From: Variovorax paradoxus
GTDB lineage: Bacteria > Pseudomonadota > Gammaproteobacteria > Burkholderiales > Burkholderiaceae_C
Direction of reading: 5' to 3'
DNA: 64,000 nucleotides
Assembly (NCBI RefSeq): GCF_024734665.1
Contig: NZ_CP102931.1
Location: forward strand, 1,424,001-1,488,000
Shown here: piece after piece, positions 1 to 64,000 of the stretch
How the letters are laid out: every line of letters starts with the position of its first letter
How positions within the stretch are numbered: the first letter of the stretch is position 1
Program-made: the position numbers and the translations under genes
Notes under the pieces: generated by a model
Told to the model about the DNA's origin: nothing
Seen by the model: the letters and a program-made list of their open reading frames with translations, nothing else
Database searches by the model: none

Positions 1-2679
1 CTGAGCGAGACGCTGTTGACCGTGGATTTCGGCAAGCCCGTATCGGCCGGCGAGGCCAGCGACTGGCGCGAGGTCTACGAACTCGTGAATACCGTGGCTC
101 GCAAGGTTTCGACCCAGAGCAGGCAGCACTTTCGTCTCGTCGCGCTGCATGCCGGCAAGGAAGCCGTCATCGGCTTGCGCTACGACCACGTGATTGCAGC
201 CACAGGCGAGCAGGTTCTGAGCGACATCATCAGCAAGCAAGGTGGGCTCACGATTGCCCATGTCGGCACGCGCCCCGATGCGCAAAGCGGATTGATCACC
301 AGCCTATGGGAGATCAAGGGCGGCCAGGTCGTGCGCCAACTCGCCGCCTATGTTCACGATGCCGAAGGCGACCTCGTCTCGGCCCAGGACGAAAACGGCG
401 AGAGCTGGAGCTACAGCTACAGCCATCACCTCGTGACCCGTTACACCGACCGCACCGGCCGCGGCATGAACCTCGAATACAACGGCACCGGCGCCGATGC
501 AAAGGCCGTGCGCGAGTGGAGTGATGACGGGAGCTTTGCCCTCAAGCTGGAGTGGGACAGGAACATCCGGTTGACCTATGCGACCGACGCGCTTGGCGGC
601 GAGACCTGGTACTACTACGACATCCTCGGCTACACCTACCGGATCGTCCATCCAGACAAGCGCCAGGAGTGGTTCTTCCGCGATGAAGCAAAGAACATCA
701 CTCGCCATGTTCATACCGATGGCAGCACGGACGACTTCAGCTACGACGCCGACGGTAACCTGCGGACCCACACCTGGGCCGACGGCAGCCAGGTGCACCT
801 TGCGCACGACAAGCGCGGGCGCATGACGGGCCTGCGCGACGCCGAGGGTGGTGTCTGGAAGCGCGACTACAACGCCGACGGCAACCTCGTCGAAGAGATC
901 GACCCGCTGGGGCACAAGACCGAATACGCCTACGACAAGGCCGGCCGGCCGTTGCGAATTACCGATGCGAAGGGCGGCGTCAAGACGCTGGCCTACACGT
1001 ACGCTGGTCAACTTGCCAGCCACACCGATTGCTCGGGCAAGACCACTCGATGGGAATACGACGAGCAGGGGCGCTTGGTCAAAGCGACCGATGCAATGGG
1101 CCAGAGCACCCGCTATCGCTACACCGGGGCGAACGGACAGCGGCAGGCCACGACCGCGACGAATGCCAGCCGTCCAGGCCAGCTCGAGGAAATCACCCTG
1201 CCCGACAACACCAGCGAGCATTTCAGGCACGACGCGGAGGGACGCCTGCTCGCGCACACCGATGCGCTGGGGCGCAGGACGAGCTACGACTACACGCGCT
1301 CCGGCCTCATGTCCGAGCGCACCGACGCGGCAGGCCACACGCTCAAGTACCGCTGGGATCTGCTGGGACGTTTGGGCGAACTCCACAACGAGAGCGGCAG
1401 CCGCTACAACTTCCGCTATGACCCGGTGGGTCGGTTGCTGGAAGAAACCGGCTTCGACCGCAAGATCACACGGTATCGCTATGAAGAGTCCACCGGGGTG
1501 CTGGCGGAAGTGGTCGAGGGCGAGCACACCACGCTGCTGCAATTCGATCCGATCGGCCGCCTGAGCGAGCGCCAGGCCGGTGGCGACGCCGAAAGCTTTG
1601 CCTACGACCGCAACGGCCGATTGATCGAAGCCAGGAACAGCGATGCGAAGCTGCAATGGTTCTATGACCCCGCGGGCAACCTGACGCGCGAGCATCAGCT
1701 CTACGTGGAGGGCGCACGCACCGCGGTCTGGCAGCATGGCTACAACGAACTCAATCAGCGCATAGCCACCATCCGCCCGGATGGCCACGTCACCCAGTGG
1801 CTGACCTACGGCTCGGGCCATGTCCACGGATTGCTCATCGACGGGCAAGACATCCTGGGCTTCGAGCGCGACAACCTGCACCGCGAGATTGCGCGCGAGC
1901 AGGCCAACGGGCTCATACAGAGACAGAACTACGACCCGGCCGGCCGATTGCTGGAGCAGCAAATCTCCCAGACCAGGCGCGGTGCCCTCGAACCCACCGG
2001 CATCCGCCGCAGCTACCAATACGACAGGGCCGGCCAGTTGATCGCCATCGGCGACAGCCGGCGCGGCAACCTGAGCTATCGCTATGACCCGGTAGGGCGA
2101 CTGCTCGAAGCCAACAGCCGGCTGGGGCGCGAGACCTTCGCGTTCGATCCAGCGGGCAACATCGGCGACTCGTCTTCAGACGTGGAAGGCGGTGCGCAGC
2201 CGGCGGGCCGCACCACCAATCGTGTTGCCGTTCGCTCGGGCGATGACGGCCGCAGCATGGTCGGCAAGCTGATGGACAACCTGCTGAAGGACTACGCCGG
2301 CACCCACTACAAGTGGGATGAGCGCGGCAACCTGATCGAGCGCAGCCGCAACGGCGAAAAGACGGTGTTCACCTGGGACGGCTACAACCGCATGCGCAGC
2401 GCCGAAACCTTCGGCGAAATCACGAGCTTCAGCTACGACCCGCTGGGCCGGCGCATCGCCAAGCGCACGCGGCATGCCTGCACCTTGTTCGGCTGGGACG
2501 GGGACACGCTGGCGTTCGAGAGTACGCAGAGCACGGAGGCGCAGCAGGAGCAGGCATGGCAGGGCGACAGCGTCCACTACATCCATGAACCTGGCTCGTT
2601 CGTGCCGCTGGTGCAGATCCGGCGGGCGGGCAGTTGCGTTGAGCCAGACGATGGATGTGAAGGCGCTGATGGCCGATAA
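1..2679 (+). CDS. RHS/YD-repeat protein, 5'-truncated by the window edge and frameshifted at its 3' end
   Basis: This is the repeat-shell part of a large Rhs polymorphic toxin, a secreted protein that encloses a C-terminal toxin in a beta-cage of YD repeats. The frame is open from base 1, so the true start lies upstream. About 890 residues are seen. They carry many copies of the YD pattern (YDxxGRL, YDPxGN, YDYTR), for example near residues 285-300, 340-350 and 640-660. The frame stops at 2679, but the family-typical text that should follow (VALSQT..DVKALMADNGGRYD) lies in the next frame from about 2628. Removing one G from the G-rich run at 2621-2630 would join the two frames. The result is either a real frameshift mutation, slippage at the G run, or a sequence error. 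The neighbouring second part (2651-3421) holds the core end and toxin. The family assignment is secure; whether a full protein is made is not. Confidence 0.9.
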   Translation: MSETLLTVDFGKPVSAGEASDWREVYELVNTVARKVSTQSRQHFRLVALHAGKEAVIGLRYDHVIAATGEQVLSDIISKQGGLTIAHVGTRPDAQSGLITSLWEIKGGQVVRQLAAYVHDAEGDLVSAQDENGESWSYSYSHHLVTRYTDRTGRGMNLEYNGTGADAKAVREWSDDGSFALKLEWDRNIRLTYATDALGGETWYYYDILGYTYRIVHPDKRQEWFFRDEAKNITRHVHTDGSTDDFSYDADGNLRTHTWADGSQVHLAHDKRGRMTGLRDAEGGVWKRDYNADGNLVEEIDPLGHKTEYAYDKAGRPLRITDAKGGVKTLAYTYAGQLASHTDCSGKTTRWEYDEQGRLVKATDAMGQSTRYRYTGANGQRQATTATNASRPGQLEEITLPDNTSEHFRHDAEGRLLAHTDALGRRTSYDYTRSGLMSERTDAAGHTLKYRWDLLGRLGELHNESGSRYNFRYDPVGRLLEETGFDRKITRYRYEESTGVLAEVVEGEHTTLLQFDPIGRLSERQAGGDAESFAYDRNGRLIEARNSDAKLQWFYDPAGNLTREHQLYVEGARTAVWQHGYNELNQRIATIRPDGHVTQWLTYGSGHVHGLLIDGQDILGFERDNLHREIAREQANGLIQRQNYDPAGRLLEQQISQTRRGALEPTGIRRSYQYDRAGQLIAIGDSRRGNLSYRYDPVGRLLEANSRLGRETFAFDPAGNIGDSSSDVEGGAQPAGRTTNRVAVRSGDDGRSMVGKLMDNLLKDYAGTHYKWDERGNLIERSRNGEKTVFTWDGYNRMRSAETFGEITSFSYDPLGRRIAKRTRHACTLFGWDGDTLAFESTQSTEAQQEQAWQGDSVHYIHEPGSFVPLVQIRRAGSCVEPDDGCEGADGR

Positions 2680-3421
2680 CGGCGGACGCTATGACATCGA
2701 GCAGGATCCGCTATGGAATGGAGAACAAAGCCAAACGCCTGCGCCATTCGTCAAGGAAGAGATTGCTTTCTACCAATGCGACCATCTGGGCACGCCGCAG
2801 GAGCTGACGGATCATGAGGGGCGTGTGGCCTGGTCGGCGAGCTACAAGGCGTGGGGTGAGGCGAGGCAGGCGATCAGCGAGGCGGGCAGGAAAGCGGGGT
2901 TTCGGAATCCGATCCGCTTCCAAGGGCAGTATTGGGATGAAGAGACGGGGCTGCACTACAACCGGTATCGGTATTACGACCCGCAGACGGGGCGCTTCGC
3001 ATCAAAGGACCCGATCGGGCTGGCTGGCGGCTTCAATGTGTTCGAGTACGCAAGCAACGCTATTGAATGGGTTGATCCATTGGGACTTTCAGCCGCATCC
3101 GATTTGCCTCGGATGAAGGGGCGAAGCGTGCCGAATGTTGGTTCATTGCTGAGCAATTCGGGTTTTTCCAAAAAGAAAAACAATGGTGTTAATGAAGCTT
3201 GGACACATGCGGATGGGTCAGAAGTCAGGGTTCATAAATATGGAAACAAATGCCCTTGTCCATATAAATCGGGAAATAATGCGCACGTCCACAAGGAAGA
3301 TCCCATCGGAAATCAACTAAGTGATCGTGGGATTGTTTCGCTGGACCCCAAGGAGACGCATATCGGGATTCGTAATCCTATTGACTTGCCATTTGTTCGA
3401 GGAAGGGCGCATGGATCATGA
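2651..3421 (+). CDS. RHS core C-terminus with variable toxin tip (second half of the broken rhs gene)
   Basis: This frame continues the upstream rhs gene after the break. The first possible ATG gives 256 residues. Residues 1-146 are the conserved Rhs core end, with LGTPQELTDHEGRVAW near 46-61, then YNRYRYYDPQTGRF near 103-115, and the DPLGL cleavage/junction motif at 142-146. From residue 147 on the sequence changes abruptly. A 110-residue AT-rich tip follows, rich in His, Asn and Lys, with pairs such as HVHKED and ETHIGIRN, and ending RGRAHGS. This is the normal position of an Rhs toxin. I do not recognise the toxin family; the conserved His/Asn/Asp content would suit a nuclease, but that is inference. 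The stop codon overlaps the start of the next gene (ATGA at 3418-3421), the usual toxin-immunity arrangement. Confidence 0.85.
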   Translation: MDVKALMADNGGRYDIEQDPLWNGEQSQTPAPFVKEEIAFYQCDHLGTPQELTDHEGRVAWSASYKAWGEARQAISEAGRKAGFRNPIRFQGQYWDEETGLHYNRYRYYDPQTGRFASKDPIGLAGGFNVFEYASNAIEWVDPLGLSAASDLPRMKGRSVPNVGSLLSNSGFSKKKNNGVNEAWTHADGSEVRVHKYGNKCPCPYKSGNNAHVHKEDPIGNQLSDRGIVSLDPKETHIGIRNPIDLPFVRGRAHGS

Positions 3422-3747
3422 GTTATGAATATAGATTGGTGTTTGACGATGAATTTTTGATGCAACGCGTCATAGATTCGTTGAAGTCCAGTGATGCTTA
3501 TATCAAATCTCAAGAACAGGAGATTTGTCTAAAAGATCGGCTTCTACAGTCCGCGGCTGAATATGATGCTCGACTGATTCTGGAAAGCAATTTCTCCATG
3601 TGGTTAGAGGTGAATTTCAGATCAATGAAATTATATGATCTGGTAAGAAATGCGTTGCACGGTGAGGCCGTAAGGTGCTACGAGGACGGAGATTTGGATT
3701 GCGAAGTAAGTTTGAAGGGGGCGTTTCGCATTAAAGATGAGTGTTGA
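3418..3747 (+). CDS. Candidate immunity protein for the Rhs toxin tip
   Basis: A 109-residue protein starts inside the last codons of the rhs gene (ATGA overlap). It has no signal peptide or membrane segment and is acidic overall, with clusters such as FDDEF near residue 9 and YEDGDLD near residue 92. It is markedly more AT-rich than the genes further downstream, as is the toxin tip. I do not recognise its family. The call rests on position, size, charge and shared base composition with the tip: Rhs toxins are almost always followed directly by a small cytoplasmic protein that binds and neutralises the tip. Confidence 0.65.
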   Translation: MSYEYRLVFDDEFLMQRVIDSLKSSDAYIKSQEQEICLKDRLLQSAAEYDARLILESNFSMWLEVNFRSMKLYDLVRNALHGEAVRCYEDGDLDCEVSLKGAFRIKDEC

Positions 3748-3969
3748 AAAATTCCATTCAGGCGAGCGGCATTATGGGTTTTAGGGAATTTTTTGGAATC
3801 CAAGGTTGATGGCGAATTGAGAGGAGGTGGTCAATGTCGGTATTTCTATCTGTAGGCGGTCATTTTGCCAAAAAATAATCCGACTTTATGACTGGAAAAA
3901 TCAATGAAAAATGGCATGCGCCAAATTCGCTGGGATGAATGAGGTCGCCAGCCGGGATTGGCAAAGGCT

Positions 3970-4416
3970 GGATAGGCCGGTGGCATCACGAACCAAAGCT
4001 CGAGTGCATAAATCAAGTCCACCGCAGCATCAGGTAAGCCGTCTGATTGAACGAGACCACAGATATGAAGGCGTCGATGGCCAATAACAGCGGGCGCTAC
4101 GGTATCGAGCAAGACCTGTTATGAAACGGATTACATCGCCAAGTGTTTGCGCCATTCGTCAAGGAAAGAATTGCCCTCTACCTGCGGCGACCTAGGCACG
4201 TCGCAGGAGCTGACGGACCATGAGGGGCGTGTGGCTTGGTCGGCACAGGGCTTGGGATGAGGCGAGGCAGGCGATCAGAGAAGTGGGCAGGAAAGCGGGG
4301 TTCCGAAATCCGATCCGCTTCCAGGGGCAGTATTGGAATGAAGAAACGAGGCTGCATTACAACCGGTATCGGTACTACGACCCGGTGCATAGGCGATTCA
4401 TCTCCAAGCCTTAAAC
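3970..4416 (+). pseudogene. Decayed rhs C-terminal tail (second tail, toxin tip lost)
   Basis: This stretch repeats the rhs region from about 2585 to 3005 in degraded form. Recognisable blocks are the counterpart of the EPGSF segment near 3980, the KALMADNGGRYDIEQD segment at 4068-4112, and an almost unbroken tail at 4220-4414 reading through GFRNPIRFQGQYW and NRYRYYDP. Stops and small indels interrupt the reading frame, for example the TGA at 4122-4124. The tail ends at RRFISKP plus a stop exactly where other Rhs proteins continue into DPIGL and the toxin. Such displaced tails commonly arise when a new tip is inserted upstream of an old one. The next gene starts 2 bases after the stop. Confidence 0.8.
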
Positions 4417-4800
4417 ATGCAAATTTTTCCTGACTACATCTCCAAGTTGAACTACTACTTGCACGTCATGAGTGATGACGAGCTGGATGATTTCCATATC
4501 AATGATCTTGGCTGCCGCGCCAAGCTGTTTGATGCGATGAAGGCTGACTTCGACCGCTTCGGGCTAGAGAGCCAACAAAGAGCGCTAGATGCTATTGAGT
4601 TCATCTCGTCATCGGGCGCTATCGAAAAGTATTGGCGCGCGGTGGTACCTCATGAGGTACCTCTAGATGAAGTGGAAGACAAGCCGGGTTACTTGCGATC
4701 GCTTTACGCAAAACTAACGGGGCGCGTGCCGTCGCCAAGAGACTTCGGGTCTGATGTGGAAATAGTTTATGGTCGTCACAACATTGATGTCCGCCTTTAA
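4417..4800 (+). CDS. Orphan immunity-like protein behind the decayed rhs tail
   Basis: A 127-residue soluble, acidic protein starts two bases after the stop of the decayed rhs tail. It has no signal peptide. It contains an acidic N-terminal segment (SDDELDDFHINDLG, about 19-32), an Arg/Gln-rich middle, and a C-terminal part with VEIVYGRHNIDVRL. No family is recognised. It occupies the immunity position relative to the relict tail, but no toxin tip remains between them, so the most likely reading is a retained immunity gene that still protects against relatives carrying the lost toxin. That is inference from gene order. Confidence 0.6.
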   Translation: MQIFPDYISKLNYYLHVMSDDELDDFHINDLGCRAKLFDAMKADFDRFGLESQQRALDAIEFISSSGAIEKYWRAVVPHEVPLDEVEDKPGYLRSLYAKLTGRVPSPRDFGSDVEIVYGRHNIDVRL

Positions 4801-4965
4801 CACGCGGATCATGTTAGTAGCTCGGATGTGTCTGAGACCTGCTGGGTTCGAGCCATTTGTATCGCGGGCCGCATGGCATCGATACCAGGCAATAGAAATC
4901 CGATGTGCAGTTTCAGTTGGGCGCAGTTCAGATCACCACCACTCACCCCAATCACCTCGACGGAG

Positions 4966-5035
4966 GTTGTACCTGATTGCGGCCCCCAGGAACTGACGGT
5001 GCATGAAGGGCTTCTTGCCCGGCCGGCCACGAATC
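4966..5035 (+). pseudogene. Possible third rhs remnant
   Basis: A short segment translates to CGPQELTVHEGLLARPA, close to the Rhs core block CDHLGTPQELTDHEGRVAWSA present at about 2778-2840 and, decayed, at about 4185-4245. Flanking sequence (4801-4965 and 5036-5098) shows no clear coding frame and nothing else recognisable. If real it marks a third tail in the same array. The match is short, so confidence is limited. Confidence 0.45.
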
Positions 5036-5098
5036 AGTGCAAGCCTGGCGTCATTGCCGGCTGCATCAGCGCCGCGAGGGCGCGTGGCCATGCGGCCG

Positions 5099-5803
5099 TT
5101 AGCGCCGTGCGCGCGGCAGCGCCACCGGCGCCAGCGTGGCCTTGAGCCTGCTCGGCGCATCGGGCTCGGCCGCCGCATCCACTTCCAGCGCCCGTTCGAC
5201 ATTGCCGATGTGCTCCAGCATCAGCCGCCGCGCCCCGGCGGTGTCGCCGGCCTCAAGGGCCGCGACGATGGCGCCGTGCTCCGAGCAAGACTGCCCCGCC
5301 TCGTGCTTCGACTGGTAGAGCGTGGCCGCCAGCGTGGTGCGCGCCGTGAGGTCGCGCAGCACGTCGACCAGCAACTGGTGCCCCATCTGCTCGGCCAGGC
5401 AGACATGGAAGTCGGCCAGCAGGAAGGCGCGCGTTGCGGCATCGGCGCCTTCGATGGCGCGCTGCTCGTCGGCGATGTGGTCGCGCAGCTTGCGGATCAC
5501 CTTCGACAGCGGCCGCCCCTCGCTCGCTTCGAGAATGCCGGCTTCGACGATGCGCCGCGCGGAGAAAGCATCGCGCGCTTCTTCGGCCGAGGGCTCCACC
5601 ACGTACCAGCCGCGGCGCGACTGCACTTCGACAAAACCGCGCGCCTGCAACTGCATCAGCGCCTCGCGCACCATCGTGCGGCTCACCGAGAAGTTCTCGG
5701 CCAGCGCCTGCTCGCCGAGCCGCTCGCCCGGTGCGAGCTTCTGCGCGAGGATGGCCTCGACGACGCGTTCGGCAATGACGGTGGGGCTGACGTCGGCGGG
5801 CAT
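5099..5803 (-). CDS. GntR-family (FadR/FCD subfamily) transcriptional regulator
   Basis: A 234-residue DNA-binding regulator. Residues about 8-70 form a GntR winged helix, with the hallmark LGEQALAENFSVSRTMVREAL followed by LQARGFVEV. Residues about 80-215 form a helical FCD ligand-binding domain with an all-helix pattern and conserved Asp/His positions (DFHVCLAEQMGH, EHGAIVAAL, MLEHI) that in this subfamily hold a metal and a carboxylate effector. It lies 20 bases downstream of the dctA start-to-stop unit on the same strand, so the two are probably one operon. Two palindromes in front of dctA (7193-7226) are the likely operator. The natural effector is probably an organic acid, judging from the transporter, but this is inference. 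Confidence 0.9.
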   Translation of the reverse strand: MPADVSPTVIAERVVEAILAQKLAPGERLGEQALAENFSVSRTMVREALMQLQARGFVEVQSRRGWYVVEPSAEEARDAFSARRIVEAGILEASEGRPLSKVIRKLRDHIADEQRAIEGADAATRAFLLADFHVCLAEQMGHQLLVDVLRDLTARTTLAATLYQSKHEAGQSCSEHGAIVAALEAGDTAGARRLMLEHIGNVERALEVDAAAEPDAPSRLKATLAPVALPRARR

Positions 5804-5823
5804 GTTTCTTTTCTTTTTCTTCT

Positions 5824-7164
5824 TCAGTGGGCGCTCGAGGCGGTGGTGGTGCCTGCGGTGTTTACCACGGGCTCTGCCTCTGCCAGCGGCTCGTCGTCAG
5901 GCGAGTAGCGGCCGTCGAGCACCGCGTGTGCGCGCTCGCGGTCGATGTCGCCTTCCCATGCGGCGATGGCCACAGTCGCCACGCAGTTGCCGATCAGGTT
6001 GCCCAGCGCGCGGGCGATGCCCATGAACCAGTCGACCGACAGCACCAGCACCAGCCCGATGGCGGGAATCGCCGGAATGGCGTGCAGCGTGGCGGCCAGC
6101 ACCACGATGGCCGAGCCCGGCACGCCGTGCGCGCCCTTGGACGTGACCAGTGCGATCGCCAGGATCGTCATCAGGTCAGTCATCGAGATCGGCGTGTTGG
6201 TGGCCTGCGCGATGAACACGGCCGCCAGCGTGATGTAGATGGAGAACGCGTCGAGGTTGAACGAGTAGCCCGTGGGAATCACCAGGCCGACCGTCGAATC
6301 GCGGATGCCCATGCGGCGCAGCTTGGCCATGATCTGCGGCAGCACGCTGTCCGACGAGGTGGTGGCGAAGACGATGGTGAGCTCTTCGCGCAGGTAGCGC
6401 AGCAGCTTGATCAGGCTGAAGCCCGACATGCGCATCACCAGCCCGAGCACCACGAACACGAAGATCAGCACCGCGCCGTAGAAGAGCGCAACCAGCATGC
6501 CCAGCTGCTTGAGCGAGCCGATGCCGTATTGCCCGACCGTGAACGCGATGGCGCCCAGCACGCCCAGCGGCGCCAGCTTGATGATGATCCCCATGATCTT
6601 GAACAGCACCAGCGAGAGCGCATCGACCACCACGGCCACCGGCTTGCCGCGCTCGCCCAGCAGCGTGAGCGCGCAGCCGAACAGCACCGCGAACAGCAGC
6701 ACCTGCAGCACGTCGCCGGTGGCGAAGGCACTGACCACCGTGGTTGGAATGAGCTTCATCAGGAACTCGACCGTGCCGCCGCTCGTGAGCTTGTCGGCGT
6801 TCGAGGCATAGGCGCTCATCGCGGCCGGGTCGAGCTTCGACGGGTCGACGTTCATGCCCGCGCCGGGCTGGAACACGAAGGCCAGCACCAGGCCCATCGC
6901 CAGCGCGATGGTGGTCAGCACCTCGAAGTAGATGAGCGACTTCACACCCACCCGGCCCACGCGCTTCAGGTCTCCCGCGCCGGCAATGCCATGCACCACC
7001 ACGCAGAACACCAGCACCGGGATGATCATCTTGATCAGCTTGATGAACCCGTCACCCAGCGGCTTGAGCTTGACGGCGTACTCGGGCGCGAAGAGCCCCG
7101 CGAGCACGCCGAGCACCAGCGCGATGACCACCTGACCGAAAAGCGATTTGGCGAAGCGAGGCAT
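5824..7164 (-). CDS. dctA: C4-dicarboxylate/proton-sodium symporter, DctA type
   Basis: A 446-residue inner-membrane symporter of the dicarboxylate/amino acid:cation (DAACS) family. Family features are visible in order: an N-terminal membrane segment (FGQVVIALVLGVLAGLF), the segment LIKMIIPVLVFCVVVHGIAG, the Ser-rich hairpin near residues 265-275 (FATTSSDSVLPQI), the GYSFNLDAFSIY motif, and the SKGAHGVPGSAIVVLAATL hairpin loop. This pattern fits DctA rather than glutamate carriers. It imports succinate, fumarate, malate or similar acids. The gene heads an operon with a GntR regulator 20 bases downstream, and palindromic sites sit 29-62 bases upstream of its start. A DctS/DctR-like sensor pair lies at 21.5-24.3 kb and could also control it, though it is not adjacent. 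Confidence 0.93.
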   Translation of the reverse strand: MPRFAKSLFGQVVIALVLGVLAGLFAPEYAVKLKPLGDGFIKLIKMIIPVLVFCVVVHGIAGAGDLKRVGRVGVKSLIYFEVLTTIALAMGLVLAFVFQPGAGMNVDPSKLDPAAMSAYASNADKLTSGGTVEFLMKLIPTTVVSAFATGDVLQVLLFAVLFGCALTLLGERGKPVAVVVDALSLVLFKIMGIIIKLAPLGVLGAIAFTVGQYGIGSLKQLGMLVALFYGAVLIFVFVVLGLVMRMSGFSLIKLLRYLREELTIVFATTSSDSVLPQIMAKLRRMGIRDSTVGLVIPTGYSFNLDAFSIYITLAAVFIAQATNTPISMTDLMTILAIALVTSKGAHGVPGSAIVVLAATLHAIPAIPAIGLVLVLSVDWFMGIARALGNLIGNCVATVAIAAWEGDIDRERAHAVLDGRYSPDDEPLAEAEPVVNTAGTTTASSAH

Positions 7165-7192
7165 GGAGTCTCCTGTCTGTCTTGTCTAGGTT

Positions 7193-7226
7193 TTGCATGC
7201 AAGCAACGCCTTGTCTTGCATACAAG
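7193..7226. promoter_or_regulatory. Paired palindromes upstream of dctA, probable GntR operator
   Basis: Two related sites lie 22 bases apart, centre to centre about two helical turns: TTGCATGCAA at 7193-7202, a perfect palindrome, and CTTGCATACAAG at 7215-7226, one mismatch from a palindrome. FadR/FCD-type GntR dimers bind short palindromes of this kind, and the adjacent gntR gene is the obvious ligand. The site resembles the TGTATACA-centred sites at 49.69 and 54.79 kb. Confidence 0.6.
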
Positions 7227-7273
7227 AACTGTAGGCAAGAAGACTTTGGGGAGGTCAGAGGGTATTCCCGGGC

Positions 7274-7792
7274 CTATGCGGAAGGAGGCGGGGGCGCGGT
7301 GGTAACCGTCGCCTGAGCCTGTTCCGCATCGCAGCGTTTCTTGAACTCGGCGTGGAGCTCCAGGAAGTGTTCCAGGACGTGCTTGTCGAGATCGTGGCGA
7401 GCCTTGATCCATGCCTCGACCGCCGGGTTCTTCTTCGCATCGATGAAGTACGCCCACCAGTAGTTGTAGACCAGCTCTTTGTCGAAGGCTTTCTTCTTGA
7501 CCAGGAGAGCCACGGTATCGAGCATGCCCAGCATGCTCTTTGCCGCATCGTCAAAGTCCTGGCCTTCGGCAACAGCCTTTTGCACGAGCTTCCAGTCAGC
7601 CATCAGCCCGGCGGTCCGCTTCTCGAGAAATCCGACGGTTTCCCGGTAGCGGGCGGACTTCGTATCCGCGTAGAGCTTCCAGATGAATGTGCATATGCCT
7701 GCGACCAGCGCCAGCAGCGAAAGCCAGTCGCGAAACGCAACGCCATTCTGCTGCGTCATCTGCTGGGCACACGCCGAGAGAATTTCGTTCAT
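7274..7792 (-). CDS. Small membrane-anchored protein of unknown function
   Basis: A 172-residue protein. The start was chosen at 7792 because AAGGAG lies 8 bases upstream and the frame further upstream is not protein-like. One hydrophobic segment near residues 20-38 (WLSLLALVAGICTFIWKLY) is followed by a charged helical cytoplasmic or periplasmic part with repeated Lys/Asp/Trp (GLMADWKLVQKAV, NYWWAYFIDAKKNP) and a Pro-rich end. The arrangement resembles the DUF4760-type proteins, single-spanning membrane proteins of unknown role; this is a tentative likeness. It stands alone between dctA and the MFS transporter gene. Confidence 0.7.
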   Translation of the reverse strand: MNEILSACAQQMTQQNGVAFRDWLSLLALVAGICTFIWKLYADTKSARYRETVGFLEKRTAGLMADWKLVQKAVAEGQDFDDAAKSMLGMLDTVALLVKKKAFDKELVYNYWWAYFIDAKKNPAVEAWIKARHDLDKHVLEHFLELHAEFKKRCDAEQAQATVTTAPPPPSA

Positions 7793-8038
7793 GCCTTGTG
7801 CTCCTTCGTCGTGAAAGCGGGCCATGGAGGCCGTCCCGAGTCTGTGCTTTCTCGACGGATGCAGCATCCCTCGAATGCGGGAGGCGCCTGCTCGGCACGT
7901 TGCGGCGGCATGGCCGCCGTGCCGAAGACGCGGCCCCGGACGGGCAGGTCCGTTCCGGGGGGGCTTGCGAGGAAATCAGAGGGTATTTCCGGGCCCTCTG
8001 TCGCCCGGTTTGCAGGGGTGCTCTGTCCGGGCGCTTGC

Positions 8039-9385
8039 TTACTTGTCGTGATGCAGGTACGTCGCCTGCTTCGGCAGCAGCAGGCTGACGAGGAAGGCCA
8101 CTCCCATCATTCCCGTCACGTACCAGTAGAAGTACGACTCGTGCCCGATCGACTTCAGTCCCAGCGCCACGTATTCCGCGCTGCCGCCGAAGATGGCATT
8201 GCCCACCGCGTAAGACAGGCCCACGCCCAGCGCACGAATCTCGGGCGGGAACATCTCGGCCTTCACGATGCCGCTGATCGAGGTGTAGAAGCTCACCACC
8301 GCCAGTGCGAGCGTGATCAGCATGCCGGCCACAAGCGGGCTGCTCACGCTCTGCAGGTTGCTCAGCACCGGCACCGTCATCAGCGCGCCCAGTGCGCCGA
8401 ACAGCAGCATGTTGGTGCGGCGGCCGATGCGGTCCGACAGCGCGCCGAACAGCGGCTGCATGCACATGTAGATGAACAGGCAGGCCGTCATCACGTTGCT
8501 GGCGGTCTTGATCGACATGCCAGCCGAGTTCACCAGGTACTTCTGCATGTAGGTGGTGAACGTGTAGAAGATCAGCGAGCCGCCGGCCGTGTAGCCCAGC
8601 ACCACGAAGAAGGCGCGCTTGTGGTTCGTGAACAGCTCGCGCATCGTGCCCGCGCCCTTGGCGGCGCGTGTCTTGGTGCTCGCGGTTTCGGTCAGCGTGC
8701 GGCGCAGCATGAGTGCGACCACCGCGGCGATGGCGCCGATGACGAACGGAATGCGCCAGCCCCAGCTCTTGAGCTCGGCTTCGTCGAGCACCTGCTGCAG
8801 CACAACGACGACCACCACCGCCAGCAACTGGCCGCCGATCAGCGTGACGTACTGGAACGACGAGAAGAAGCCGCGCTGGCCGCGCATCGCCACTTCGCTC
8901 ATGTAGGTGGCGGTGGTGCCGTACTCGCCGCCGACCGACAGGCCCTGCAGCAGCCGCGCGGCCAGAAGCAGCGCGGGCGCAGCGGCGCCGATCTGTGCGT
9001 AGGTCGGCAGGCAGGCGATGACCAGCGAGCCCACGCACATCATGACGACCGAAGTCACCATGGAAGTCTTGCGACCCTTGCGGTCAGCCAGGCGGCCGAA
9101 CAGCCAGCCGCCGATCGGGCGCATGAGAAAACCGGCGGCGAACACGCCGGCGGTGTTCAGCAGCTGCACGGTGGGGTCCGACTTGGGGAAGAACGCCGGC
9201 GCGAAGTAGATGGCGCAGAAAGCGTAGACGTAGAAGTCGAACCACTCCACCAGGTTGCCGGACGAGGCGGCAAAGATGGCGAAGATGCGCTTGCGCTTTT
9301 CTTCGAAGGTGTACGGGGTGTTGTTGGCGGCGGTCGCGTCGGGGCTGGAGGCGCCGGCGGTCGCATTGCTTGCGATGGCTGTCAT
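8039..9385 (-). CDS. MFS transporter, metabolite:proton symporter (MHS) family
   Basis: A 448-residue, 12-helix inner-membrane transporter. The start at 9385 gives MTAIASN and removes an unlikely upstream extension. After about 30 soluble residues comes the MHS signature [17 protein letters not shown], then [21 protein letters not shown], the loop 2-3 motif A of the major facilitator superfamily. A second loop motif, [10 protein letters not shown], lies near residue 315. The family includes alpha-ketoglutarate, shikimate, citrate and proline/betaine carriers; the substrate cannot be told from sequence. No catabolic gene is attached, so it appears to be a stand-alone uptake gene. Confidence 0.88.
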
Positions 9386-9576
9386 GGAAAGGGGTCCTTG
9401 CTTGTCTCTTGCTGCGGCCCGCCGCAAAGCCGCGCGAAGCCGTTCCGCCGAGTCTGTCCGGCCGCCGCCGGACTGTCGTCCGTAGCCTGCCGCCGGGCGG
9501 CTACGTATCGGTACGCAAGGGTAAATACCTAGAATGGGGGTGCCGCAAGCAAGCGGGCTCGCAATGGAGGTCGACG

Positions 9577-9960
9577 ATGGAAGAGCAGAACATCCGGACG
9601 GCGATCGACAGACATTGGGCTGCGTCCGCCGCAGGCGACCAGGTCGTCGAGCATGAGATCTATCACGACGACGCTGTTTGTGTGTACCCGCAGTCAGGCG
9701 AGGTCATCCACGGCCGTCACAACCTGCAAGCACTTCGCAGCCATCACCCTGGCAAGCCGTCGGGGTTTGCGGTCCGGCGCGTCGTGGGGGAGGGCAGTCT
9801 CTGGATCACCGAGTATGCGATCGACTACGAGGGCAAGAGCGCCTTTACCGTGAGCATCATGGAGTTCCGGGATGGAAAGGTGTCGCGCGAGACTCAATAC
9901 TTTGCCGATCCCTTCGACGCCCCCGCCTGGCGCGCCCAGTGGGTCGAACGGGCAGCGTGA
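9577..9960 (+). CDS. NTF2/SnoaL-like small protein
   Basis: A 127-residue cytoplasmic protein with the cone-shaped NTF2-like fold pattern: an N-terminal helix ([16 protein letters not shown]), a [19 protein letters not shown] stretch typical of SnoaL-type ketosteroid isomerase relatives, then strands ending with [16 protein letters not shown]. The start at 9577 has GGAGG 8 bases upstream. These proteins are often isomerase-like or simple binding proteins; no catalytic role can be assigned. It is followed 66 bases later by an unrelated gene on the same strand and is divergent from the MFS gene. Confidence 0.75.
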
Positions 9961-10026
9961 TTGCGCACAAGCTGAATGTTCAAATTCAGGAGACGCAGCA
10001 CCCCGCCAGAAGGAGTTCTCCCCGCC

Positions 10027-10776
10027 ATGACATGGTCACTGTTCTACCGCTTCGACAACGAGGTGCCCACCGACTTCCACGAACTGCGCCAGTTCGGCAA
10101 CTCACTGTGGGCCGCGAATGGCAAGGTGAAAACCATGGGGCGCTCCAGCGTCGCCGAGTTTGCCAGTCCGCAGGCCGCGAAGGATGCCATCGTGCAGCGC
10201 AGCAGCGAGATCGAGGCCCAGGGCTACAAGCGGGTACGCCAGGGCACGCACGACCCGGCTCGCATCGACTTCCCCCTGCTCACCGCCGAGATTCGCGATG
10301 GCGCCCGCCACGCCTTCCAGGCCATTCGCGCGGCCCACCCCGACGAAACCATCCGCCTCTTCGCGCTGGGCAGTGACGACAGCGCGATGACCATCATCCA
10401 CGCCGCCGGCGTTCTTGCGCTGGGCGAGCCCGGCGACATGGACGACGAAAGCGAGATCTGGTGCTCCACCGAGTGGCCCTATTCGGAGGGTGACGAGTTT
10501 CTCGACATCGCCTATCGCATGATCCTGTCCTGCCACCGCAACGACTTGCCCTGCAGTGTTGAATTCGACGTTTTGCACGCGGGCCTCTTCGAAGCCTGCG
10601 TCGCCGCGATGGAACAACTTGATCGCGAAGGGTTCTTTGGTACTGGCGCCGTGCGTGAAGAGGTTGTGCTGCTGTGCCAAAGCGAAGGCGCTGAGGACAT
10701 GGAAGGGTCGATTGCCCGGCTCAATACTCCGCGTGTGGTGGGGCGGCTTGAACGCTGGATCAGGCTCTGCGAGTGA
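10027..10776 (+). CDS. WGR-like plus DUF4303-like protein of unknown function
   Basis: A 249-residue soluble protein. The start at 10027 (MTWSLFYRFD) is preceded by AAGGAG at a spacing of 12; a further in-frame ATG at 9976 is possible. The first 75 residues resemble a WGR domain (LWAANGKVKTMGRSS, then AAKDAIVQRSSEIEAQGYKRV), a module found in poly(ADP-ribose) polymerases and bacterial nucleic-acid-linked proteins. The rest, with IRLFALGSDDSAMTIIHAAG and ends in VVGRLERWIRL, resembles DUF4303. Both are by-eye likenesses. No neighbour explains its job. Confidence 0.6.
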   Translation: MTWSLFYRFDNEVPTDFHELRQFGNSLWAANGKVKTMGRSSVAEFASPQAAKDAIVQRSSEIEAQGYKRVRQGTHDPARIDFPLLTAEIRDGARHAFQAIRAAHPDETIRLFALGSDDSAMTIIHAAGVLALGEPGDMDDESEIWCSTEWPYSEGDEFLDIAYRMILSCHRNDLPCSVEFDVLHAGLFEACVAAMEQLDREGFFGTGAVREEVVLLCQSEGAEDMEGSIARLNTPRVVGRLERWIRLCE

Positions 10777-10976
10777 GTGCTGATGGGGATGGTCTTGGCG
10801 GGTTAACGGTCAGCGGAAACGTCGACTGAGTGACCGCTTTGCGAAATTTCCATGGCTGCTCAGGGCCCGTTCCTGTCCTTCGATCTCGGGAGTTCAACGC
10901 TCGAAAGCGGGCATACGACTAATCACCAAAAGCTCTCGTGTATCAAGGGAGGAACTTCTATGTCGTCGACCCTTGG

Positions 10977-11303
10977 TCAACTCTCCGAACGCTCCACTAC
11001 CACCTCACTAAATTGCAGAACGGGTTGTATATCCGTGTAATTGGCTATGTCGCCCCTGATCTCCTGCGCGTGCGGGCCGCGGGCTGCCTGGAATGCTTCG
11101 ACAGAAGTGCAGACGAAGTCGCACTTGGCCACGTAAACAGGGTCGGTGCCCGGAGCACCACCTGCGATGCCCTTGTCCACCGTGTAGTACAGACATGCAG
11201 CGCCGAGCAGCTGTTTCATCATTGGCATATGCCTCTCGCGGTAGTAAGCATGATCGAATCGCGCGCCTGCGGCGTACGGGTACATGACACTGACTTTGAT
11301 CAT
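10977..11303 (-). CDS. EthD-family protein
   Basis: A 108-residue protein of the dimeric alpha/beta barrel EthD family. It shows the usual opening (IKVSVMYPYAAGARFDHAYYRERHMPMMKQLLG), where the YYxxxHxPL-like segment near residues 20-27 is the family mark, and the C-terminal DIANYTDIQPVLQFSEVV. AGGAG lies 8 bases before the start. EthD itself is needed for a cytochrome P450 that degrades fuel ethers; most relatives are of unknown role in catabolism. An IclR regulator follows upstream on the same strand (11474-12310). Confidence 0.85.
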   Translation of the reverse strand: MIKVSVMYPYAAGARFDHAYYRERHMPMMKQLLGAACLYYTVDKGIAGGAPGTDPVYVAKCDFVCTSVEAFQAARGPHAQEIRGDIANYTDIQPVLQFSEVVVERSES

Positions 11304-11473
11304 CGGGTTTTCTCCTGTTGTTGCACGGTAGTCGAGGCGTCGCCTCCGGGCGCACTCAGTCCATGGTTATGAATAGAACCTGCGCGGCACCTGTCATCGG
11401 TGCTTTGATAAGGAGTTCAGAGTGTGGTCGCGGTCTGCCACCCTCGGCCAGCCACTGTTCACGAATGTGAACG

Positions 11474-12310
11474 CTATTTGAGGGCGACAGCCGCGACCGC
11501 GTCGGCGATCTTTGCGCCCGTCGATCGAAGAGCCTGCAGTACGGCCTCCTGGCGCAGTTCGTCGAAGCGGCTCTCCGGCAACGTGATGCCCAGCGCAGCA
11601 ATGGCTCGGCCGTGCACGTCCAGCACGGGCACAGAAACGCCTACCAGGCCCGCAGTAAATTCACCCCACGACCACGCAACGCCTTCGTCACGCACCACCC
11701 GCAATTGCCGCCGCAGCACGCCGACGGAACGGATCGTTTTCTCCGTACGCGGTTGCAGCGACACCTTGCGCAAGTAGGTCTCTCGCTCCGCCGCTGGCTG
11801 CCAGGCCAGCAGGATCTTTCCACCAGACGTGGCGTACAGCGGCATGAGGACCCCGACGTGGGTCGTGTACAGGACGGCGCGGGGTGTTGCAGAGGCGGCG
11901 ATGCGCTCTGCCATATCGTCGCGCCGCACTACCAGCATGCTCGATTCGCCGGTGACCCGCACCAAGCCGTCCAACCAAGGCTGGCTGAGACTGACCAAGT
12001 CACGGTGGTGTGCGCCGCGCCTGGCCAGGTCGTACGCTCGCTCGCCAAGGCGGTAGTCTTGCGTGCGCTCCAAATATTCGACATAGCCGCGGGTTATCAG
12101 GTTGCGCAGGAGCGCCGTGAGGCTACCTTTGGGTATCGCGGTGCGGCGCGAGAGTTCTCCGTGGTTCATGGCCCGGCCCGTGCCCGCCAGCAGCTCGAGG
12201 AGGTCGAACACGCGATCGGCCGATTTGACGCTGGATGGTCGACGAGCAGCGGATGCCGCCAGTTGCGTTCCGGCGAGAGTATTGGGCCTTCTCGTCTGAC
12301 GTGCGGGCAT
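11474..12310 (-). CDS. IclR-family transcriptional regulator
   Basis: A 278-residue regulator; the start at 12310 (MPARQTRRPN) is chosen because upstream codons have no regulator-like text. Residues about 22-85 form the winged helix (SADRVFDLLELLAGTGRAMNH, then IPKGSLTALLRNLITRGYVEY). Residues about 100-275 form the IclR effector domain with SSMLVVRRDD, MPLYATSGGKILLA and the end motif ALGITLPESRF. IclR proteins usually control aromatic or organic-acid breakdown. The EthD gene, 170 bases downstream on the same strand, is the nearest possible target. Confidence 0.9.
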   Translation of the reverse strand: MPARQTRRPNTLAGTQLAASAARRPSSVKSADRVFDLLELLAGTGRAMNHGELSRRTAIPKGSLTALLRNLITRGYVEYLERTQDYRLGERAYDLARRGAHHRDLVSLSQPWLDGLVRVTGESSMLVVRRDDMAERIAASATPRAVLYTTHVGVLMPLYATSGGKILLAWQPAAERETYLRKVSLQPRTEKTIRSVGVLRRQLRVVRDEGVAWSWGEFTAGLVGVSVPVLDVHGRAIAALGITLPESRFDELRQEAVLQALRSTGAKIADAVAAVALK

Positions 12311-12648
12311 GTAGTTACAACAACGGCTGCGGGCGAGCACAAAGCCTACCCTAAACGGACATCTCCAAAGGACGGCTCCTGGCCGACTGTAGCCGAAGGG
12401 CGGTCGGTGCTGCAGGGCCATTGCTGTCATCAGACTGGCCGCCGGACCTCCGCTTCGCAACGGTTGCTGCCGGTGATGTCGGCCTCCTGAGTTCACGGTC
12501 TTGACCACGCAGCGGCCATTCATGCGCCAGTGTCATCTCGACCCAGTGGCCGGTTTTAAGTACTGCTGACCTTGCTGCTCAGCCGGTACGTTCACGACGC
12601 CTGCACGTCTGCTGACCTCGGTCAATTCGGCGTGAACTTGCTTACGGC
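12311..12648. other. Non-coding gap holding one short dispersed repeat
   Basis: No gene-like frame is seen in these 338 bases. The only recognisable item is a copy of the CAGTCGGCCAG-type repeat at 12373-12395. The part next to 12310 should hold the promoter of the iclR-like gene, but no confident -35/-10 pair was found. Confidence 0.5.
12373..12395 (-). repeat. Short dispersed GC-rich repeat
   Basis: Read on the minus strand it gives CGGCTACAGTCGGCCAGG, matching the copies at 15304 (minus) and 30646 (plus). It has the same orientation as the surrounding minus-strand genes. Confidence 0.65.
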
Positions 12649-13131
12649 TTAAAGAACCCTCAGCACCTCAAACTGCTGTTGGATTGGAGCGACCTGTATC
12701 GACACCTCATCACCCTCGAATTTGCCCAGCATTGCCCTACCCAAAGGGGCTTCGCTACTGATGACCTGAACAAGCTGAGTGCCGCTGACCAACTTCATGC
12801 TGCCCCCATCCGGGCCGAGAAAGAGCTGTTGCTGCTTGTCGTCGGAGTCGACTAGGCAGACCAGCGAGCCGAGCTGTATGCCTTTGATGGCGTCGTAGGG
12901 ACGCGGGCGGAATCGGCGCCAATTGGCCATCGCCTGGCGTATGGCTTCGGCGCGCCGAGCTTGGCCGGTGGCCAGGTAGGCGGCTTCGAGTCCCAATGTG
13001 TCGTACTTGTTTTCGGCGATGTTTTCTTCGTGAGTCGCCGTTTCATGGGCTGCCCGCACTGCCTGTTCGGCTTGCAGCAGGTCTTCGGCGAGCCGTTCCA
13101 GCACCTGCTGTTGCAGCAAGAATTTATCCAT
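12649..13131 (-). CDS. GreA/GreB-family transcription factor (divergent)
   Basis: A 160-residue protein. The N-terminal 75 residues form a coiled coil (FLLQQQVLERLAEDLLQAEQAV ...) whose tip carries acidic residues in HEENIAENKYDT, the place where GreA/GreB hold the Asp/Glu pair that reaches the RNA polymerase active site. The C-terminal half (IQLGSLVCLVDSDDKQQQLFLGPDGG ... PLGRAMLGKFEGDEVSI) is the FKBP-like domain that docks on polymerase; PLGRAMLGK is the family mark. It differs from housekeeping GreA in the tip insertion, so it may instead be a Gre-like inhibitor or stress factor. It lies in a run of short minus-strand genes with no clear operon partner. Confidence 0.82.
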   Translation of the reverse strand: MDKFLLQQQVLERLAEDLLQAEQAVRAAHETATHEENIAENKYDTLGLEAAYLATGQARRAEAIRQAMANWRRFRPRPYDAIKGIQLGSLVCLVDSDDKQQQLFLGPDGGSMKLVSGTQLVQVISSEAPLGRAMLGKFEGDEVSIQVAPIQQQFEVLRVL

Positions 13132-13300
13132 GACGAAAGGTCGGCATCTCGAACAAGCGGGGGCAGGTTTTGATTATGAAGGGCTCCAGAAGCCTTCGAC
13201 GCCTCTGTTGGCTGCAGGTTAACTTCAGCTGTGGGCCCTTGCCGTCACTCGGACGTCGCGAGAGCTGCCGTTCGATGCTTGCGTCCAACGCCATGGACCG

Positions 13301-13696
13301 TCATGGTTTGACAGCCTCTTCGCGCTTTTTATCAATAACCGCCTTGGCCTCTGAGTTCAAGTAGTTGACCCAAATTTCTAGGGCGTTCTGATCTCCTCGC
13401 CCCATGCCGCCAGATTTTAGAAAGAGTTGTCCCTTGTACTCGAATGCTTGACGAGTTATGACTGCTGGGTGTGCTGGATGGCCCGGCTTCGTTACCAAGA
13501 AAACTCTCGATTGCTTGCTGTCGATGAACTGAAGGACTTCCCCTCGGTCGATCTCCTCGAACCCCGTCTCGGTCCGGAACATCTTCACTATGTCAGCGTG
13601 TTCCTTTTCATACGCTGCTCTTTTTTCTTCCGATGGCTGTGCCATTGCTGAAACGCTTACGACCAGGCATAAAACCAGCGCAATTGCTCGGTGCAT
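13301..13696 (-). CDS. Secreted small protein of unknown function
   Basis: A 131-residue protein with a Sec signal peptide (hydrophobic ALVLCLVVSVSAMA, predicted cut after AMA near residue 19). The mature part is charged and mixed, with FEEIDRGEVLQFIDS and the segment YKGQLFLKSGGMGRGDQNALEIWVN. No family is recognised. A copy of the short dispersed repeat lies 69 bases upstream (13765-13795). Confidence 0.7.
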   Translation of the reverse strand: MHRAIALVLCLVVSVSAMAQPSEEKRAAYEKEHADIVKMFRTETGFEEIDRGEVLQFIDSKQSRVFLVTKPGHPAHPAVITRQAFEYKGQLFLKSGGMGRGDQNALEIWVNYLNSEAKAVIDKKREEAVKP

Positions 13697-13764
13697 GCGA
13701 CTCCCTTCTCAAAGTCAATGTTCAGCTTGAACGAATGGCAGTTCTTGGCTGTTCTGCCGAAGCA

Positions 13765-13795
13765 GCGACCGACCGGTTCTGGCCGAGTGCCGCAG
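13765..13795 (-). repeat. Short dispersed GC-rich repeat
   Basis: On the minus strand it reads CACTCGGCCAGAACCGGTCG followed by GTCGC, close to the consensus CAGTCGGCCAGAACCGG. It lies between two minus-strand genes and shares their orientation. Confidence 0.65.
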
Positions 13796-13878
13796 TTTCC
13801 GGCGATCTCCTGCAACCGCATTCTGCGTCCAAGGTGGCCGAACGCATTGCCCCTAAATCGGTGACTGAAAGCAGGGGC

Positions 13879-14550
13879 TCAGCCCCATGTAACGAGCTTC
13901 TCTACACCTCTATGCACGTCCAAGAAGACGTCCGAGTATGGGGAAATCTCGGAGTGCTCCGAACCCGGATCACAGCGGACTTGGCAATCCAGTGCGCCGG
14001 AGAGGAATCGTGCGAAATCGACATGGGAGCGCCATGGGGTGGCACCGCGAAGCCACTCACGCTGCGTGCCCAACAGCTCATCTGCCACCACTGCACATTC
14101 GGCCATCAGGCCGCCTTCACGCCGCGCCATCGGCGCCAGCGATTCGAAGAAGCACGTCAGCGGTAGCAGTCCATTTGGCGCCGGTAAGGGCCGCTTCGCA
14201 TGCAGCCGGCCGATGGTGCGGCAGACGATGCTTGTGGCAGCGACGTCATCACCTTCTAGAGCCATTTTCAGCAGATGACCCGCGCCGGTAGCACGCTCCA
14301 TCAGCAGTACGCCCGCGTTCTCATCGAGGGCATACACGCGCGCAGCGCCATCGCCGTCCCACCAGCGCATCACTTGACCGCCGACCCGCTCGTCAATGTG
14401 CCGCGCGATCTTGATCATCCCGGCGCGACCGTCCGGATGTCCATCGAGACGGACCGGTAGTAGGTGGCCGGCGTGGGTTGCAAAGGGCTCGCCGTCAGGC
14501 TGCGCGTTCCAGCTTTGGAGGTAGGAATCGAAGAGTGTCAGGTTGGACAT
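13879..14550 (-). pseudogene. Aminoglycoside/hydroxyurea phosphotransferase family, catalytic end frameshifted
   Basis: The start at 14550 (MSNLTLFDSYLQSW) begins a protein like the APH(6)/hydroxyurea kinase family: HLLPVRLDGHPDGRAGMIKIA (Lys of the ATP site), RWWDGDGAARVYALDENAGVLLMERATG, then GRLHAKRPLP. The family's catalytic loop HGDxHHxN should follow the block VADELLGTQREW, but the frame continues as unrelated residues and ends at 223. A decayed match, VPPHGAPMSISHD, lies in another frame at about 14025-14065, so an indel near 14060-14070 broke the gene and the loop has since drifted. A functional kinase is unlikely. Confidence 0.7.
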
Positions 14551-14659
14551 GCGGCTAATTTCACGTGGCCATCGATTCTCGAGGGTCTTCGTTGATGACA
14601 TCGAATGCCCGCTCATGGCCGAACTGTGCCACAGCGCATAGGTTGGGCCCGATGCTCGA

Positions 14660-15229
14660 CTACCCGCGCTGCTCTTCTATCAAGAGTTTCTCGTAGAGCG
14701 TCCTGTGCAGTTGTCGCGGCGAGGGGTGAATATCAACATCGAACAGGTCATATGGAACCGTCGGGAGCGAGCCGATGCCGATTCCTTGCATCCAGGACCG
14801 CACCTCTTCGAATAGACCGCCTCCGCCTGCGGTCAAAATTGCACCGGCCAAATTGGTGGTGCCGCAGAAGTCAAACTGACCCTCGTTGTCTAAGCGGACG
14901 ATTGGCGCCTGCGAGACGTTGATATCGGCTTGCCCGCGCCAGTAGCCGAAATAGTTCCGCTCCTCGTCCGCAGCCACAAAATCAATAGAGGCGCAGACTT
15001 CGGCAATCGCCTTCACGTTGGCTCGAATATCTGGATTGGCCCATTCGCTTTCCCTGAGATAGCTTGTGTCAAGCCAGGGCGCCCAACTTGATGAGCTATC
15101 AAAAGCGAACCCAGTTTGACGTACCAATGCGTCCCGGTGCCCCAACAGAATCGCAAGGTCTGGCGGTGGTGCCTCGCCGCGAAGTCGGTGTATCGAGAAT
15201 GCGGTCAGGAAGTCTGCGTTTTCAATCAT
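14660..15229 (-). CDS. Protein of unknown function, loosely SMI1/KNR4 (SUKH)-like
   Basis: A 189-residue soluble protein; the start at 15229 (MIENADFLTAFSIHRL) is the first in a protein-like frame. Features are an early PPPDLAILLGHRDALV block, YLRESEWANPDIRANVK, and IDFVAADEERNYFGYWRG followed by PIVRLDNEGQF and a Gly-rich LTAGGGGLFEEV. The FGYWRG...P.VRLDNEGQF order is reminiscent of SUKH-superfamily immunity proteins, where a strand with a trailing acidic residue is typical, but this is only a visual likeness. A dispersed-repeat copy lies 75 bases upstream. Confidence 0.6.
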   Translation of the reverse strand: MIENADFLTAFSIHRLRGEAPPPDLAILLGHRDALVRQTGFAFDSSSSWAPWLDTSYLRESEWANPDIRANVKAIAEVCASIDFVAADEERNYFGYWRGQADINVSQAPIVRLDNEGQFDFCGTTNLAGAILTAGGGGLFEEVRSWMQGIGIGSLPTVPYDLFDVDIHPSPRQLHRTLYEKLLIEEQRG

Positions 15230-15881
15230 GGCTCTTTGTATGTAGGACCGGAGGCTCGGTTGTGGCGCCGAAGGTCTGCTTACAGGCGAGTTGAGGGCCC
15301 GCGGCGAACGGCCGGCTCTGGCCGACTGTAGCCGGTTGGCATGACGTCGAAAGGCGCTCCAAGCAGACAAGCCGCATGGTCCAAGTAGCGAGTACGAGCA
15401 GCTCACCTTGAGCTTCAGTGGGAATGCCGTCCAAACCACTGGCGTATTGAGTACCCCGACGGCAACGAGAGAGATGCCGGTCTGCGGGCTGGCTGCTTGA
15501 TACGCCCTGCAACGAGATGTCCCGAAGACATATGCCCTTTCGCCTATGCCTTTCTATTTGCGCGGCAATTGAACCTCTGCGTCACGAGCGTCAGCGCCCA
15601 ACCTAACCGGTAGTGAGCAACGAGAGATCGGCTTGATCGCCCATCAGTTCGATCAGGGCCTGTGCGGCTCCTCGGTGGAGACATGCTTGATTTCAATGCC
15701 GTCCTACTGATTAAGGCGTTTCATCCAAAGGTGCAGGATGGTGCCGATATGGGGAAACGTCGCGCGATGTTGTGAAGCCCGAACCTCCTACCGATGGCAG
15801 AAGTTGCTCATGGCAGAGCCGCGGATCTCATGACTTTGGTCATTTCAGGTTCGCAGCCATCCGCACTAAGATGCCCGGACC
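15230..15881. other. Long non-coding gap
   Basis: In these 652 bases I see only the short repeat at 15304-15337 and no gene-like frame on either strand beyond chance lengths. The 3' part should carry the promoter of the response-regulator gene at 15882; no clear promoter was identified. Confidence 0.5.
15304..15337 (-). repeat. Short dispersed GC-rich repeat
   Basis: Minus-strand reading is AACCGGCTACAGTCGGCCAG followed by AGCCGGCCGTTCGC. It contains the full family pattern including the GTTCGC end seen at 33351. It sits 5' of the minus-strand gene at 14660-15229. Confidence 0.7.
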
Positions 15882-16571
15882 ATGGCTACTGCCACATCCC
15901 TGCCGCTGCATGCCGCGCCATTGCGTAGCGAGGCCAGCGTTGCCATACCGGCGCGGGGCATCCTGGTGGTCGACGACCACGAGTTGGTGCGCCTGGGCCT
16001 GAGGGCGCTGCTGCTGGCGGAAACCGGCAGCGTGCCGGTGCACGAGGCACGCTCCCTGGCCGACGCGTTGCGCTTGTACGAGTTCCATCTCACGTCGCAT
16101 CTCCTGGTGCTGCTCGATCTCGATCTGCCCGACTCCCAGGGGCTGGATACCCTGGTGCGTTTCAGGCGCGCCTTTCCTGCATCGCGCGTGGTCGTGCTAT
16201 CGGGCAAGGACAGCCATGCGTTGATGCAAGGGGTGATGGCGCTCGGGGCGCAGGCCTTTCTTCCCAAGACAGGTCACTTGGGCGAGGTGTTGCGCTACGT
16301 GAGGGACAACGATCTGGTCGCTCTGCCAGCCTCGCCGTCCACGACCCCTGTCGCCGTCCGCACGACTGCGGTAACGGCGACGACTGAGTTGCAGCCGCAG
16401 CTCAATGCGCGCCAGGTCGAAATCCTCGACTGGCTGCTGGCCGGCAAGTCGAACAAAGAAATCGCACAGCTGTCGCACCTGACCGAGGGCACGGTCAAGA
16501 ACCATGTGTCTACCCTGTTGTTGCTGTTCGGCGTGCGCTCGCGAGCCCAGCTCATCAGCAGTCTGAAGTGA
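15882..16571 (+). CDS. LuxR/NarL-type response regulator
   Basis: A 229-residue response regulator. A receiver domain spans about 25-140 with the acidic pair DDH at 31-33, the phospho-acceptor Asp 79 in LLDLDLPDSQGL, the Ser in VVLSGK and the Lys in FLPKTG. A LuxR-type helix-turn-helix lies at about 165-229 (LNARQVEILDWLLAGKSNKEIAQLSHLTEGTVKNHVSTLL). The stop overlaps the GTG start of the hybrid kinase gene (GTGA at 16568-16571), so the two are translationally coupled partners. Targets are unknown; the lipoprotein gene downstream is one candidate. Confidence 0.92.
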   Translation: MATATSLPLHAAPLRSEASVAIPARGILVVDDHELVRLGLRALLLAETGSVPVHEARSLADALRLYEFHLTSHLLVLLDLDLPDSQGLDTLVRFRRAFPASRVVVLSGKDSHALMQGVMALGAQAFLPKTGHLGEVLRYVRDNDLVALPASPSTTPVAVRTTAVTATTELQPQLNARQVEILDWLLAGKSNKEIAQLSHLTEGTVKNHVSTLLLLFGVRSRAQLISSLK

Positions 16572-18394
16572 GCCCGTCGCGCCATGCGGCCTTCGACGTG
16601 GCGATGCCCCGCATGCCTGCGATGAATGACTTGCATCCGCCCGAGTTGGCCCAGCGGGTGCTGCGCGAACAGGTGGCCGCGGTCCATGCCAACGCGCCGG
16701 CAGCCTATCTCGCAGACTTCCTCACGGCACAGTCGCTGGGCATCGGCCTGTTCGTGGCCACGTGGCGCTGGCAAGTCCTGCTGTGGATGGCGCTGCACCT
16801 GGCATTGACGCTGCGGCGCGCTTATCGGCGCTATCGGCGCAGTCCCGATGCGGCCGCTCATCCCGAGTACTGGGCACGCTTCAATGCGCGCAACGTGCTG
16901 CTGCGCTCCTGCGTCTGGGGCCTGGCGCCGTGGCTGTGCGTTCCGCCGGGGCGCAACCTGGGGCTCTGGGTCATGGTCATCGTGATGATGATGGGCGGCT
17001 GCGCCGGCGGAGCACTGTCGCTGGCGGTTCTCAAGCGCAACATTCCACGCTTCATCGTGCCCAGCATGGCGAGCCTGACCTTGGCGCTGGCCTGGCGCGG
17101 CGACAGCACGCACCTGTTCCTGGCCACCGGCTGCCTGCTGTACCTGTGCGTCATGATCATGTTCGCGCTGCAGCATCATCGGCTGCTGACCGCTGCGCTG
17201 ACCATGCGTTTCGAAAAGGAGGCGCTTGCCGAGCAGCTGAGCCATCAGATTGCCGCAACCCAGCGTGTCAGCGAGGAGAAGACGCGCTTTCTTGCCGCGG
17301 CGAGCCACGATCTGCGCCAGCCTCTGCACGCCATCGCATTGTTCGGAGCCGTCATTGAAAAGAAGCTCAAGGGCACCGAGGAATGGGATCACGCGGTGCG
17401 GTTGATGGATGCGGTCGGAACGCTCGGCGATTCGCTCGACATCCTGCTGGACATCTCGCGACTTGATGCCGGCGAGGTGGCGCCGCAGATTCGACCCGTG
17501 GAGCTCAATCCGCTGTTCCTCGCGCTCAACAATGTGTTCGTGGCGCAGGCGGCCGACCGGGATCTGCAACTGCGGCTGCGCGCCACGCCTTGCTGGGTGC
17601 TGAGTGATCCGCAGCTGTTGCAGCGGCTGCTGTCCAATCTCGTGGACAACGCGCTCAAGTACACGACGCGTGGCGGCGTGGTGGTGGCCGCCCGCGCACG
17701 CGGTCCGCTGGTGTGGATCGATGTGTGCGATACCGGCATCGGCATCGCGGACGAGCACCTCGGCCGCATCTTCGACGAGTTCTACCAGATCGGTAATCCG
17801 GGGCGCGATCGAGCACAGGGACTGGGCATCGGCCTGTCCATTGTGCAGCGGCTCTCACGCCTGCTGGCGCACCCGCTGCAGGTGCGCTCGCGCCTGCATC
17901 ACGGCAGTCGCTTTCGCCTGGTGCTTCCGGCGGTGATCGCCTCGGGTGTCGTGCCACTCGCTGCATGCCCGGGCGCTGCCTCGCCATTGCCGCAGCGCGT
18001 GCTGCTCATCGATGATGAAGCCGCGATCCGCCAGGCCGTTACCGGGCTGCTGCAGGCCCATGGCGTAGCCATCGACGCAGTGGCCAGTGAGGCCGAAGCC
18101 GAGGCCGTGCTGGTGCAAGCCGCACATGGAAGTGCCCCTGTCGAAGTTCTGTTGTGCGACGTGCGGCTGGCCGATGGTGCCGACGGACTGGCCGCGGCGC
18201 AGCGACTGAGCGCGCGCTTCGGCCCAGGCTTGCAGGTGCTGTTGATCACCGGGGAAACCGCGCCGCAGCGACAGCGGCAGATGCTCGACTCCGGGCTGCA
18301 GGTGCTACTCAAGCCGGTGGCTGCCGACAGGCTGCTGCAGGCCCTTGCATCGCTGGTGCAGCACGATACGACGCACGCTTGCATGCGCTCCTGA
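16568..18394 (+). CDS. Hybrid sensor histidine kinase with C-terminal receiver
   Basis: A 608-residue membrane kinase starting with GTG inside the stop of the preceding regulator gene. Residues about 50-205 hold several membrane segments (for example VMVIVMMMGGCAGGALSLA), so the sensor is membrane-embedded. His 247 in AAASHDLRQPLHAI is the phospho-acceptor. The ATPase domain shows LLSNLVDNALKYT (N box), CDTGIGI (G1) and GLGIGLSIV (G2). A receiver domain follows from about residue 485 (VLLIDDEAAIRQA; Asp in LLCDVRLADG; Lys in LLKPVA). The SHDLRQPLHA form and this layout match kinases that pair with LuxR-type regulators. Signal unknown. Confidence 0.92.
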   Translation: MSPSRHAAFDVAMPRMPAMNDLHPPELAQRVLREQVAAVHANAPAAYLADFLTAQSLGIGLFVATWRWQVLLWMALHLALTLRRAYRRYRRSPDAAAHPEYWARFNARNVLLRSCVWGLAPWLCVPPGRNLGLWVMVIVMMMGGCAGGALSLAVLKRNIPRFIVPSMASLTLALAWRGDSTHLFLATGCLLYLCVMIMFALQHHRLLTAALTMRFEKEALAEQLSHQIAATQRVSEEKTRFLAAASHDLRQPLHAIALFGAVIEKKLKGTEEWDHAVRLMDAVGTLGDSLDILLDISRLDAGEVAPQIRPVELNPLFLALNNVFVAQAADRDLQLRLRATPCWVLSDPQLLQRLLSNLVDNALKYTTRGGVVVAARARGPLVWIDVCDTGIGIADEHLGRIFDEFYQIGNPGRDRAQGLGIGLSIVQRLSRLLAHPLQVRSRLHHGSRFRLVLPAVIASGVVPLAACPGAASPLPQRVLLIDDEAAIRQAVTGLLQAHGVAIDAVASEAEAEAVLVQAAHGSAPVEVLLCDVRLADGADGLAAAQRLSARFGPGLQVLLITGETAPQRQRQMLDSGLQVLLKPVAADRLLQALASLVQHDTTHACMRS

Positions 18395-18504
18395 GCATCT
18401 TTTTTTGCTGCTCGGCGATGACCTTCGACACTAGATCGCAGGCGTTGCCGACCCTACCGTGGAGGCCTTCTCGTTCACTCCACTTGAAAAAAGGAAGGCC
18501 CATC

Positions 18505-19863
18505 ATGAATACCACTCGTACCGTTTCCCGTGCATGGCGTGCACCCGCCGCGCTGCTGATGATGAACCTCGTGCTGGCCGCCTGCGGCGGTGGTGGGGGC
18601 GGAGGCGGCGGCTTCCCCGGCTTCGCTGTCGCTCCTGCACCTGCTCCTCAGGGAACGCAGACGCCGGCACCGACGCAGGAAGACACCGCGCCCTCCATCA
18701 CGACACAGCCATCGGATACCACCATTGGCCAGGGCGTGACCGCCATGTTGAAGGTACAGGCTGTGCGTGCCACGACCTACCAGTGGCAGCGCAGCGTTGA
18801 TGGCGGTGCCAACTGGACCGATGTTTCCGGCGCCACCAGCGACAGCTTCACCACAGCAGCCAATCAACTGGCCGACAGCGGCCAGCAGCTGCGCGTGCAA
18901 GTGACGGGCCCCAATGGCAGTGTGACCAGCCATGCCGCCACGCTGACGGTCAAACCCTGGGTCGCCAACGTGCTGGCGGCCACCGGGGTGACATACAACC
19001 GTCCCTATCAACTCGTTCTGGATGCCAGCGGCGCGAACCTCTACGTGGCCATGGGAGGCAATGGTTCGGTCTACAGGATCGACACGGCCAGCGGCAGCGG
19101 CGCGGAAGTAACGCCGGGGACGACCATGAACACGCCGTATGGCCTGGCACTGGCCGCCGACGGTACCCTGTACGTGAGCGACCAGCATCGCATCAACAAG
19201 ATCGCCCCCAACGCCACAACCTACAGCACCTGGGTGGGCAGTGGCACCAGCGGGTACGCCGACAGCCCGGCCGCTGCAATGTTCAACGACCCCGCCAGCA
19301 TTGCGCTGGATGGCGCAGGCAACCTGTTCGTGGCGGACCTGGAAAACAAGCGCGTGCGCAAGGTCGCAGCCGATGGCACCACGAGCACGCTCGCGGGCGA
19401 CGGCACGCAGGCCTACCTGGACGGGGTTGGCACAGCAGCCCAGTTTGCCCGTCCGCAGGGCCTGGCGATCAGCCGCGATGGCAGCACGCTGTACGACACG
19501 GACACCGACGGCACATGCTTGCGCAAGATCGATGTGGCCAGCGCCACAGTGAGCACGCTGCTGGGCGATTGCAACGGCAACGCTGTTTCCAATGTGGTCG
19601 ACGGAACGGCCGCCACGCCGGCCAAGCTCGGCTATTCCTACGGCGTAACGGTGGATGCACATGACAACGTGTTCCTGACGCATGCCTGGGATGGCGTGGC
19701 GCGAGTGGTCACGCCTGCGGGCGAGATCAGCACACTGCGGGACAGCACCGGCGCGGCGATCATCTTCAATTTTCCGATTGGTGTGGCGGTCGCCAGCGAC
19801 GGGACCATCTACGTGGGCGCATCCAACGGCAACCAGATCTTCAAGCTCACGCTGGCGCCCTGA
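18505..19863 (+). CDS. NHL-repeat lipoprotein with Ig-like N-terminal domain
   Basis: A 452-residue lipoprotein. The start at 18505 follows GGAAGG. A signal peptide ends at the lipobox LVLAAC with Cys 27, followed by a run of nine Gly and a Pro/Thr linker. Residues about 55-150 look like an Ig-like bacterial domain (ITTQPSDTTIGQGVTAML ... TYQWQRSVDGGANWTDVSGAT). From about 155 there are NHL propeller blades, each with a pattern such as PYGLALAADGTLYVSDQ, DPASIALDGAGNLFVADLENKRVRKV and GVTVDAHDNVFLT. It would face the periplasm or cell surface and bind rather than catalyse. It follows the two-component pair by 110 bases on the same strand. Confidence 0.88.
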   Translation: MNTTRTVSRAWRAPAALLMMNLVLAACGGGGGGGGGFPGFAVAPAPAPQGTQTPAPTQEDTAPSITTQPSDTTIGQGVTAMLKVQAVRATTYQWQRSVDGGANWTDVSGATSDSFTTAANQLADSGQQLRVQVTGPNGSVTSHAATLTVKPWVANVLAATGVTYNRPYQLVLDASGANLYVAMGGNGSVYRIDTASGSGAEVTPGTTMNTPYGLALAADGTLYVSDQHRINKIAPNATTYSTWVGSGTSGYADSPAAAMFNDPASIALDGAGNLFVADLENKRVRKVAADGTTSTLAGDGTQAYLDGVGTAAQFARPQGLAISRDGSTLYDTDTDGTCLRKIDVASATVSTLLGDCNGNAVSNVVDGTAATPAKLGYSYGVTVDAHDNVFLTHAWDGVARVVTPAGEISTLRDSTGAAIIFNFPIGVAVASDGTIYVGASNGNQIFKLTLAP

Positions 19864-19873
19864 GCGGTACGCA

Positions 19874-19921
19874 GGCAGGGATCTTCGGCTCGCACCACGC
19901 GAGCCGTTGATCTTGTCTGCC
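19874..19921. terminator. Candidate bidirectional terminator hairpin
   Basis: A perfect 8-bp stem CGGCTCGC / GCGAGCCG (19886-19893 and 19899-19906, loop ACCAC) is extended outward by GATC/GATC and GGCAG/CTGCC. It lies between convergent gene ends (19863 and 19955). There is no strong T run, so termination is inferred from position. Confidence 0.5.
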
Positions 19922-19954
19922 CGATGCGGCTTCGCACGCCCGCTTCGCCGCGGC

Positions 19955-20848
19955 TCAGGTGGCCTGCCGTTTTGGCCGAGCAGATTTTGGCGCCTCGCTT
20001 CGCGCCAGCCACAGTCCGCTCGCAACGATCAACGCCCCGCCGCCCAGCGTCCATGCGTCGGGCGCGGCCTGCCAGAACACCCAGTCCAGCACAAGCGCCC
20101 AGGCGAGGGCGCTGTATTCGAAGGGGGCGATGGCAGCGGCCTGGCCGTGACGGAAGGCCTCGGCGATAGCCATCTGGCCCAGAAAACCGCTGATGGCCAA
20201 ACCCGCAAGCACCCACGTGTGCTGGGCCTGGATTGGCACCCATTGCGGTGCTGATAACAGGCTACCGCCGACAGCCATGCCGGCCGTGGTCCAGAAGACC
20301 AGCGCGGCGCTCGATTCGGTGCGGCTGATGAGCCGGCCCAGCATGTTCGACAGCGCATAGCAGACTGCGGCCACCAGGATCGCCAGAGCGCCCACCGAGA
20401 GGAAGGCCCCTTGCTCGGGTCGCAGTGCGATCACGACGCCTATGAAGCCCAGCCCGATGGCGATCCAGTGCCGCGGCTGGACCGACTCGCCCAGCATCGG
20501 CACGGCGATGAGCACCATCAGCAGCGGAGCGATGAAAGTGAGTGTGTAGGCCTCTGCCAGGCCAAGGGTCTTCAGGCCATAGACGAAGAGCACAAGCATC
20601 GTCATATTCAGCGCGGTGCGCAGCAGGTGCAGGCGCCAACGCAGCCGGCGGCTGAAAACGCCGGCTGCCTCGCGCCGCCAGGCGATGTACAGGCACACCA
20701 GGGGCAGCGCCGTGAGACCGCGCAGTGCCATCACCTGCACCGGCGGGTAATGCCCGGCCAGGTTTTTGAGCAGCGCGTCCATGCAGGCAAAGAAGGCGCA
20801 AGCCAACAGCATCGCGGCGATGCCGCGCAGGGTTCCGGTCGATTGCAT
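19955..20848 (-). CDS. EamA/DMT-family transporter
   Basis: A 297-residue protein with about ten hydrophobic segments arranged as two EamA repeats (the first from GIAAMLLACAFFACMDALLKNLAG, the second from LSVGALAILVAAVCYALSNML). Each repeat ends with the usual conserved tail, for example EAYTLTFIAPLLMVLIAVPMLGE and FEYSALAWALVLDWVFW. Members export metabolites such as amino acids, sugars or purines; the substrate is not predictable. It stands alone, convergent with the lipoprotein gene. Confidence 0.88.
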   Translation of the reverse strand: MQSTGTLRGIAAMLLACAFFACMDALLKNLAGHYPPVQVMALRGLTALPLVCLYIAWRREAAGVFSRRLRWRLHLLRTALNMTMLVLFVYGLKTLGLAEAYTLTFIAPLLMVLIAVPMLGESVQPRHWIAIGLGFIGVVIALRPEQGAFLSVGALAILVAAVCYALSNMLGRLISRTESSAALVFWTTAGMAVGGSLLSAPQWVPIQAQHTWVLAGLAISGFLGQMAIAEAFRHGQAAAIAPFEYSALAWALVLDWVFWQAAPDAWTLGGGALIVASGLWLARSEAPKSARPKRQAT

Positions 20849-21065
20849 GGTCGGGTTGTCTCGCGGCAGTGGCCGGGGAGGGGACTTGTTCTTGACCGCC
20901 TAGCATAGGCGCTGCGAACGTCTGGTCCTCGCCGCAAGTTACCATCAACTCGAGAGCAGCGCTGCGATGCAGCGACACTGAAACGGCATGGCCTTGGTGA
21001 AGTCCCCGGACCAGAAGACATCGCAAAGCCCGCCCCAGGTCAGTTCGATATGCCGCCGAGAAATG

Positions 21066-21395
21066 TCAGGTCTTGTTGTCAGCCCGGCTCTGCTTCAGCC
21101 GGCGAATCTCGGCGAGCTGGAACCTGAAGGCATCTACCGCTTCCTTGGCCTTGGGCTCCCAGGTGTCGGTCTTCATGTGCGCGAGAACCGCCTCCAGCGC
21201 ATCGCCGAGTTGCCCAATCTGCCGTCCGTAGCTTCCGACGTCATCCAGAATCTGCTGCTCCAGAGCAGGGTCTGACGACTTGCCCATATTGATGTTGATG
21301 AACCCAAGCTGCCCATTGGCAATCTTGGTAAACCAAGTCCAGGGATTGATTTCCTGGCGCACATTGCCGGAGAGCGGCAAGTAAAAGTTCGGCAT
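21066..21395 (-). CDS. Small soluble protein of unknown function
   Basis: A 109-residue protein with start at 21395, preceded by AGGAGG at 8 bases. It has a mixed N-terminus (MPNFYLPLSGNVRQEINPWTW), a GQLGFININMGKSSDPALEQQ segment and a helical C-terminal half (QIGQLGDALEAVLAHM ... VDAFRFQLAEIRRLKQSRADN). The PWTWFTK and GFININMG features hint at a conserved family, but I do not recognise it. No partner gene is evident. Confidence 0.65.
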   Translation of the reverse strand: MPNFYLPLSGNVRQEINPWTWFTKIANGQLGFININMGKSSDPALEQQILDDVGSYGRQIGQLGDALEAVLAHMKTDTWEPKAKEAVDAFRFQLAEIRRLKQSRADNKT

Positions 21396-21516
21396 CGGAG
21401 ACCTCCTGCGCAACGCGACTGGCTGCTGCGATGAGGTCAAGCAAGAAGCTCGCCGAGCCACTTCCGGTCCTGCCATGTGCTCGCACACGGGCCTCCACTT
21501 GCTTCCAGTCGGGTCG

Positions 21517-22140
21517 CTACAGCGCGTGTTCCCGCAGAAACCGGTCCAACTGGTGGCTGTTCGCCAGCCCCAGCTTGGCGAACACGTGCGCGCGGTGGGT
21601 CTCTACCGTGCGCTGCTCCAGCGGCGCCAGCTCCAGGGCGATCTGCTTGTTGGGCTTGCCCTCGGCTACCAGCCGGGCCACCTGCATCTCGCGCGGCGTC
21701 AGCTTGTCCCACAGTGCCTGCGCGGCCTGGCGGGCCTGCCGGCGCGCGGCGATCTCGCCGGCTTGCTGCAAGGCTTTGGCGATGCTGTCGAGCAGGCGCT
21801 CGTCATTGCAGGGCTTTTCGAGCCAGCCGAAGGCGCCGTTCTGCACGGCTTCGACGGCCATGGGTATGTCGCCGTGGCCGGACAGGAAGATCACCACCAG
21901 CGGGCTGTCTTTTGCGCGCAGCGCATCGAAGACCTGCAGGCCGCTCACGCCGTCCATGCGCAGGTCCAGGATCACGCAGCCCGCGCGCTGCAAATCGGCG
22001 CCGGCCAGGAAGGCCTCGCCCGAGGCAAAGGTCTGCACCGCGTAGCCGCGCGACAGCAGCAGCAGGCCCAGCGAACGGCGCACGGCCTCGTCGTCGTCCA
22101 CCACGCACAGGTTGTTGGCAAGAGCGCTCATGGCGTTCAT
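21517..22140 (-). CDS. DctR/FixJ-type response regulator
   Basis: A 207-residue regulator: receiver domain about 10-125 with DDDE at 15-18, phospho-acceptor Asp 59 in CVILDLRMDGVSG, and Lys in FGWLEKPC; then a LuxR-type helix-turn-helix from about 140 (LTPREMQVARLVAEGKPNKQIALEL ... RTVETHRAHVFAKLG). This layout is that of FixJ, TtrR and DctR. The start overlaps the stop of the sensor kinase gene by ATGA (22137-22140). With a PAS-type sensor of the DctS form, control of C4-dicarboxylate uptake is the leading idea; dctA lies 15 kb away. Confidence 0.9.
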   Translation of the reverse strand: MNAMSALANNLCVVDDDEAVRRSLGLLLLSRGYAVQTFASGEAFLAGADLQRAGCVILDLRMDGVSGLQVFDALRAKDSPLVVIFLSGHGDIPMAVEAVQNGAFGWLEKPCNDERLLDSIAKALQQAGEIAARRQARQAAQALWDKLTPREMQVARLVAEGKPNKQIALELAPLEQRTVETHRAHVFAKLGLANSHQLDRFLREHAL

Positions 22141-24311
22141 GGGGGTGTGATTTCCAGTTCGAGGGTGAAAACTGTGCCACCGCCGGCCCGGTTGGCAAAG
22201 GACAGCCGGCCGCGATGGGCCTCGACGATGGTGCGGCAGATGTTCAGGCCCAGCCCCAGCCCGCCGGTCTTGGTGGTGAAGAAGGGCGCGAACACCTGCT
22301 CGGCCAGCGCGGCGTCGATGCCCGGCCCGCGGTCGGCCACGCGGATGTGCATGCGTCCTTCGAGCACTTCGGCCTCGATTTCGACGAGCCGCTGCTCCGG
22401 CGGCGTGGCCTGCATGGCGTGCAGGCTGTTGGACAGCAGGTTCAGCAGCACCTGTTCGAGCAGCACGCGGTCGCCGCGCACCTCGGGCAGCCCCGCCGGC
22501 ATGCGAACCTCGGCGCGCGCCTGGCGCATGCGCATCTCGCCCTGCAGCAGCGCCAGCGCGTTGCTGACCAGCGCCGCCACCGCGCAGTCTTCGGTGCCGG
22601 CGGTGCGCTGGCGCACGAAGCCGCGAATGCGCCGCACGATCTCGGCGCTGCGCTGGGCCTGGGCCATGGTCTCGTCGAGGCTGCTGACCAGCAACTGCTG
22701 GTTGCCCTGCTCTGCAAAAGCCTTGGCGGCGCTCGCGAAATTGCTCAGCGCCATCAGCGGCTGGTTCAGCTCGTGGGCCAGCGTAGAGGCCATTTCGCCG
22801 AGGCTGGCCAGGCGCTGGGCGTGCTGCAGTTGCTCGTCGTTCTGGCGCTGGCGCAACTCGGCGCGCTTCTGCTCGGTGATGTCCACCACCGAGCTCATCC
22901 AGCCGCTGTGCTTGCCGTCGGCGTCGATCAGCGCGGCGGTGTAGACCATGGTGATCACCTCGTGCCCGTCGCGGTGCCGCAGGCGCGACTCGAAGCCCGC
23001 ATGTGCGGGCTCGCCGCTCATCATGGCGTCGTAGTGGCGCCAGTGCAGTGTCACATCGTCGGGGTGCCAGTAGGGGTAGGGCGGCAGCCGGCCGAGCAGT
23101 TCGTCGGCGCCGTAGCCGGTCATTTCGCAGAAGGCCAGGTTGACGTAGATGATGCGGCCGTCCAGGTCGCGCGCGCGCATGCCCACCAGCAGCGAATCTT
23201 CCATCGCCTTGCGGAAGGCGTGGGCCTCGTCGAGCTCGTGGGTGCGCTCGCGCACGCGCAGCTCCAGGTCGCGCCGCGCATCGCGCTGCTCGGCGAAGCG
23301 GCGTTCGCGCAGCTGCCAGTACAGGCCGCCCAGCAGCAGCAGGCCGGCGCACAGCAGGCCCAGCATCCAGGTGCGCTCGCGCGCGCGGACGACTTCGGCA
23401 TGGTCGGCCATCACCGTCAGCGTCCAGCCGAGATCGGGCAGCGACTCGTCCACCGCCAGGAAGCGGCGCGGCTGGCCGCCGAGGTCGGTGCGCACGAGGT
23501 AGCCGGGCCCGCCTTCGTCGCGATCGACCTTCCACGGCAGCGCCGGAAAGTTCGTGCGCGCGCCGTACTGCTGGTCGCGCCGCATGCCTTCGATCTCGGC
23601 GGCGCCCAGGGCTCGCGTGGCCTGGTACATCCATGACTGCACCGAACTCAGGAACACGATGCCGCGCGCGTCGGTCAGCAAGATGGGGTCGCGCGCGAAG
23701 GTCCAGGCATCCTGCAACTGGCGCAGGCTGACCTTGACCGTTACCACGCCCAGCACCGCGCCGCCATCCGGCCGCACCGGTGCCGAAATGAAGAGCCCCG
23801 GCTCGCCGGTCGTCTGGCCCACACCGTAGAACAGGCCATTGCGTCCCGCGCGGGCGTCGATGAAGTAGGGCCGGTTGGCATACGACTCGCCCACGAAGGT
23901 CTGCGGCGTCGCCCAGTTGCTGGCCGCCAGCGTCATGCCCTGCAGGTCGATCAGGTAGAGCGCATCGGAGCCCGCCTGGCGGTTCACTTCCTCGATGTAG
24001 CGGTTGGCGCGCTGCTTCACCGCCGCATCCTGGGGATGGGCCAGCGCGGCCAGAACGTCGGGATGCAGGCTTGCCGTGAACGGGAGGTAGCTGTACTTGC
24101 CGGCGGCATCGCGCAGGCCCAGCGCGTGGACTTCCATGGCGCGGCGGATCGAGTCGGCCTGGAAATTCGCTTCGCGGACTGCGGCCCATTGGGCTGCGAG
24201 GCCGATCAGCAGCAGGGCCAGTGCGAGGGCGGCCGCCCATGCGGCGATCGCGCGGTAGCGGCGGCGCGGGCGGGTTGGGGGTGGCGGAGGAGCGAGCGTG
24301 ATTGGCGGCAT
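22137..24311 (-). CDS. DctS/DctB-like sensor histidine kinase
   Basis: A 724-residue membrane kinase. One membrane segment lies at about 22-42 and another at about 315-332. Between them is a 270-residue periplasmic part with the double-PAS (PDC/dCache) pattern of C4-dicarboxylate sensors, including SYANRPYFIDARAGRNGLFYGVGQTTGEPG. A cytoplasmic PAS domain follows (about 365-480, GRIIYVNLAFCEMTGY, ending DITEQKRAE). His 513 in TLAHELNQPL is the phospho-acceptor, with LLNLLSNSLHAM (N box), DRGPGID and GLGLGLNIC. The AHELNQPL form is typical of DctB/DctS/FixL. It forms an operon with the regulator downstream. The ligand is predicted only by family. Confidence 0.9.
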   Translation of the reverse strand: MPPITLAPPPPPTRPRRRYRAIAAWAAALALALLLIGLAAQWAAVREANFQADSIRRAMEVHALGLRDAAGKYSYLPFTASLHPDVLAALAHPQDAAVKQRANRYIEEVNRQAGSDALYLIDLQGMTLAASNWATPQTFVGESYANRPYFIDARAGRNGLFYGVGQTTGEPGLFISAPVRPDGGAVLGVVTVKVSLRQLQDAWTFARDPILLTDARGIVFLSSVQSWMYQATRALGAAEIEGMRRDQQYGARTNFPALPWKVDRDEGGPGYLVRTDLGGQPRRFLAVDESLPDLGWTLTVMADHAEVVRARERTWMLGLLCAGLLLLGGLYWQLRERRFAEQRDARRDLELRVRERTHELDEAHAFRKAMEDSLLVGMRARDLDGRIIYVNLAFCEMTGYGADELLGRLPPYPYWHPDDVTLHWRHYDAMMSGEPAHAGFESRLRHRDGHEVITMVYTAALIDADGKHSGWMSSVVDITEQKRAELRQRQNDEQLQHAQRLASLGEMASTLAHELNQPLMALSNFASAAKAFAEQGNQQLLVSSLDETMAQAQRSAEIVRRIRGFVRQRTAGTEDCAVAALVSNALALLQGEMRMRQARAEVRMPAGLPEVRGDRVLLEQVLLNLLSNSLHAMQATPPEQRLVEIEAEVLEGRMHIRVADRGPGIDAALAEQVFAPFFTTKTGGLGLGLNICRTIVEAHRGRLSFANRAGGGTVFTLELEITPP

Positions 24312-24392
24312 GGGAGGCAGGGGCCGACCGGCGCGGCGAGCAGAATTTTGCCCTGATCGCTGGAAGGCCCCCGGATGCCGCTGACGCTTGGC

Positions 24393-27300
24393 TCAGGCAG
24401 CCACGGGCTGCACAGGCGCTGGAGCTCGTGCACGGGAAGCAGGCACCACGTCCAGCTGCTTCACCAGCACGCCCCACCGCACGCGCGCTGACACCACACT
24501 CTCTTCCTTCACATGCCCGAAGCCGCGAATCTGCTCGGGCAACCGCGCCAGCGACAGCGCGGTGTCGAAGTCGATGACGTCGAAGCGCGCCAGCAGGTCT
24601 TCGACCATCGCGCGGTAATCCTCGATCAGCTGCCGCTCCATGCGCCGTTCGGCGGTACGGCCAAACGGGTCGAGCGCCGTGCCGCGCAGGCCGCGCAACT
24701 TCGCGAGCAGGTGGAACGCACCCATCATCCAGGGCCCGAAGCTCGTCTTCACCGCACGGCCTTCGGCGTCGCGGCGGCCGAGCACCGGCGGGGCGAGGTG
24801 GAAGCGCAGCACCGGCTTGCCTTCGAACTGCTCGCCCAGCTTCTCCATGAAGCGCTTGTCGGTGTAGAGCCGCGCGACCTCGTACTCGTCCTTGTAGGCC
24901 ATGAGCTTGAAGAGGCCTGATGCGACGGCCTTCGCCAGCCGCGTGCTGCCGCGCTCGCGCTGTTCGACCACGCTCACGCGTTCCACCAGCTCGGCATAGC
25001 GCTGCGCATACGCCGCGTTCTGGTATGACGTGAGGAACGCGGTGCGATCAGCCACCAGCGCCTCGAAGCTCTGCGGCCGCTGCAGCGCCACCACCTTCGA
25101 AGGCGCCGCTTCGCGCGTCACAGCCGCAAGATCCAGTGCCGCCTTGCGGCCCCAGCGGAAAGCCGCCTGGTTCGCCTTTACGGCCACGCCGTTGATCTCG
25201 ATGGCCTTGTCCAACGCCTCGGCGGACAGCGGAACAAAGCCTTTCTGAAACGCAAAGCCCAGCAGGAACAGGTTCGCCGCAATCGCATCGCCCATGAGCC
25301 GCGTCGCCAGTTGCGTCGCATCGATGAAGTCCGCACGCCCTTCGACCGATTCTTCGATCAGCGCGCGCACTTGCGCGGCCGGAAACTCCCAGTCGGGCTG
25401 CTGCGCGAAATGCCCCGTCGGCTGCTCGAAGGTGTTGACCAGCGCATAGGTGCGCCCTGGCCGCATGCGCGCGATGGCATCGGGCGCGCCGGCCGTGAGC
25501 ATGTCGCAGCCCAGGATCAGGTCGGCCTCGCCGGTGGGAATGCGTTGCGCCTTCAGCTGCGCCGCATCGCGCGCGATGCGCACGTGCGACGTTACCGAGC
25601 CGTTCTTCTGCGACATGCCCGTCATGTCGAGCACGCTCACGCCCTTGCCTTCGAGGTGTGCTGCCATGCCGATCAGCGCGCCGATGGTGATGACGCCCGT
25701 GCCGCCGATGCCGGTGATGAGGATGTTGTGCATGCCTTCGAGTGCCAAAGGCGCAGGGTCGGGCAGGGCAGCCTCTTGCGCAGAGGCCTTCGCCGCCACC
25801 GGCGCCTGCTTGCGCGGCTTTACGCCTTCGACCGTCACGAAGCTCGGGCAGAAGCCCTTGATGCACGACTCGTCGGCGTTGCACGCGCTCTGGTCCACGC
25901 TGCGCTTCAGGCCCAGGTCGGTCTGCTTGGGCAGCAGCGCGGTGCAGTTCGACTGCTCGCCGCAATCGCCGCAGCCTTCGCACACCGCGTCGTTGATGAA
26001 CACGCGCCGCGCGGCCTGCGGAAACTCGCCCTTCTTGCGGCGGCGGCGCTTCTCGGCTGCGCACACCTGGTCGTAGATGAGCACCGACACGCCCTCGAAC
26101 TCGCGCAGCTCGCGCTGCACCGCGTCCATGTCGTCGCGGTGGTGCACGGTGAGCACGAAGCCGTCACGCTCCGGCGGCAGCACACTGCGGTCGACCCAGC
26201 GCGTCGGGTCTTCGGCCACCAGCGCAAGGCGCTTCACGCCCTCGGCCGCCATCTGATGCGCGATGCGCGGCACGGTGATGGGGCCGTCGACCGGTTGCCC
26301 ACCCGTCATTGCGACCGCGTCGTTGTAGAGGATCTTGTAGGTGATGCTCACGCCCGCCGCCACGGCCGCGCGTATCGCTAGCGAGCCCGAGTGGTAGTAC
26401 GTGCCGTCGCCCAGGTTCGCGAACACGTGCTTGCGCTTCGAGAACCACGCCTGCCCCAGCCATGGCGCACCTTCGCCACCCATGTGCGTGGTCGTCTTGT
26501 TGTGCTCGGGGTAGATGGCCGTCGCCATCACGTGGCAGCCGATGCCGGCCAGCGCGAGGCTGCCTTCGGGCACCTTGGTCGAGGTGTTGTGCGGGCAGCC
26601 TGAGCAATACCAGGCCGGCCGCGAGGGCGTGGCCACGGCCTTGCCGAGCACCACGTCCTTCGCGTCAAGAATGGCGAGCCGCATGCGGATGCGGTCGCTG
26701 GTGTGAAAGCGCGCCACGCGCCCTGCGATCACGCGCGCGATCTGCGCCACCGAGAAGTCGGCCGTGGCCGGTAGCAGCCACTGGCCGCGTGGATGTGCGC
26801 CCCATTCGCCCTGTTCGTCGAACTTGCCGATCACGCGCGGGCGCACGTCTTCGCGCCAGTTGTAGAGATGCTCCTTGAGCTGGTACTCGACGATCTGGCG
26901 CTTTTCTTCGACGACCAGAATTTCTTCGAGGCCGTCGGCAAACTCGCGGATCGAGTCGGGCTCCAGCGGCCACGGCATCGACACCTTGAACAGGCGAATG
27001 CCGATGCGCGCGGCTTCGTCCGCATCGATGCCCAGTTCTTCCAGCGCTTCGAGCACGTCGCGGTACGACTTGCCCGAGGCCACGATGCCCAGCCGCGCCT
27101 TTGGCGAATCGATGGTCACGCGGTTCAGCCGGTTGGCGCGCGCGTAGGCGATGGCGGCGTAGATCTTGTAGTCCTGCATCAGCGCTTCCTGCTTGCGCGC
27201 CTGCACGCCGAGCGTGTCGGTCGACAGGCGCGCATGCACGCCGCCGGGCGGGAACACGAAGTCCGAAGGCAGCCGCGTATGCACGTCGAGCGCGCCGGCC

Positions 27301-27947
27301 GCTATGGAGCCCGACGATTCGACCGTGTCGGCCAGCGCCTTGAAGCCCACCGGCAGCCCCGCAAAGCGCGACATCGCGAAGCCGTGCAGGCCCAGCTCGA
27401 TGTATTCCTCCACGCTCTGCGGGTAGAGCATCGGGATCATCGAGGCGGCGAACAAGTGGTCGCTCTGGTTGGGCAGCGTGGAAGAAGACGCGCCGTGGTC
27501 GTCGCCCGCCACCAGCAAAATGCCGCCGTTGGGCGAGGTGCCCGCATGGCTCATGTGCTTGAACACGTCGCCGCAGCGGTCCACGCCGGGTGCCTTGCCG
27601 TACCACATGGCAAAGACGCCATCGACCGCGCTCTCGCCAGTGAGGTGCACTTGCTGCGTACCCCAGACCGCGGTGGCGGCCAGTTCCTCGTTCACGCCGG
27701 GCAAGAACTTGACGGCGTTGGCTTCGAGCTGCGGCTGCGCTTTCCACAGCGCTTCGTCCAGGCCGCCGAGCGGCGAGCCGCGGTAGCCGGAGACAAAGCC
27801 TGCGGTGTTCAGCCCCGCCTTCTGGTCGCGCCATTTCTGCACGAGCATGAGGCGCACCAGCGCCTGGATGCCGCTGAGGTAGATCCGGCCTTCGGTGGCC
27901 GTGTATTTGTCGTCCAGCGCAACGCTGGCCAGTTCGTGGGATGCCAT
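24393..27947 (-). CDS. Indolepyruvate ferredoxin oxidoreductase, single-chain (fused alpha-gamma)
   Basis: A 1184-residue enzyme that oxidatively decarboxylates aryl 2-oxo acids (from Trp, Phe, Tyr) or related 2-oxo acids to acyl-CoA, passing electrons to ferredoxin. The start at 27947 gives MASHELASVALDDKY. Features in order: a pyrimidine-type domain beginning TATEGRIYLSGIQALVR with GFVSGYRGSPLGGLD; a thiamine-binding part with GIGCHVMA, THMGGEGAPW and GDGTYYHSG; an iron-sulfur region (CEGCGDCGEQSNC and further Cys pairs); and a C-terminal gamma-type domain from GIGGTGVITIGALIG with the MSQKNGSV motif. Length matches the fused form of betaproteobacteria. A LysR gene is divergent with 268 bases between, a common control arrangement. 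Confidence 0.93.
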   Translation of the reverse strand: MASHELASVALDDKYTATEGRIYLSGIQALVRLMLVQKWRDQKAGLNTAGFVSGYRGSPLGGLDEALWKAQPQLEANAVKFLPGVNEELAATAVWGTQQVHLTGESAVDGVFAMWYGKAPGVDRCGDVFKHMSHAGTSPNGGILLVAGDDHGASSSTLPNQSDHLFAASMIPMLYPQSVEEYIELGLHGFAMSRFAGLPVGFKALADTVESSGSIAAGALDVHTRLPSDFVFPPGGVHARLSTDTLGVQARKQEALMQDYKIYAAIAYARANRLNRVTIDSPKARLGIVASGKSYRDVLEALEELGIDADEAARIGIRLFKVSMPWPLEPDSIREFADGLEEILVVEEKRQIVEYQLKEHLYNWREDVRPRVIGKFDEQGEWGAHPRGQWLLPATADFSVAQIARVIAGRVARFHTSDRIRMRLAILDAKDVVLGKAVATPSRPAWYCSGCPHNTSTKVPEGSLALAGIGCHVMATAIYPEHNKTTTHMGGEGAPWLGQAWFSKRKHVFANLGDGTYYHSGSLAIRAAVAAGVSITYKILYNDAVAMTGGQPVDGPITVPRIAHQMAAEGVKRLALVAEDPTRWVDRSVLPPERDGFVLTVHHRDDMDAVQRELREFEGVSVLIYDQVCAAEKRRRRKKGEFPQAARRVFINDAVCEGCGDCGEQSNCTALLPKQTDLGLKRSVDQSACNADESCIKGFCPSFVTVEGVKPRKQAPVAAKASAQEAALPDPAPLALEGMHNILITGIGGTGVITIGALIGMAAHLEGKGVSVLDMTGMSQKNGSVTSHVRIARDAAQLKAQRIPTGEADLILGCDMLTAGAPDAIARMRPGRTYALVNTFEQPTGHFAQQPDWEFPAAQVRALIEESVEGRADFIDATQLATRLMGDAIAANLFLLGFAFQKGFVPLSAEALDKAIEINGVAVKANQAAFRWGRKAALDLAAVTREAAPSKVVALQRPQSFEALVADRTAFLTSYQNAAYAQRYAELVERVSVVEQRERGSTRLAKAVASGLFKLMAYKDEYEVARLYTDKRFMEKLGEQFEGKPVLRFHLAPPVLGRRDAEGRAVKTSFGPWMMGAFHLLAKLRGLRGTALDPFGRTAERRMERQLIEDYRAMVEDLLARFDVIDFDTALSLARLPEQIRGFGHVKEESVVSARVRWGVLVKQLDVVPASRARAPAPVQPVAA

Positions 27948-28215
27948 GACTGAAAAAGACTCCGGGTAGGACTCGTGGAAATGCGGGCGTGGCCCCGGTA
28001 GAGGGCCGGCTCGCGAGATGCCTTGCCGGGGTAGACGGCGAGGCAGCAACGATTCTTCCGCCTTGTCTTCTGAAAGTGCTTCTTCGTTTTGGCAAAGCGC
28101 GGCGCTTTACGGAAGATCTGTCTTTTGCGGGTGCGATCGACCGAAAGGATTTCGGCAGGCTCGAACCGTCCCGCTGGCCCGACAATGGCGGCCCCCGCAG
28201 CACGACGAGAACCCG

Positions 28216-29103
28216 ATGAGACCCGACCTCGATTCGCTGGCGCTTTTCCTGCGCGCCATTGAGCACGGCAGCCTGTCGAAGGCGGCCGCCGAGAGCCACA
28301 TGGTGCTGTCGGCCGCGAGCCGCCGCCTGTCCATTCTCGAAGGCCACCTGGGCGTTGCGCTGCTGAACCGCACCTCCAAGGGCGTGACGCCCACTGGCGC
28401 CGGCGAATCGCTGGCCATGCATGCGCGCCAGATCCTGCGCGACGTCGATCGCATGCGGGCCGACCTGTCCGACTACGCGCAGGGCGCCACCGGCCGCGTG
28501 CGGCTGCATGCCAATGCCTCGGCCATGGGCCAGTTCTTGCCCGACGACGTGGCGAGCTTTCGCCAGCGCTACCCCGAGATCCGCGTGAGCGTGGAGGAGC
28601 ACCGCAGCGTCTACATCGTGCAGGCCATTCGAGACCGGCAGGCCGATGTGGGCGTCATCACCAGCGAGGCGGCCGACCCGGCGCTCAACTTCATTCCCTA
28701 CCGAACCGACCGCCTGGTGGCCATCGTGCGGCAGAAGCATCCGTGGCGCGGGCGCGAGGTATCTTTCGAGGAATTGCTCGACTTCGATTTCGTGGGGCTG
28801 GAGGACGACTCGGCCATCTCCCGCACGATGGAAGACGCCGCCATGAGTGCGCGCAAGGTGTTGAAGCTGCGCGTGCGGGTGAAGAGCTTCGAGGCCGTGT
28901 GCCGGATGATCGAAGCTGGTATGGGCGTGGGCATCTTGCCCGAGGGGGCTGCGGTGACCTATCGCAAGGAGATGAAGCTGCGCTTTATCAACCTCACCGA
29001 CGCTTGGGCTTCACGCCGGATGTATTTGTGTACGCGGCAGGAGGCGTTGAGTTTTCCGCAGCGCCGGCTTGTCGATCATTTGCTGGCGCGGGGGATGCCT
29101 TAG
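28216..29103 (+). CDS. LysR-family transcriptional regulator
   Basis: A 295-residue regulator; the start at 28216 gives MRPDLDSLALFLRAIEHGSL. The N-terminal winged helix (about 1-60) contains SKAAAESHMVLSAASRRLSILEGHLGVALLNRT. The effector domain (about 90-290) includes GRVRLHANASAMGQFLP and AVCRMIEAGMGVGILPEGAA. It is divergent from the indolepyruvate oxidoreductase gene and is the natural candidate for its control. Its stop is 27 bases before a copy of the structured repeat (29131-29228). Confidence 0.9.
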   Translation: MRPDLDSLALFLRAIEHGSLSKAAAESHMVLSAASRRLSILEGHLGVALLNRTSKGVTPTGAGESLAMHARQILRDVDRMRADLSDYAQGATGRVRLHANASAMGQFLPDDVASFRQRYPEIRVSVEEHRSVYIVQAIRDRQADVGVITSEAADPALNFIPYRTDRLVAIVRQKHPWRGREVSFEELLDFDFVGLEDDSAISRTMEDAAMSARKVLKLRVRVKSFEAVCRMIEAGMGVGILPEGAAVTYRKEMKLRFINLTDAWASRRMYLCTRQEALSFPQRRLVDHLLARGMP

Positions 29104-29130
29104 GGCTCGGGTTCGGGTTCATTCGGGGCG

Positions 29131-29228
29131 ACGCTCACGCCGACGGGGTACCTTGCTCCGCGAATGTCCTCCGCCCTTCGGGCTCCCCCTTTATTTCGCT
29201 GCGCAAGGCACCCCATCGGCGTGAGCGT
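29131..29228 (-). repeat. Structured dispersed element, copy A
   Basis: Outer stem arms 29132-29155 and 29204-29227 match at 22 of 24 positions, and both mismatches become G-U on the minus strand. The minus-strand core reads GCAGCGAAATAAAGG, then a hairpin GCCC-GAA-GGGC, then GGACATTCGCGGAG. It starts 27 bases after the lysR stop. See the finding on this family. Confidence 0.85.
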
Positions 29229-29534
29229 TCAGCGCCGCTGCGGAAGCTGCATTTGTTGGCGGTCGCCGAGACTTCGTGCCGCATGGAGCGGCTATTTCGC
29301 CGGGTTCTTCTCTAGAGTGGATGCCCCTGTCACTCGATACCCCAACAAAGGGAGAAGAAAGGCGCAACACACCCAAGTCACCCAGATGTTTGAAGGCTGC
29401 TTGCCTCGCGGCAGGTTGTCGGTGCGAAAGCAGCGATGCAGATGCGAGGTATCAAAAGGCGACGGCCGGGGCGTTATCAGCACCCCAGCCGTCTAACCAA
29501 GTTCGTGCACAACCCTCTAAAGGAACGCACAAAA
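29229..29534. other. Non-coding gap before the accessory gene run
   Basis: No gene-like frame is seen. A GC-rich inverted repeat lies at 29461-29493 (GACGGC-C-GGGG ... CCCC-A-GCCGTC, loop about 11), 42 bases before the next start, and could be a terminator-like or leader hairpin; there is no T tract. Confidence 0.4.
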
Positions 29535-29804
29535 ATGGCTACCAAGACTATAGCCCGGCCTCGCACGCCGGTAGCTTCCGAAGACAACGCCCAAGACCCG
29601 GCGGATCTTCTCGAAAACACCCTCTCTCAACTCGAAGCTCTCCTGTGGGTCTGCCACGGGGAAGACATCGACTGGTGCAGCGGGGATGGGCCTCGGCGAT
29701 TGGACAACTTGCTTTGGCTTGCGGCTGAGCTGGCTCGCAAGGCTGGGGAGCTGTTTCAGGTGAGTGAGAAGGCGCGACGTGGGGCGCCTGAGGCTGGCGG
29801 TTAG
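29535..29804 (+). CDS. Small helical protein of unknown function
   Basis: An 89-residue protein with AAAGGAA about 10 bases before its ATG. After a basic N-terminus (MATKTIARPRTPVA) it is mostly predicted helix: DPADLLENTLSQLEALLWVCHG, then DNLLWLAAELARKAGELFQV. The size, charge and helix pairing resemble small proteins common in Pseudomonas and Comamonadaceae whose role is unknown. It opens the plus-strand run of small genes at 29.5-34.6 kb. Confidence 0.6.
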   Translation: MATKTIARPRTPVASEDNAQDPADLLENTLSQLEALLWVCHGEDIDWCSGDGPRRLDNLLWLAAELARKAGELFQVSEKARRGAPEAGG

Positions 29805-30029
29805 CGGCTGGTCTGCGGGCTGCGGGTTTCGCGGCCCGCCTGGAGAGCGGGGTTCTTTGGGGTACGACGGCTGAAGCCTTCGTGATGGAGGGAATTCGGT
29901 TCGGCTGAGGCTGCTTGTGGGGTAGGCCTCGGTGGCAGCTATGCGCTCCATGCTGATCGTCGACAGACAATGCGAGCATCCGCTTTGCGGGCGGAAGCGG
30001 ACTGTCGCTGCTCAAGGCTAGACTTCCGA

Positions 30030-30053
30030 GTCCGGCCAGAACCGGACGCTCAA
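30030..30053 (+). repeat. Short dispersed GC-rich repeat
   Basis: GTCCGGCCAGAACCGGACGC matches the core of the family (CAGTCGGCCAGAACCGG). It lies 16 bases before the next gene start and shares its strand. Confidence 0.6.
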
Positions 30054-30068
30054 CCCCACCACTTACGC

Positions 30069-30575
30069 ATGATGAAGTTCAGCTATTCCTTCAGCCTCCC
30101 AACAGCAGCTTTCCCGCCGTCCGCGGAGAAACTTCACCCCTATGACTACAACGAGTTCCTGCTTAGCCTTTCGGTGGACTGGCGGCAAGTTCCGAACTCT
30201 AGGGAGAGAACACTGAGCTGGTACTCGGACAAGCTCAAAGCCGAAATCGTTGTCAGCGTGGACTTCTACGAAGTGCCTGAGAGTAAGTGGGCGAACGTAG
30301 CAGAGGTGACTCTCGACAGCCGGCACAAGGCCCTTGAAGAGGCTTGTGGCGATGCACTGACCGTAGTCAGCCGCAGTGCGAAGCCCTACTCTGGAGGTGG
30401 TGGACTCGAAATCAGCTACGCCGCGCATACCGACGACATGACTCACCTCTATCTCGGCTACGTCACGTCGCGCAAGGTATTCAACTTCTCGCTGACGGGA
30501 GGCGCGAACAAGGCCGCACTCATTGAGTTCTACAACAGGCTAATGCAGAGTCAGCTACGGGTGAGGGTTCCTTAA
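30069..30575 (+). CDS. Soluble protein of unknown function
   Basis: A 168-residue cytoplasmic protein with ATGATG start. It has alternating strand-like segments (KFSYSFSLPTAAF, LKAEIVVSVDFYEVP, WANVAEVTLDSRHK, THLYLGYVTSRKVFNFSLTG), giving the impression of an alpha/beta sandwich. I do not recognise a family. It has no signal peptide. Dispersed-repeat copies lie immediately before it and after it. Confidence 0.55.
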   Translation: MMKFSYSFSLPTAAFPPSAEKLHPYDYNEFLLSLSVDWRQVPNSRERTLSWYSDKLKAEIVVSVDFYEVPESKWANVAEVTLDSRHKALEEACGDALTVVSRSAKPYSGGGGLEISYAAHTDDMTHLYLGYVTSRKVFNFSLTGGANKAALIEFYNRLMQSQLRVRVP

Positions 30576-30645
30576 AAGGCTCGCTTTGAGCACAATGCAG
30601 GCGCTCGCGGATGCCCGCTCAGCGCCCCTTCGCGACAGCGGCGTG

Positions 30646-30678
30646 ACCGGCTACAGTCGGCCAGGACCGGTCAGTCGG
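30646..30678 (+). repeat. Short dispersed GC-rich repeat
   Basis: ACCGGCTACAGTCGGCCAGG followed by ACCGGTCAGTCGG. This is one of the fullest copies, the same sequence as 15304 on the opposite strand over its first 20 bases. Confidence 0.7.
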
Positions 30679-30710
30679 AGGCGACGTCCCATTCGCCCGA
30701 GAGCAGACCA

Positions 30711-30740
30711 GCAACAGTCGGCCAGAATCGGCCGGTCGCA
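30711..30740 (+). repeat. Short dispersed GC-rich repeat
   Basis: GCAACAGTCGGCCAGAATCG followed by GCCGGTCGCA, the second copy in the same intergenic space. A partial copy (GGCCAACTGCGGACATTCGC) follows at about 30757-30776. Confidence 0.65.
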
Positions 30741-30845
30741 GCGTCGAGAAAAATTTGGCCAACTGCGGACATTCGCTCTGCGACGCAACGCCGGAGCATT
30801 CAGGCGGGTGCAGTGGCCACTACACAAAAAAATGATGAGGGTGGA

Positions 30846-31052
30846 ATGAGAGATCGCTATACAAAACACCGATGGAAATTCCTATTGTTCGGAGCGGTAA
30901 CTGGCGTTCTGATGGGAATCTATGCGCCGACGGCAACCGAACCCGGCAACTTGTTCTTTGATCTCCTCGGTGGCCTAATACTTTGGTACGTCCTCTGGTG
31001 GTTGTGGGCTAGGAGCCGAAGGCGCATTGATCGCAGCAAAGAGCAGTCATGA
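30846..31052 (+). CDS. Small two-helix membrane protein of unknown function
   Basis: A 68-residue protein, start at 30846 after GAGGGTGGA. A basic N-terminus (RDRYTKHRWK) is followed by two hydrophobic segments, FLLFGAVTGVLMGIYA and LFFDLLGGLILWYVLWWLWA, and a very basic tail (RSRRRIDRSKEQS). Its stop overlaps the start of the next short frame (ATGA at 31049-31052). Confidence 0.55.
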   Translation: MRDRYTKHRWKFLLFGAVTGVLMGIYAPTATEPGNLFFDLLGGLILWYVLWWLWARSRRRIDRSKEQS

Positions 31053-31291
31053 GAGACAGTGTCATGCGAACGACAGCTTGCTGTCTGATTCCCATCGTCT
31101 TCGTCGTCTCTACGCCGATGCTGAGGATGGCTCAATAGGCAGAATTCGGCCACCACCTGACATTCACCGATGAAGCCCAATTCGCTTGGGAGCCAACGTT
31201 CGAGGCGATTACACGACAGTTTCGGGCCAACTTGAAACCGAACCCATTGAAGCGCGTGCACGCCAACTTAAGGCGCGTCAACAATCGCTAA
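31049..31291 (+). pseudogene. Short secreted-protein frame with an in-frame amber stop
   Basis: Starting in the ATGA overlap with the previous gene, 29 codons encode a signal peptide (VMRTTACCLIPIVFVVSTPMLRMAQ). A TAG follows at 31136-31138, and the same frame then stays open for 50 more codons (AEFGHHLTFTDEAQFAWEP ... RRVNNR) to 31291. The signal sequence ending exactly at the stop, with an open frame behind it, suggests a secreted protein gene interrupted by a nonsense mutation, though the second part could be chance. Confidence 0.4.
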
Positions 31292-31328
31292 TCGGTCGGT
31301 GCCGACCAACATTTCGGGCAATCAAGGC

Positions 31329-31679
31329 ATGGCGGACAAGCTAGACAAGTACAACGACGCGCTCTTTGCACTTCTGCATGAGGCGATTCGCTGCTCTCCC
31401 GAATCTTGGACGCGAGGCGTGCTCACGATTGACTGCGACGGTCACCGCATCAACTACGGGCTCAAAAACGACCAGTCGAATGACAAGGCGAGCATCTCGC
31501 AAGACCTTGCCCAGCTCTGCGAGCAGTACTGGGCGGTTTTTCAGGAGCACGGCGAAGCCTGGTTGGAATCGACTATCGAGTTCTATCAAGAAGATGGGAC
31601 ATGGAAGTTCAATGCGAACTACAAGCGACCTGAGAAGGTCCGAGCGACTCCCAAATCCTCATGGAAGTTCTGGCAGTAG
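31329..31679 (+). CDS. Possible YezG/DUF600-type immunity-like protein
   Basis: A 116-residue soluble acidic protein (a start 10 codons upstream at 31299 is also possible). The pattern of an N-terminal helix (KYNDALFALLHEAIRC), SPESWTRGVLTIDCDG, a helix (ISQDLAQLCEQYWAVFQEHG) and then STIEFYQEDGTWKFNANYKRPEK resembles DUF600/YezG, a family of immunity proteins of polymorphic toxins. The likeness is by eye. No toxin gene is adjacent. Confidence 0.55.
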   Translation: MADKLDKYNDALFALLHEAIRCSPESWTRGVLTIDCDGHRINYGLKNDQSNDKASISQDLAQLCEQYWAVFQEHGEAWLESTIEFYQEDGTWKFNANYKRPEKVRATPKSSWKFWQ

Positions 31680-31692
31680 GTTGAACTGCGCC

Positions 31693-31717
31693 TACCGGCC
31701 AAGACCGGCCGCTCGCG
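31693..31717 (+). repeat. Short dispersed GC-rich repeat
   Basis: TACCGGCCAAGACCGGCCGC followed by TCGCG, a variant copy enclosed by the inverted pair CTGCGCC / GGCGCAG (31686-31692 and about 31719-31725). Confidence 0.55.
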
Positions 31718-31826
31718 GAGGGCGCAGAATTCAGGCAAGAGCGGACCTTCGGCAACTCACAGACAGCCAAAAAGACGACTGGATGCGATCCGCCCGAACT
31801 CGCAATGTTTTACTGGGGAATAAACT

Positions 31827-32300
31827 GTGAGCTTTGTCGCGAGCGAAGACATCAAGCGGGAGGCGATGGCCGAGTGCATCAAATTGTCTGACTATGTTTT
31901 GGGCACGTTCGGGGGCGGATTGGACTGGACTGACGAGAGTATTGAGAAGGTTGAGGAACTTCTCGACTACTTTCATCAGCAAGCCCAAAACGACAAGCCG
32001 ACCGAGGCCGAAGTGTTCGCCTTTGCGAAAGGATTCGGTAGCTACATTGGAGAGGTTTACCGCCGAAATCACGGGGCCGAATGGGGGCTGGTAACGCTCA
32101 GCGGCAATACATTCCCTGGGTTGCGTTCAGATAGTGGCATCGAATTCTGGCCGTGGGGCCGCGCGCAGCAACGTATCGTTGAGGGGCCATCGAACAATGT
32201 TTGGCACTACTACCAAACGTTGGTGGCACGAGGTACTGTGAAAATTACACCGACCTCATCGGCGACGACCTGGTGGCGACGCATACGCGGTCGCTCGTAA
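31827..32300 (+). CDS. Soluble protein of unknown function
   Basis: A 157-residue protein with a GTG start. The N-terminal half is helical and acidic (DWTDESIEKVEELLDYFHQQAQ), then EAEVFAFAKGFGSYIGEVYRRNHGAEWG, then strand-like sequence with IEFWPWGRAQQRIVEG. The FGSYIGE...GAEWG segment recalls DUF3806-like proteins, but the likeness is weak. It has no signal peptide and no clear partner. Confidence 0.55.
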   Translation: MSFVASEDIKREAMAECIKLSDYVLGTFGGGLDWTDESIEKVEELLDYFHQQAQNDKPTEAEVFAFAKGFGSYIGEVYRRNHGAEWGLVTLSGNTFPGLRSDSGIEFWPWGRAQQRIVEGPSNNVWHYYQTLVARGTVKITPTSSATTWWRRIRGRS

Positions 32301-32448
32301 GCCGCACCCACCCAGAAGCGGACCTTCATGGCGCCCCCCATCGACACCTTCGGCCGATGGCGGGAATTTGATGACAAGCATTGGTGCGGGCCAAAAGTAA
32401 TCAGGCGCTGAACTCCCACCTAACCCATTCACTTGTAGCCTCTCCACC

Positions 32449-32970
32449 TTGAAAACACTTTTTGCCCCTGTTGGCGTTCTGCTGTTCGCATTGGGCGGAT
32501 GCGCCCATCCGCCTTTTATTCCTAGTACCGGCCCGAACACCGCTGTGGTGGAGTTTTCAAACGGTCCGCTCGGCTATACGCAGCAGTACTTCTTTGAGAA
32601 CCCGGTCACTTGTGAAGGGCCGTCAGTCATCTCCTCCCTTGACCCGCACGAGTCGAAGTCAGTTCGGATGCCCGCGGGTCGGCCAATAACAATATGGACA
32701 AGTGCGTGGGGACTTCCAGCGCCTTACGGCATGGTTGCGTGGTGTCGACCTTCGGCCTTCTCTACCCAACTTGTTGCCGGACGCTTCTACAAAGTGGAGT
32801 TCGCCGCCGACGTGGCGCAGAAAAGATGCGGGGCAGTGCTTACTTCGCGCGACGATTCAAGCCTGAAGTACATTCGCCGGCAAGTGGATGGTCCTGAGAT
32901 TGCTGGTGGGCCGCTTACAAAAGGCTTTCAGTGCAATCGGACCGATGATCTCTCGAGCCTTTCACGATAG
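32449..32970 (+). CDS. Lipoprotein of unknown function
   Basis: A 173-residue protein starting with TTG. The signal peptide ends in the lipobox ALGGC (Cys 18), so it should be lipid-anchored. The mature part has VVEFSNGPLGYTQQYFFENPVTCEG and paired Cys residues (CEG, WCRP, KRCG, QCNR) that could form disulfides in the periplasm. The family is not recognised. No strong ribosome site precedes the TTG, which lowers confidence in the exact start. Confidence 0.6.
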   Translation: MKTLFAPVGVLLFALGGCAHPPFIPSTGPNTAVVEFSNGPLGYTQQYFFENPVTCEGPSVISSLDPHESKSVRMPAGRPITIWTSAWGLPAPYGMVAWCRPSAFSTQLVAGRFYKVEFAADVAQKRCGAVLTSRDDSSLKYIRRQVDGPEIAGGPLTKGFQCNRTDDLSSLSR

Positions 32971-33066
32971 AGCGAGCGACGTTGTGCGAAACGCGTGCAC
33001 GCCTGCGTGCGGCCAATACCGGAAGTTCGCCCCCGCTCTCCAGTTCGCCATCCAACGACCATCGCG

Positions 33067-33351
33067 ATGCAGTTCTTGTTCGAAATCGAAGACGTGTTTG
33101 ACATCAGCAGCCGAGGATGTGTGCTCGTGCCGGGCGTCCCGGATGCGTTCCGGCGTGACGTGAAGACGGGCGAGCAGCTTCTCATCGTGACTCCCCAGGG
33201 CACATACATTCGAACCAACATCGCCGGTTTCGAAATGATTAGTCGCGGGCGGCCCATGGTTCACGCGCCTTTCTCCTTGCCCCGAGCGGTCAACAAGGCG
33301 AGTCTTCCCGTCGGGTCGAAGGTTTACCTTATCGACGCCACCGACGTCTGA
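33067..33351 (+). CDS. EF-Tu domain-like small protein
   Basis: A 94-residue protein; the start at 33067 (MQFLFEIEDVFDISSRGCVL) fits the fold. The pattern FxIEDVFxIxxRGxVLxPGxP near residues 4-25, then VKTGEQLLIVTPQGTYIRTNIAGFEMI, matches the beta-barrel of EF-Tu domain 2 found as stand-alone proteins in many bacteria. These have no GTPase and an unknown role. A dispersed-repeat copy begins at its stop codon. Confidence 0.65.
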   Translation: MQFLFEIEDVFDISSRGCVLVPGVPDAFRRDVKTGEQLLIVTPQGTYIRTNIAGFEMISRGRPMVHAPFSLPRAVNKASLPVGSKVYLIDATDV

Positions 33352-33373
33352 CGGCCACAACCGGTCGTTCGCT
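33351..33373 (+). repeat. Short dispersed GC-rich repeat
   Basis: ACGGCCACAACCGGTCGTTC followed by GCT. It directly follows the stop of the EF-Tu-like gene and carries the GTTCGC end found at 15304. Confidence 0.6.
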
Positions 33374-33490
33374 ATGTCAACGCAATGCGACTAAGAACAG
33401 ACATCTGGCCGCCCCAGGCAGCCGAGAACCGCCGCGCTCGCACTGTCACATTTTTGCTGTTTGAGGTCACCTAACTGAGGGAGAAATCTC

Positions 33491-33988
33491 GTGTATCACG
33501 TTATAGGGCTGTCACACAATCTCATCCTACATGCGCAGCCTTTCGAACCTCTGGAAATTGATGGTCGCCTCCGATTTAGCACTCGGCATCAGCAAGCCAA
33601 TGGCTACTTCAGATTGATTGCGCCGCATTTTGAGGCGTTCGCAATGCGAGATTCAGCCAAAGTCATAGGCGGCCTACACGTCGTGACGAGCCTTTCAGGC
33701 CACGATTTGCACGAAGCGCTGAGCATCTTGGATCAAATCGAGAAGCACATTACAGCCCTACCTCCTCACTGGCGCTCCTACCTCGGAACCACACAGCGTG
33801 GAAATGGCGCTGTGCAGCGCATGGAGCCGTTGTTGTTCAACAGCCGGGCGCTCCGCATAGTTCTGCACCTGAGGATGCTTGTCGTCTCGGCGTTGAAGCA
33901 GGGAAAATCCGTGTGCTATGGCAGTGGTGCTGTATATCGAGCTTACTGCGGGATCAGGTTGAAACCGGGCGAAGAATACTACTCATAG
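33491..33988 (+). CDS. Soluble protein of unknown function
   Basis: A 165-residue protein with a GTG start after GAGGGAGAA. Segments include IDGRLRFSTRHQQANGYFRLIAPHF, HVVTSLSGHDLHEALSILDQIEKHI and LRIVLHLRMLVVSALKQGKSV. The mixture of strands and helices suggests a small globular protein. The family is not recognised and no signal peptide is present. Confidence 0.55.
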   Translation: MYHVIGLSHNLILHAQPFEPLEIDGRLRFSTRHQQANGYFRLIAPHFEAFAMRDSAKVIGGLHVVTSLSGHDLHEALSILDQIEKHITALPPHWRSYLGTTQRGNGAVQRMEPLLFNSRALRIVLHLRMLVVSALKQGKSVCYGSGAVYRAYCGIRLKPGEEYYS

Positions 33989-34101
33989 AGGCGGATGCAG
34001 GGAACATTCGTGGACATGCTGGTACTGCGTATGCCGCTTCACGATGACTCCTTCCGAGCGCTGAGCTTGTCTACACCGGACTCTGCGCAAATGCCGACTC
34101 T

Positions 34102-34135
34102 TCGGCTCCAGTCGGCCACCAGCAGACGGTCGGCA
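34102..34135 (+). repeat. Short dispersed GC-rich repeat (divergent)
   Basis: TCGGCTCCAGTCGGCCACCA followed by GCAGACGGTCGGC, lying 31 bases before the next gene. It keeps the CAGTCGGCCA block but differs after it. Confidence 0.55.
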
Positions 34136-34166
34136 TCGATCTCTAATCGAAGCGCAACGGCGTCAG

Positions 34167-34637
34167 ATGATTCACGAAACCAAGCCCAAGCCCTCAATGC
34201 AAGAGACGTACATTCCCTTCACACCAGTTGCGGGTGTGGTTGCTCCATGCGCTTACGCGGTGCTTTGCACGGAGCCGGGCGACTACACGGTCCGACCCAG
34301 TTTCTCGAACGTTATCGGCGCTCCAGCGCAAGATCTACTGGTGCGCTTTGATAGCGTCATGGCCTGCATGTCTCATGCCGAGTTCTCACATCCGTGGGAG
34401 GCCATGTCGAAAGCCGAGTTACCTCGGCTTGAAGGGAGGTGGGACGGCTACGCATTCCCACTGCTGGAGGTTAAGGACTCTGATTGGTTGGCTTCCTTCA
34501 CGGACTGCCAGACCATCGGTTTGGCGAGAGACGTCGTTCGTCACTTCCGGTTTGTGAGTCTCGACAATGTTGTAGACGTACTGATGTATGGCGATGGCGC
34601 CGTGACGGCGGAATGGATCAGCGTCATGCAAGAGTAG
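34167..34637 (+). CDS. Soluble protein of unknown function
   Basis: A 156-residue acidic protein, the last of the small-gene run. It contains GVVAPCAYAVLCTEPGDYTV, LLVRFDSVMACMSHAEF and VSLDNVVDVLMYGDGAVTAEWISVMQE. No family is recognised and there is no signal peptide. An alternative start at residue 11 (MQETYIPFTP) is possible. About 320 bases further on is structured-element copy B; the space between (34638-34958) holds nothing recognisable except a weak partial copy of the short repeat near 34915. Confidence 0.55.
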   Translation: MIHETKPKPSMQETYIPFTPVAGVVAPCAYAVLCTEPGDYTVRPSFSNVIGAPAQDLLVRFDSVMACMSHAEFSHPWEAMSKAELPRLEGRWDGYAFPLLEVKDSDWLASFTDCQTIGLARDVVRHFRFVSLDNVVDVLMYGDGAVTAEWISVMQE

Positions 34638-34958
34638 GCGCGAAGACTTCTTCTTGGGCGAAATTGCGGCCGTGCGGGAAAGACGTAGAAGTCGCATATC
34701 GAACGACTGCTTTTAGGCAACTTGTATGGCAGCTTGGGGCCCTGTGCTGCCGTCCACCCGACAGTTACGGATGTCTGCTTTGCAGTCTGAAGCGAGCATC
34801 GAACGCAGTCGTACCAATCTCGACCGTGACCGACGCCGGCCCTTCGGAGTTCTGCTTGTCCAGCGCCCGTCTTTCGCGAAAGCTCAGTGGTGCGCCCGCG
34901 CATGTCCATCTGCAATCCGCCACAGCGGTCGAACCGCCAACGCCACAGCCGCGCTCAT

Positions 34959-35058
34959 CGTGCGCAGGGCATCGGGTGCTCCCCGCAGCGAAATAAAGGA
35001 GGAGGGGCGCAGCCCCGGGGGACATTCGCGGAGGGGAGTACCCGGTGTCCTGTGCACG
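34959..35058 (+). repeat. Structured dispersed element, copy B
   Basis: Arms 34960-34983 and 35034-35057 match at 20 of 24 positions; all four differences are G-U pairs on the plus strand. The plus-strand core reads GCAGCGAAATAAAGGAGGAG, hairpin GGGGC-GCA-GCCCC, then GGGGGACATTCGCGGAG. It lies 37 bases beyond the stop of the minus-strand dehydrogenase gene. Confidence 0.85.
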
Positions 35059-35094
35059 CGCCCTGAACAACGGCGCACAGAACGCAACAAGAAA

Positions 35095-35985
35095 TCAGCG
35101 CAGCGCTTCGACCAGATCCAGCACCATCCGGTCAGGCCCGAACTTCTCGACACCCTGAGTCAACAGCGCATCGACAGCCTGCGCAATGCCATGACTGGAA
35201 GATGACTGCTCCGCCATGTCGTTGTAGTACCCCAGGTCCTTCTTGGCATTGGCCATCGAGAACTTCAGTGAGTCGGTGCTGCCGGTTAGAAGCTTGGGCT
35301 TGACGCGCTCCAGCGCCACACCGTTGCCGCCGCCCTTGGCGAGCACGTCGACGAACACATCGGGCTTCACGCCCGCGCGCTCCGCACAGGCAGCAGCCTC
35401 GCACAGCAGCGCCACGGTGCCCAGCGACACGAAGTTGTGCAGCAGCTTCATCGCATGGCCCGCACCGATACCGCCCACGTGCGTGACGTTCTCGGCAAAG
35501 CAACGCAGCAGCGGCAGGCACGAGGCCAGCACCTCGGCGTCGCCGCCCACCAGCAGGTTCAAGCGGCCTTCAGCGGCTTCCTTCGCGGTGCGGGTCATCG
35601 GCGCATCGATGAACTTGCCGCCCTTGGCGCTCACTGCTTCCGCCACCTTGGCGGTGGAGGCGGGAACGGCCGTCGAGCAGTCGATCACCACCGTGCCGGG
35701 ACGCAGCGCAGTCAATGCACCCTTGTCGCCGAGCATCACCGCCTCGACCTGCGGCGTGCCGGTGACGCACAGGATCAGCACGTCGACCTGTGCGGCCAGC
35801 GCGGCCACATCTTTCACCGAGGTGGCGCCGGCCTTCAGCAGGCCGTCGATGGGCTGGTTGCCCGCGTGCTCCAGCACGGTGAGCTGATGGCCGTGCTTGA
35901 CGATGTTGCTGGCGATGCCGTGGCCCATCAGGCCGACGCCGACGAGGCCGACTTTGCGCGGCGTTTGCTGTTCAGTGGTTGTCAT
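35095..35985 (-). CDS. 3-hydroxyisobutyrate dehydrogenase-family NAD(P)-dependent oxidoreductase
   Basis: A 296-residue beta-hydroxyacid dehydrogenase. The Rossmann start GLVGVGLMGHGIA (13-25) binds NAD(P), FIDAPMTRTAKEAAEGRL (125-142) corresponds to the substrate-binding signature, and Lys 180 in GAGHAMKLLHN is the catalytic lysine. It interconverts a hydroxy acid and a semialdehyde, such as hydroxyisobutyrate or tartronate; the exact substrate is unknown. It is the last gene of a minus-strand cluster, 9 bases after the aldehyde dehydrogenase gene, which suggests consecutive steps. Confidence 0.9.
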   Translation of the reverse strand: MTTTEQQTPRKVGLVGVGLMGHGIASNIVKHGHQLTVLEHAGNQPIDGLLKAGATSVKDVAALAAQVDVLILCVTGTPQVEAVMLGDKGALTALRPGTVVIDCSTAVPASTAKVAEAVSAKGGKFIDAPMTRTAKEAAEGRLNLLVGGDAEVLASCLPLLRCFAENVTHVGGIGAGHAMKLLHNFVSLGTVALLCEAAACAERAGVKPDVFVDVLAKGGGNGVALERVKPKLLTGSTDSLKFSMANAKKDLGYYNDMAEQSSSSHGIAQAVDALLTQGVEKFGPDRMVLDLVEALR

Positions 35986-35994
35986 GTGTTGTCT

Positions 35995-37443
35995 TCATCC
36001 GTGCTTGATGGCGATGGTCTTGAGGGTCGTGAATCCGAGCAGGGCCTCGAAGCCCTTCTCGCGGCCGAAGCCGCTCGATTTCACGCCGCCGAAAGGCAGT
36101 TCTACACCACCCGCCGCACCGTAATTGTTGACGAAGACCTGGCCGCAGTGCAGCTTGTGCGCCATGCGCAGCTGGCGCGCACCGTCGCGGGTCCACACAC
36201 CGGCCACCAAGCCGAAGTCCGTGCCGTTGGCCAGGCGCACCGCCTCGGCCTCATCGGCGAAGGGCATCACGACCAATACGGGGCCGAAGATTTCGCGCTG
36301 CGCCAGGTCGCTGTCGTGCGGCACGTCGCGGAACAGCACGGCCTCCTGGTAGTAGCCGGTGGCCGATGCATTGGGCGACACCGTGCCGCGCGCCGCCACC
36401 TTCAGGCCGCTGGCCTCGGCCGTCGAGACCATGTCGCGCACCTGGCGAAACTGCTTCTCGTTGATGAGCGGACCCATGTCCAGGTCTTCGGCGGGCGTGC
36501 CCGCGCGCACGGCCGTGAAGCGCTTCGCGAGCCGCTGCACCACCTCTTCGTAGACCGACTGTTCCACCAGCACGCGGCTGCCCGCCGAGCAGGTCTGGCC
36601 GGCGTTCTGGATGATGGCGTTCAGCAGCACCGGCTCGGCCGCGTCCAGGTCGGCGTCGGCGAACACGATCTGCGGCGACTTGCCGCCCAGCTCCAGCGTC
36701 ACCGGGCAATGGCGCTCGGCCGCGGCCAGGCCCACGCTGCGGCCTGTCATGGTGGAGCCGGTGAAGGAGATGTGGTCGATGCCCGGGTGCGCGCACAGCG
36801 CAGCGCCGGCTTCCTTGCCGTAGCCCGTCACCACGTTGAGCGCACCGGCCGGAAAGCCCACTTCGGTCGCGATCTCGGCCAGGCGCAGCAGCGAGAGGCT
36901 CGCGTCTTCCGCCGGTTTCACCACGCAGGCGTTGCCCGCGGCGAGCGACGCGCCCACGCTGCGGCCTGCGATCTGCATCGGGTAGTTCCAGGGAATGATG
37001 TGGCCCGTTACGCCGTGCGGCATGCGCACCGTCAGCACGGTGTAGCCGCGCTCGTAGGGCAGGGTGTCTCCGTGCAGCTTGTCGCAGGCGCCGGCGTAGT
37101 ACTCCATGTAGCGGGCCAGCGCGGTCGCGTCGTTGCGCGCCACGCGCAGCGCCTTGCCGGTGTCGCGGGCTTCGAGCTGGGCGAGTTCTTCGTGGTGCTG
37201 CATCACGGCGGCGCCCAGCTTGGCGAGCAGGCGGCCGCGCTCCAGCGCGGTCATCGCGCCCCAGGGGCCGTCGAAGTTCTCGCCCATGGCCTGGCGTGCG
37301 GCGCGCACGGCCGTGTTCACGTCGGCGGCCGTGCCGCGTGCGATCTGGCCGAATTTCTGGCCGTCGCTCGGGTCGATCACGTCGATGGTGGCGTTGCCTT
37401 CGGACGGCACGTGGCGGCCGTCGATGTAGTGGGTTGCGCTCAT
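35995..37443 (-). CDS. NAD(P)-dependent aldehyde dehydrogenase
   Basis: A 482-residue aldehyde dehydrogenase. Family landmarks: the substrate/cofactor segment HIIPWNYPMQIAGRS (148-162), KPAED, the FTGSTMTGR cofactor loop, Glu 251 in LELGGKSP (general base) and Cys 285 in NAGQTCSAGSR (nucleophile), and the C-terminal LPFGGVKSSGFGREKG. It oxidises an aldehyde to its acid. It lies between the amidase gene (23 bases upstream) and the hydroxyacid dehydrogenase gene (9 bases downstream), so probably acts in the same catabolic route. The start at 37443 is the first Met in a family-like context (MSATHYIDGRHVPSE). Confidence 0.92.
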   Translation of the reverse strand: MSATHYIDGRHVPSEGNATIDVIDPSDGQKFGQIARGTAADVNTAVRAARQAMGENFDGPWGAMTALERGRLLAKLGAAVMQHHEELAQLEARDTGKALRVARNDATALARYMEYYAGACDKLHGDTLPYERGYTVLTVRMPHGVTGHIIPWNYPMQIAGRSVGASLAAGNACVVKPAEDASLSLLRLAEIATEVGFPAGALNVVTGYGKEAGAALCAHPGIDHISFTGSTMTGRSVGLAAAERHCPVTLELGGKSPQIVFADADLDAAEPVLLNAIIQNAGQTCSAGSRVLVEQSVYEEVVQRLAKRFTAVRAGTPAEDLDMGPLINEKQFRQVRDMVSTAEASGLKVAARGTVSPNASATGYYQEAVLFRDVPHDSDLAQREIFGPVLVVMPFADEAEAVRLANGTDFGLVAGVWTRDGARQLRMAHKLHCGQVFVNNYGAAGGVELPFGGVKSSGFGREKGFEALLGFTTLKTIAIKHG

Positions 37444-37466
37444 TTGATTTGTCTCCTTGCGGCCAG

Positions 37467-38867
37467 TCACTTGGGTTCCGGCCAGGGTTTTTGTGCTTCG
37501 CGGATCTGTTCGAAAGCGCGGCTGAACTGCAGCACGCCCAGGTCGTCGAAACGGCGCCCGGCAATCTGCAGGCCGATGGGCAGGCCCTCGGCCGAGTAGC
37601 CGCAGTTGATTGAGGCAGCTGGCTGCTCCGACATGTTGTAGGGCACCGTGAAGCCGATGTGTTCCAGCGGCAGCAGCGGGTTGTTGGTCGGCGAGGCGTG
37701 GTCCGCGGGCGCGGGCATGTTGGGCGACACCGGCGAGATCACGAAGTCGTAGGCCTTGGTGGCGGCAACGGTGGCCGCGCGCGTGGCGATGAACTGGCTG
37801 TAGGCCTCGAAGATGTGCGCGCCGGAGAACCCGGCCGCGCTCTCGGCCCAGGCGCGGATGTACGGCAGGATCTTCGCGCGCTTCTCGGCGGGCATGGCCT
37901 GCGTGTCGATGAACGAGCGCATGCGCCAGAAGTGGTCCATGCCCTGCAGCATCTTCGGCGTCATGAAGGGCTTGATTTCCTCGACCAGCGCGCCGGCCGC
38001 TTCGATGCGCTTCGCAGCGCGGCGCACCGCCTCGGCGATCTGCGGGTCCAGCGGCAGGCCGCAGCCCGCGTCCATGTGCAGCGCCACGCGCTTGCCCTTG
38101 ATGAACGACGGGTCGACTTCGAAGGCCGTCCAGTCGATGCCCGGCGCCGGCAGTTCCGAATAGTCGCGGTCGTCGGGCTGTGCGACAGAGGCCATCATCA
38201 GCGCCGAGTCGGCCACCGTGCGCGTCATTGGACCGGCGCAGCGGCCCATGTACGGTGTGCTCAGCGGAATACGGCCGAAGCTGGGCTTGAGCGTGTAGAT
38301 GCCGCACCAGCTGGCCGGCAGGCGCAGCGAGCCGCCGATGTCGGTGCCCACGTGCAGTGGGCCGTAGCCCGCGGCAGCCGCCGCACCGGCACCCGCGCTG
38401 GAGCCGCCCGGCGTGCGCGACAGGTCCCACGGGTTGCGCGAGAGTTCATGAAAGCTCGACAGGCCCGACGACAGCATGCCCAGGTCGGGCATGGTGGTCT
38501 TGGCGACCAGCACCGTGCCGTCTTCCTTCAGGCGCGCGGCGGGCGGGGAGTCTTGCGTCATCGGCACGAGGTCGTAGGCGGCGGTGCCCAGCGGCATCGG
38601 GTCGCCTTCGGTCGCGAGGTTGTCCTTGATGGTCACGGGCACGCCGTCGAGCGTGCCGCGCGGCGTGCCGGCCAGCCAGCGCGCCTCGGAGGCGCGGGCC
38701 TGTTCGAGCGCAAGCTCGGGGCGGAAGAGCCAGGTCGCGTGCAGCTCAGGCTCGTAGGCCGCGATGCGCTCGTTCACCGAGCGCGCCACTTCCACCGGCG
38801 AGAGCTCCTTGGCGGCGTAGGCCGCGTGCAGCTCCTGCACGCTCAGGGAGTACAGGGGCCTGGTCAT
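37467..38867 (-). CDS. Amidase (amidase-signature family)
   Basis: A 466-residue hydrolase of the amidase-signature family. The triad is visible: Lys 81 in TIKDN, Ser 156 in GGSSAGAGA and Ser 180 in GTDIGGSLRLPA. Length and motif spacing are normal. It hydrolyses a carboxamide to acid plus ammonia or amine. The gene begins 4 bases from the end of the ABC binding-protein gene, so the amide is likely to be the compound imported by that system. No signal peptide; cytoplasmic. Confidence 0.92.
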   Translation of the reverse strand: MTRPLYSLSVQELHAAYAAKELSPVEVARSVNERIAAYEPELHATWLFRPELALEQARASEARWLAGTPRGTLDGVPVTIKDNLATEGDPMPLGTAAYDLVPMTQDSPPAARLKEDGTVLVAKTTMPDLGMLSSGLSSFHELSRNPWDLSRTPGGSSAGAGAAAAAGYGPLHVGTDIGGSLRLPASWCGIYTLKPSFGRIPLSTPYMGRCAGPMTRTVADSALMMASVAQPDDRDYSELPAPGIDWTAFEVDPSFIKGKRVALHMDAGCGLPLDPQIAEAVRRAAKRIEAAGALVEEIKPFMTPKMLQGMDHFWRMRSFIDTQAMPAEKRAKILPYIRAWAESAAGFSGAHIFEAYSQFIATRAATVAATKAYDFVISPVSPNMPAPADHASPTNNPLLPLEHIGFTVPYNMSEQPAASINCGYSAEGLPIGLQIAGRRFDDLGVLQFSRAFEQIREAQKPWPEPK

Positions 38868-38871
38868 CGCA

Positions 38872-40365
38872 TCAGCTCCACGAAATTGCGGCCAGGTCGT
38901 TCACCACGATCGGCATGCTCGGCCACAGGCCCTTCACTTCCTTGCGTGCGATGGTCGGGAACACCGCCTGGTACAGGAAGCCGTTGACCGCATCGGATGC
39001 CAGCTGCCGCTGTGCTTCGGCCAGCAGGTCGGCGCGGCGCTTCTTGTTCTCTTCGTTCTGGATGCTGACGAACAGGTCGCGGAACTTCTTCGAGTCGTAG
39101 CCCCAGTAGTAGTCGGGCTCGGTGTACTTCACCAGGTCGAAGGGCTCCACGTGCGCGACCATGGTCAGGTCGAAGTCGTGCGCGCCGCCGAAGGTGCCGC
39201 TGAGCCACTGGGCCCACTCGACGTTCTGGATCTTCACGTTGATGCCGATCTGCGCGAGCTGCGCCGCGATCATCTCGCCACCCTGGCGTGCATACGAAGG
39301 CGGCGGCAGCTGCAGGCGCAGTTCGAGCGGCGTCTTCACGCCGGCTTCGGCCAGCAGCTTCTTCGCCTTCTCGATGTCGAAGGGGTTCATCGCCGTGGTG
39401 TCGATGAAGCCCGGCGCGCCCAGGGCGTAATGGCTGCCGATGGGCCTGCCGAAGCCGTCCGCCGCGCCCTGGACGATGGCGTTGCGGTCGATGGCCGCGA
39501 GGATGGCGCGGCGCACGCGCACGTCGTCCAGCGGCTTCTTGCGGTTGTTGATGGTCAGGATCACCTTGCCGCGCGTGCCCACCTCGATCACCTGGAAGCG
39601 TGGGTTGCCCTTGAACTGGCTCACCGAGCGCGTGCCCGCGCGCGGGAAGATGTCGATGTCGTTCGACAGCAGCGCGGCGGTCTGCGCGGCCGTGTCCGAC
39701 ATGAAGCGGAAGACGAACTTCTCGGTCTTCGCAAGGCTCGGGTCGCGATAGGTCGGCGACTTCACCAGCGTGCACGAAGCGCCGCGCTGCCATGCGCTCA
39801 GCTTGTACGGGCCGGTGCCTACCGGCGCAGTGACGTTGGTCTCGGCGCTCTTGGGCTCGACGATGCAGGCGGTCGATTGCCCCAGCATGAACGGCAGGTC
39901 GGGGTTGGGCAGCGTGCTGTTCACGCCCACCATGTACTCGTCGAGCACCACGGTGCCGATCTCGCTGAAGAAGCGCTTGTCCTTGTTGGTGCTCTTGGCG
40001 CCGCCCGCGCGGTCGAACGAGAACTTCACCACCGACGCATTGAAGGGCTGGCCGTTCTCGAAGCGCACGCCCTTGCGCAGCCTGAAGACGAAGGTCTTCA
40101 TGTCGGGCGACGACGTCCAGCTCTCGGCCAGCATCGGCGTGACCGAACCGTCGGCGTTCACCTTGGTGAGCGTCTCGAAGATGTTGTACTGCGTGATCTC
40201 CGCGATGGCCGATGCGGCGCCGCTCGTCGGGTCCAGTCCTGGCGGTTCGAGCGGCATGCCGATCGTCAGCGTGTTCTTGCCGGCCTGCGCGCGGGCCTGG
40301 GGCAGGAATACACCCGGGATTGCCGCGGCCATGGCGGAAGTCATGAGTGTGCGTCGCTTCAACAT
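38872..40365 (-). CDS. ABC transporter substrate-binding protein, family 5 (dipeptide/oligopeptide type)
   Basis: A 497-residue periplasmic binding protein. A basic N-terminus (MLKRRTLMTSAMAAAIPGVFLPQARAQ) is a signal peptide. The mature start TLTIGMPLEPPGLDP, then LAESWTSSPDMKTFVFRLRKGVRFENGQPFNASVVKFSFDR, is the SBP family 5 signature; RGKVILTINNRKKPLDDVRVRRAILAAIDR is the second conserved block. Family members bind peptides, opines, nickel, glutathione or amides. It sits between the ABC ATPase gene and the amidase gene in the same strand cluster. Confidence 0.92.
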   Translation of the reverse strand: MLKRRTLMTSAMAAAIPGVFLPQARAQAGKNTLTIGMPLEPPGLDPTSGAASAIAEITQYNIFETLTKVNADGSVTPMLAESWTSSPDMKTFVFRLRKGVRFENGQPFNASVVKFSFDRAGGAKSTNKDKRFFSEIGTVVLDEYMVGVNSTLPNPDLPFMLGQSTACIVEPKSAETNVTAPVGTGPYKLSAWQRGASCTLVKSPTYRDPSLAKTEKFVFRFMSDTAAQTAALLSNDIDIFPRAGTRSVSQFKGNPRFQVIEVGTRGKVILTINNRKKPLDDVRVRRAILAAIDRNAIVQGAADGFGRPIGSHYALGAPGFIDTTAMNPFDIEKAKKLLAEAGVKTPLELRLQLPPPSYARQGGEMIAAQLAQIGINVKIQNVEWAQWLSGTFGGAHDFDLTMVAHVEPFDLVKYTEPDYYWGYDSKKFRDLFVSIQNEENKKRRADLLAEAQRQLASDAVNGFLYQAVFPTIARKEVKGLWPSMPIVVNDLAAISWS

Positions 40366-40413
40366 TCGATAGTTCCTGGAGGTGAGGGTGGAGGAAAAGA
40401 AAGCCTTGCCCGG

Positions 40414-41225
40414 CTAGCGGGACGGCGTGTGCAGAACGGCGGAAAGCAGGGTGCGCGTGTACTCGTGCTGGGCGTGCTGGAACAGGTCAGCCGGGCGGCC
40501 CCGTTCGACGATGCGGCCCTTGAAGACCACGCAGACTTCGTCGCACAGGTGGTTGACCACCGCAAGGTCGTGGCTGATGAGCAGGTAGCTGATGCCGAAC
40601 TGCTGCTGCAGGTCTTGCATGAGGTTGAGCACCTGGGCCTGCACGGACACGTCGAGCGCACTCACCGGCTCATCGGCGACGATGAGCTTGGGGCGCGTGA
40701 TGAGCGCGCGTGCGATGGCGATGCGTTGCCGTTGTCCGCCCGAGAACTCGTGCGGGTACTTGTCCATGTCGGTGGTGCGCAGGCCAACCGCTGCCAATGC
40801 TTCGGAAGCGCGTTCGCGCTGCACGGCGCGGCTGGTCTCGGCCAGCGCTTCGAGCGGCTCGGCGACGATGCGTGCGACCGTCTGGCGCGGATCGAGCGAA
40901 CCGTACGGATCCTGGAACACCATCTGGAAATCGCGCCGCGCGGTGCGCAGTTCGGCCTTGGGCAGCGCATGCAGGTTGCGGCCTTCGAGCGAGACAGTGC
41001 CCGAGGTGGGTGTGTCGAGCGCCATCACGAGGCGCGCGATGGTCGACTTGCCCGAGCCCGATTCGCCGACGATGCCCACGCTCTTGCCGGCCTGCACCTC
41101 GAAGCTCACGCCGTTGAGCGCCTTCACGGTCGGCGGCGGGCCGAAGAGCTTTTCGCGCGGCAGGGCGTAGTGGCGATAGAGGTTGTTCACGGCCAGCAGG
41201 GGCTGACCGGCGGTGGTGGGCTTGC

Positions 41226-41229
<4 letters not shown>
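40414..41229 (-). CDS. Dipeptide-type ABC transporter ATPase (DppF-like)
   Basis: A 271-residue ATPase: Walker A GESGSGKST near 58, the Q loop FQDPYGSLDPRQT, the signature FSGGQRQRIAIARAL, Walker B LIVADEPVSALD, and the H-loop ISHDL. The C-terminal extension typical of oligopeptide ATPases (YTRTLLSAVLH) is present. The start at 41229 overlaps the stop of the companion ATPase gene (ATGA). Together they energise the two permeases. Confidence 0.93.
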
Positions 41230-42221
<992 letters not shown>

Positions 42222-42226
42222 GGCGC

Positions 42227-43108
42227 TTACCGGGCTCTGGCGAGGCGGGGGTCGAGCAAGTCGCGCAGCCCGTCGCCAAGGAGGTTCAGCCCCAGCACTG
42301 CGAGGGCGATCGCCATGCCGGGGAAGACGGCCAGCAGCGGCTGCTGGAACATGAGGGTCTGCGCTTCGCTGAGCATGCGGCCCCACGAGGGTTGCGGCGG
42401 CTGCGTGCCCAGGCCCAGGTAGGAGAGGGCGGCCTCGGCCAGGATGGCGATGGCGAAGCGGATGGTGATCTGCACGATCAGCACGGCCGAGATGTTGGGC
42501 AGCACGTGCTGCATGGTGATCGCGAATGGGCCCTTGCCGCAGGCGCGTGCGGCGGCCACGTACTCGCGCGACCAGATTGCGTTGGCCGAAGCCCGTGTGA
42601 TGCGCGCGAAGGTCGGAATGTTGTAGATGCCGATGGCCACGATGGCATTCACGATGCCCGCGCCGAACACGGCGGTCATCATGATGGCCGACAGGATCGC
42701 AGGGAAGGCCAGCGTGAAGTCCGACAGCCGCATCACCGCTTCTTCGACCCAGCCGCGTTTCGCGGCCGCGAGCAGGCCCAAGGCGGTGCCGACCACCAGG
42801 CCGATACCGACTGCGATCACGCCCACGAGGATGGATGCGCGCGCACCAACCAGCAACAACGAAGCCACGTCGCGACCGAACGCATCGGTGCCGAGCCAGT
42901 GCGAGGCCGAAGGGGCCTGCATCTTGTTCGGCATGTCCATCGCATAGGGCGACCAGGGCGTCCACACGAAGGACACGAGGGCGGCCAGGAGCAGCAGGGC
43001 GGCCAGCACGCCGCCGATGACGAAGCTGCGGTGCTTCAGCGCGCGGCGCCAGAAGCCCGGCACCTTGAGCGCCGCGGCGCTTGGGCTTGGAATGGCAAGG
43101 GTACTCAT
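42227..43108 (-). CDS. ABC transporter permease (DppC-like)
   Basis: A 293-residue membrane protein with about six membrane segments, the first at about 28-50 (FVIGGVLAALLLLAALVSF). The long soluble loop carries GTDAFGRDVASLLLVGARAS, the usual DppC start of the permease core. The EAA loop that contacts the ATPases reads EYVAAARACGKGPFAITMQHVLPN. Its start overlaps the stop of the DppB-like gene. Confidence 0.92.
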   Translation of the reverse strand: MSTLAIPSPSAAALKVPGFWRRALKHRSFVIGGVLAALLLLAALVSFVWTPWSPYAMDMPNKMQAPSASHWLGTDAFGRDVASLLLVGARASILVGVIAVGIGLVVGTALGLLAAAKRGWVEEAVMRLSDFTLAFPAILSAIMMTAVFGAGIVNAIVAIGIYNIPTFARITRASANAIWSREYVAAARACGKGPFAITMQHVLPNISAVLIVQITIRFAIAILAEAALSYLGLGTQPPQPSWGRMLSEAQTLMFQQPLLAVFPGMAIALAVLGLNLLGDGLRDLLDPRLARAR

Positions 43109-44055
43109 ATGTCGCTGGCCTTGATGCGCGGATCGATCACGGCGTACAGCACGTCGACCACGAAGTTCACGATGACCACCATGGCCGCCAGCAGCATCAC
43201 GCAGTTGCGCACCACGATCAGGTCGCGGTTGCTGATGGCCTGGAAGATCAGCCGGCCCAGGCCCGGCAGGTAGAACACGTTCTCCACCACGATGGTGCCG
43301 GCCAGCAGCTCGGAGAACTGCATGCCCATCACGGTAATGACGGGGATCATGGCGTTGCGCAGCACGTGGGTCCACAGCACTGCACGTTGCGACACGCCCT
43401 TGGCGCGGGCAGTGCGCACGAAGTCTTCGCGCATCACTTCGAGTACGGCCGAGCGGGTGATGCGCGCGAGGATTGCTGCTTGAACAACGGCAAGAGACAG
43501 CGCCGGCAGCAGCAGCGACTTGATGCCCGAGAAGATGCCTTCGCTCCAGCCCTCGAAGCCACCAGCGGAGAACCACTGCAGCTGCACCGAGAACACGAGG
43601 ATCAGCAGGATGGCGAACCAGAAGTTCGGAATGGCGATGCCGACCTGGGCCATGCCCATCAGGCCGACGTCGCCAAGCTTGTTGTGGCGGGCCGCGGCCG
43701 TGACGCCGACGAGCAGCGCAATCACGACGGTGAGGGCCATCGCAAGCATGGCGAGAGGCACGGTGAGCGCGAGGCGCTCCAGGATCAGGTCGAGCACCGG
43801 CGAGCTGTAGGCGTAGCTGTCGCCGAGGTTGCCGGTGAGCAGGCCGCCGATCCAGTGCCAGTAGCGGGTCCATGCGGGCAAGTCGAGACCCAGTTTCGTT
43901 GCCAGTGCCGCGACGGCTTCGGGTGAGGCGTCTGGGCCCATGAGCATCTGCGCTGCATTGCCCGGAAGAATCTCCAGTACCAGGAACACGATGATGGATG
44001 CGCCCACCAGGGTGCCGATGAGCGTCAGTGTGCGTTTCAGCAGGAACAGGCCCAT
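43105..44055 (-). CDS. ABC transporter permease (DppB-like)
   Basis: A 316-residue membrane protein starting with the typical short cytoplasmic part and membrane segment (LLKRTLTLIGTLVGASIIVFLVLEILPG), the DppB-type loop around GLDLPAWTRYWHWIGGLLTGNLGDSYAYSSPV, and the EAA loop DFVRTARAKGVSQRAVLWTHVLRNAMIPV. It is the first of the four importer genes. Between it and the upstream dehydrogenase gene lie structured-element copies C and D, so transcription from the dehydrogenase gene must pass through both to reach it. Confidence 0.92.
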   Translation of the reverse strand: MGLFLLKRTLTLIGTLVGASIIVFLVLEILPGNAAQMLMGPDASPEAVAALATKLGLDLPAWTRYWHWIGGLLTGNLGDSYAYSSPVLDLILERLALTVPLAMLAMALTVVIALLVGVTAAARHNKLGDVGLMGMAQVGIAIPNFWFAILLILVFSVQLQWFSAGGFEGWSEGIFSGIKSLLLPALSLAVVQAAILARITRSAVLEVMREDFVRTARAKGVSQRAVLWTHVLRNAMIPVITVMGMQFSELLAGTIVVENVFYLPGLGRLIFQAISNRDLIVVRNCVMLLAAMVVIVNFVVDVLYAVIDPRIKASDI

Positions 44056-44106
44056 TTCAGTGACTCCGCTCTGCGTTGTGTCGTTGGGTGTTCTTGTTCG
44101 GGGTGC

Positions 44107-44200
44107 GTGCGAATGACACCGGGTGCTCCCCTCCGCGAATGTCCCCCGCCTTCGGCTCCTCCTTTATTTCGCTGCGGGGAGCACCCGGTGCCATTCGCAC
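44107..44200 (-). repeat. Structured dispersed element, copy C
   Basis: Arms 44107-44130 and 44177-44200 match at 23 of 24; the one difference is a G-U pair on the minus strand. The minus-strand core reads GCAGCGAAATAAAGGAGGAG, hairpin GCC-GAA-GGC, then GGGGACATTCGCGGAG. It is inverted relative to copy D. The 43-base spacer between them (44201-44243) is bounded by its own inverted repeat, ATGGACGC ... GCGTCCAT. Confidence 0.87.
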
Positions 44201-44243
44201 ATGGACGCGGCTGTAGTGCTGGCCGATCAACCGCTGCGTCCAT

Positions 44244-44339
44244 CGATCACGTCGATGGGGTGCTCTGCGCAGCGAAATAAAGGAGGAGGCCGCAGGCCGG
44301 GGGACATTCGCGGAGCAGAGAACGCCGTCGGCGTGATCG
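44244..44339 (+). repeat. Structured dispersed element, copy D
   Basis: Arms 44244-44268 and 44315-44339 match at 21 of 25; two differences are G-U pairs on the plus strand and two (44258 and 44262) are true mismatches. The plus-strand core has GCAGCGAAATAAAGGAGGAG, hairpin GGCC-GCA-GGCC, then GGGGGACATTCGCGGA. It lies 22 bases beyond the stop of the minus-strand dehydrogenase gene. Confidence 0.85.
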
Positions 44340-44361
44340 CTCCCTGAACAAGAGCAGTGCG

Positions 44362-45444
44362 TCATGCCGAGATGCAATTCGCAATCGCGCGGCCCACGTC
44401 CACGGTGTTGGCGGTCCCGCCCATATCTCGAGTACGCGGACCTTCGCTCAGCACGGTCTCGATGGCCGAGATCACCGCAGCCGAAGCCTCTGCGTACACA
44501 GGGTCGTTGTTGCCCAGATGGTCCAGCATCAGTGCGGCCGACCAGATCTGGCCGATCGGGTTGGCGATGCCCTTGCCGGCGATGTCGGGTGCCGAGCCGT
44601 GCACCGGTTCGAACAGCGAGGGGAATTTGCGTTCGGGGTTCAGGTTGGCCGAGGGCGCAATGCCGATAGTGCCGGTGCAGGCCGGGCCCAGGTCCGACAG
44701 GATGTCGCCGAACAGGTTGGATGCCACCACCACGTCGAACCAGTCGGGGTGCTGCACGAAATGCGCGCACAGGATGTCGATGTGGTACTTGCTCGTCGCC
44801 ACGTCGGGGTAGCGCGTGGCGATCTCGGCCAGGCGCTCGTCCCAGTAGGGCATGGTGATCGAGATGCCGTTCGACTTGGTGGCGGCCACCAGGTTCTTGC
44901 GCTTGCGGCGATTGGCGAGCTGGAACGCGTAGTCGATGATGCGGTCCACGCCGGTGCGGGTGAACACGGCCTCCTGGATCGCCATCTCGCGCGGCGTGCC
45001 TTCGAATAGGCGCCCGCCCACCGAGGTGTATTCGCCCTCGGTGTTCTCGCGCACCACCAGAAAGTCGATGTCGCCGGGCTTGCGGTGCGCCAGCGGGCCG
45101 GGCACGCCGGGCATCAGGCGCACGGGGCGCAGGTTCACGTACTGGTCGAAGTCGCGGCGGATCTTGATGAGCAGGCCCCACACCGCGATGTGGTCGGGCA
45201 CTTTGTCGGGCGCACCCACCGCACCGAAATAGATCGCGTCGTGGCCCTGGATCTTGTCGGCCCAGTCGGCCGGCATCATCAGGCCCGTGCGCACATAGTG
45301 GTCGGAGCCCCAGTCGAAGTGGTCGTACGAAAAATCGATGCCGAAGCGGCGACCGACCGCATCGAGTACGCGCAACCCTTCGGGCATGACCTCGACGCCG
45401 ATGCCGTCTCCGGGAATGACGGCAATCCTGTGCTTTTTCTGCAT
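44362..45444 (-). CDS. Tartrate/D-malate-type dehydrogenase (isopropylmalate dehydrogenase superfamily)
   Basis: A 360-residue NAD-dependent decarboxylating dehydrogenase. The start at 45444 gives MQKKHRIAVIPGDGIGVEV, the family opening. Substrate and metal residues appear in VNLRPVRLMPGVPGP, VVRENTEGEYTSVGG, the Lys/Tyr region YDVAT-like KYHIDILCAHFVQHP, and the metal-binding LFGDILSDLGPACTG. The nucleotide-binding end reads FEPVHGSAPDIAGKGIANP. The VRENTEGEY form is that of tartrate dehydrogenase/D-malate dehydrogenase rather than LeuB. It heads the minus-strand cluster, with a repeat-containing control region upstream (45569-45658). Confidence 0.88.
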   Translation of the reverse strand: MQKKHRIAVIPGDGIGVEVMPEGLRVLDAVGRRFGIDFSYDHFDWGSDHYVRTGLMMPADWADKIQGHDAIYFGAVGAPDKVPDHIAVWGLLIKIRRDFDQYVNLRPVRLMPGVPGPLAHRKPGDIDFLVVRENTEGEYTSVGGRLFEGTPREMAIQEAVFTRTGVDRIIDYAFQLANRRKRKNLVAATKSNGISITMPYWDERLAEIATRYPDVATSKYHIDILCAHFVQHPDWFDVVVASNLFGDILSDLGPACTGTIGIAPSANLNPERKFPSLFEPVHGSAPDIAGKGIANPIGQIWSAALMLDHLGNNDPVYAEASAAVISAIETVLSEGPRTRDMGGTANTVDVGRAIANCISA

Positions 45445-45793
45445 TGACTCAACCTGTTCCAAGTTCGTTTCGTTCGGTGCGCCAGCGCTCGTGACGCCGG
45501 GCTTGTCGAAAAATTCTAGAAGCGAGAACTGGGCCTGAAGAGGGGGTTGGCACTCAAATGGCCTTGACAAAATAAGAAGGCAAAGCGGAACGCCTTCACA
45601 GGAGATTTCTCGGATTTCTTGTCATTAAATTGACTTTGACTTCAGAAAATTAGAAGGCGACAAGCATCCGCGACCGACCGCTTGCCGGCTCCGACAACCG
45701 GTTCATGAAGGTTTTCTGAAGCCCTCGGCGCGGGCGTACCGGATACTCCACGCGCTTGCGATGCGCTCCGCAGAGACCGCCGCCTGGAGGACC
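45445..45793. other. Divergent intergenic region (dehydrogenase / histidine kinase)
   Basis: The 349 bases hold no gene. They contain the direct repeats and inverted repeat listed at 45569-45658 and must contain promoters for both flanking genes. The TTGACA at 45564-45569 would be a good -35 for rightward transcription, but no clear -10 follows at the right spacing. Confidence 0.45.
45569..45658. promoter_or_regulatory. Direct-repeat regulatory site
   Basis: AAAATNAGAAGGC occurs twice in the same orientation (45569-45581 and 45646-45658), 77 bases apart. The first also forms an inverted repeat GAAGGC ... GCCTTC (45576-45597). A binding site for a regulator of the dehydrogenase gene or the kinase gene is likely; no regulator gene is adjacent. 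Confidence 0.45.
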
Positions 45794-47221
45794 ATGAATC
45801 TTTTGCCTGTCGCCATGACGGCGCTTGCCCGGCGCTGGAGACGGTGGTTGCAGCCCTCGCTGCTGCGGCGCCTGCTGCTGGCGCAGACCGCGGTGGTCGT
45901 GCTGCTGTGGGGTGCCATCCTGGCGCTGTTCCTGTACGACTCCAACCGCGTGACGGATCTGGTGCGCTACGACAAGATCTTCGATAGCGTCATCACGATT
46001 GCACAGAACCTCGCGGCCGACCCCGCCCGTCAGCAGGAGGCCCTGAAGGCCTTCGACATGGCGCTGCTCGAAACATCGGGTGACTTCAGTTCAGAGACGG
46101 ACAAGGCGCCCGTCATGCAGGTGTGGCAGCGGGGGCGGCTCATCTTCAACTCCACGGCTGCCGCGCCGGTCATGCACACGGCAGCGCCGGGCCGGGTGGA
46201 GAACGTGCGCGTCGGCGAGCGCGTGTGGCGCGCGCGCATGATGACTTCGCCATCGCTCGACACCCGCGTGCTGCTGGCCGAGCCGAAGGTGCTGCGTTTC
46301 AGCTTCACTGTCGACCACCGCAGCTACTACTTGCTGCCGCTGGCCATCAGCCTGCCGTTTCTCGTCTTTCCGGCGTGGCTTTCGGTGCTGTTCGCGCTGC
46401 GTCCCTGGCGGCAGGTGACGCAAGAGACTGCCGAGCGCGGCCCGGCCGACCTGACGCCGCTGAGCTTCGAGCCGCGGCACAAGGAGCTGCAGCCGCTGGT
46501 GCGCAGCATCAACGACCTGCTGCGCAGCGTGCGCGACCGGGCATCGCGCGAGCGAGTGCTGATCGCCGATGCGGCGAATGAACTGCGCACGCCGCTCGAT
46601 GCGATGCGCGTGAATGTGGAGGCGCTGAAGGAGCAGACCGCCGACGCAGGCCAGCGCGAGCTCATGGTCAACCTGCTGCGCAGCAACGACCGCGCCGCGC
46701 GGCTGGTGGGCCAGCTGCAGCAGTTGATGCGCAGCGACGAGATGCCGCAGGATGCCGTGCCCATGCTGCTTGCGTTCGATGCGCTGGTGCAGGAGCGCGT
46801 TCTGTTCGTGGAAGGCCTGGCCTGCGTGCGCGGTATCAGGCTGGACTTCGTGTCCGAAGGCGCGGTGCTGGTGTTCGGAGAGCGTGAGAGCCTGATCTCG
46901 ATGGTGAGCAATCTCATCGAGAACGCCATCAAGTACAGCCCGGACGGCGGCATTGTCACCGTGCGCGTTGCGTGCGAACCGGAATCGTCGAAGGCCGTGC
47001 TGCGCGTGACGGACCAGGGGCCGGGCATTCCGCCGGAGCTGCGCGAGCGCGTGTTCGACCGCTTCTTTCGCAACCCGGACCAGACGCAGTCGGGCAGCGG
47101 ACTGGGGTTGGCGATCGTTCGTTCGGTGCTGAACAAACATGGCGGCCGGATCGAACTGGCGGCCGGTGAAGACGGGAGCGGCCTGTGCGCGACCGTGTGG
47201 CTTCCGTTGTCGACGGGCTGA
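45794..47221 (+). CDS. Sensor histidine kinase-like protein lacking the phospho-acceptor His
   Basis: A 475-residue membrane protein laid out like QseC/TctE-type kinases; GGAGG lies 3 bases before the start. It has a membrane segment at about 25-50, a periplasmic part, a second membrane segment at about 178-200, then the dimerisation helix and ATPase domain. The expected motif AxAAHELRTPL reads ADAANELRTPLDAM: Asn 262 (codon AAT, 46577-46579) replaces the His that receives phosphate; CAT to AAT is a one-base change. The ATPase domain is intact (SNLIENAIKYS, DQGPGIP, GSGLGLAIV). No response-regulator gene is adjacent. It cannot autophosphorylate at the usual site; it may be a decaying kinase, a phosphatase-only or regulatory pseudokinase. 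Confidence 0.88.
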   Translation: MNLLPVAMTALARRWRRWLQPSLLRRLLLAQTAVVVLLWGAILALFLYDSNRVTDLVRYDKIFDSVITIAQNLAADPARQQEALKAFDMALLETSGDFSSETDKAPVMQVWQRGRLIFNSTAAAPVMHTAAPGRVENVRVGERVWRARMMTSPSLDTRVLLAEPKVLRFSFTVDHRSYYLLPLAISLPFLVFPAWLSVLFALRPWRQVTQETAERGPADLTPLSFEPRHKELQPLVRSINDLLRSVRDRASRERVLIADAANELRTPLDAMRVNVEALKEQTADAGQRELMVNLLRSNDRAARLVGQLQQLMRSDEMPQDAVPMLLAFDALVQERVLFVEGLACVRGIRLDFVSEGAVLVFGERESLISMVSNLIENAIKYSPDGGIVTVRVACEPESSKAVLRVTDQGPGIPPELRERVFDRFFRNPDQTQSGSGLGLAIVRSVLNKHGGRIELAAGEDGSGLCATVWLPLSTG

Positions 47222-47252
47222 CAGGGCCTTGCGTCCCTCGTACCATGACCCG

Positions 47253-48110
47253 ATGCGAACACTCCAACTCCCCACCGGCGGCGAGATGCCGGTACTCGGT
47301 CTCGGCACCTGGCGCATGGGCGAAAACGCGGGGCATCGCGCGGCCGAAGTGAAGGCGGTGCGCGAGGCCATCGCGCTCGGCTACCGGCTCATCGACACCG
47401 CCGAGATGTACGGCGAAGGCGGCGCTGAAACCGTCCTGGGCCAGGCCATCGGCGAGGCCTTGCGCGCGAGCGACGTGCGGCGCGAAGAGCTCTTCATCGT
47501 CAGCAAGGTTTATCCGCACAACGCCAGCCGCCGTGGCACGCGCGATGCCTGCGAGCGCAGCCTGAAGCGGCTGGGGCTCGACGCCGTCGATCTCTACCTG
47601 CTGCACTGGCGCGGCAGCCATCCGCTGCGCGAGACGGTCGCGGCGATGCATTCGCTGGTGGCCGACGGGCGCATCGCCCACTGGGGCGTGAGCAACTTCG
47701 ACACCGACGATATGGAGGAGCTGGCGCAGGCTGTGGGCGATGGTCCGGAGTGCGCGGCCAATCAGGTGTACCTGTCGCTCGGCGAGCGCGGCCCGGAGTT
47801 CAGCCTGCTGCCCTGGCTGCACGAACATGGCATGCCGCTGATGGCCTACAGCCCGATCGACCAGGGCGCGCTGGCTGAAGACGACGGGCTGGGCGAATTG
47901 GCCGAGCGGCTCGGTGTGACGGCTGCGCAACTGGCACTGGCCGCGGTGATCGCGCGGCCCGGCGTGGCGGCGATCCCGAAGGCGGTGCGCAGTGCGCACC
48001 TGAAGGAGAACCTGGCCGCCGCAGAGCTGGAGCTCGATGCGGCGACTCTTGAAGAACTCGACCGGCTGCACCCACCGCCGCGGCGCAAGGGGCCGCTGGC
48101 GATGATCTAG
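47253..48110 (+). CDS. Aldo/keto reductase
   Basis: A 285-residue NADPH-dependent reductase with a TIM-barrel fold. The catalytic tetrad is Asp 48 and Tyr 53 (LIDTAEMYGEGGAE), Lys 85 (FIVSKVYPHN) and His 118 (LYLLHWRGS). The cofactor end has AIPKAVRSAHLKENL. It is close to the YeaE/DkgA-like group of prokaryotic aldo/keto reductases that reduce small aldehydes and ketones. It lies 31 bases after the kinase-like gene on the same strand and may be co-transcribed with it. Confidence 0.92.
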   Translation: MRTLQLPTGGEMPVLGLGTWRMGENAGHRAAEVKAVREAIALGYRLIDTAEMYGEGGAETVLGQAIGEALRASDVRREELFIVSKVYPHNASRRGTRDACERSLKRLGLDAVDLYLLHWRGSHPLRETVAAMHSLVADGRIAHWGVSNFDTDDMEELAQAVGDGPECAANQVYLSLGERGPEFSLLPWLHEHGMPLMAYSPIDQGALAEDDGLGELAERLGVTAAQLALAAVIARPGVAAIPKAVRSAHLKENLAAAELELDAATLEELDRLHPPPRRKGPLAMI

Positions 48111-48118
48111 CAAAAGGC

Positions 48119-49609
48119 TCAGTGGGCTTCGGCCTGCTTGGCCGCAGCGATCACTGCCTGTTCGTCGTGCTTCGCTCCATTGAGGAACAGGTTCAGCAGC
48201 ACCGCCGCAATCGACGCCAGCAGAATGCCCGATTCGATCAGCGAGTGAATCGCATGCGGCATCCACTGCTTGAAGTTGGGCGCGATCAACGGAATCATGC
48301 CGATGCCGATCGACACCGCGACGATCATCGCGTTGTGCCGGTTGGTCTTGAAGTCCACGCCCGACAAAATGCGGATGCCGGTGGCCGCCACCATGCCGAA
48401 CATCACGAGGCCCGCACCGCCGAGCACCACCGTGGGCAGCGACTCGACCAGCGCCGCCATCTTCGGCAACAGGCCCAGCACGATCAGGATCGCGCCGCCG
48501 GCCACGCACACATAGCGGCTCTTGATGCCGGTGACGGCCACGAGGCCCACGTTCTGCGAGAAGCTGGTGTACGGGAATGTGTTGAAGATGCCGCCGATCA
48601 GCGTGCCCAGGCCGTCTGTGCGCAGGCCGCGGGCCAGGTCCTTCTGGCTGATCTTGCGGTCGGTCATCTCACCCAGCGCGAGGAACATGCCGGTCGATTC
48701 GATCATCACCACGATCATGATGAGGGTCATCGTCAAGATCAGGATCGGGTCGAACTGCGGCATGCCGAAGTGAAAGGGCAGCACGATGTCGACCCACGCG
48801 GCCTTGCCCACTTTCTCGTAAGTCATGAGCCCGGTGATCGAGGCCACCACTGCGCCAATCACGATGCCGAGCAGCACCGAGATGTTGGCGATGAAGCCCT
48901 TCGCGTACTTGACGATCAACAAGATCGACACCAGCACCAGCGCAGCCACGCCGAAGCCCGACAGGTCTGCGTACTTGGGGTTGGGCACGGTGGGCATGAT
49001 CGCGAAGCCCTTGGGCACGGCGGGAATGGAGCTGCCGGGCGAAGTTACTTCGGCCAGCCACTTCGCATAGACCGGGTCGACCAGCGCGGGCGCCGTCGGG
49101 CCCACGGGGTTGCCGAAGATCCAGTTGATGCCCACGCGCATCAGGCTGATGCCGATGACCGCGATGATGGTGCCGGTGACCACCGGCGGAAAGAAGCGCA
49201 GCATTCGGCTCACCAGCGGCGCAATCAGTATCGACACCACACCCGCGCCGATGATGGCGCCGAACAGTAGCTGCGCACCGTTCTGGCCCGGGTTGGCATT
49301 GGCGATGGCGACCATCGGCGCGACGGACGCGAAGGTCACGCCCATCATCACGGGCAGCTTGATGCCGAAGAACTGCGTGGCGCCCAGCGCCTGGATCAGC
49401 GTGGCGATGCCGCAGCAGAAGAGGTCGGCCGAGATCAGCAGCGCGACCTCGTCCGGCGTGAGCTTGAGCGCGCGCCCGACGATCAGCGGCACCGCGACGG
49501 CGCCCGCATACATCACCAGCACGTGCTGCAGGCCAAGGGCCGCGAGCTTGCCCGAAGGCAGGCGCTGGTCCACGGGATGAACTGTTGAGAGAGAACTGTC
49601 GGCCGTCAT
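48119..49609 (-). CDS. NCS2 nucleobase (xanthine/uracil-type) permease
   Basis: A 496-residue, 14-helix permease. The start at 49609 (MTADSSLSTVHPVDQ) has AGGAG 9 bases upstream. NCS2 marks include LQHVLVMYAGAVAVPLIVG near residue 28, ATLIQALGATQFFGIKLPVMMG, the substrate motif TFPYTSFSQNVGLVAVTGIKSR (QNVG with the following T is the xanthine/urate-type motif), and the GGAGLVMFGMVAATGI end block. Its promoter region carries a TGTATACA palindrome (49690-49697), like that ahead of the NCS1 operon. Confidence 0.92.
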   Translation of the reverse strand: MTADSSLSTVHPVDQRLPSGKLAALGLQHVLVMYAGAVAVPLIVGRALKLTPDEVALLISADLFCCGIATLIQALGATQFFGIKLPVMMGVTFASVAPMVAIANANPGQNGAQLLFGAIIGAGVVSILIAPLVSRMLRFFPPVVTGTIIAVIGISLMRVGINWIFGNPVGPTAPALVDPVYAKWLAEVTSPGSSIPAVPKGFAIMPTVPNPKYADLSGFGVAALVLVSILLIVKYAKGFIANISVLLGIVIGAVVASITGLMTYEKVGKAAWVDIVLPFHFGMPQFDPILILTMTLIMIVVMIESTGMFLALGEMTDRKISQKDLARGLRTDGLGTLIGGIFNTFPYTSFSQNVGLVAVTGIKSRYVCVAGGAILIVLGLLPKMAALVESLPTVVLGGAGLVMFGMVAATGIRILSGVDFKTNRHNAMIVAVSIGIGMIPLIAPNFKQWMPHAIHSLIESGILLASIAAVLLNLFLNGAKHDEQAVIAAAKQAEAH

Positions 49610-49672
49610 CGTTGGGCTCCTGCTGCGGCGAGAAGGAAGGTGGGCGACACGGCTTGGCATGCGCACACCCCG

Positions 49673-49699
49673 TTTTGTGTACGCCAAACTGTATACAAC
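49673..49699. promoter_or_regulatory. Palindromic operator candidate upstream of the NCS2 permease gene
   Basis: TGTATACA at 49690-49697 is a perfect 8-bp palindrome within CTGTATACAAC. A second, weaker half-similar site TTTTGTGTACG lies at 49673-49683. The core is the same as in the NCS1 operon operator at 54784, suggesting the GntR protein at 51700-52455 acts on both. Confidence 0.5.
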
Positions 49700-49813
49700 T
49701 TATGCAACAATCCAGACTCTGGAAAACCCGCATCCGCGGAGGGGCCTCGCCGAGTGGTCAAGGCCGCAAGACTGGCGCCGGCCGCCGGGACCATCGACGC
49801 ATAAGTCCCTGCG

Positions 49814-51586
49814 CTATGGGCGTGGCCGGGCCTCGCGCACCGTGAGGCCCGAGGCCGCCTGCTTGGCATCGTGCTTCGCGATGGCCGCCTCGCTCGCCAC
49901 ATCCTCGGCATGGCTGAACATGCCCGGCGGAATGCGCACCGCGCCGATGGACAGCGTGGAGAAGGGCGTGAATCGGACCACGCCATGCCGGTCCTCGCCT
50001 TCGATGCCGCCGGACTGTCTTTCCGCCTCGTCGTAGAGGCTGGGCGCCTGCCGGTTGAAGTCGTCGATCAGGGCGGTGCAGCGCCGGTGCCAATCGGGGC
50101 TTTGGAACAGCACCAGGAAGTCGTCGCCGCCGATGTGGCCGACGAAGTCGCGGTGGGCGTCTGCGTGCTGCGTCGCCAGCCGCGCGAGCAGCAAGATCAT
50201 TTCGTCGCCGCGCCAGTAGCCGTAGTGGTCGTTGAACACCTTGAAGTTGTTCAGGTCGGCATAGCAGGCGGCAAAGTCGGCGCCGCTGTCGAGCAGGCGC
50301 GCGATGTGGATGTTGATGGGGATGTTGCCCGGCAACGAGGTCAGCGGATTGGCGTGCCGTGCGGCCTCGATGCGCGCCTCGGTCACGGCGCGCACGAGCT
50401 GGTCGCCGGTGCCCAGGCCAACGTAGCGCTTCTTCTCGGTGACGATGAAACCTTCGCTCAGGTAGCGCTGGTCTTCCGACATCAGGATGCCGAGCAGGCT
50501 CTCGACGTTCTCTTCGCGCTCCACGATGCGTGGAGTGCTGCTGCCGTAGGCCAGGCAGGGGCGGCGGCCGTGGACCTCGCGGAAGTACATCCGCGCATAG
50601 TCGTTCATGAACGACTGCCGGTTGATCAGCGAAACGGGGGTGCCCTTGTCGACCACGGCGAGCGCATGCAGCTCGGGGTGTTTCTGGAAGATTGCAGAGA
50701 CCTCGTCGATCGGCGTCTGCGGGTTGAGCGCCGGCGCCTGGATGACCGACAGGCTGCGCAGCACATTGGGCTGCGACGTTTGAGACGCATGCGGCATCAC
50801 CGCGATGCGGGTGTCGCGGATGGTGGCTGCCATGGGCTCAGGCAGCGCTGGCTGCAGCGCCGGCGCCGGCCGGCCGAACAGGTAGCCCTGGCCATGGGCA
50901 ATGCCGAGGTCGCGCAGCACGTGCAGGTCTTTCGCGTCTTCCACGCCCTCGGCGATGAGCTCGGTGCCCAGCGCGTTGCCGAAGCCGACGATGGCACGTA
51001 CCAGCGCCACGCTCTGCGGGCTGTTCGCGATGCCCTGCGTCAGCAGCTTATCGATCTTCACGAAGTCCGGCTGCAGGTCTTTCCAGCGCCGCAGGTTGGA
51101 ATGGCCTTCGCCGAAGTCGTCGAGCGCGACGCGCGCGCCCAGCGCATGCAGCGTCTCGACCGCACGCCCAAGCGCCTCAGGGCTGCCGGTGGCGCGCTGC
51201 TCGGTGAGCTCCACGGTCACGTCGCGGGCGCTGACGTTGTGGTGCGCGAGCATGCGTTCGAACCAGCACGCCGTGCCCACGCCGCCCGTGGCCGCGGCCA
51301 GCGCGTCGGCGCTCATGTTCACGAACAGCCGGCCCGCATCGGGCAGGCGGCCCCACTCGACGAGGATGGCTTCCACGCACTGCAGCTCGAACTCGGTCAG
51401 CCGCGACTCGGCCGCGGCAAGTGCAAGCAGCGCCTGCGGGCTGTGGAGCGGGGTGCCGGCCGGTCCGCGAATGAGGGCTTCATGGCCGAAGACCGTGCCC
51501 TTGCGCAGATCCACGATGGGCTGGAAGAAGGGCGAGATCGCAGGAGGCGAGGCAGGGGTGGCGTTGGGCCGGGTTTGCCGGGGCAT
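49814..51586 (-). CDS. EAL - CBS-like - GGDEF cyclic-di-GMP protein
   Basis: A 590-residue cytoplasmic protein. An EAL domain spans about 20-250 with HEALIRG (35-41), FVNMSADAL, VTVELTEQ, VALDDFGEGHSNL, DFVKID and AEGVEDAKDL...GQGYLFG; all the metal and substrate positions look intact, so cyclic-di-GMP hydrolysis is likely. A linker with CBS-like sequence follows (PIDEVSAIFQKHPELHALAVVDKG). A GGDEF domain ends the protein, with active-site GGDDF, preceded by HRDFVGHI, so no classical RxxD inhibitory site is evident. No membrane segment. This EAL-first order is unusual but known. It stands between two permease genes with no clear partner. Confidence 0.9.
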   Translation of the reverse strand: MPRQTRPNATPASPPAISPFFQPIVDLRKGTVFGHEALIRGPAGTPLHSPQALLALAAAESRLTEFELQCVEAILVEWGRLPDAGRLFVNMSADALAAATGGVGTACWFERMLAHHNVSARDVTVELTEQRATGSPEALGRAVETLHALGARVALDDFGEGHSNLRRWKDLQPDFVKIDKLLTQGIANSPQSVALVRAIVGFGNALGTELIAEGVEDAKDLHVLRDLGIAHGQGYLFGRPAPALQPALPEPMAATIRDTRIAVMPHASQTSQPNVLRSLSVIQAPALNPQTPIDEVSAIFQKHPELHALAVVDKGTPVSLINRQSFMNDYARMYFREVHGRRPCLAYGSSTPRIVEREENVESLLGILMSEDQRYLSEGFIVTEKKRYVGLGTGDQLVRAVTEARIEAARHANPLTSLPGNIPINIHIARLLDSGADFAACYADLNNFKVFNDHYGYWRGDEMILLLARLATQHADAHRDFVGHIGGDDFLVLFQSPDWHRRCTALIDDFNRQAPSLYDEAERQSGGIEGEDRHGVVRFTPFSTLSIGAVRIPPGMFSHAEDVASEAAIAKHDAKQAASGLTVREARPRP

Positions 51587-51699
51587 GCTGTGGAAGTTGT
51601 TCGTCGGCGGCGCTCGCGCACGGGAAAAACGCGTAAGCCATTCGGGCTACAGCATGACGCGGTTGTGTGACAGCCGCACCGGCCCTGCCGGCCGTGGGG

Positions 51700-52455
51700 T
51701 CAGGCGAGCAGCGCCTTGACCAGGTCGAGCTGGCGGTCGGGCTTGTCGGTGCCGAGTTCGAGGCTGGATTCGATGCGCTCCAGGTGGTCGATCATGCTCG
51801 TCACCGCGGCCTCCACATCGCCCTTGCGGCACAGGCGCAGGAAATCGGAGTGCTCGTCCGACGAGCAATGCGGGTCGTTCGACGAGTGGTAGAGCATGGC
51901 GATCAGCGAGCTGCGCGCCACCAGTTCGCGCACCAGCTCGGCCAGCGTGCGGTTGCCCGTGGCCTCGGCCAGCGCCACGTGGAAGTCGCCCAGCAGCTTC
52001 TCGCGCACGGTGCCAGTGGTGGTGGTCTGGCGCAGCGCGGTGCGCTCGAACTTGATGTGCTGCTCCAGCACCTGGTAGTCGCGCGGCCGCGCGGCGGCGA
52101 TGAACAGGCGCACCACCTCGCTTTCGAGGATGCGGCGCACCGCGAAAACCTCGCGGGCCTCTTCCACCGAGGGCTGGCAGACGAAGGCGCCCTTGTCGGG
52201 AATCATCTCGATGAGCTTGTCTTTCGACAGCATCAGCAGCGCGGCGCGTACCTTGGTGCGGCTCACCGAATACACCCGGCCCAGCGCTTCTTCGCGCAGC
52301 CAGGTGCCGGGCGGCAGGCGCTTCTCGACGATCGCGGTGGCGATGTCGTTGGCGATGCTTTCGATGGAGCTGTTCTTGTCGGCTGCAGCCACGCCGTTCT
52401 CGACCGGAACGGCGGTGGCGGGGGAAGCGGAGGGTTTGGAACTGGCGCGAGGCAT
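51700..52455 (-). CDS. GntR-family (FadR/FCD subfamily) regulator
   Basis: A 251-residue regulator; the start at 52455 follows the preceding gene by 14 bases. The winged helix (about 28-95) has LPPGTWLREEALGRVYSVSRTKVRAALLMLSKDKLIEM. The FCD domain (about 105-235) has the helical pattern with EVVRLFIAAARPRD, LLGDFHVALAEATGNR and EHSDFLRLCRKGD. It closes the operon NCS1 permease - racemase - regulator and is the likely ligand of the TTTGTATACAAA palindrome at 54784, making control autogenous. Effector probably a hydantoin, allantoin or related ureide, by context. Confidence 0.9.
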   Translation of the reverse strand: MPRASSKPSASPATAVPVENGVAAADKNSSIESIANDIATAIVEKRLPPGTWLREEALGRVYSVSRTKVRAALLMLSKDKLIEMIPDKGAFVCQPSVEEAREVFAVRRILESEVVRLFIAAARPRDYQVLEQHIKFERTALRQTTTTGTVREKLLGDFHVALAEATGNRTLAELVRELVARSSLIAMLYHSSNDPHCSSDEHSDFLRLCRKGDVEAAVTSMIDHLERIESSLELGTDKPDRQLDLVKALLA

Positions 52456-52469
52456 GCGCGGATTGTGGC

Positions 52470-53207
52470 CTAGCGCGGGAGAGTGAAGCCCTCGAGTGCA
52501 CCAATGATGGGCTTGGGCAGGGGCTTTGCCAGCTCTCCGTGCTTGCTGGTGCGCAGCTTCAGGGCAACGAGCGATTCGATCAGCTTGGTGCCCGCGGCCA
52601 CGCCATCGATCACGGGCACGCCGAGCACCTGCTCGATGTGCGCGCACAGGTCGGTCATGCCGGCACAGCCGAGCACGATGCAGTCGGAGCCGTCTTCTTC
52701 GAGCGCGCGCCGGCACTCGTCGACGATGCGTTCCCGCGCACCCGAGCCGGGCTCTTCCAGTTCGAGCACGGGCAGTTCGCAGGCGCGCACGTTGGCGCAG
52801 AAGCGCTCCATGCCGTAGATCTCGGCCAGGTGCCAGGCCTGGCCCATGGTGCGGCCCAGCGTGGTCACCACGCTGAAGCGGCTGCCGATCATGCTGGCCA
52901 GGTGCATCGCCGCTTCGGCGATGCCTACCACGGGGCCGCGTGCCAGCTCGCGCGCGGCCTTCAGGCCCGGGTCGCCGAAGCAGGCGATCACGTAGCCGTC
53001 GATGCCGTCGCGCTCGCCCGAAGCGATCTCCTGCAGCAAGCCCGGCACGGCCAGCGCCTCGTCGTAGTGACTCTCGATGGAGACCGGCCCCATGGCCGGG
53101 CTCACGGCCACGATCTCGGTGCCGGCGTGCGCCACCGCGCGGGCGCAGGCGCCGATCTTCTCGGTCATGCTCCAGGTGGTGTTGGGATTGATGATCTTGA
53201 TGCGCAC
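52470..53207 (-). CDS. Hydantoin/allantoin racemase (Asp/Glu racemase superfamily)
   Basis: A 245-residue cofactor-independent racemase. The opening MRIKIINPNTTWSMT is that of hydantoin racemases. The two catalytic cysteines fall at Cys 76 (IACFGDPGL) and Cys 181 (LGCAGM), the positions known for HyuA-type hydantoin racemases. It would invert the stereocentre of a 5-substituted hydantoin or of allantoin. It sits 27 bases below the NCS1 permease gene and 14 bases before gntR in one operon. No hydantoinase, allantoinase or carbamoylase gene is in the window. Confidence 0.9.
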   Translation of the reverse strand: MRIKIINPNTTWSMTEKIGACARAVAHAGTEIVAVSPAMGPVSIESHYDEALAVPGLLQEIASGERDGIDGYVIACFGDPGLKAARELARGPVVGIAEAAMHLASMIGSRFSVVTTLGRTMGQAWHLAEIYGMERFCANVRACELPVLELEEPGSGARERIVDECRRALEEDGSDCIVLGCAGMTDLCAHIEQVLGVPVIDGVAAGTKLIESLVALKLRTSKHGELAKPLPKPIIGALEGFTLPR

Positions 53208-53234
53208 GGCGCGGCCCTTTCTTTCTCTTTCAGT

Positions 53235-54728
53235 TCAAGTCTTGCTGTTGCGGTTCAGCAGGGCATAGAGGACGAAGCCCAGGCCCATGCCGATGAACCA
53301 AGCATAGTTGGCGCCACCGCGCAGCGCCGGCACCATCACGCACAGGATCGGCACGAGAGCCGACGGTACCAGCGCCTGGATCGCCTTCGGGTTGTAGCCG
53401 CCGCTGTACCAGTATTCGCCCTTGGGGCTCATGGTGTAGAGCGCGTCCACGTCGATGCGCTGCTTGCGCACGATGTAGTAATCGGCAATCAGGATGCCGA
53501 ACAGCGGGCCGATGAACGAACCCAGCACGTCGAGCGTGTAGTGAATGACCTCGGGGCTGTTGTAGAGGTTCCACGGCGTGAGAAACACCGAGCCCACCGC
53601 GGCGATCATGCCGCCCGTGCGCCAGCTGATGTGCTGCGGCGCCACGTTCGAGAAATCGAAGGCCGGCGAGACGAAGTTGGCCACGATGTTGATGCCGATG
53701 GTGGCGATCATGAAGGTCAGCGCGCCCAGCACCACGGCGGTGGTGCTGTCGATCTTGCCCACGGTGTGCACCGGATCGGTGATGAGTTCACCAAACACGG
53801 GCAGCGTGGCGGCCGTGGTGATGACCGTCAGCAGCGAGAAGAACACGAAGTTCACCGGCAGGCCCCAGAAGTTGCCCTTTTTCACCGCGTCGAAGCTTTT
53901 GCCGTAGCGCGAGAAGTCGCCGAAGTTGAGCATCGGGCCGCTGAAGTAGCTCACCACCAGCGCAATGGCCGAGAGCATCACGGGCAGCGCGTCCCAGCCC
54001 TGGAACTTGATGCCGCCCAGGTTCAGGTCGATCTTGCTCCAGCCGGCCTTCCACACCAGCCAGCCGCAGAGCACGGCCATCACCACGTACACCGCCGGGC
54101 CGGCCCAGTCGATGAACTTGCGGATGGCGTCCATGCCGCGCCAGAACACGAAGGCCTGCAGCACCCACATAACCATGAACGCGACCCAGCCAAGCGCCGA
54201 GAGGCCGACGAAGCCGTACTGCGTGACATCGGCATATGGCGCGAGGCCCGGGGCCATGTGCAGCGCCAGCACCATGAAGGCGGCCGACGCGAGATACGTC
54301 TGCACGCCGTACCAGGCCACCGCGATCAGCCCACGGATGATGGCCGGAATGTTCGCGCCCAGCACGCCGAAGGGCGCGCGGCAAACCACGGGGTAGGGCA
54401 CGCCCGTCATCTGGCTGGGCTTGGCCACCAGGTTGCAGAAGAACTGCACGATCACGATGCCCACCAGCAGCGACACCAGCACCTGCCAGCTCGACAGGCC
54501 CAGTGCGAACAGGCTGCCGGCCGTGATGTAGCCGCCCACGCTGTGCACGTCGGACATCCAGAAGGCAAAGATGTTGTATTGGCCCCAGGTCTGCTTCTTC
54601 AGCGGAGCGAGGTCTTCGTTGGTCAGGCGCGGGTGGTAGCCGGGCTTGATGACGGCGTTCGATTCCGCGTGCGGCGCAAGGCCGGCTTCGCTTGCCCCCG
54701 CGGGGGCCTGGCTGACGACTGTGCTCAT
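53235..54728 (-). CDS. NCS1-family permease (hydantoin/allantoin/nucleobase)
   Basis: A 497-residue membrane transporter. The start at 54728 (MSTVVSQ) has AGGAAAAG upstream and excludes an unlikely extension. NCS1 marks: NEDLAPLKKQTWGQYNIFAFWMSDVHSVGGYITAGSLFALG (first helix, with the Trp/Asn substrate region), PYPVVCRAPFGVLGANIPAIIRG, and NFGDFSRYGKSFDAVKKGNFWGLPVNF. It imports a hydantoin, allantoin or nucleobase by sodium or proton coupling. It heads the operon with the racemase and GntR genes; the operator palindrome lies 56 bases upstream. Confidence 0.92.
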   Translation of the reverse strand: MSTVVSQAPAGASEAGLAPHAESNAVIKPGYHPRLTNEDLAPLKKQTWGQYNIFAFWMSDVHSVGGYITAGSLFALGLSSWQVLVSLLVGIVIVQFFCNLVAKPSQMTGVPYPVVCRAPFGVLGANIPAIIRGLIAVAWYGVQTYLASAAFMVLALHMAPGLAPYADVTQYGFVGLSALGWVAFMVMWVLQAFVFWRGMDAIRKFIDWAGPAVYVVMAVLCGWLVWKAGWSKIDLNLGGIKFQGWDALPVMLSAIALVVSYFSGPMLNFGDFSRYGKSFDAVKKGNFWGLPVNFVFFSLLTVITTAATLPVFGELITDPVHTVGKIDSTTAVVLGALTFMIATIGINIVANFVSPAFDFSNVAPQHISWRTGGMIAAVGSVFLTPWNLYNSPEVIHYTLDVLGSFIGPLFGILIADYYIVRKQRIDVDALYTMSPKGEYWYSGGYNPKAIQALVPSALVPILCVMVPALRGGANYAWFIGMGLGFVLYALLNRNSKT

Positions 54729-54783
54729 GGTCTTTTCCTCGTGCGAGTGGGGTGGATTGAGTACCTGCTTTTCGGATGCGTTA

Positions 54784-54795
54784 TTTGTATACAAA
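54784..54795. promoter_or_regulatory. Perfect palindromic operator upstream of the NCS1 operon
   Basis: TTTGTATACAAA is a perfect 12-bp palindrome 56 bases ahead of the permease start. Its centre TGTATACA recurs ahead of the NCS2 gene (49690), and a close relative (TTGCATACAA) lies ahead of dctA. It fits a GntR/FadR-type dimer site; the gntR gene closes this operon. Confidence 0.65.
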
Positions 54796-54927
54796 AAATG
54801 CACTCAATCAAGACCATTCGGGGAATCATATATCCGTAGATTCCCTGATGCGCTGCCGACGTTGCGGGATGAACCCCGTGGCGTGCGTAGCGCGCCGCTA
54901 TGCTGCGGCAAACATTTGGAGGTGGAG

Positions 54928-56340
54928 ATGCAAAGAGAAAACTGGGGGCGTGCCGCCCGGTGCATGGCGGTGCTGCTTTGCTGCGCCGCATCGGGAGGCT
55001 GTGGTCTCTATTCCGTCAACCGCGAGGCGAAGCTGTACCGCGCCGAGATGGCCGAGGAGATGAGGCGTGAGGTGGAAGAGTGCCGCAATGGCTCCTCACC
55101 GGAAAAGCGGCACGTTCTGGACCATCGCTACCGGGATACCGACGCGTCCGACTGCTACAGCGCGGTGATCTCCGCTGCCAGCCGCTCGCTCGAGGGAGCA
55201 AGGGTCGATCGGGTTCAGAAACCGACGATAGACAGTTCGCCGTCCGCCGTTGCAATAAGCAAGCCGTGGACGCCCCAGGAAGTGGCCCAGGCAACCTCCG
55301 CGGCCGAAGTGCTCGGCCAGATGGCGTGGCCTGCAGTGCTGAGCAAAGTGGTCTACCGACGGTATGCGCCTGAGGCAAGCCGGGGCGACTGCGCCTACAG
55401 GCCGGATCTGCATCCGCTGGAGCGGCTGAAGAGGGTCCCGTCCGCCGGTGCCGGCAAATGGGAGTCATGGGAGCACTCGGGGGTCGGCTGCAAAGCCGTG
55501 GGAGGCCTGTACTACGAGACCTTCGTTTATCGCCTGCCCGACGGGCCGATCACACAAGCGTTCATTGTCTTTCGCGGTACGGAGAACTACAGCGGCCAGT
55601 TGTTGCCCGATTGGGAAGCGAATCTGGCGATGGCGCTGAATCTCGAACCACAGCAGTTCGTGCAGGTCCGGATCGGATTGAAAGAGATCGTCAGAAAATT
55701 GAAGAAAGACGCCCCGAATGTCGAGATCTACACGGCTGGGCATTCCTTGGGGGGCAGCATGGCGCAGCTGGCCGCATACATGAGCGAGGACGTGAAGATC
55801 GCCTACGCTTTCAACACATCGCCGGTGAGTGGCTGGACGTGGTTGCGCAAGCAGCAGAGCGAAAGCCCGGGAGAAATCGTGATGCCGAGAAAGGATCCCC
55901 CGATCATCAGGGTCATGCAGGACGATGAGGCTCTGGGGTTCATCCGGGTGTTCTCCAACGCGGCGAACACGACAGTGCGGCGTACAGGCCGCACCGACGT
56001 GGCGCTGGATTTCCCTTCGAGCCGCGACGTGCTGAAAATATCCGAGGTGTCGGGGCGTCTGAGCGCTGGCGTTGCCCTGCACTCCATTACTCTGCTGGCG
56101 TGCAACTTGACGGCCCGCGTCGCGAATGGAGCTCCCGGTGCATTTGGCTTCACGAAGGAGCAGGCTGAAGCGGTTATCAGCGAACGAGATGGAGCCTATT
56201 CGGTAACGGGCGCCGAAAGGACAGAAGGCCTATGCCAGGTGGTTGACCGTGGCGCGAATTGCACGGTGAACTGGACCGGCGCAGGTTGGCCGACAAACTG
56301 CAGGTCGGACCAGGCGCCCTCGCTCAGCCCGTCGCCATGA
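54928..56340 (+). CDS. Lipase (class 3)-like lipoprotein
   Basis: A 470-residue protein with GGAGGTGG before its start. The signal peptide ends in the lipobox ASGGC (Cys 25), so the protein should be anchored at a membrane. The middle holds an alpha/beta-hydrolase of the class-3 lipase type: FIVFRGTEN (about 212-220, oxyanion strand), and the nucleophile elbow TAGHSLGGSMAQLAA with Ser 273. Asp and His partners would lie in the later part (ALHSITLLAC is a good His candidate). The N-terminal 180 residues and the C-terminal VDRGANCTVNWTGAGWP tail are not recognised. The substrate could be a lipid or ester; it may also be an effector-like phospholipase, though no secretion genes are near. Confidence 0.8.
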   Translation: MQRENWGRAARCMAVLLCCAASGGCGLYSVNREAKLYRAEMAEEMRREVEECRNGSSPEKRHVLDHRYRDTDASDCYSAVISAASRSLEGARVDRVQKPTIDSSPSAVAISKPWTPQEVAQATSAAEVLGQMAWPAVLSKVVYRRYAPEASRGDCAYRPDLHPLERLKRVPSAGAGKWESWEHSGVGCKAVGGLYYETFVYRLPDGPITQAFIVFRGTENYSGQLLPDWEANLAMALNLEPQQFVQVRIGLKEIVRKLKKDAPNVEIYTAGHSLGGSMAQLAAYMSEDVKIAYAFNTSPVSGWTWLRKQQSESPGEIVMPRKDPPIIRVMQDDEALGFIRVFSNAANTTVRRTGRTDVALDFPSSRDVLKISEVSGRLSAGVALHSITLLACNLTARVANGAPGAFGFTKEQAEAVISERDGAYSVTGAERTEGLCQVVDRGANCTVNWTGAGWPTNCRSDQAPSLSPSP

Positions 56341-56504
56341 GGTTTTCACATCCCGACGGTCGCGCGGATCGCATCGGGGGAGCCGGCCGTTTCTGTCGCT
56401 CTCGATCTCATTGACTGATCGAAATCTGTGTGGCTCAGAGAAAAAATATATCGCTTTCAGTTGTGAGGGGCGCTGCTTAGAGTCCCGTCCAACCCCCACT
56501 TCCG

Positions 56505-56948
56505 ATGGCAAGAACCATGAGCAACACAACCACCCGCATCCCCTTCCACCTGGCCTTTCCGGTACGCGACATCGCCGAGGCGCGCGCGTTCTACGGCGAA
56601 CTGCTGGGGTGCCCCGAAGGCCGCAGCGCGCCTGAATGGGTGGACTTCGATTTCTACGGCCATCAGATCGTGGCGCACCTGGCGCCCGACGAATGCGGCC
56701 ACCACCAGAGCAGTTCGGTCGACGGTCACGACGTGCCGGTGCGGCACTTTGGCGCGATCGTTCCCATGGACCAATGGCAGGCCATGGCCGACAAGCTCAT
56801 TGCCCGCCAGACCAAGTTCGTCATCGAGCCCTACATCCGCTTCAAGGGCGAGCCGGGCGAACAGGCGACGATGTTCTTTCTGGACCCTTCCGGCAACGCC
56901 ATCGAGATGAAGTCGTTCGCCGACCTGAGCTCGCTCTTCGCACGCTGA
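56505..56948 (+). CDS. VOC-superfamily (glyoxalase/dioxygenase-like) protein
   Basis: A 147-residue protein; a start at 56517 (MSNTTTRIP) is also possible. The VOC fold marks are [26 protein letters not shown] and, at the end, [21 protein letters not shown], where the Glu of IEMK is the usual metal ligand and the first His (FHLAF) another. The catalysed reaction is unknown; relatives include glyoxalases and extradiol dioxygenases. It is followed by terC on the same strand after 63 bases. Confidence 0.88.
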
Positions 56949-57011
56949 CACGGGCCCTTGCGGCTCGAGCTTTAAGATGCGACCGCGTTTTTGCTGCAAA
57001 CGGGTCGCCTC

Positions 57012-57761
57012 ATGCTCCAACTTCTCTCCGATCCCCAGGTCTGGATTGCCTTCGCCACGCTGACCGCGCTGGAGCTGGTGCTCGGGATCGACAACATCAT
57101 CTTCATCTCGATCCTGGTCGACAAGCTGCCGCTGGCCCAGCGGGAGTTCGCGCGGCGCATCGGTCTTTTCATGGCCATGTTCATGCGCATCGGCCTGCTG
57201 CTGGTGCTCGCATGGATCGTCGGGCTGGTGAAGCCGCTCTTCGTGGTGTTCGGCCAGGAGATTTCGGGCCGCGACCTGATCCTGATCCTCGGCGGGCTGT
57301 TCCTGATCTGGAAGAGCACGAGCGAGGTTCACCAGTCGCTGGAGGGCGAACACGAGCACAAGCAGAGCACGGCGAAGGCGACCTTCGCCTCGGTGATCCT
57401 GCAGATCATGATCATCGACCTGGTGTTCTCGCTCGACTCGATCATCACCGCGGTCGGCATGGTGGACGACGTGCGCGTCATGATCGCGGCGGTGATCGCC
57501 TCGGTACTGCTCATGATGCTGTTTGCAGGGCCGATCGGCCGCTTCGTCTCCAACCATCCCACCATCAAGATGCTGGCGCTGTCCTTCCTGGTGGTGGTGG
57601 GTGTCGTGCTGGTTGCCGAAGGCTTCGAGCATCACGTGCCCAAGGGCTACGTGTACTTCGCAATGGCTTTCTCGCTGAGCGTGGAAATGCTCAACATCCG
57701 CATGCGCAAGAAGTCGGCGAAGCCCGTGGTGCTGAATCCGCCCCACATACCGGGCGATTGA
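57012..57761 (+). CDS. TerC-family integral membrane protein
   Basis: A 249-residue membrane protein with seven hydrophobic segments. The TerC acidic motifs are present: ALELVLGIDNIIFISILVDKLP near residues 19-40 and IIDLVFSLDSIITAVGMVDD near 135-155, which place paired Asp/Glu residues in the membrane and are thought to handle metal ions (Mn export in relatives). The start at 57012 matches the family's usual MLQLLSDPQVWIA opening. A short inverted repeat GCGACC ... GGTCGC (56977-57006) lies just upstream; it does not resemble the manganese riboswitch. Confidence 0.9.
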   Translation: MLQLLSDPQVWIAFATLTALELVLGIDNIIFISILVDKLPLAQREFARRIGLFMAMFMRIGLLLVLAWIVGLVKPLFVVFGQEISGRDLILILGGLFLIWKSTSEVHQSLEGEHEHKQSTAKATFASVILQIMIIDLVFSLDSIITAVGMVDDVRVMIAAVIASVLLMMLFAGPIGRFVSNHPTIKMLALSFLVVVGVVLVAEGFEHHVPKGYVYFAMAFSLSVEMLNIRMRKKSAKPVVLNPPHIPGD

Positions 57762-57776
57762 GGGGCTGAGTCGGCA

Positions 57777-58676
57777 TTACGCCGAACGCCGGCGAGTCGG
57801 TGCCGTCGCTTCAGCCGCATCGCGCAGGCATTGGGCGAAGTGCGCCACCACGGGCGGACTGGCCCGGGGCTTGCGATGGAGCAGGCCGATCTCGCGATGG
57901 AAAGTGAACTCGCCCAGTGAGACGATGCGCACCCCCGCAGGCATCGGAAGATGCGCCTCGACCAGCGGGACAAGCGCCACGCCTAGCCCTCTGGAGGCTA
58001 GGTGGATCAACCCGGGGATCTCGTCGATCTCGATGGCGTCGTTGACCGAAAGGCCTTCCCTGCGCAGAAACGCCTCGACCATCCGTCCCCCGAACGAAGC
58101 CCTGTCGTAGCGAAGGAACGGCTGTTCCTGGATCAGCGCCCGCCAGTTCTTCGTTGCGGGCACGGCCTTGGGCACGACCAGCACAAAGGGCTCCTGCACC
58201 AGCGCCTGCCACGTCAGGTCGGGAGGCATTCCGAAGGGCGGGCGGATGATCACGGCCGCATCGATCTTGCCGGCGTCCAGGTCGTCCATCAGACGCATCG
58301 AAACGCCGGGCGACACATGCACGCGCACAAGGGGAAATGATTTGCGCAGCTGCTCGAGCGCACGCGCCAGCAGCGTAGGTTGCGCCGAGGCAATCGAGCC
58401 GATGCGAAGGAGCCCCCGGGTGGCGTCGTCGTGAGGGAGTTCGCCGAGCTTGGCGAACAGGGCGCAGATTTCTTCCGCCCGCGGCAAGGTCGTCTGGCCC
58501 GCGACGTTCAAGGTGGCTGATCGGCCCGTCCGGTCGAACAGCTCGAAGCCCAGGGCCTCTTCGAGCCGCTTCATCTGGCTGCTCACTGCCGATTGCGTGA
58601 GGCCGATGCGGTCGCCGGCTGCCGCGAAGGTGCCGAGCTTGCACACCGCAATGAAGGTCTTGAGTTCGTTGATCAC
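57777..58676 (-). CDS. LysR-family transcriptional regulator
   Basis: A 299-residue regulator. The winged helix (1-60) reads INELKTFIAVCKLGTFAAAGDRIGLTQSAVSSQMKRLEEALGFELFDRTGR. The effector domain (about 90-290) contains LLRIGSIASAQPTLLARAL and the late block EIPGLIHLASRGLGVALVPL. It is convergent with terC and divergent from the sensor kinase gene; which it controls is unknown. Confidence 0.9.
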   Translation of the reverse strand: MINELKTFIAVCKLGTFAAAGDRIGLTQSAVSSQMKRLEEALGFELFDRTGRSATLNVAGQTTLPRAEEICALFAKLGELPHDDATRGLLRIGSIASAQPTLLARALEQLRKSFPLVRVHVSPGVSMRLMDDLDAGKIDAAVIIRPPFGMPPDLTWQALVQEPFVLVVPKAVPATKNWRALIQEQPFLRYDRASFGGRMVEAFLRREGLSVNDAIEIDEIPGLIHLASRGLGVALVPLVEAHLPMPAGVRIVSLGEFTFHREIGLLHRKPRASPPVVAHFAQCLRDAAEATAPTRRRSA

Positions 58677-58806
58677 GCCTGGAGCATCGCAAACATCGAT
58701 GCTCGGGTCAATCGAGCTTCAACAGAAGTGATGGATGTCCGGCCGTCCAACGGGCATGGGCTATTCTTCGCACCCTTCAAAGCAGGTATGCGCCTCGCAC
58801 CGATCG

Positions 58807-60459
58807 ATGCCTTCCATCAAATTCCGTTCGCGGCTTTCGCTGGCCTTTGCGGCGCTCGTCGCGCTGGTCTGCGTGCAGGCAGCCTTCATCTACCTGGGCT
58901 CCGAGCGCGTCACCTTCTATGCGCAGCACAGCCGGCTGGCGAGCGACATCCAGTCCGACCTGCTGGAGCTGTCCGCCAACAAGCAGCGATTGCGGGTCTG
59001 GGCCTCGCAGCGGCTGATGAACGGCGACGCACCGATCGAGTCGCGCGACCGCTGGCTGGCCGGCATGCGCTCCAGCGCAGCCAGCCTGCGGGACCTGACG
59101 CAGCGCGACCTGGCCTGGTGGACCACCGTGACCTCGGCGCGGGGCACGCAGGTGCCCGAAGCGGTGACCCAGCTGGCGGCCAGCATCGACCTGCTCGATG
59201 CCAACATCGCCGCGGTCCAGGATCGCCTGCTGCAGCTTGCGCCGCTGCAGCCGGGCGCGGAGTTTTCATCGGTGTGGCAGCAGATCAATCAGGTGTTCGA
59301 CGTGACGCGCGGGCGCGACCTGCGCGAACTCGTCAACGGCGCGATCGAGCGCCAGAAGCAGGCGGTGCCGGCTGCACGCTTGGCCACCGAGCACGCCATC
59401 GAGGTGCTGCGCCTGCAGGCCATCGGCCTGGCGGTGCTGACGCTGGCAGCGGCGGTGCTGCTCGCCATTCGCCTGAACCGGCGGCTGCAGGCACCCATTG
59501 CCAGCCTGCTGACCGGCACGCAGGCCTTGCAGGCGGGCCAGATGGACCATCGCATGGCGGTTGGCTCGGGCGATGAATTCGGCCAGGTGGCCGAGAACTT
59601 CAACGCCATGGCCGCCGAACTGCAGCAGCGCCGAAGTGATGCCGAAGCTGCGCGGCACAAGCTCGAAGAAGCGGTGGACGCGCGCACGGCCGAGTTGCAG
59701 ACCGCGCACGTCACGCTGCAGAACATCGACCAGCGCCGCCGCCAGTTGTTCGCCGACCTGAGCCACGAGCTGCGCACGCCGGCCACCGCCATCCGCGGGG
59801 AGGCCGAGATAGCGCTGCGCGGCACCGACAAGCCGCTGGCCGAATACAAGGAGACGCTGTCGCGCATCGTCGGCGGCGTGGAGCAGCTCGCGCGCGTGAT
59901 CGACGACCTGATGCTGATCGCACGCGCCGAGGCCGACCAGCTCGTCATGCGGCAGGACCAGGTGGACCTCGGCCTGCTGGTCGGCGATGCCACCGAGCAG
60001 GCCGAGGCGCTGGGTGCGCTGCACGGCGTGGGGGTTCGCCTCGATAGCTCGCAAGACGCGCAGTCGGACATGCTTTACGTGCATGCCGATGCCGACCGGC
60101 TGCGCCAGGCCTTGGTGATCGTGCTCGACAACGCGGTGCGCTATTCGCGCTCGGGCGGCGAGGTCCGCATCGGCTGGCGTGAAGTCGACGGGTGCGCGGA
60201 GATCGCGGTGCGCGACAAGGGCATCGGCATCGACGCCGACGAGCTGCCCACGGTGTTCCAGCGCTTCACGCGCGGCCAGCGCGCGCGGGCGCATCGGGTC
60301 GACGGCACCGGCATCGGCCTGTCGATCGCACAGGCCATCGTTACCGCGCACGAAGGCCGCATCGACATCGACAGCGAGCCGTTCGTGGGCACGACGGTCC
60401 GCATCAGGCTGCCGCGCTTCGACGGCGCAGTTGCCCCCACTACGCCGGAGGTCGCATGA
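58807..60459 (+). CDS. Sensor histidine kinase (HAMP-HisKA type)
   Basis: A 550-residue membrane kinase; the start at 58807 (MPSIKFRSRLSLAFAALVAL) places the first membrane segment at about 10-28. A 170-residue periplasmic helical part follows, then membrane segment 2 at about 205-222, a HAMP linker (LQAPIASLLTGTQALQAGQMDHRM) and His 320 in FADLSHELRTPA. The ATPase motifs are VLDNAVRYS, DKGIGID and GTGIGLSIA. The stop overlaps the regulator gene start (ATGA at 60456). An N-terminal extension from 58735 is possible but less likely. Confidence 0.9.
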   Translation: MPSIKFRSRLSLAFAALVALVCVQAAFIYLGSERVTFYAQHSRLASDIQSDLLELSANKQRLRVWASQRLMNGDAPIESRDRWLAGMRSSAASLRDLTQRDLAWWTTVTSARGTQVPEAVTQLAASIDLLDANIAAVQDRLLQLAPLQPGAEFSSVWQQINQVFDVTRGRDLRELVNGAIERQKQAVPAARLATEHAIEVLRLQAIGLAVLTLAAAVLLAIRLNRRLQAPIASLLTGTQALQAGQMDHRMAVGSGDEFGQVAENFNAMAAELQQRRSDAEAARHKLEEAVDARTAELQTAHVTLQNIDQRRRQLFADLSHELRTPATAIRGEAEIALRGTDKPLAEYKETLSRIVGGVEQLARVIDDLMLIARAEADQLVMRQDQVDLGLLVGDATEQAEALGALHGVGVRLDSSQDAQSDMLYVHADADRLRQALVIVLDNAVRYSRSGGEVRIGWREVDGCAEIAVRDKGIGIDADELPTVFQRFTRGQRARAHRVDGTGIGLSIAQAIVTAHEGRIDIDSEPFVGTTVRIRLPRFDGAVAPTTPEVA

Positions 60460-61142
60460 ACAACATCCTCGTGGTCGAAGACGACCCGCGCGTGGCCGAC
60501 TTTCTGCAGCGTGGCCTGCGCGCCGAAGGCTATGGCGTGCAGCTGGCGCGCACCGGCACCGAGGGCCTGGCGCTGGCGCGCGGCGGCGAGCCGGCGCTGC
60601 TCATCCTCGACCTGATGCTGCCCGGCATCAGCGGCCTGGAGCTGTGCCAGACGATGCGCGCCGAAGGCCACCACGTGCCCGTGCTGATGCTCACGGCCAT
60701 GAACTCGCTGGAGGACAAGGTCAACGGCCTGCGGCTGGGCGCTGACGACTATCTGACCAAGCCCTTCGCCTTCGAGGAACTGCTCGCGCGCATCGAGGCG
60801 CTGCTGCGGCGCGGACGCGAGCAGCGCGTGAAGGCGAGCAGCCTGCAGGTGGCCGACCTGGTGCTGGACCGCGAACGCATGCAGGTCACGCGGGCCGGAC
60901 AGCCGATTGCACTGACGGCGAAGGAGCTGGCGTTCCTGGAGCTGCTGATGAGCGCACCCGGCCGCGTCTACAGCCGCGAGCGCATCCTCTCGAACGTGTG
61001 GGGCACCAATGAGGACCCGCTGACCAATGTGGTCGACGTCTACGTGCGCCGCCTCAGGGCCAAGATCGACGAGGGCCACCCGCTCGCGCTACTCAAGACC
61101 GTGCGCGGCTTCGGCTACCGACTCGACGCGCTCGAGGCCTGA
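60456..61142 (+). CDS. OmpR-family response regulator
   Basis: A 228-residue regulator with a receiver domain (acidic EDD at 8-10, phospho-acceptor Asp 52 in LILDLMLPGISG, Thr in LMLTAMN, Lys in YLTKPF) and a winged-helix output domain from about 130 (LTAKELAFLELLMSAPGRVYSRERIL ... VVDVYVRRLRAKID). It is translationally coupled to the kinase gene upstream. Target genes are unknown; the SgcJ-like gene 180 bases downstream is the nearest. Confidence 0.93.
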   Translation: MNNILVVEDDPRVADFLQRGLRAEGYGVQLARTGTEGLALARGGEPALLILDLMLPGISGLELCQTMRAEGHHVPVLMLTAMNSLEDKVNGLRLGADDYLTKPFAFEELLARIEALLRRGREQRVKASSLQVADLVLDRERMQVTRAGQPIALTAKELAFLELLMSAPGRVYSRERILSNVWGTNEDPLTNVVDVYVRRLRAKIDEGHPLALLKTVRGFGYRLDALEA

Positions 61143-61324
61143 GCGCCCGGGCACACGACGGGTGCGTGCGCGTTCATCCATTGTTCATCTGCGCTTCAAC
61201 CTGTGTTCATGGCCCGGCACGGGTCGTGTTCATCTCTGCGCCAGAGACTTGATTCCTGCCTCGCGAATGCGGTGCAGCGCCGGCAGACACCGGTGCTTCA
61301 ACACTTTCACAACAAGGAATCTCC

Positions 61325-61813
61325 GTGAAGAAAAGTCTCGTCACCAGTGCCGCCCTCGGCGTTCTTTCTCTCACTCTTGCCACCGGTGCGCTGGCCCAGG
61401 GGGCGGGTGCAGCAGTTGCCTGCGTGGCGACCGATGAAGCGCAGATCGGCGCGCTGTTCGACCGCTGGAACAACTCGCTGCGCACGCTGGACCCCGACAA
61501 GGTGGTCGCCAACTACGCACCCGACGGCGTGCTGCTGGCGACCGTGTCGAACCAGCCGCGCACCAACCCGGCGGAGATCCGCGACTACTTCGTGAAGTTC
61601 CTCAAGAGCGAGCCGCAGGGCACGATCGACAAGCGCATCGTCAAGATCGGCTGCAACGTGGCGCAGGACGTCGGCACCTACACCTTCCGCTTCAAGGATG
61701 GCGGCACGGTGCATGCCCGCTACACCTATGTCTACGAATGGGTGAACGGGCAGTGGCTGATCGCGCATCACCACTCGTCGGCGATGCCGGAGGTGCGCGC
61801 CGCGAAGAACTGA
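61325..61813 (+). CDS. SgcJ/EcaC-type NTF2-like secreted protein
   Basis: A 162-residue protein with a GTG start (AAGGA upstream) and a Sec signal peptide (VTSAALGVLSLTLATGALAQ). The mature part has the NTF2-like fold of the SgcJ/EcaC group: IGALFDRWNNSLRTLDPDKVVANYAPDGVLLATVSNQPRTN, IRDYFVKFLKSEPQG, and the final VYEWVNGQWLIAHHHSS. This group is also related to the CaMKII association domain. The reaction is unknown; periplasmic by signal peptide. Confidence 0.85.
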   Translation: MKKSLVTSAALGVLSLTLATGALAQGAGAAVACVATDEAQIGALFDRWNNSLRTLDPDKVVANYAPDGVLLATVSNQPRTNPAEIRDYFVKFLKSEPQGTIDKRIVKIGCNVAQDVGTYTFRFKDGGTVHARYTYVYEWVNGQWLIAHHHSSAMPEVRAAKN

Positions 61814-61841
61814 TCGATGCGGGCGGGCTCCGGCTCGCTTG

Positions 61842-63551
61842 TTAGAGCGCTGCGACCTTCACGAACACGGGGTTCGAGTAGAACCACAGGTCGCTGTAGT
61901 TGCGCACGTTGATCGCATTGAAGCGCGCCACGTTGTCGGTACCCGTGGTCTGCGCGTCGGGCAAGGGCTCGCCGGCGGCGGTTTCGTTGGGCACGTCGGT
62001 TCCCAGGTTGGTGCCGCGCAGGCGGAAATACTGGTTGTTGCCGGCCTTCACCGTGTAGCTCACCGAGAAGTAGCCGTCGGCGTCGAGCTTCCAGTCGTTG
62101 CGGGTAAAGCGCTTGAGCACGCGCGTCGACGGGTTGGTGTCGCGCGCGTAGCCCGGCGTGCCCGCCAGCTCGGGGCCGGTCACGTCGCCGGCGATCAGGT
62201 CGATGTGGTCGACCACCGGCTTCACGTTGGCGAAGTTGCCGCTGCCGAGCTGGTACTCGAAGTTGTTGCGCTCGGGGCTCTTGAAGCGGATGGTGATCTT
62301 CAGGTCTTCACCTGCCTTGGCCGCCACGTCCGAGCCCATCTCGCCGGCGCCCTTGGCGCTTTGCACCTTGAAGTCGAGCGCGTTGATCAGGCCGCCGTTC
62401 ACCGCGAAGAGCTTGCCCGAGCGCAGGGCCGAGAGCAGCGACTTCGGGTCCTTGACATCGCCCCACAGGTGGTTCTTCGCGTATTCGCCCGGCGCGTAGC
62501 CGCTGCTGTACTGGCCTTGCGAGGTAGTGAAGTGGTAGTCGGAGTCGGCCACGTTCCAGATGTGGCGGCCTTCGGACAGCAGCGCGTCCCAGGTGCCGCC
62601 AAGCTTGGCGACGAGGTAATCGACGCCGCCGTAGGTGCGCGAGGGCAGGTTGGCCGGGATGTAGGCGCTGGTGTAGCCGCCACGGTCGGGCTCCATCTGG
62701 TTGCCGACCATGCCTTCGAGCGAGAACACGATGTTCGGCGCGAGGTCGTTCATCTCGCGCAGCTGGGCGATGGTGTACTTGCCGGAGTTGCGCGAAGGAT
62801 GGTTGATCTGCAGGTAGCTGGTGTCGGGGTAGTTCTTCTTGAGCCAGGCGATTGCCGCGAGCGTCTCGGCGTGCGTGTCGTAGTTGACGCCGGCCTTCGG
62901 GCCCCAGGCGGTGACGTCGCCGGCCGGGAAGAGCGCGGCGGCGCGGTTGGTGAAGAGGTATTCGAACTGGCTCGCGGCCTTGAGCGCTGCGTCCGACATG
63001 GGGTTGTCGGTCAGGATGCCGACGTTGCCGTGGTCATGCGAGGGCATGTCCCATTCGAAGGACGCGAAGATCGTCTTGTCGGCGTACTTGCCACCGGCCT
63101 GCAGCGCCTTGATGCGCGGCACCTGGTACTTGGCCATGCCTTCCGAGAACGGAATCTGCGCCGGCAGCTTGGTGCCGTTGTTGTCATAGGAAGACAGGCG
63201 CAGGTGGTCGGACAGCGCCGCCCAGTCGAGCCCGAACTGGTCGAAGGCCTTGGCCAGCACCTGGTCGAGCGTGGAAATCTGCTGCGTGTCGTCCGACTGC
63301 ATCGTGTGGATGTGCATGTCGCCAACGGTCCAGCGGCCGGGCGGTGCGGACGGGCCTGGATCGGCTGCGGGAGCGGGGGCGGGCACGGGCGCGACGGCTG
63401 CCGGGGTGCTGGGCGTCACGGGGAAGAAGGCCGGGCCGCTGGAGTCTCCGCCGCCACAGCCGGCCAGCATGAGCGTGCCGATGGCGAGGGTGGAAAACAG
63501 CGTGCGGCGGAACGGGAGAGGCGTCGAGAGGGCGGTCGGAAGAATGAACAT
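61842..63551 (-). CDS. PHP-domain (DUF3604-like) lipoprotein
   Basis: A 569-residue protein; the start at 63551 gives a signal peptide ending in the lipobox LMLAGC (Cys 32), followed by a Pro/Ala-rich linker. From about residue 75 it has a polymerase/histidinol-phosphatase (PHP) metal-dependent phosphoesterase fold: GDMHIHTMQSDD (His 80, His 82), AALSDHLRLSS (the SDH motif), a block ASFEWDMPSHDHGNVGILT, LQINHPSRNSG, and NVADSDYH near the end, which supply the metal ligands. The C-terminal part (about 420-569) is strand-rich. It would act on an unknown phosphoester outside the cytoplasm. It is convergent with the SgcJ-like gene. Confidence 0.78.
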   Translation of the reverse strand: MFILPTALSTPLPFRRTLFSTLAIGTLMLAGCGGGDSSGPAFFPVTPSTPAAVAPVPAPAPAADPGPSAPPGRWTVGDMHIHTMQSDDTQQISTLDQVLAKAFDQFGLDWAALSDHLRLSSYDNNGTKLPAQIPFSEGMAKYQVPRIKALQAGGKYADKTIFASFEWDMPSHDHGNVGILTDNPMSDAALKAASQFEYLFTNRAAALFPAGDVTAWGPKAGVNYDTHAETLAAIAWLKKNYPDTSYLQINHPSRNSGKYTIAQLREMNDLAPNIVFSLEGMVGNQMEPDRGGYTSAYIPANLPSRTYGGVDYLVAKLGGTWDALLSEGRHIWNVADSDYHFTTSQGQYSSGYAPGEYAKNHLWGDVKDPKSLLSALRSGKLFAVNGGLINALDFKVQSAKGAGEMGSDVAAKAGEDLKITIRFKSPERNNFEYQLGSGNFANVKPVVDHIDLIAGDVTGPELAGTPGYARDTNPSTRVLKRFTRNDWKLDADGYFSVSYTVKAGNNQYFRLRGTNLGTDVPNETAAGEPLPDAQTTGTDNVARFNAINVRNYSDLWFYSNPVFVKVAAL

Positions 63552-63718
63552 GGCGGTCTGAAAAAAGTGACGCGCACCTGAAGTGCGCGTGTCGAAGGAA
63601 GTCGCCGAGTCTCGAATGGCGCCATGACGCTTCGATGAAAGCAGAACGAAAGTTCGTTGTTTTCGCGCCCGCAACCGGGCCGCTGGAGGGCTTGCCCTCT
63701 ATAAACTGTGCCCCTTCC

Positions 63719-64000
63719 ATGATCCCCAGCGCGCCCGTCCCCCTGCCCACCGCATCCATCGACGATGAAGTGCTGTCGCGCATGGTGCGCACCGATCAGC
63801 TCGTGACGGTGCGCCGCAGCGTTCTCTCGGCCATTCCGATCAGCGTGCTGCTGAGCTTCACTGCGGCGCTGGTCGCCCTCAATGCCGGCCGCGCGTTCGA
63901 AGGGATGAGCTGGCTGCTGCTGTCGCTCATGGTGAACGGACTGCGCAGCTACATCTGCCGCTGGCCGTTCGCGCCGTCGCCCGGCGCCGAGCCCGGCAGT
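63719..64000 (+). CDS. N-terminus of a membrane protein, cut by the window edge
   Basis: From the ATG at 63719 the frame is open to the last base (94 codons). After a hydrophilic start (MIPSAPVPLPTASIDDEV) there are two hydrophobic segments, VLSAIPISVLLSFTAALVAL and GMSWLLLSLMVNGL. This beginning is common in membrane-anchored sensor kinases and GGDEF proteins, but nothing decisive is visible. It is divergent from the PHP-domain gene. Confidence 0.6.
   Translation, partial: MIPSAPVPLPTASIDDEVLSRMVRTDQLVTVRRSVLSAIPISVLLSFTAALVALNAGRAFEGMSWLLLSLMVNGLRSYICRWPFAPSPGAEPGS

Follow-up and report, generated by a model that had tools for sequence, protein, structure and literature searches.

The window, a 64,000-nt stretch of Variovorax paradoxus DNA, carries four hairpins of 94 to 100 nt (A to D) that share a core and come in two types. 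Copies A (29131..29228, minus strand) and D (44244..44339, plus strand) are type-2 hairpins whose outer ends lie towards the stop codons of a LysR-type gene (stop at 29103) and of a tartrate dehydrogenase gene (44362-45570, minus strand), respectively, while the type-1 copies B (34959..35058, plus strand) and C (44107..44200, minus strand) lie towards the stop of a 3-hydroxyisobutyrate-dehydrogenase-like gene (35095-35985, minus strand) and the start of an ABC permease-like gene (43105-44055, minus strand). The four-copy repeat described in a first-pass annotation of this DNA is real: core 1 (GCAGCGAAATAAAGG) matches exactly four times in the window compared to 0.00 times expected from 100 shuffles, and core 2 (GGACATTCGCGGAG), searched with up to two mismatches permitted, gives four matches that are all exact, against an expectation of 0.92 and with four matches reached in one of 100 shuffles. 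A covariance model run on the window at E<=1 returned only the four copies and a reverse-strand echo of A. Folding reproduced the described arms (25-26 bp, with two mismatches in those of D), the GCGAA/TTCGC stem and the inner hairpin with its GAA or GCA loop, and the core strand is predicted to be the more stable one in all four copies (-54 to -72 vs -42 to -60 kcal/mol). We also recovered the reported nine of nine wobbles on this strand, as the 100 arm pairs comprise 89 Watson-Crick pairs, nine G.T and no A.C pairs on the core strand, and two mismatches.

The repeat is also bigger than previously described, since two higher-order arrangements had been overlooked. Copies C and D are an outward-facing pair of unlike hairpins in a 254-bp mini unit (44096..44349) that reads GTTCGGGGTGC, hairpin C, a centre (44201..44243), hairpin D and GCTCCCTGAAC, with outer limits placed by the end sequence common to the copies and a possible short hairpin (ATGGACGCGG / CCGCTGCGTCCAT, read by eye) in the centre. 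Copies A and B are the two ends of a single 5.9-kb composite (29121..35068) ordered as type-2 end, platform segment, cargo and type-1 end. The platform segment (29245..29850, plus strand; about 600 bp are shared and the right edge is approximate) is common to composites, adjoins the type-2 hairpin and contains a conserved 89-residue ORF (29535..29804, plus strand) with 146 homologues, named hypothetical protein and assigned to Variovorax where an organism is given among the 120 listed. The variable cargo (29990..34760, plus strand) consists of small orphan ORFs with repeats of 27-36 nt between several of them and is followed by a type-1-side segment including hairpin B (34768..35072, plus strand), which is common to the composites of loci L026 and L105 and has shorter matches in L373, L383 and L384. 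Nine ORFs scanned between A and B had no Pfam match at E<=0.01. In search of an autonomous version, far-apart pairs and platform stretches were inspected in the source genome and in others. A Pfam scan of 40 ORFs, three of which came from the small pairs L236 and L241, covered a minority of the 115 listed cargo ORFs and detected no mobility enzyme; its matches were accessory functions such as a GntR-type aminotransferase regulator, AAA_13-like, Sel1, GGDEF and others.

Across the source genome, 65 exact cores resolve into 24 close pairs, two far-apart pairs (one of them A-B) and 13 singles as judged by exact core, and there is a third platform site besides the two far-apart pairs. All 24 close pairs face outwards and combine one type-1 with one type-2 hairpin. 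The number of exact cores ranges from 0 to 139 per genome across 37 genomes of the genus, though such counts overlook variants, as illustrated by genome G362, where a less strict pattern of 12 core letters matches 69 times, mostly with one changed letter. Family-wide, cores were found in 25 of 299 genomes and 13 of 141 genera, own genus included, which is a lower bound given that one exact pattern was used, and copies are also present in records of Lysobacter, Luteimonas, Pseudoxanthomonas, Thermomonas and Stenotrophomonas. Once echoes on the reverse strand and matches truncated by the end of a locus had been removed from 179 matches in the 100 fetched records, 57 close neighbours could be counted, of which 56 face outwards and 46 are spaced by 40-56 bp. 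The sequence GGGGGACATTCGC is read by 258 of 296 copies. IMG/VR contigs gave zero exact-pattern matches, phage records no similar stretch, and the only three plasmid records with one are all from Variovorax, so that transfer between species is left unexplained.

A comparison of 62 diverse copies (90-109 nt as cut) supports a conserved structure of one strand as proposed from the four window copies. Arms and inner hairpin vary between copies yet pair in 85.3% of cells, compared to 37-41% when slid, and the covariation score is 0.629 vs 0.166 for shuffled and at most 0.150 for slid controls; for one of five covariation measures, the 35 pairs changed on both sides, 47 of 500 shuffles reached the observed value. 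Arm pairing is poor in a few rows of alignment A1, namely L072, L120, L296, L309 and the type-1 copy of L026, which has a 2-base insertion; these rows were retained. Wobbles are similarly one-sided: G.T outnumbers A.C by 112:10 among type-1 copies, by 133:4 among type-2 copies (here any own-genus copy whose arm does not start with GT), by 93:12 in a further count of the same analysis and by 131:32 in a diversity-selected set, where 48 rows are for the bias, four against and 10 equal. The cells of both the covariation and the wobble counts share descent. Neither an absence of covariation beyond the shuffled and slid controls nor an equal split of wobbles over the strands, the two outcomes named beforehand as speaking against the idea, was observed, and the polarity extends to both types and to other genera.

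Because the copies were collected with patterns that hold the core, invariant core columns are partly built into these alignments. We examined this circularity using partner hairpins: 151 pattern copies yielded 99 partners and 52 copies without one, and while 74 partners also match the core pattern, 25 do not, two of which (L201 and L272) resemble chance matches. In eight of these 25 pattern-free partners, the GCGAA/TTCGC stem is altered on both sides and still paired (read from the partner list), which supports this stem, suggested beforehand as a third one. The inner loop is kept even where a partner falls outside the search pattern.

The two types of hairpin in a pair fold on opposite strands with the same wobble polarity, and we therefore favour single-stranded DNA over one transcript as the form in which the structure is maintained, though the bias could partly stem from mutation of exposed strands. 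Pairs are oriented with transcription in 21 cases and against it in two (from 56 pairs, excluding 18 with a neighbour more than 250 bp away, two at locus ends, eight untyped and the convergent ones), and a looser count by eye in the source genome alone gave 18 with and four against. Type-2 ends lie towards a stop 27 times and towards a start four times (gene calls from a home-made codon model; excluding 12 untyped of the 56 pairs, 20 far neighbours and one missing neighbour), and type 1 lies in sense at a median of 40 bp ahead of start codons in 29 cases. Orientation relative to replication looked even by eye from the coordinates and was left unused as evidence.

This placement in junctions between co-directional genes, the sense position of type 1 and the strong strand-specific fold could reflect a transcribed cis-acting RNA, i.e., hairpins at operon junctions that make the upstream messenger more stable, terminate transcription or adjust how the following gene is translated. 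We consider this unlikely. Type 2 is antisense to the genes in such pairs and nonetheless has the same polarity, so the genes' own transcript cannot preserve it, and the element is missing from the same junctions in relatives. Furthermore, there is no such family in Rfam, with zero matches in the window above the gathering cut-off and, for the C/D unit at E<=5, only MIR162_2, mir-2147 and isrG, all far under it. The transcribed structured RNA offered by the first-pass annotation as one of two options keeps its strand-specific fold and becomes the weaker option given that paired hairpins on opposite strands share one polarity. ROSE-G RNA thermometers are also structured elements before ABC transporter genes, with one tested example from Variovorax (PMC12857270), but these are CUGCU:Shine-Dalgarno hairpins at the start codon (PMC12857270) and their motif differs from the core found here, which led us to reject this identity.

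The other option, a REP/REPIN-like mobile hairpin, fared better in kind than in detail. With REP/REPIN (BIME) elements and their RAYT (TnpA-REP) system the hairpins share high and variable copy number, intergenic location, arrangement as paired inverted hairpins and strand-specific structure, with the outward-facing neighbours matching the inverted doublets of REPs in intergenic DNA, and they are likewise present or absent at orthologous sites. However, REP palindromes measure 20-40 bp (PMC3733652) or 21-65 nt (PMC6006769) compared to about 95 nt here, and the hairpins differ further in their unlike partners, in having cargo-bearing versions and in lacking a linked RAYT. The GTAG/GGAG/CGTC foot tetranucleotide is also not a general feature: in the 12 nt adjoining the arms on the outside, 65 copies showed no GTAG, no GGAG, and CGTC 18 times on the 5' side and twice on the 3' side. 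Membership in REP/REPIN proper was thus rejected on length, foot tag and linked tyrosine transposase. CGTC-tagged REPs are palindromic repeats without a known dedicated transposase (PMC3733652) but are much shorter than these hairpins. TIRtrons or TIRYT repeats, described for S. maltophilia, resemble the hairpins in being longer, partly self-complementary and single or paired; many of them carry GGGGWSAS (PMC3733652), whereas the core here gives GGGGACAT and agrees in seven of eight letters. TIRtron repeats also flank a Y1 transposase gene, and we found no such gene flanked by this core among the opened Y1 loci and the core-holding loci.

A Y1 gene is indeed encoded in 58 of 61 genomes of the genus, including eight without the exact 15-letter core (G002, G005, G012, G013, G015, G024, G028 and G036), while the single-contig genome G035 has eight cores and no Y1 match. 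All eight Y1 loci that were opened are without the core, and only one of 327 partly overlapping core-holding loci has a Y1 homologue, 5.2 kb away. We therefore rejected a RAYT link for the Y1 gene of the genus, which is not flanked by the element at the opened loci, occurs in genomes with no exact core and has no match in G035. On visual inspection, element-rich genomes tend towards higher Y1 scores, a trend that relatedness alone might produce. The TIRYT-like gene of the genus has a different repeat and adjoins what we take to be gltB.

Pairs and one-hairpin copies are bounded by GTTCRGGGYGC/GCRCCCYGAAC (by inspection), i.e., terminal inverted repeats of the type found in MITEs, which these elements also resemble in being small, non-autonomous and present in many copies. 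A conventional MITE belonging to a cut-and-paste (DDE) insertion sequence, whose enzyme would read only these 10-12 bp double-stranded ends with the hairpins as passengers kept for another reason, would account for the same end sequence on pairs, one-hairpin copies and 75-bp micro forms, and some MITEs are reported to mobilise genes (PMC10969869). We nevertheless regard this explanation as improbable, as the conserved signal sits in the internal hairpins: The ends differ between copies in the source genome and are not recognisable by eye in other genera, unlike the inner loop, and an enzyme ignoring the hairpins leaves the strand polarity unexplained. No autonomous insertion sequence with the same ends was recognised at 14 core-less end-like sites of the source genome, read over their first 260 bp with ORF lists for the two that have an inverted partner end within 1.5 kb; four of the 14 are micro forms. 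A count of 75-bp micro forms was left unused: judging from the loci that were opened, many of its hits (those with CGCC or CGGC, mainly from G029) seem to be ordinary copies with an inner hairpin ending in these letters.

Depending on the species, orthologous junctions are empty, hold a pair of ca. 330 bp or span 1.4-12 kb. Site S2 is empty (37-72 bp) in nine genomes, holds a mini unit of 327-361 bp in six and a platform-bearing stretch in six others, while the flanks of the A-B site are contiguous in six genomes and 3.5-12.3 kb apart in 10, with the platform in nine of these. A cargo block of 2.2 kb with 92-97% identity recurs in platform-bearing stretches at three sites. These patterns would fit a recombination platform, i.e., a pair that is not itself mobile and serves as a fixed, integron-like attachment site for cargo insertion or exchange: depending on the species, one site has a mini pair or the platform with varying cargo, and a given cargo recurs at more than one site. 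Similarities to integron attC sites and cassettes are strand-specific folded recombination hairpins and small genes as cargo, but the units here have two hairpins in inverted orientation. We find this explanation very doubtful, as mini pairs outnumber composites in the source genome (24 close pairs vs two far-apart pairs and the third platform site) and are themselves absent from some orthologous junctions, and the added platform segment of composites implies that insertion of a single cassette is not the sole step. Homologous recombination among units already in place could account for swapped cargo as well, a point against reading the units as mobile.

Rather than fixed attachment sites, the hairpins are probably the two unlike ends shared by a family of mobile, non-autonomous DNA units that a structure-reading enzyme moves in trans, a reading favoured by the compensating changes in the inner stem of pattern-free partners. 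Each end would be a hairpin of about 95 nt with its folded form maintained on the outward-running strand and most likely recognised as single-stranded DNA, e.g., on the template of the lagging strand or in an intermediate after excision. An HUH/Y1 protein would fit as the enzyme, although none was found linked to the units. The enzyme would recognise the inner loop, which is rich in purines (ATNAAGGNGGA / GGNGGACA), with the stems only required to pair. This loop may form a special fold from two GGNGG tracts with coupled middle letters. Most units sit directly after a stop codon, the type-2 end pointing at it, and contain either a short centre (mini units of about 250-350 bp) or the platform segment plus cargo genes (composites). 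More tentatively, we see a possible case for an undescribed mobile gene-carrier of Betaproteobacteria and Gammaproteobacteria that unites unlike strand-specific hairpin ends, the GGNGG fold, single-stranded DNA recognition, a set orientation behind stops and the loading, unloading and exchange of genes between ends that do not move. If true, this would be a gene-moving device between REPINs and integrons, with hairpin-ended units that number above 100 in some genomes, sit behind genes without breaking them and are able to carry accessory genes.

The variable stems and constant inner loop would then amount to a natural experiment from which the recognised structure can be read, and the empty, mini and loaded versions of one site across species would make gain and loss testable. 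Joints at empty orthologous sites are too diverged to read a target duplication, and no excision, circle or fresh insertion was seen in the orthologous-site comparisons. Units would afterwards decay through deletions. With the covariance model, both hairpins were found at the filled A-B site in five of 10 genomes, one in four and none in one, and at the filled S2 site the type-2 hairpin is present in six of six genomes and a full-length type-1 match in three of six, two of them weak. These missing ends weaken the reading as mobile units. G369 and G010 have hairpins located several kb within the A-B stretch, and some S2 inserts match no form (166 bp in G025 and 895 bp in G007, both without a hairpin match). 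An apparent far-apart pair in G020 (L106) turned out to be two separate sites, one of which is a close pair with a changed-core partner, and the genes there are, going by their names, presumably ordinary.

The four hairpin copies that the first-pass annotation had described in the window (A, B, C and D) each carry both core motifs, and the exact form is absent from the rest of the window. Pairing of the arms within each copy was confirmed over the 100 arm pairs of the four, as were the inner hairpins with their GAA or GCA loops. Overlooked in that annotation was the order of the copies: C and D form an outward-facing pair with 43 bp between them, and A and B are the two ends of one 5.9-kb stretch. 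The window spans positions 1,424,001-1,488,000 of a 7.29-Mb contig, and inspection of all 65 exact cores in that contig separates their arms into two classes, type 1 (e.g., GTGCGAATGGCACCGGGTGCTCCCC; copies B and C) and type 2 (e.g., GATCACGTCGATGGGGTGCCTTGC; copies A and D). All 24 close pairs in this genome join one hairpin of each type and face outward, and two far-apart pairs are found, A-B and locus L026 (2.75 kb). By exact core, 13 copies stand alone, at least one of which (locus L042) has a partner with an altered core. The ends bordering pairs read about GTTCRGGGYGC and GCRCCCYGAAC, and several lone copies keep such an end where the second hairpin is absent. By eye, some units have the outer end GCRCCCYGAACAGCA next to them in two to four tandem copies (L401, G011:C2:45300-46500; also L399), and in genome G142 (L123 1094-1430) cores in the same direction, 336 bp apart, have a strongly altered partner hairpin between them (also by eye).

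For an alignment of many copies, 62 diverse ones with arms less than 72% alike were chosen from 296 distinct copies. Under the structure derived from the window, 85.3% of cells in this set pair, compared to 36.9-41.3% in six slid versions and 57.6% after shuffling, and with a covariation score of 0.629 versus 0.166 for shuffled alignments both the arms and the inner hairpin covary. Changes on both sides affect 27 of 32 outer and 8 of 9 inner pairs, a bare count (35) that is not special in itself, being reached by 47 of 500 shuffles; RNAalifold, unaided, returns the same fold. The suggested third stem, GCGAA/TTCGC, is invariant in the 62-copy set, a constancy biased by search patterns that include these very motifs. 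Among 25 partners from outside the search pattern, eight (counted from the list) have this stem altered on both sides and still paired (GCGGC/GCCGC, GCAAA/TTTGC, GCGGA/TCCGC, GCGAC/GTCGC and GAAAA/TTTTC), which supports the suggestion, and most of the 25 retain the loop sequences ATNAAGGNGGA and GGNGGACA. The middle letters of the loop, N1 of GGN1GGA and N2 of CGGN2GG, are coupled across the 296 copies (A,G in 255, G,A in 32, C,G in 5, A,A in 4 and G,G never); a two-layer G-quadruplex in the loop is only an idea.

Strand polarity matters here because a palindrome maintained at the DNA level would covary too. The one-sided wobble bias noted for the window, nine G.T and zero A.C among the 100 arm pairs of the four copies, extends to many copies, with G.T:A.C ratios of 112:10 in type 1 and 133:4 in type 2 (51 distinct arm pairs each) and 93:12 in other genera (41 distinct arm pairs). 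In the diverse set the ratio is 131:32, with 48 sequences for the bias, 4 against and 10 equal, all of these polarity cells being partly inherited and hence non-independent. A transcribed structured RNA, one of the two readings offered in the annotation, would agree with such a strand-specific fold, but the two types that make up a pair run on opposite strands, so that a single transcript cannot preserve both hairpins while single-stranded DNA can.

Comparison of orthologous sites between genomes revealed both filled and empty forms. Between two succinate-CoA ligase genes (L016), a pair is present here, the genes are directly joined in six relatives, and in genome G020 an outward pair lies in the ~350 bp that separate the flanks. 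A site between two ABC permease-like genes (L040) is empty in nine inspected relatives and filled in G362, there 92% alike. Clearest is site S2 (L026), which is empty (37-72 bp) in nine genomes, carries a pair within an insert of 327-361 bp in six and holds stretches with the platform segment of composites in six, of which all six match the type-2 hairpin and three the full-length type 1, two of these weakly. Relics at S2 comprise a lone type-1 hairpin (G364), a lone type-2 hairpin (G359), a shortened centre (G034) and, by eye, ends only (G366); the inserts in G025 and G007 match no form. Core-less micro forms, ~75 bp long and sharing this joint, were counted by eye at 21 of the opened loci, and as both breakpoints have CGGGG in common, repeated deletion by slippage would be their simplest cause.

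The paired variable stems, the kept inner loop, outward pairing, fixed polarity on both strands and presence or absence at junctions find their simplest explanation in a mobile unit with both ends recognised as folded single strands. Such recognition by HUH (Y1) enzymes is known for IS608 and presumed for REPs (PMC6006769). Across the genus genomes compared for both, the Y1 gene of the genus does not track exact cores of the element. This TIRYT-like gene is single-copy in almost every genome of the genus (L189 1174-1866, with matching genes in L185-L188 and L190-L192), lies beside a neighbour that we take to be gltB, and is followed by a conserved repeat that holds GGGGTCAG in most of eight opened loci. 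PMC3733652 describes REPs as 20-40 bp long with GTAG or CGTC tags and TIRtrons as having longer repeats that flank Y1 genes and in many cases contain GGGGWSAS. The RepRanger text (PMC12306157) makes no mention of Variovorax, Burkholderiales, Comamonad, Acidovorax or Betaproteobacteria, and PMC2817692 mentions Variovorax a single time, on a different matter. A literature search by titles and abstract openings, with figures and most subscription journals outside its scope, found no description of this hairpin family. We file the units with non-autonomous hairpin-bearing mobile elements, a known kind, within which the family itself is apparently undescribed.

The core occurs across Variovorax and beyond. 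In a sample of relatives, 28 of the 61 genomes contain its exact form, all 28 from the genus itself (0 to 139 copies per genus genome), and none of the 24 genomes from other families does; a 17-letter core pattern is found in 25 of 299 family genomes and 13 of 141 genera. Under stricter filters, the covariance model matches five of 369 genomes in a GTDB-class sample, one of them weakly. Named records among the matches listed, several of them metagenome bins, include Variovorax, Ramlibacter, Rhodoferax, Hydrogenophaga, Pseudorhodoferax and Xylophilus, and further genera among the matches listed are Lysobacter, Luteimonas, Pseudoxanthomonas, Thermomonas, Stenotrophomonas and one Stagnimonas; NCBI taxonomy assigns Variovorax to Betaproteobacteria and Luteimonas to Gammaproteobacteria. 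Similar pairs are carried by three plasmid records, all Variovorax (1.19-1.30 Mb), similar stretches by no phage records, and the exact pattern by no viral contigs in IMG/VR. In 100 of at least 119 record stretches, 56 of 57 close neighbours face outward and 46 of 57 are spaced by 40-56 bp.

Gene positions at this and other Variovorax loci were taken from a home-made gene caller. Where typed pairs lie between co-directional genes, type 1 reads with transcription (12:2 here and 9:0 elsewhere), and the 36 placed pairs divide into 27 tandem, nine convergent and no divergent settings. Type-2 ends face a stop in 27 cases and a start in four, at a median distance of ~31 bp from the stop, and type-1 ends face a start in 29 and a stop in seven. 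Targeting could account for this fixed orientation behind stop codons, and so could the survival of harmless insertions; the data do not separate the two.

Composites, in which the ends enclose cargo genes, share a platform segment of ~600 bp adjoining the type-2 hairpin (detected in 18 of 61 genus genomes when weak matches are counted) and up to ~300 bp on the type-1 side, and differ in the middle. The site of the A-B composite (AB) is contiguous in six genomes. In 10 others it measures 3.5-12.3 kb, with the platform in all but G014; the model finds both hairpins at five of these wide sites, one at four and none at one, and G369 and G010 have hairpins several kb into the stretch. A GntR-type aminotransferase regulator is part of a 2.2-kb block that is 92-97% identical in platform-bearing stretches at three sites, S2 (G371, G009, G380), AB (G368) and S3 (G359). 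Hairpin pairs from other genera enclose a TumE toxin / HVO_A0114-type gene pair (outward, 795 bp apart; Brachymonas, L236 6754-7397) or a DUF2306 gene (651 bp apart; Xylophilus, L241). Among 40 ORFs scanned against Pfam, from this genome and others, no mobility enzyme was found. A conserved 89-residue platform ORF (window 29535-29804) has 146 homologues, which among the 120 considered are hypothetical proteins, from Variovorax where the organism is given; at a third platform site of the same genome, a 722-residue cargo ORF (L373 3054-5222) has a weak, sub-cut-off AAA_13/SMC match. Within the cargo, 27-40 nt repeats of the CTACAGTCGGCCANAANCGGWC type separate small orphan ORFs (window 30025-34135; L105 3119-6401), and near such repeats ends a 644-bp cargo stretch shared by two sites with 96% likeness; a second, finer exchange system may operate inside the units. 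At the composite in G369 (L383 986-1049; G369:C41:327985-328048), the left flank contains a repeat, ~60 bp long and 81% alike, of the right-flank gene's 3' end, a possible trace of the mode of insertion.
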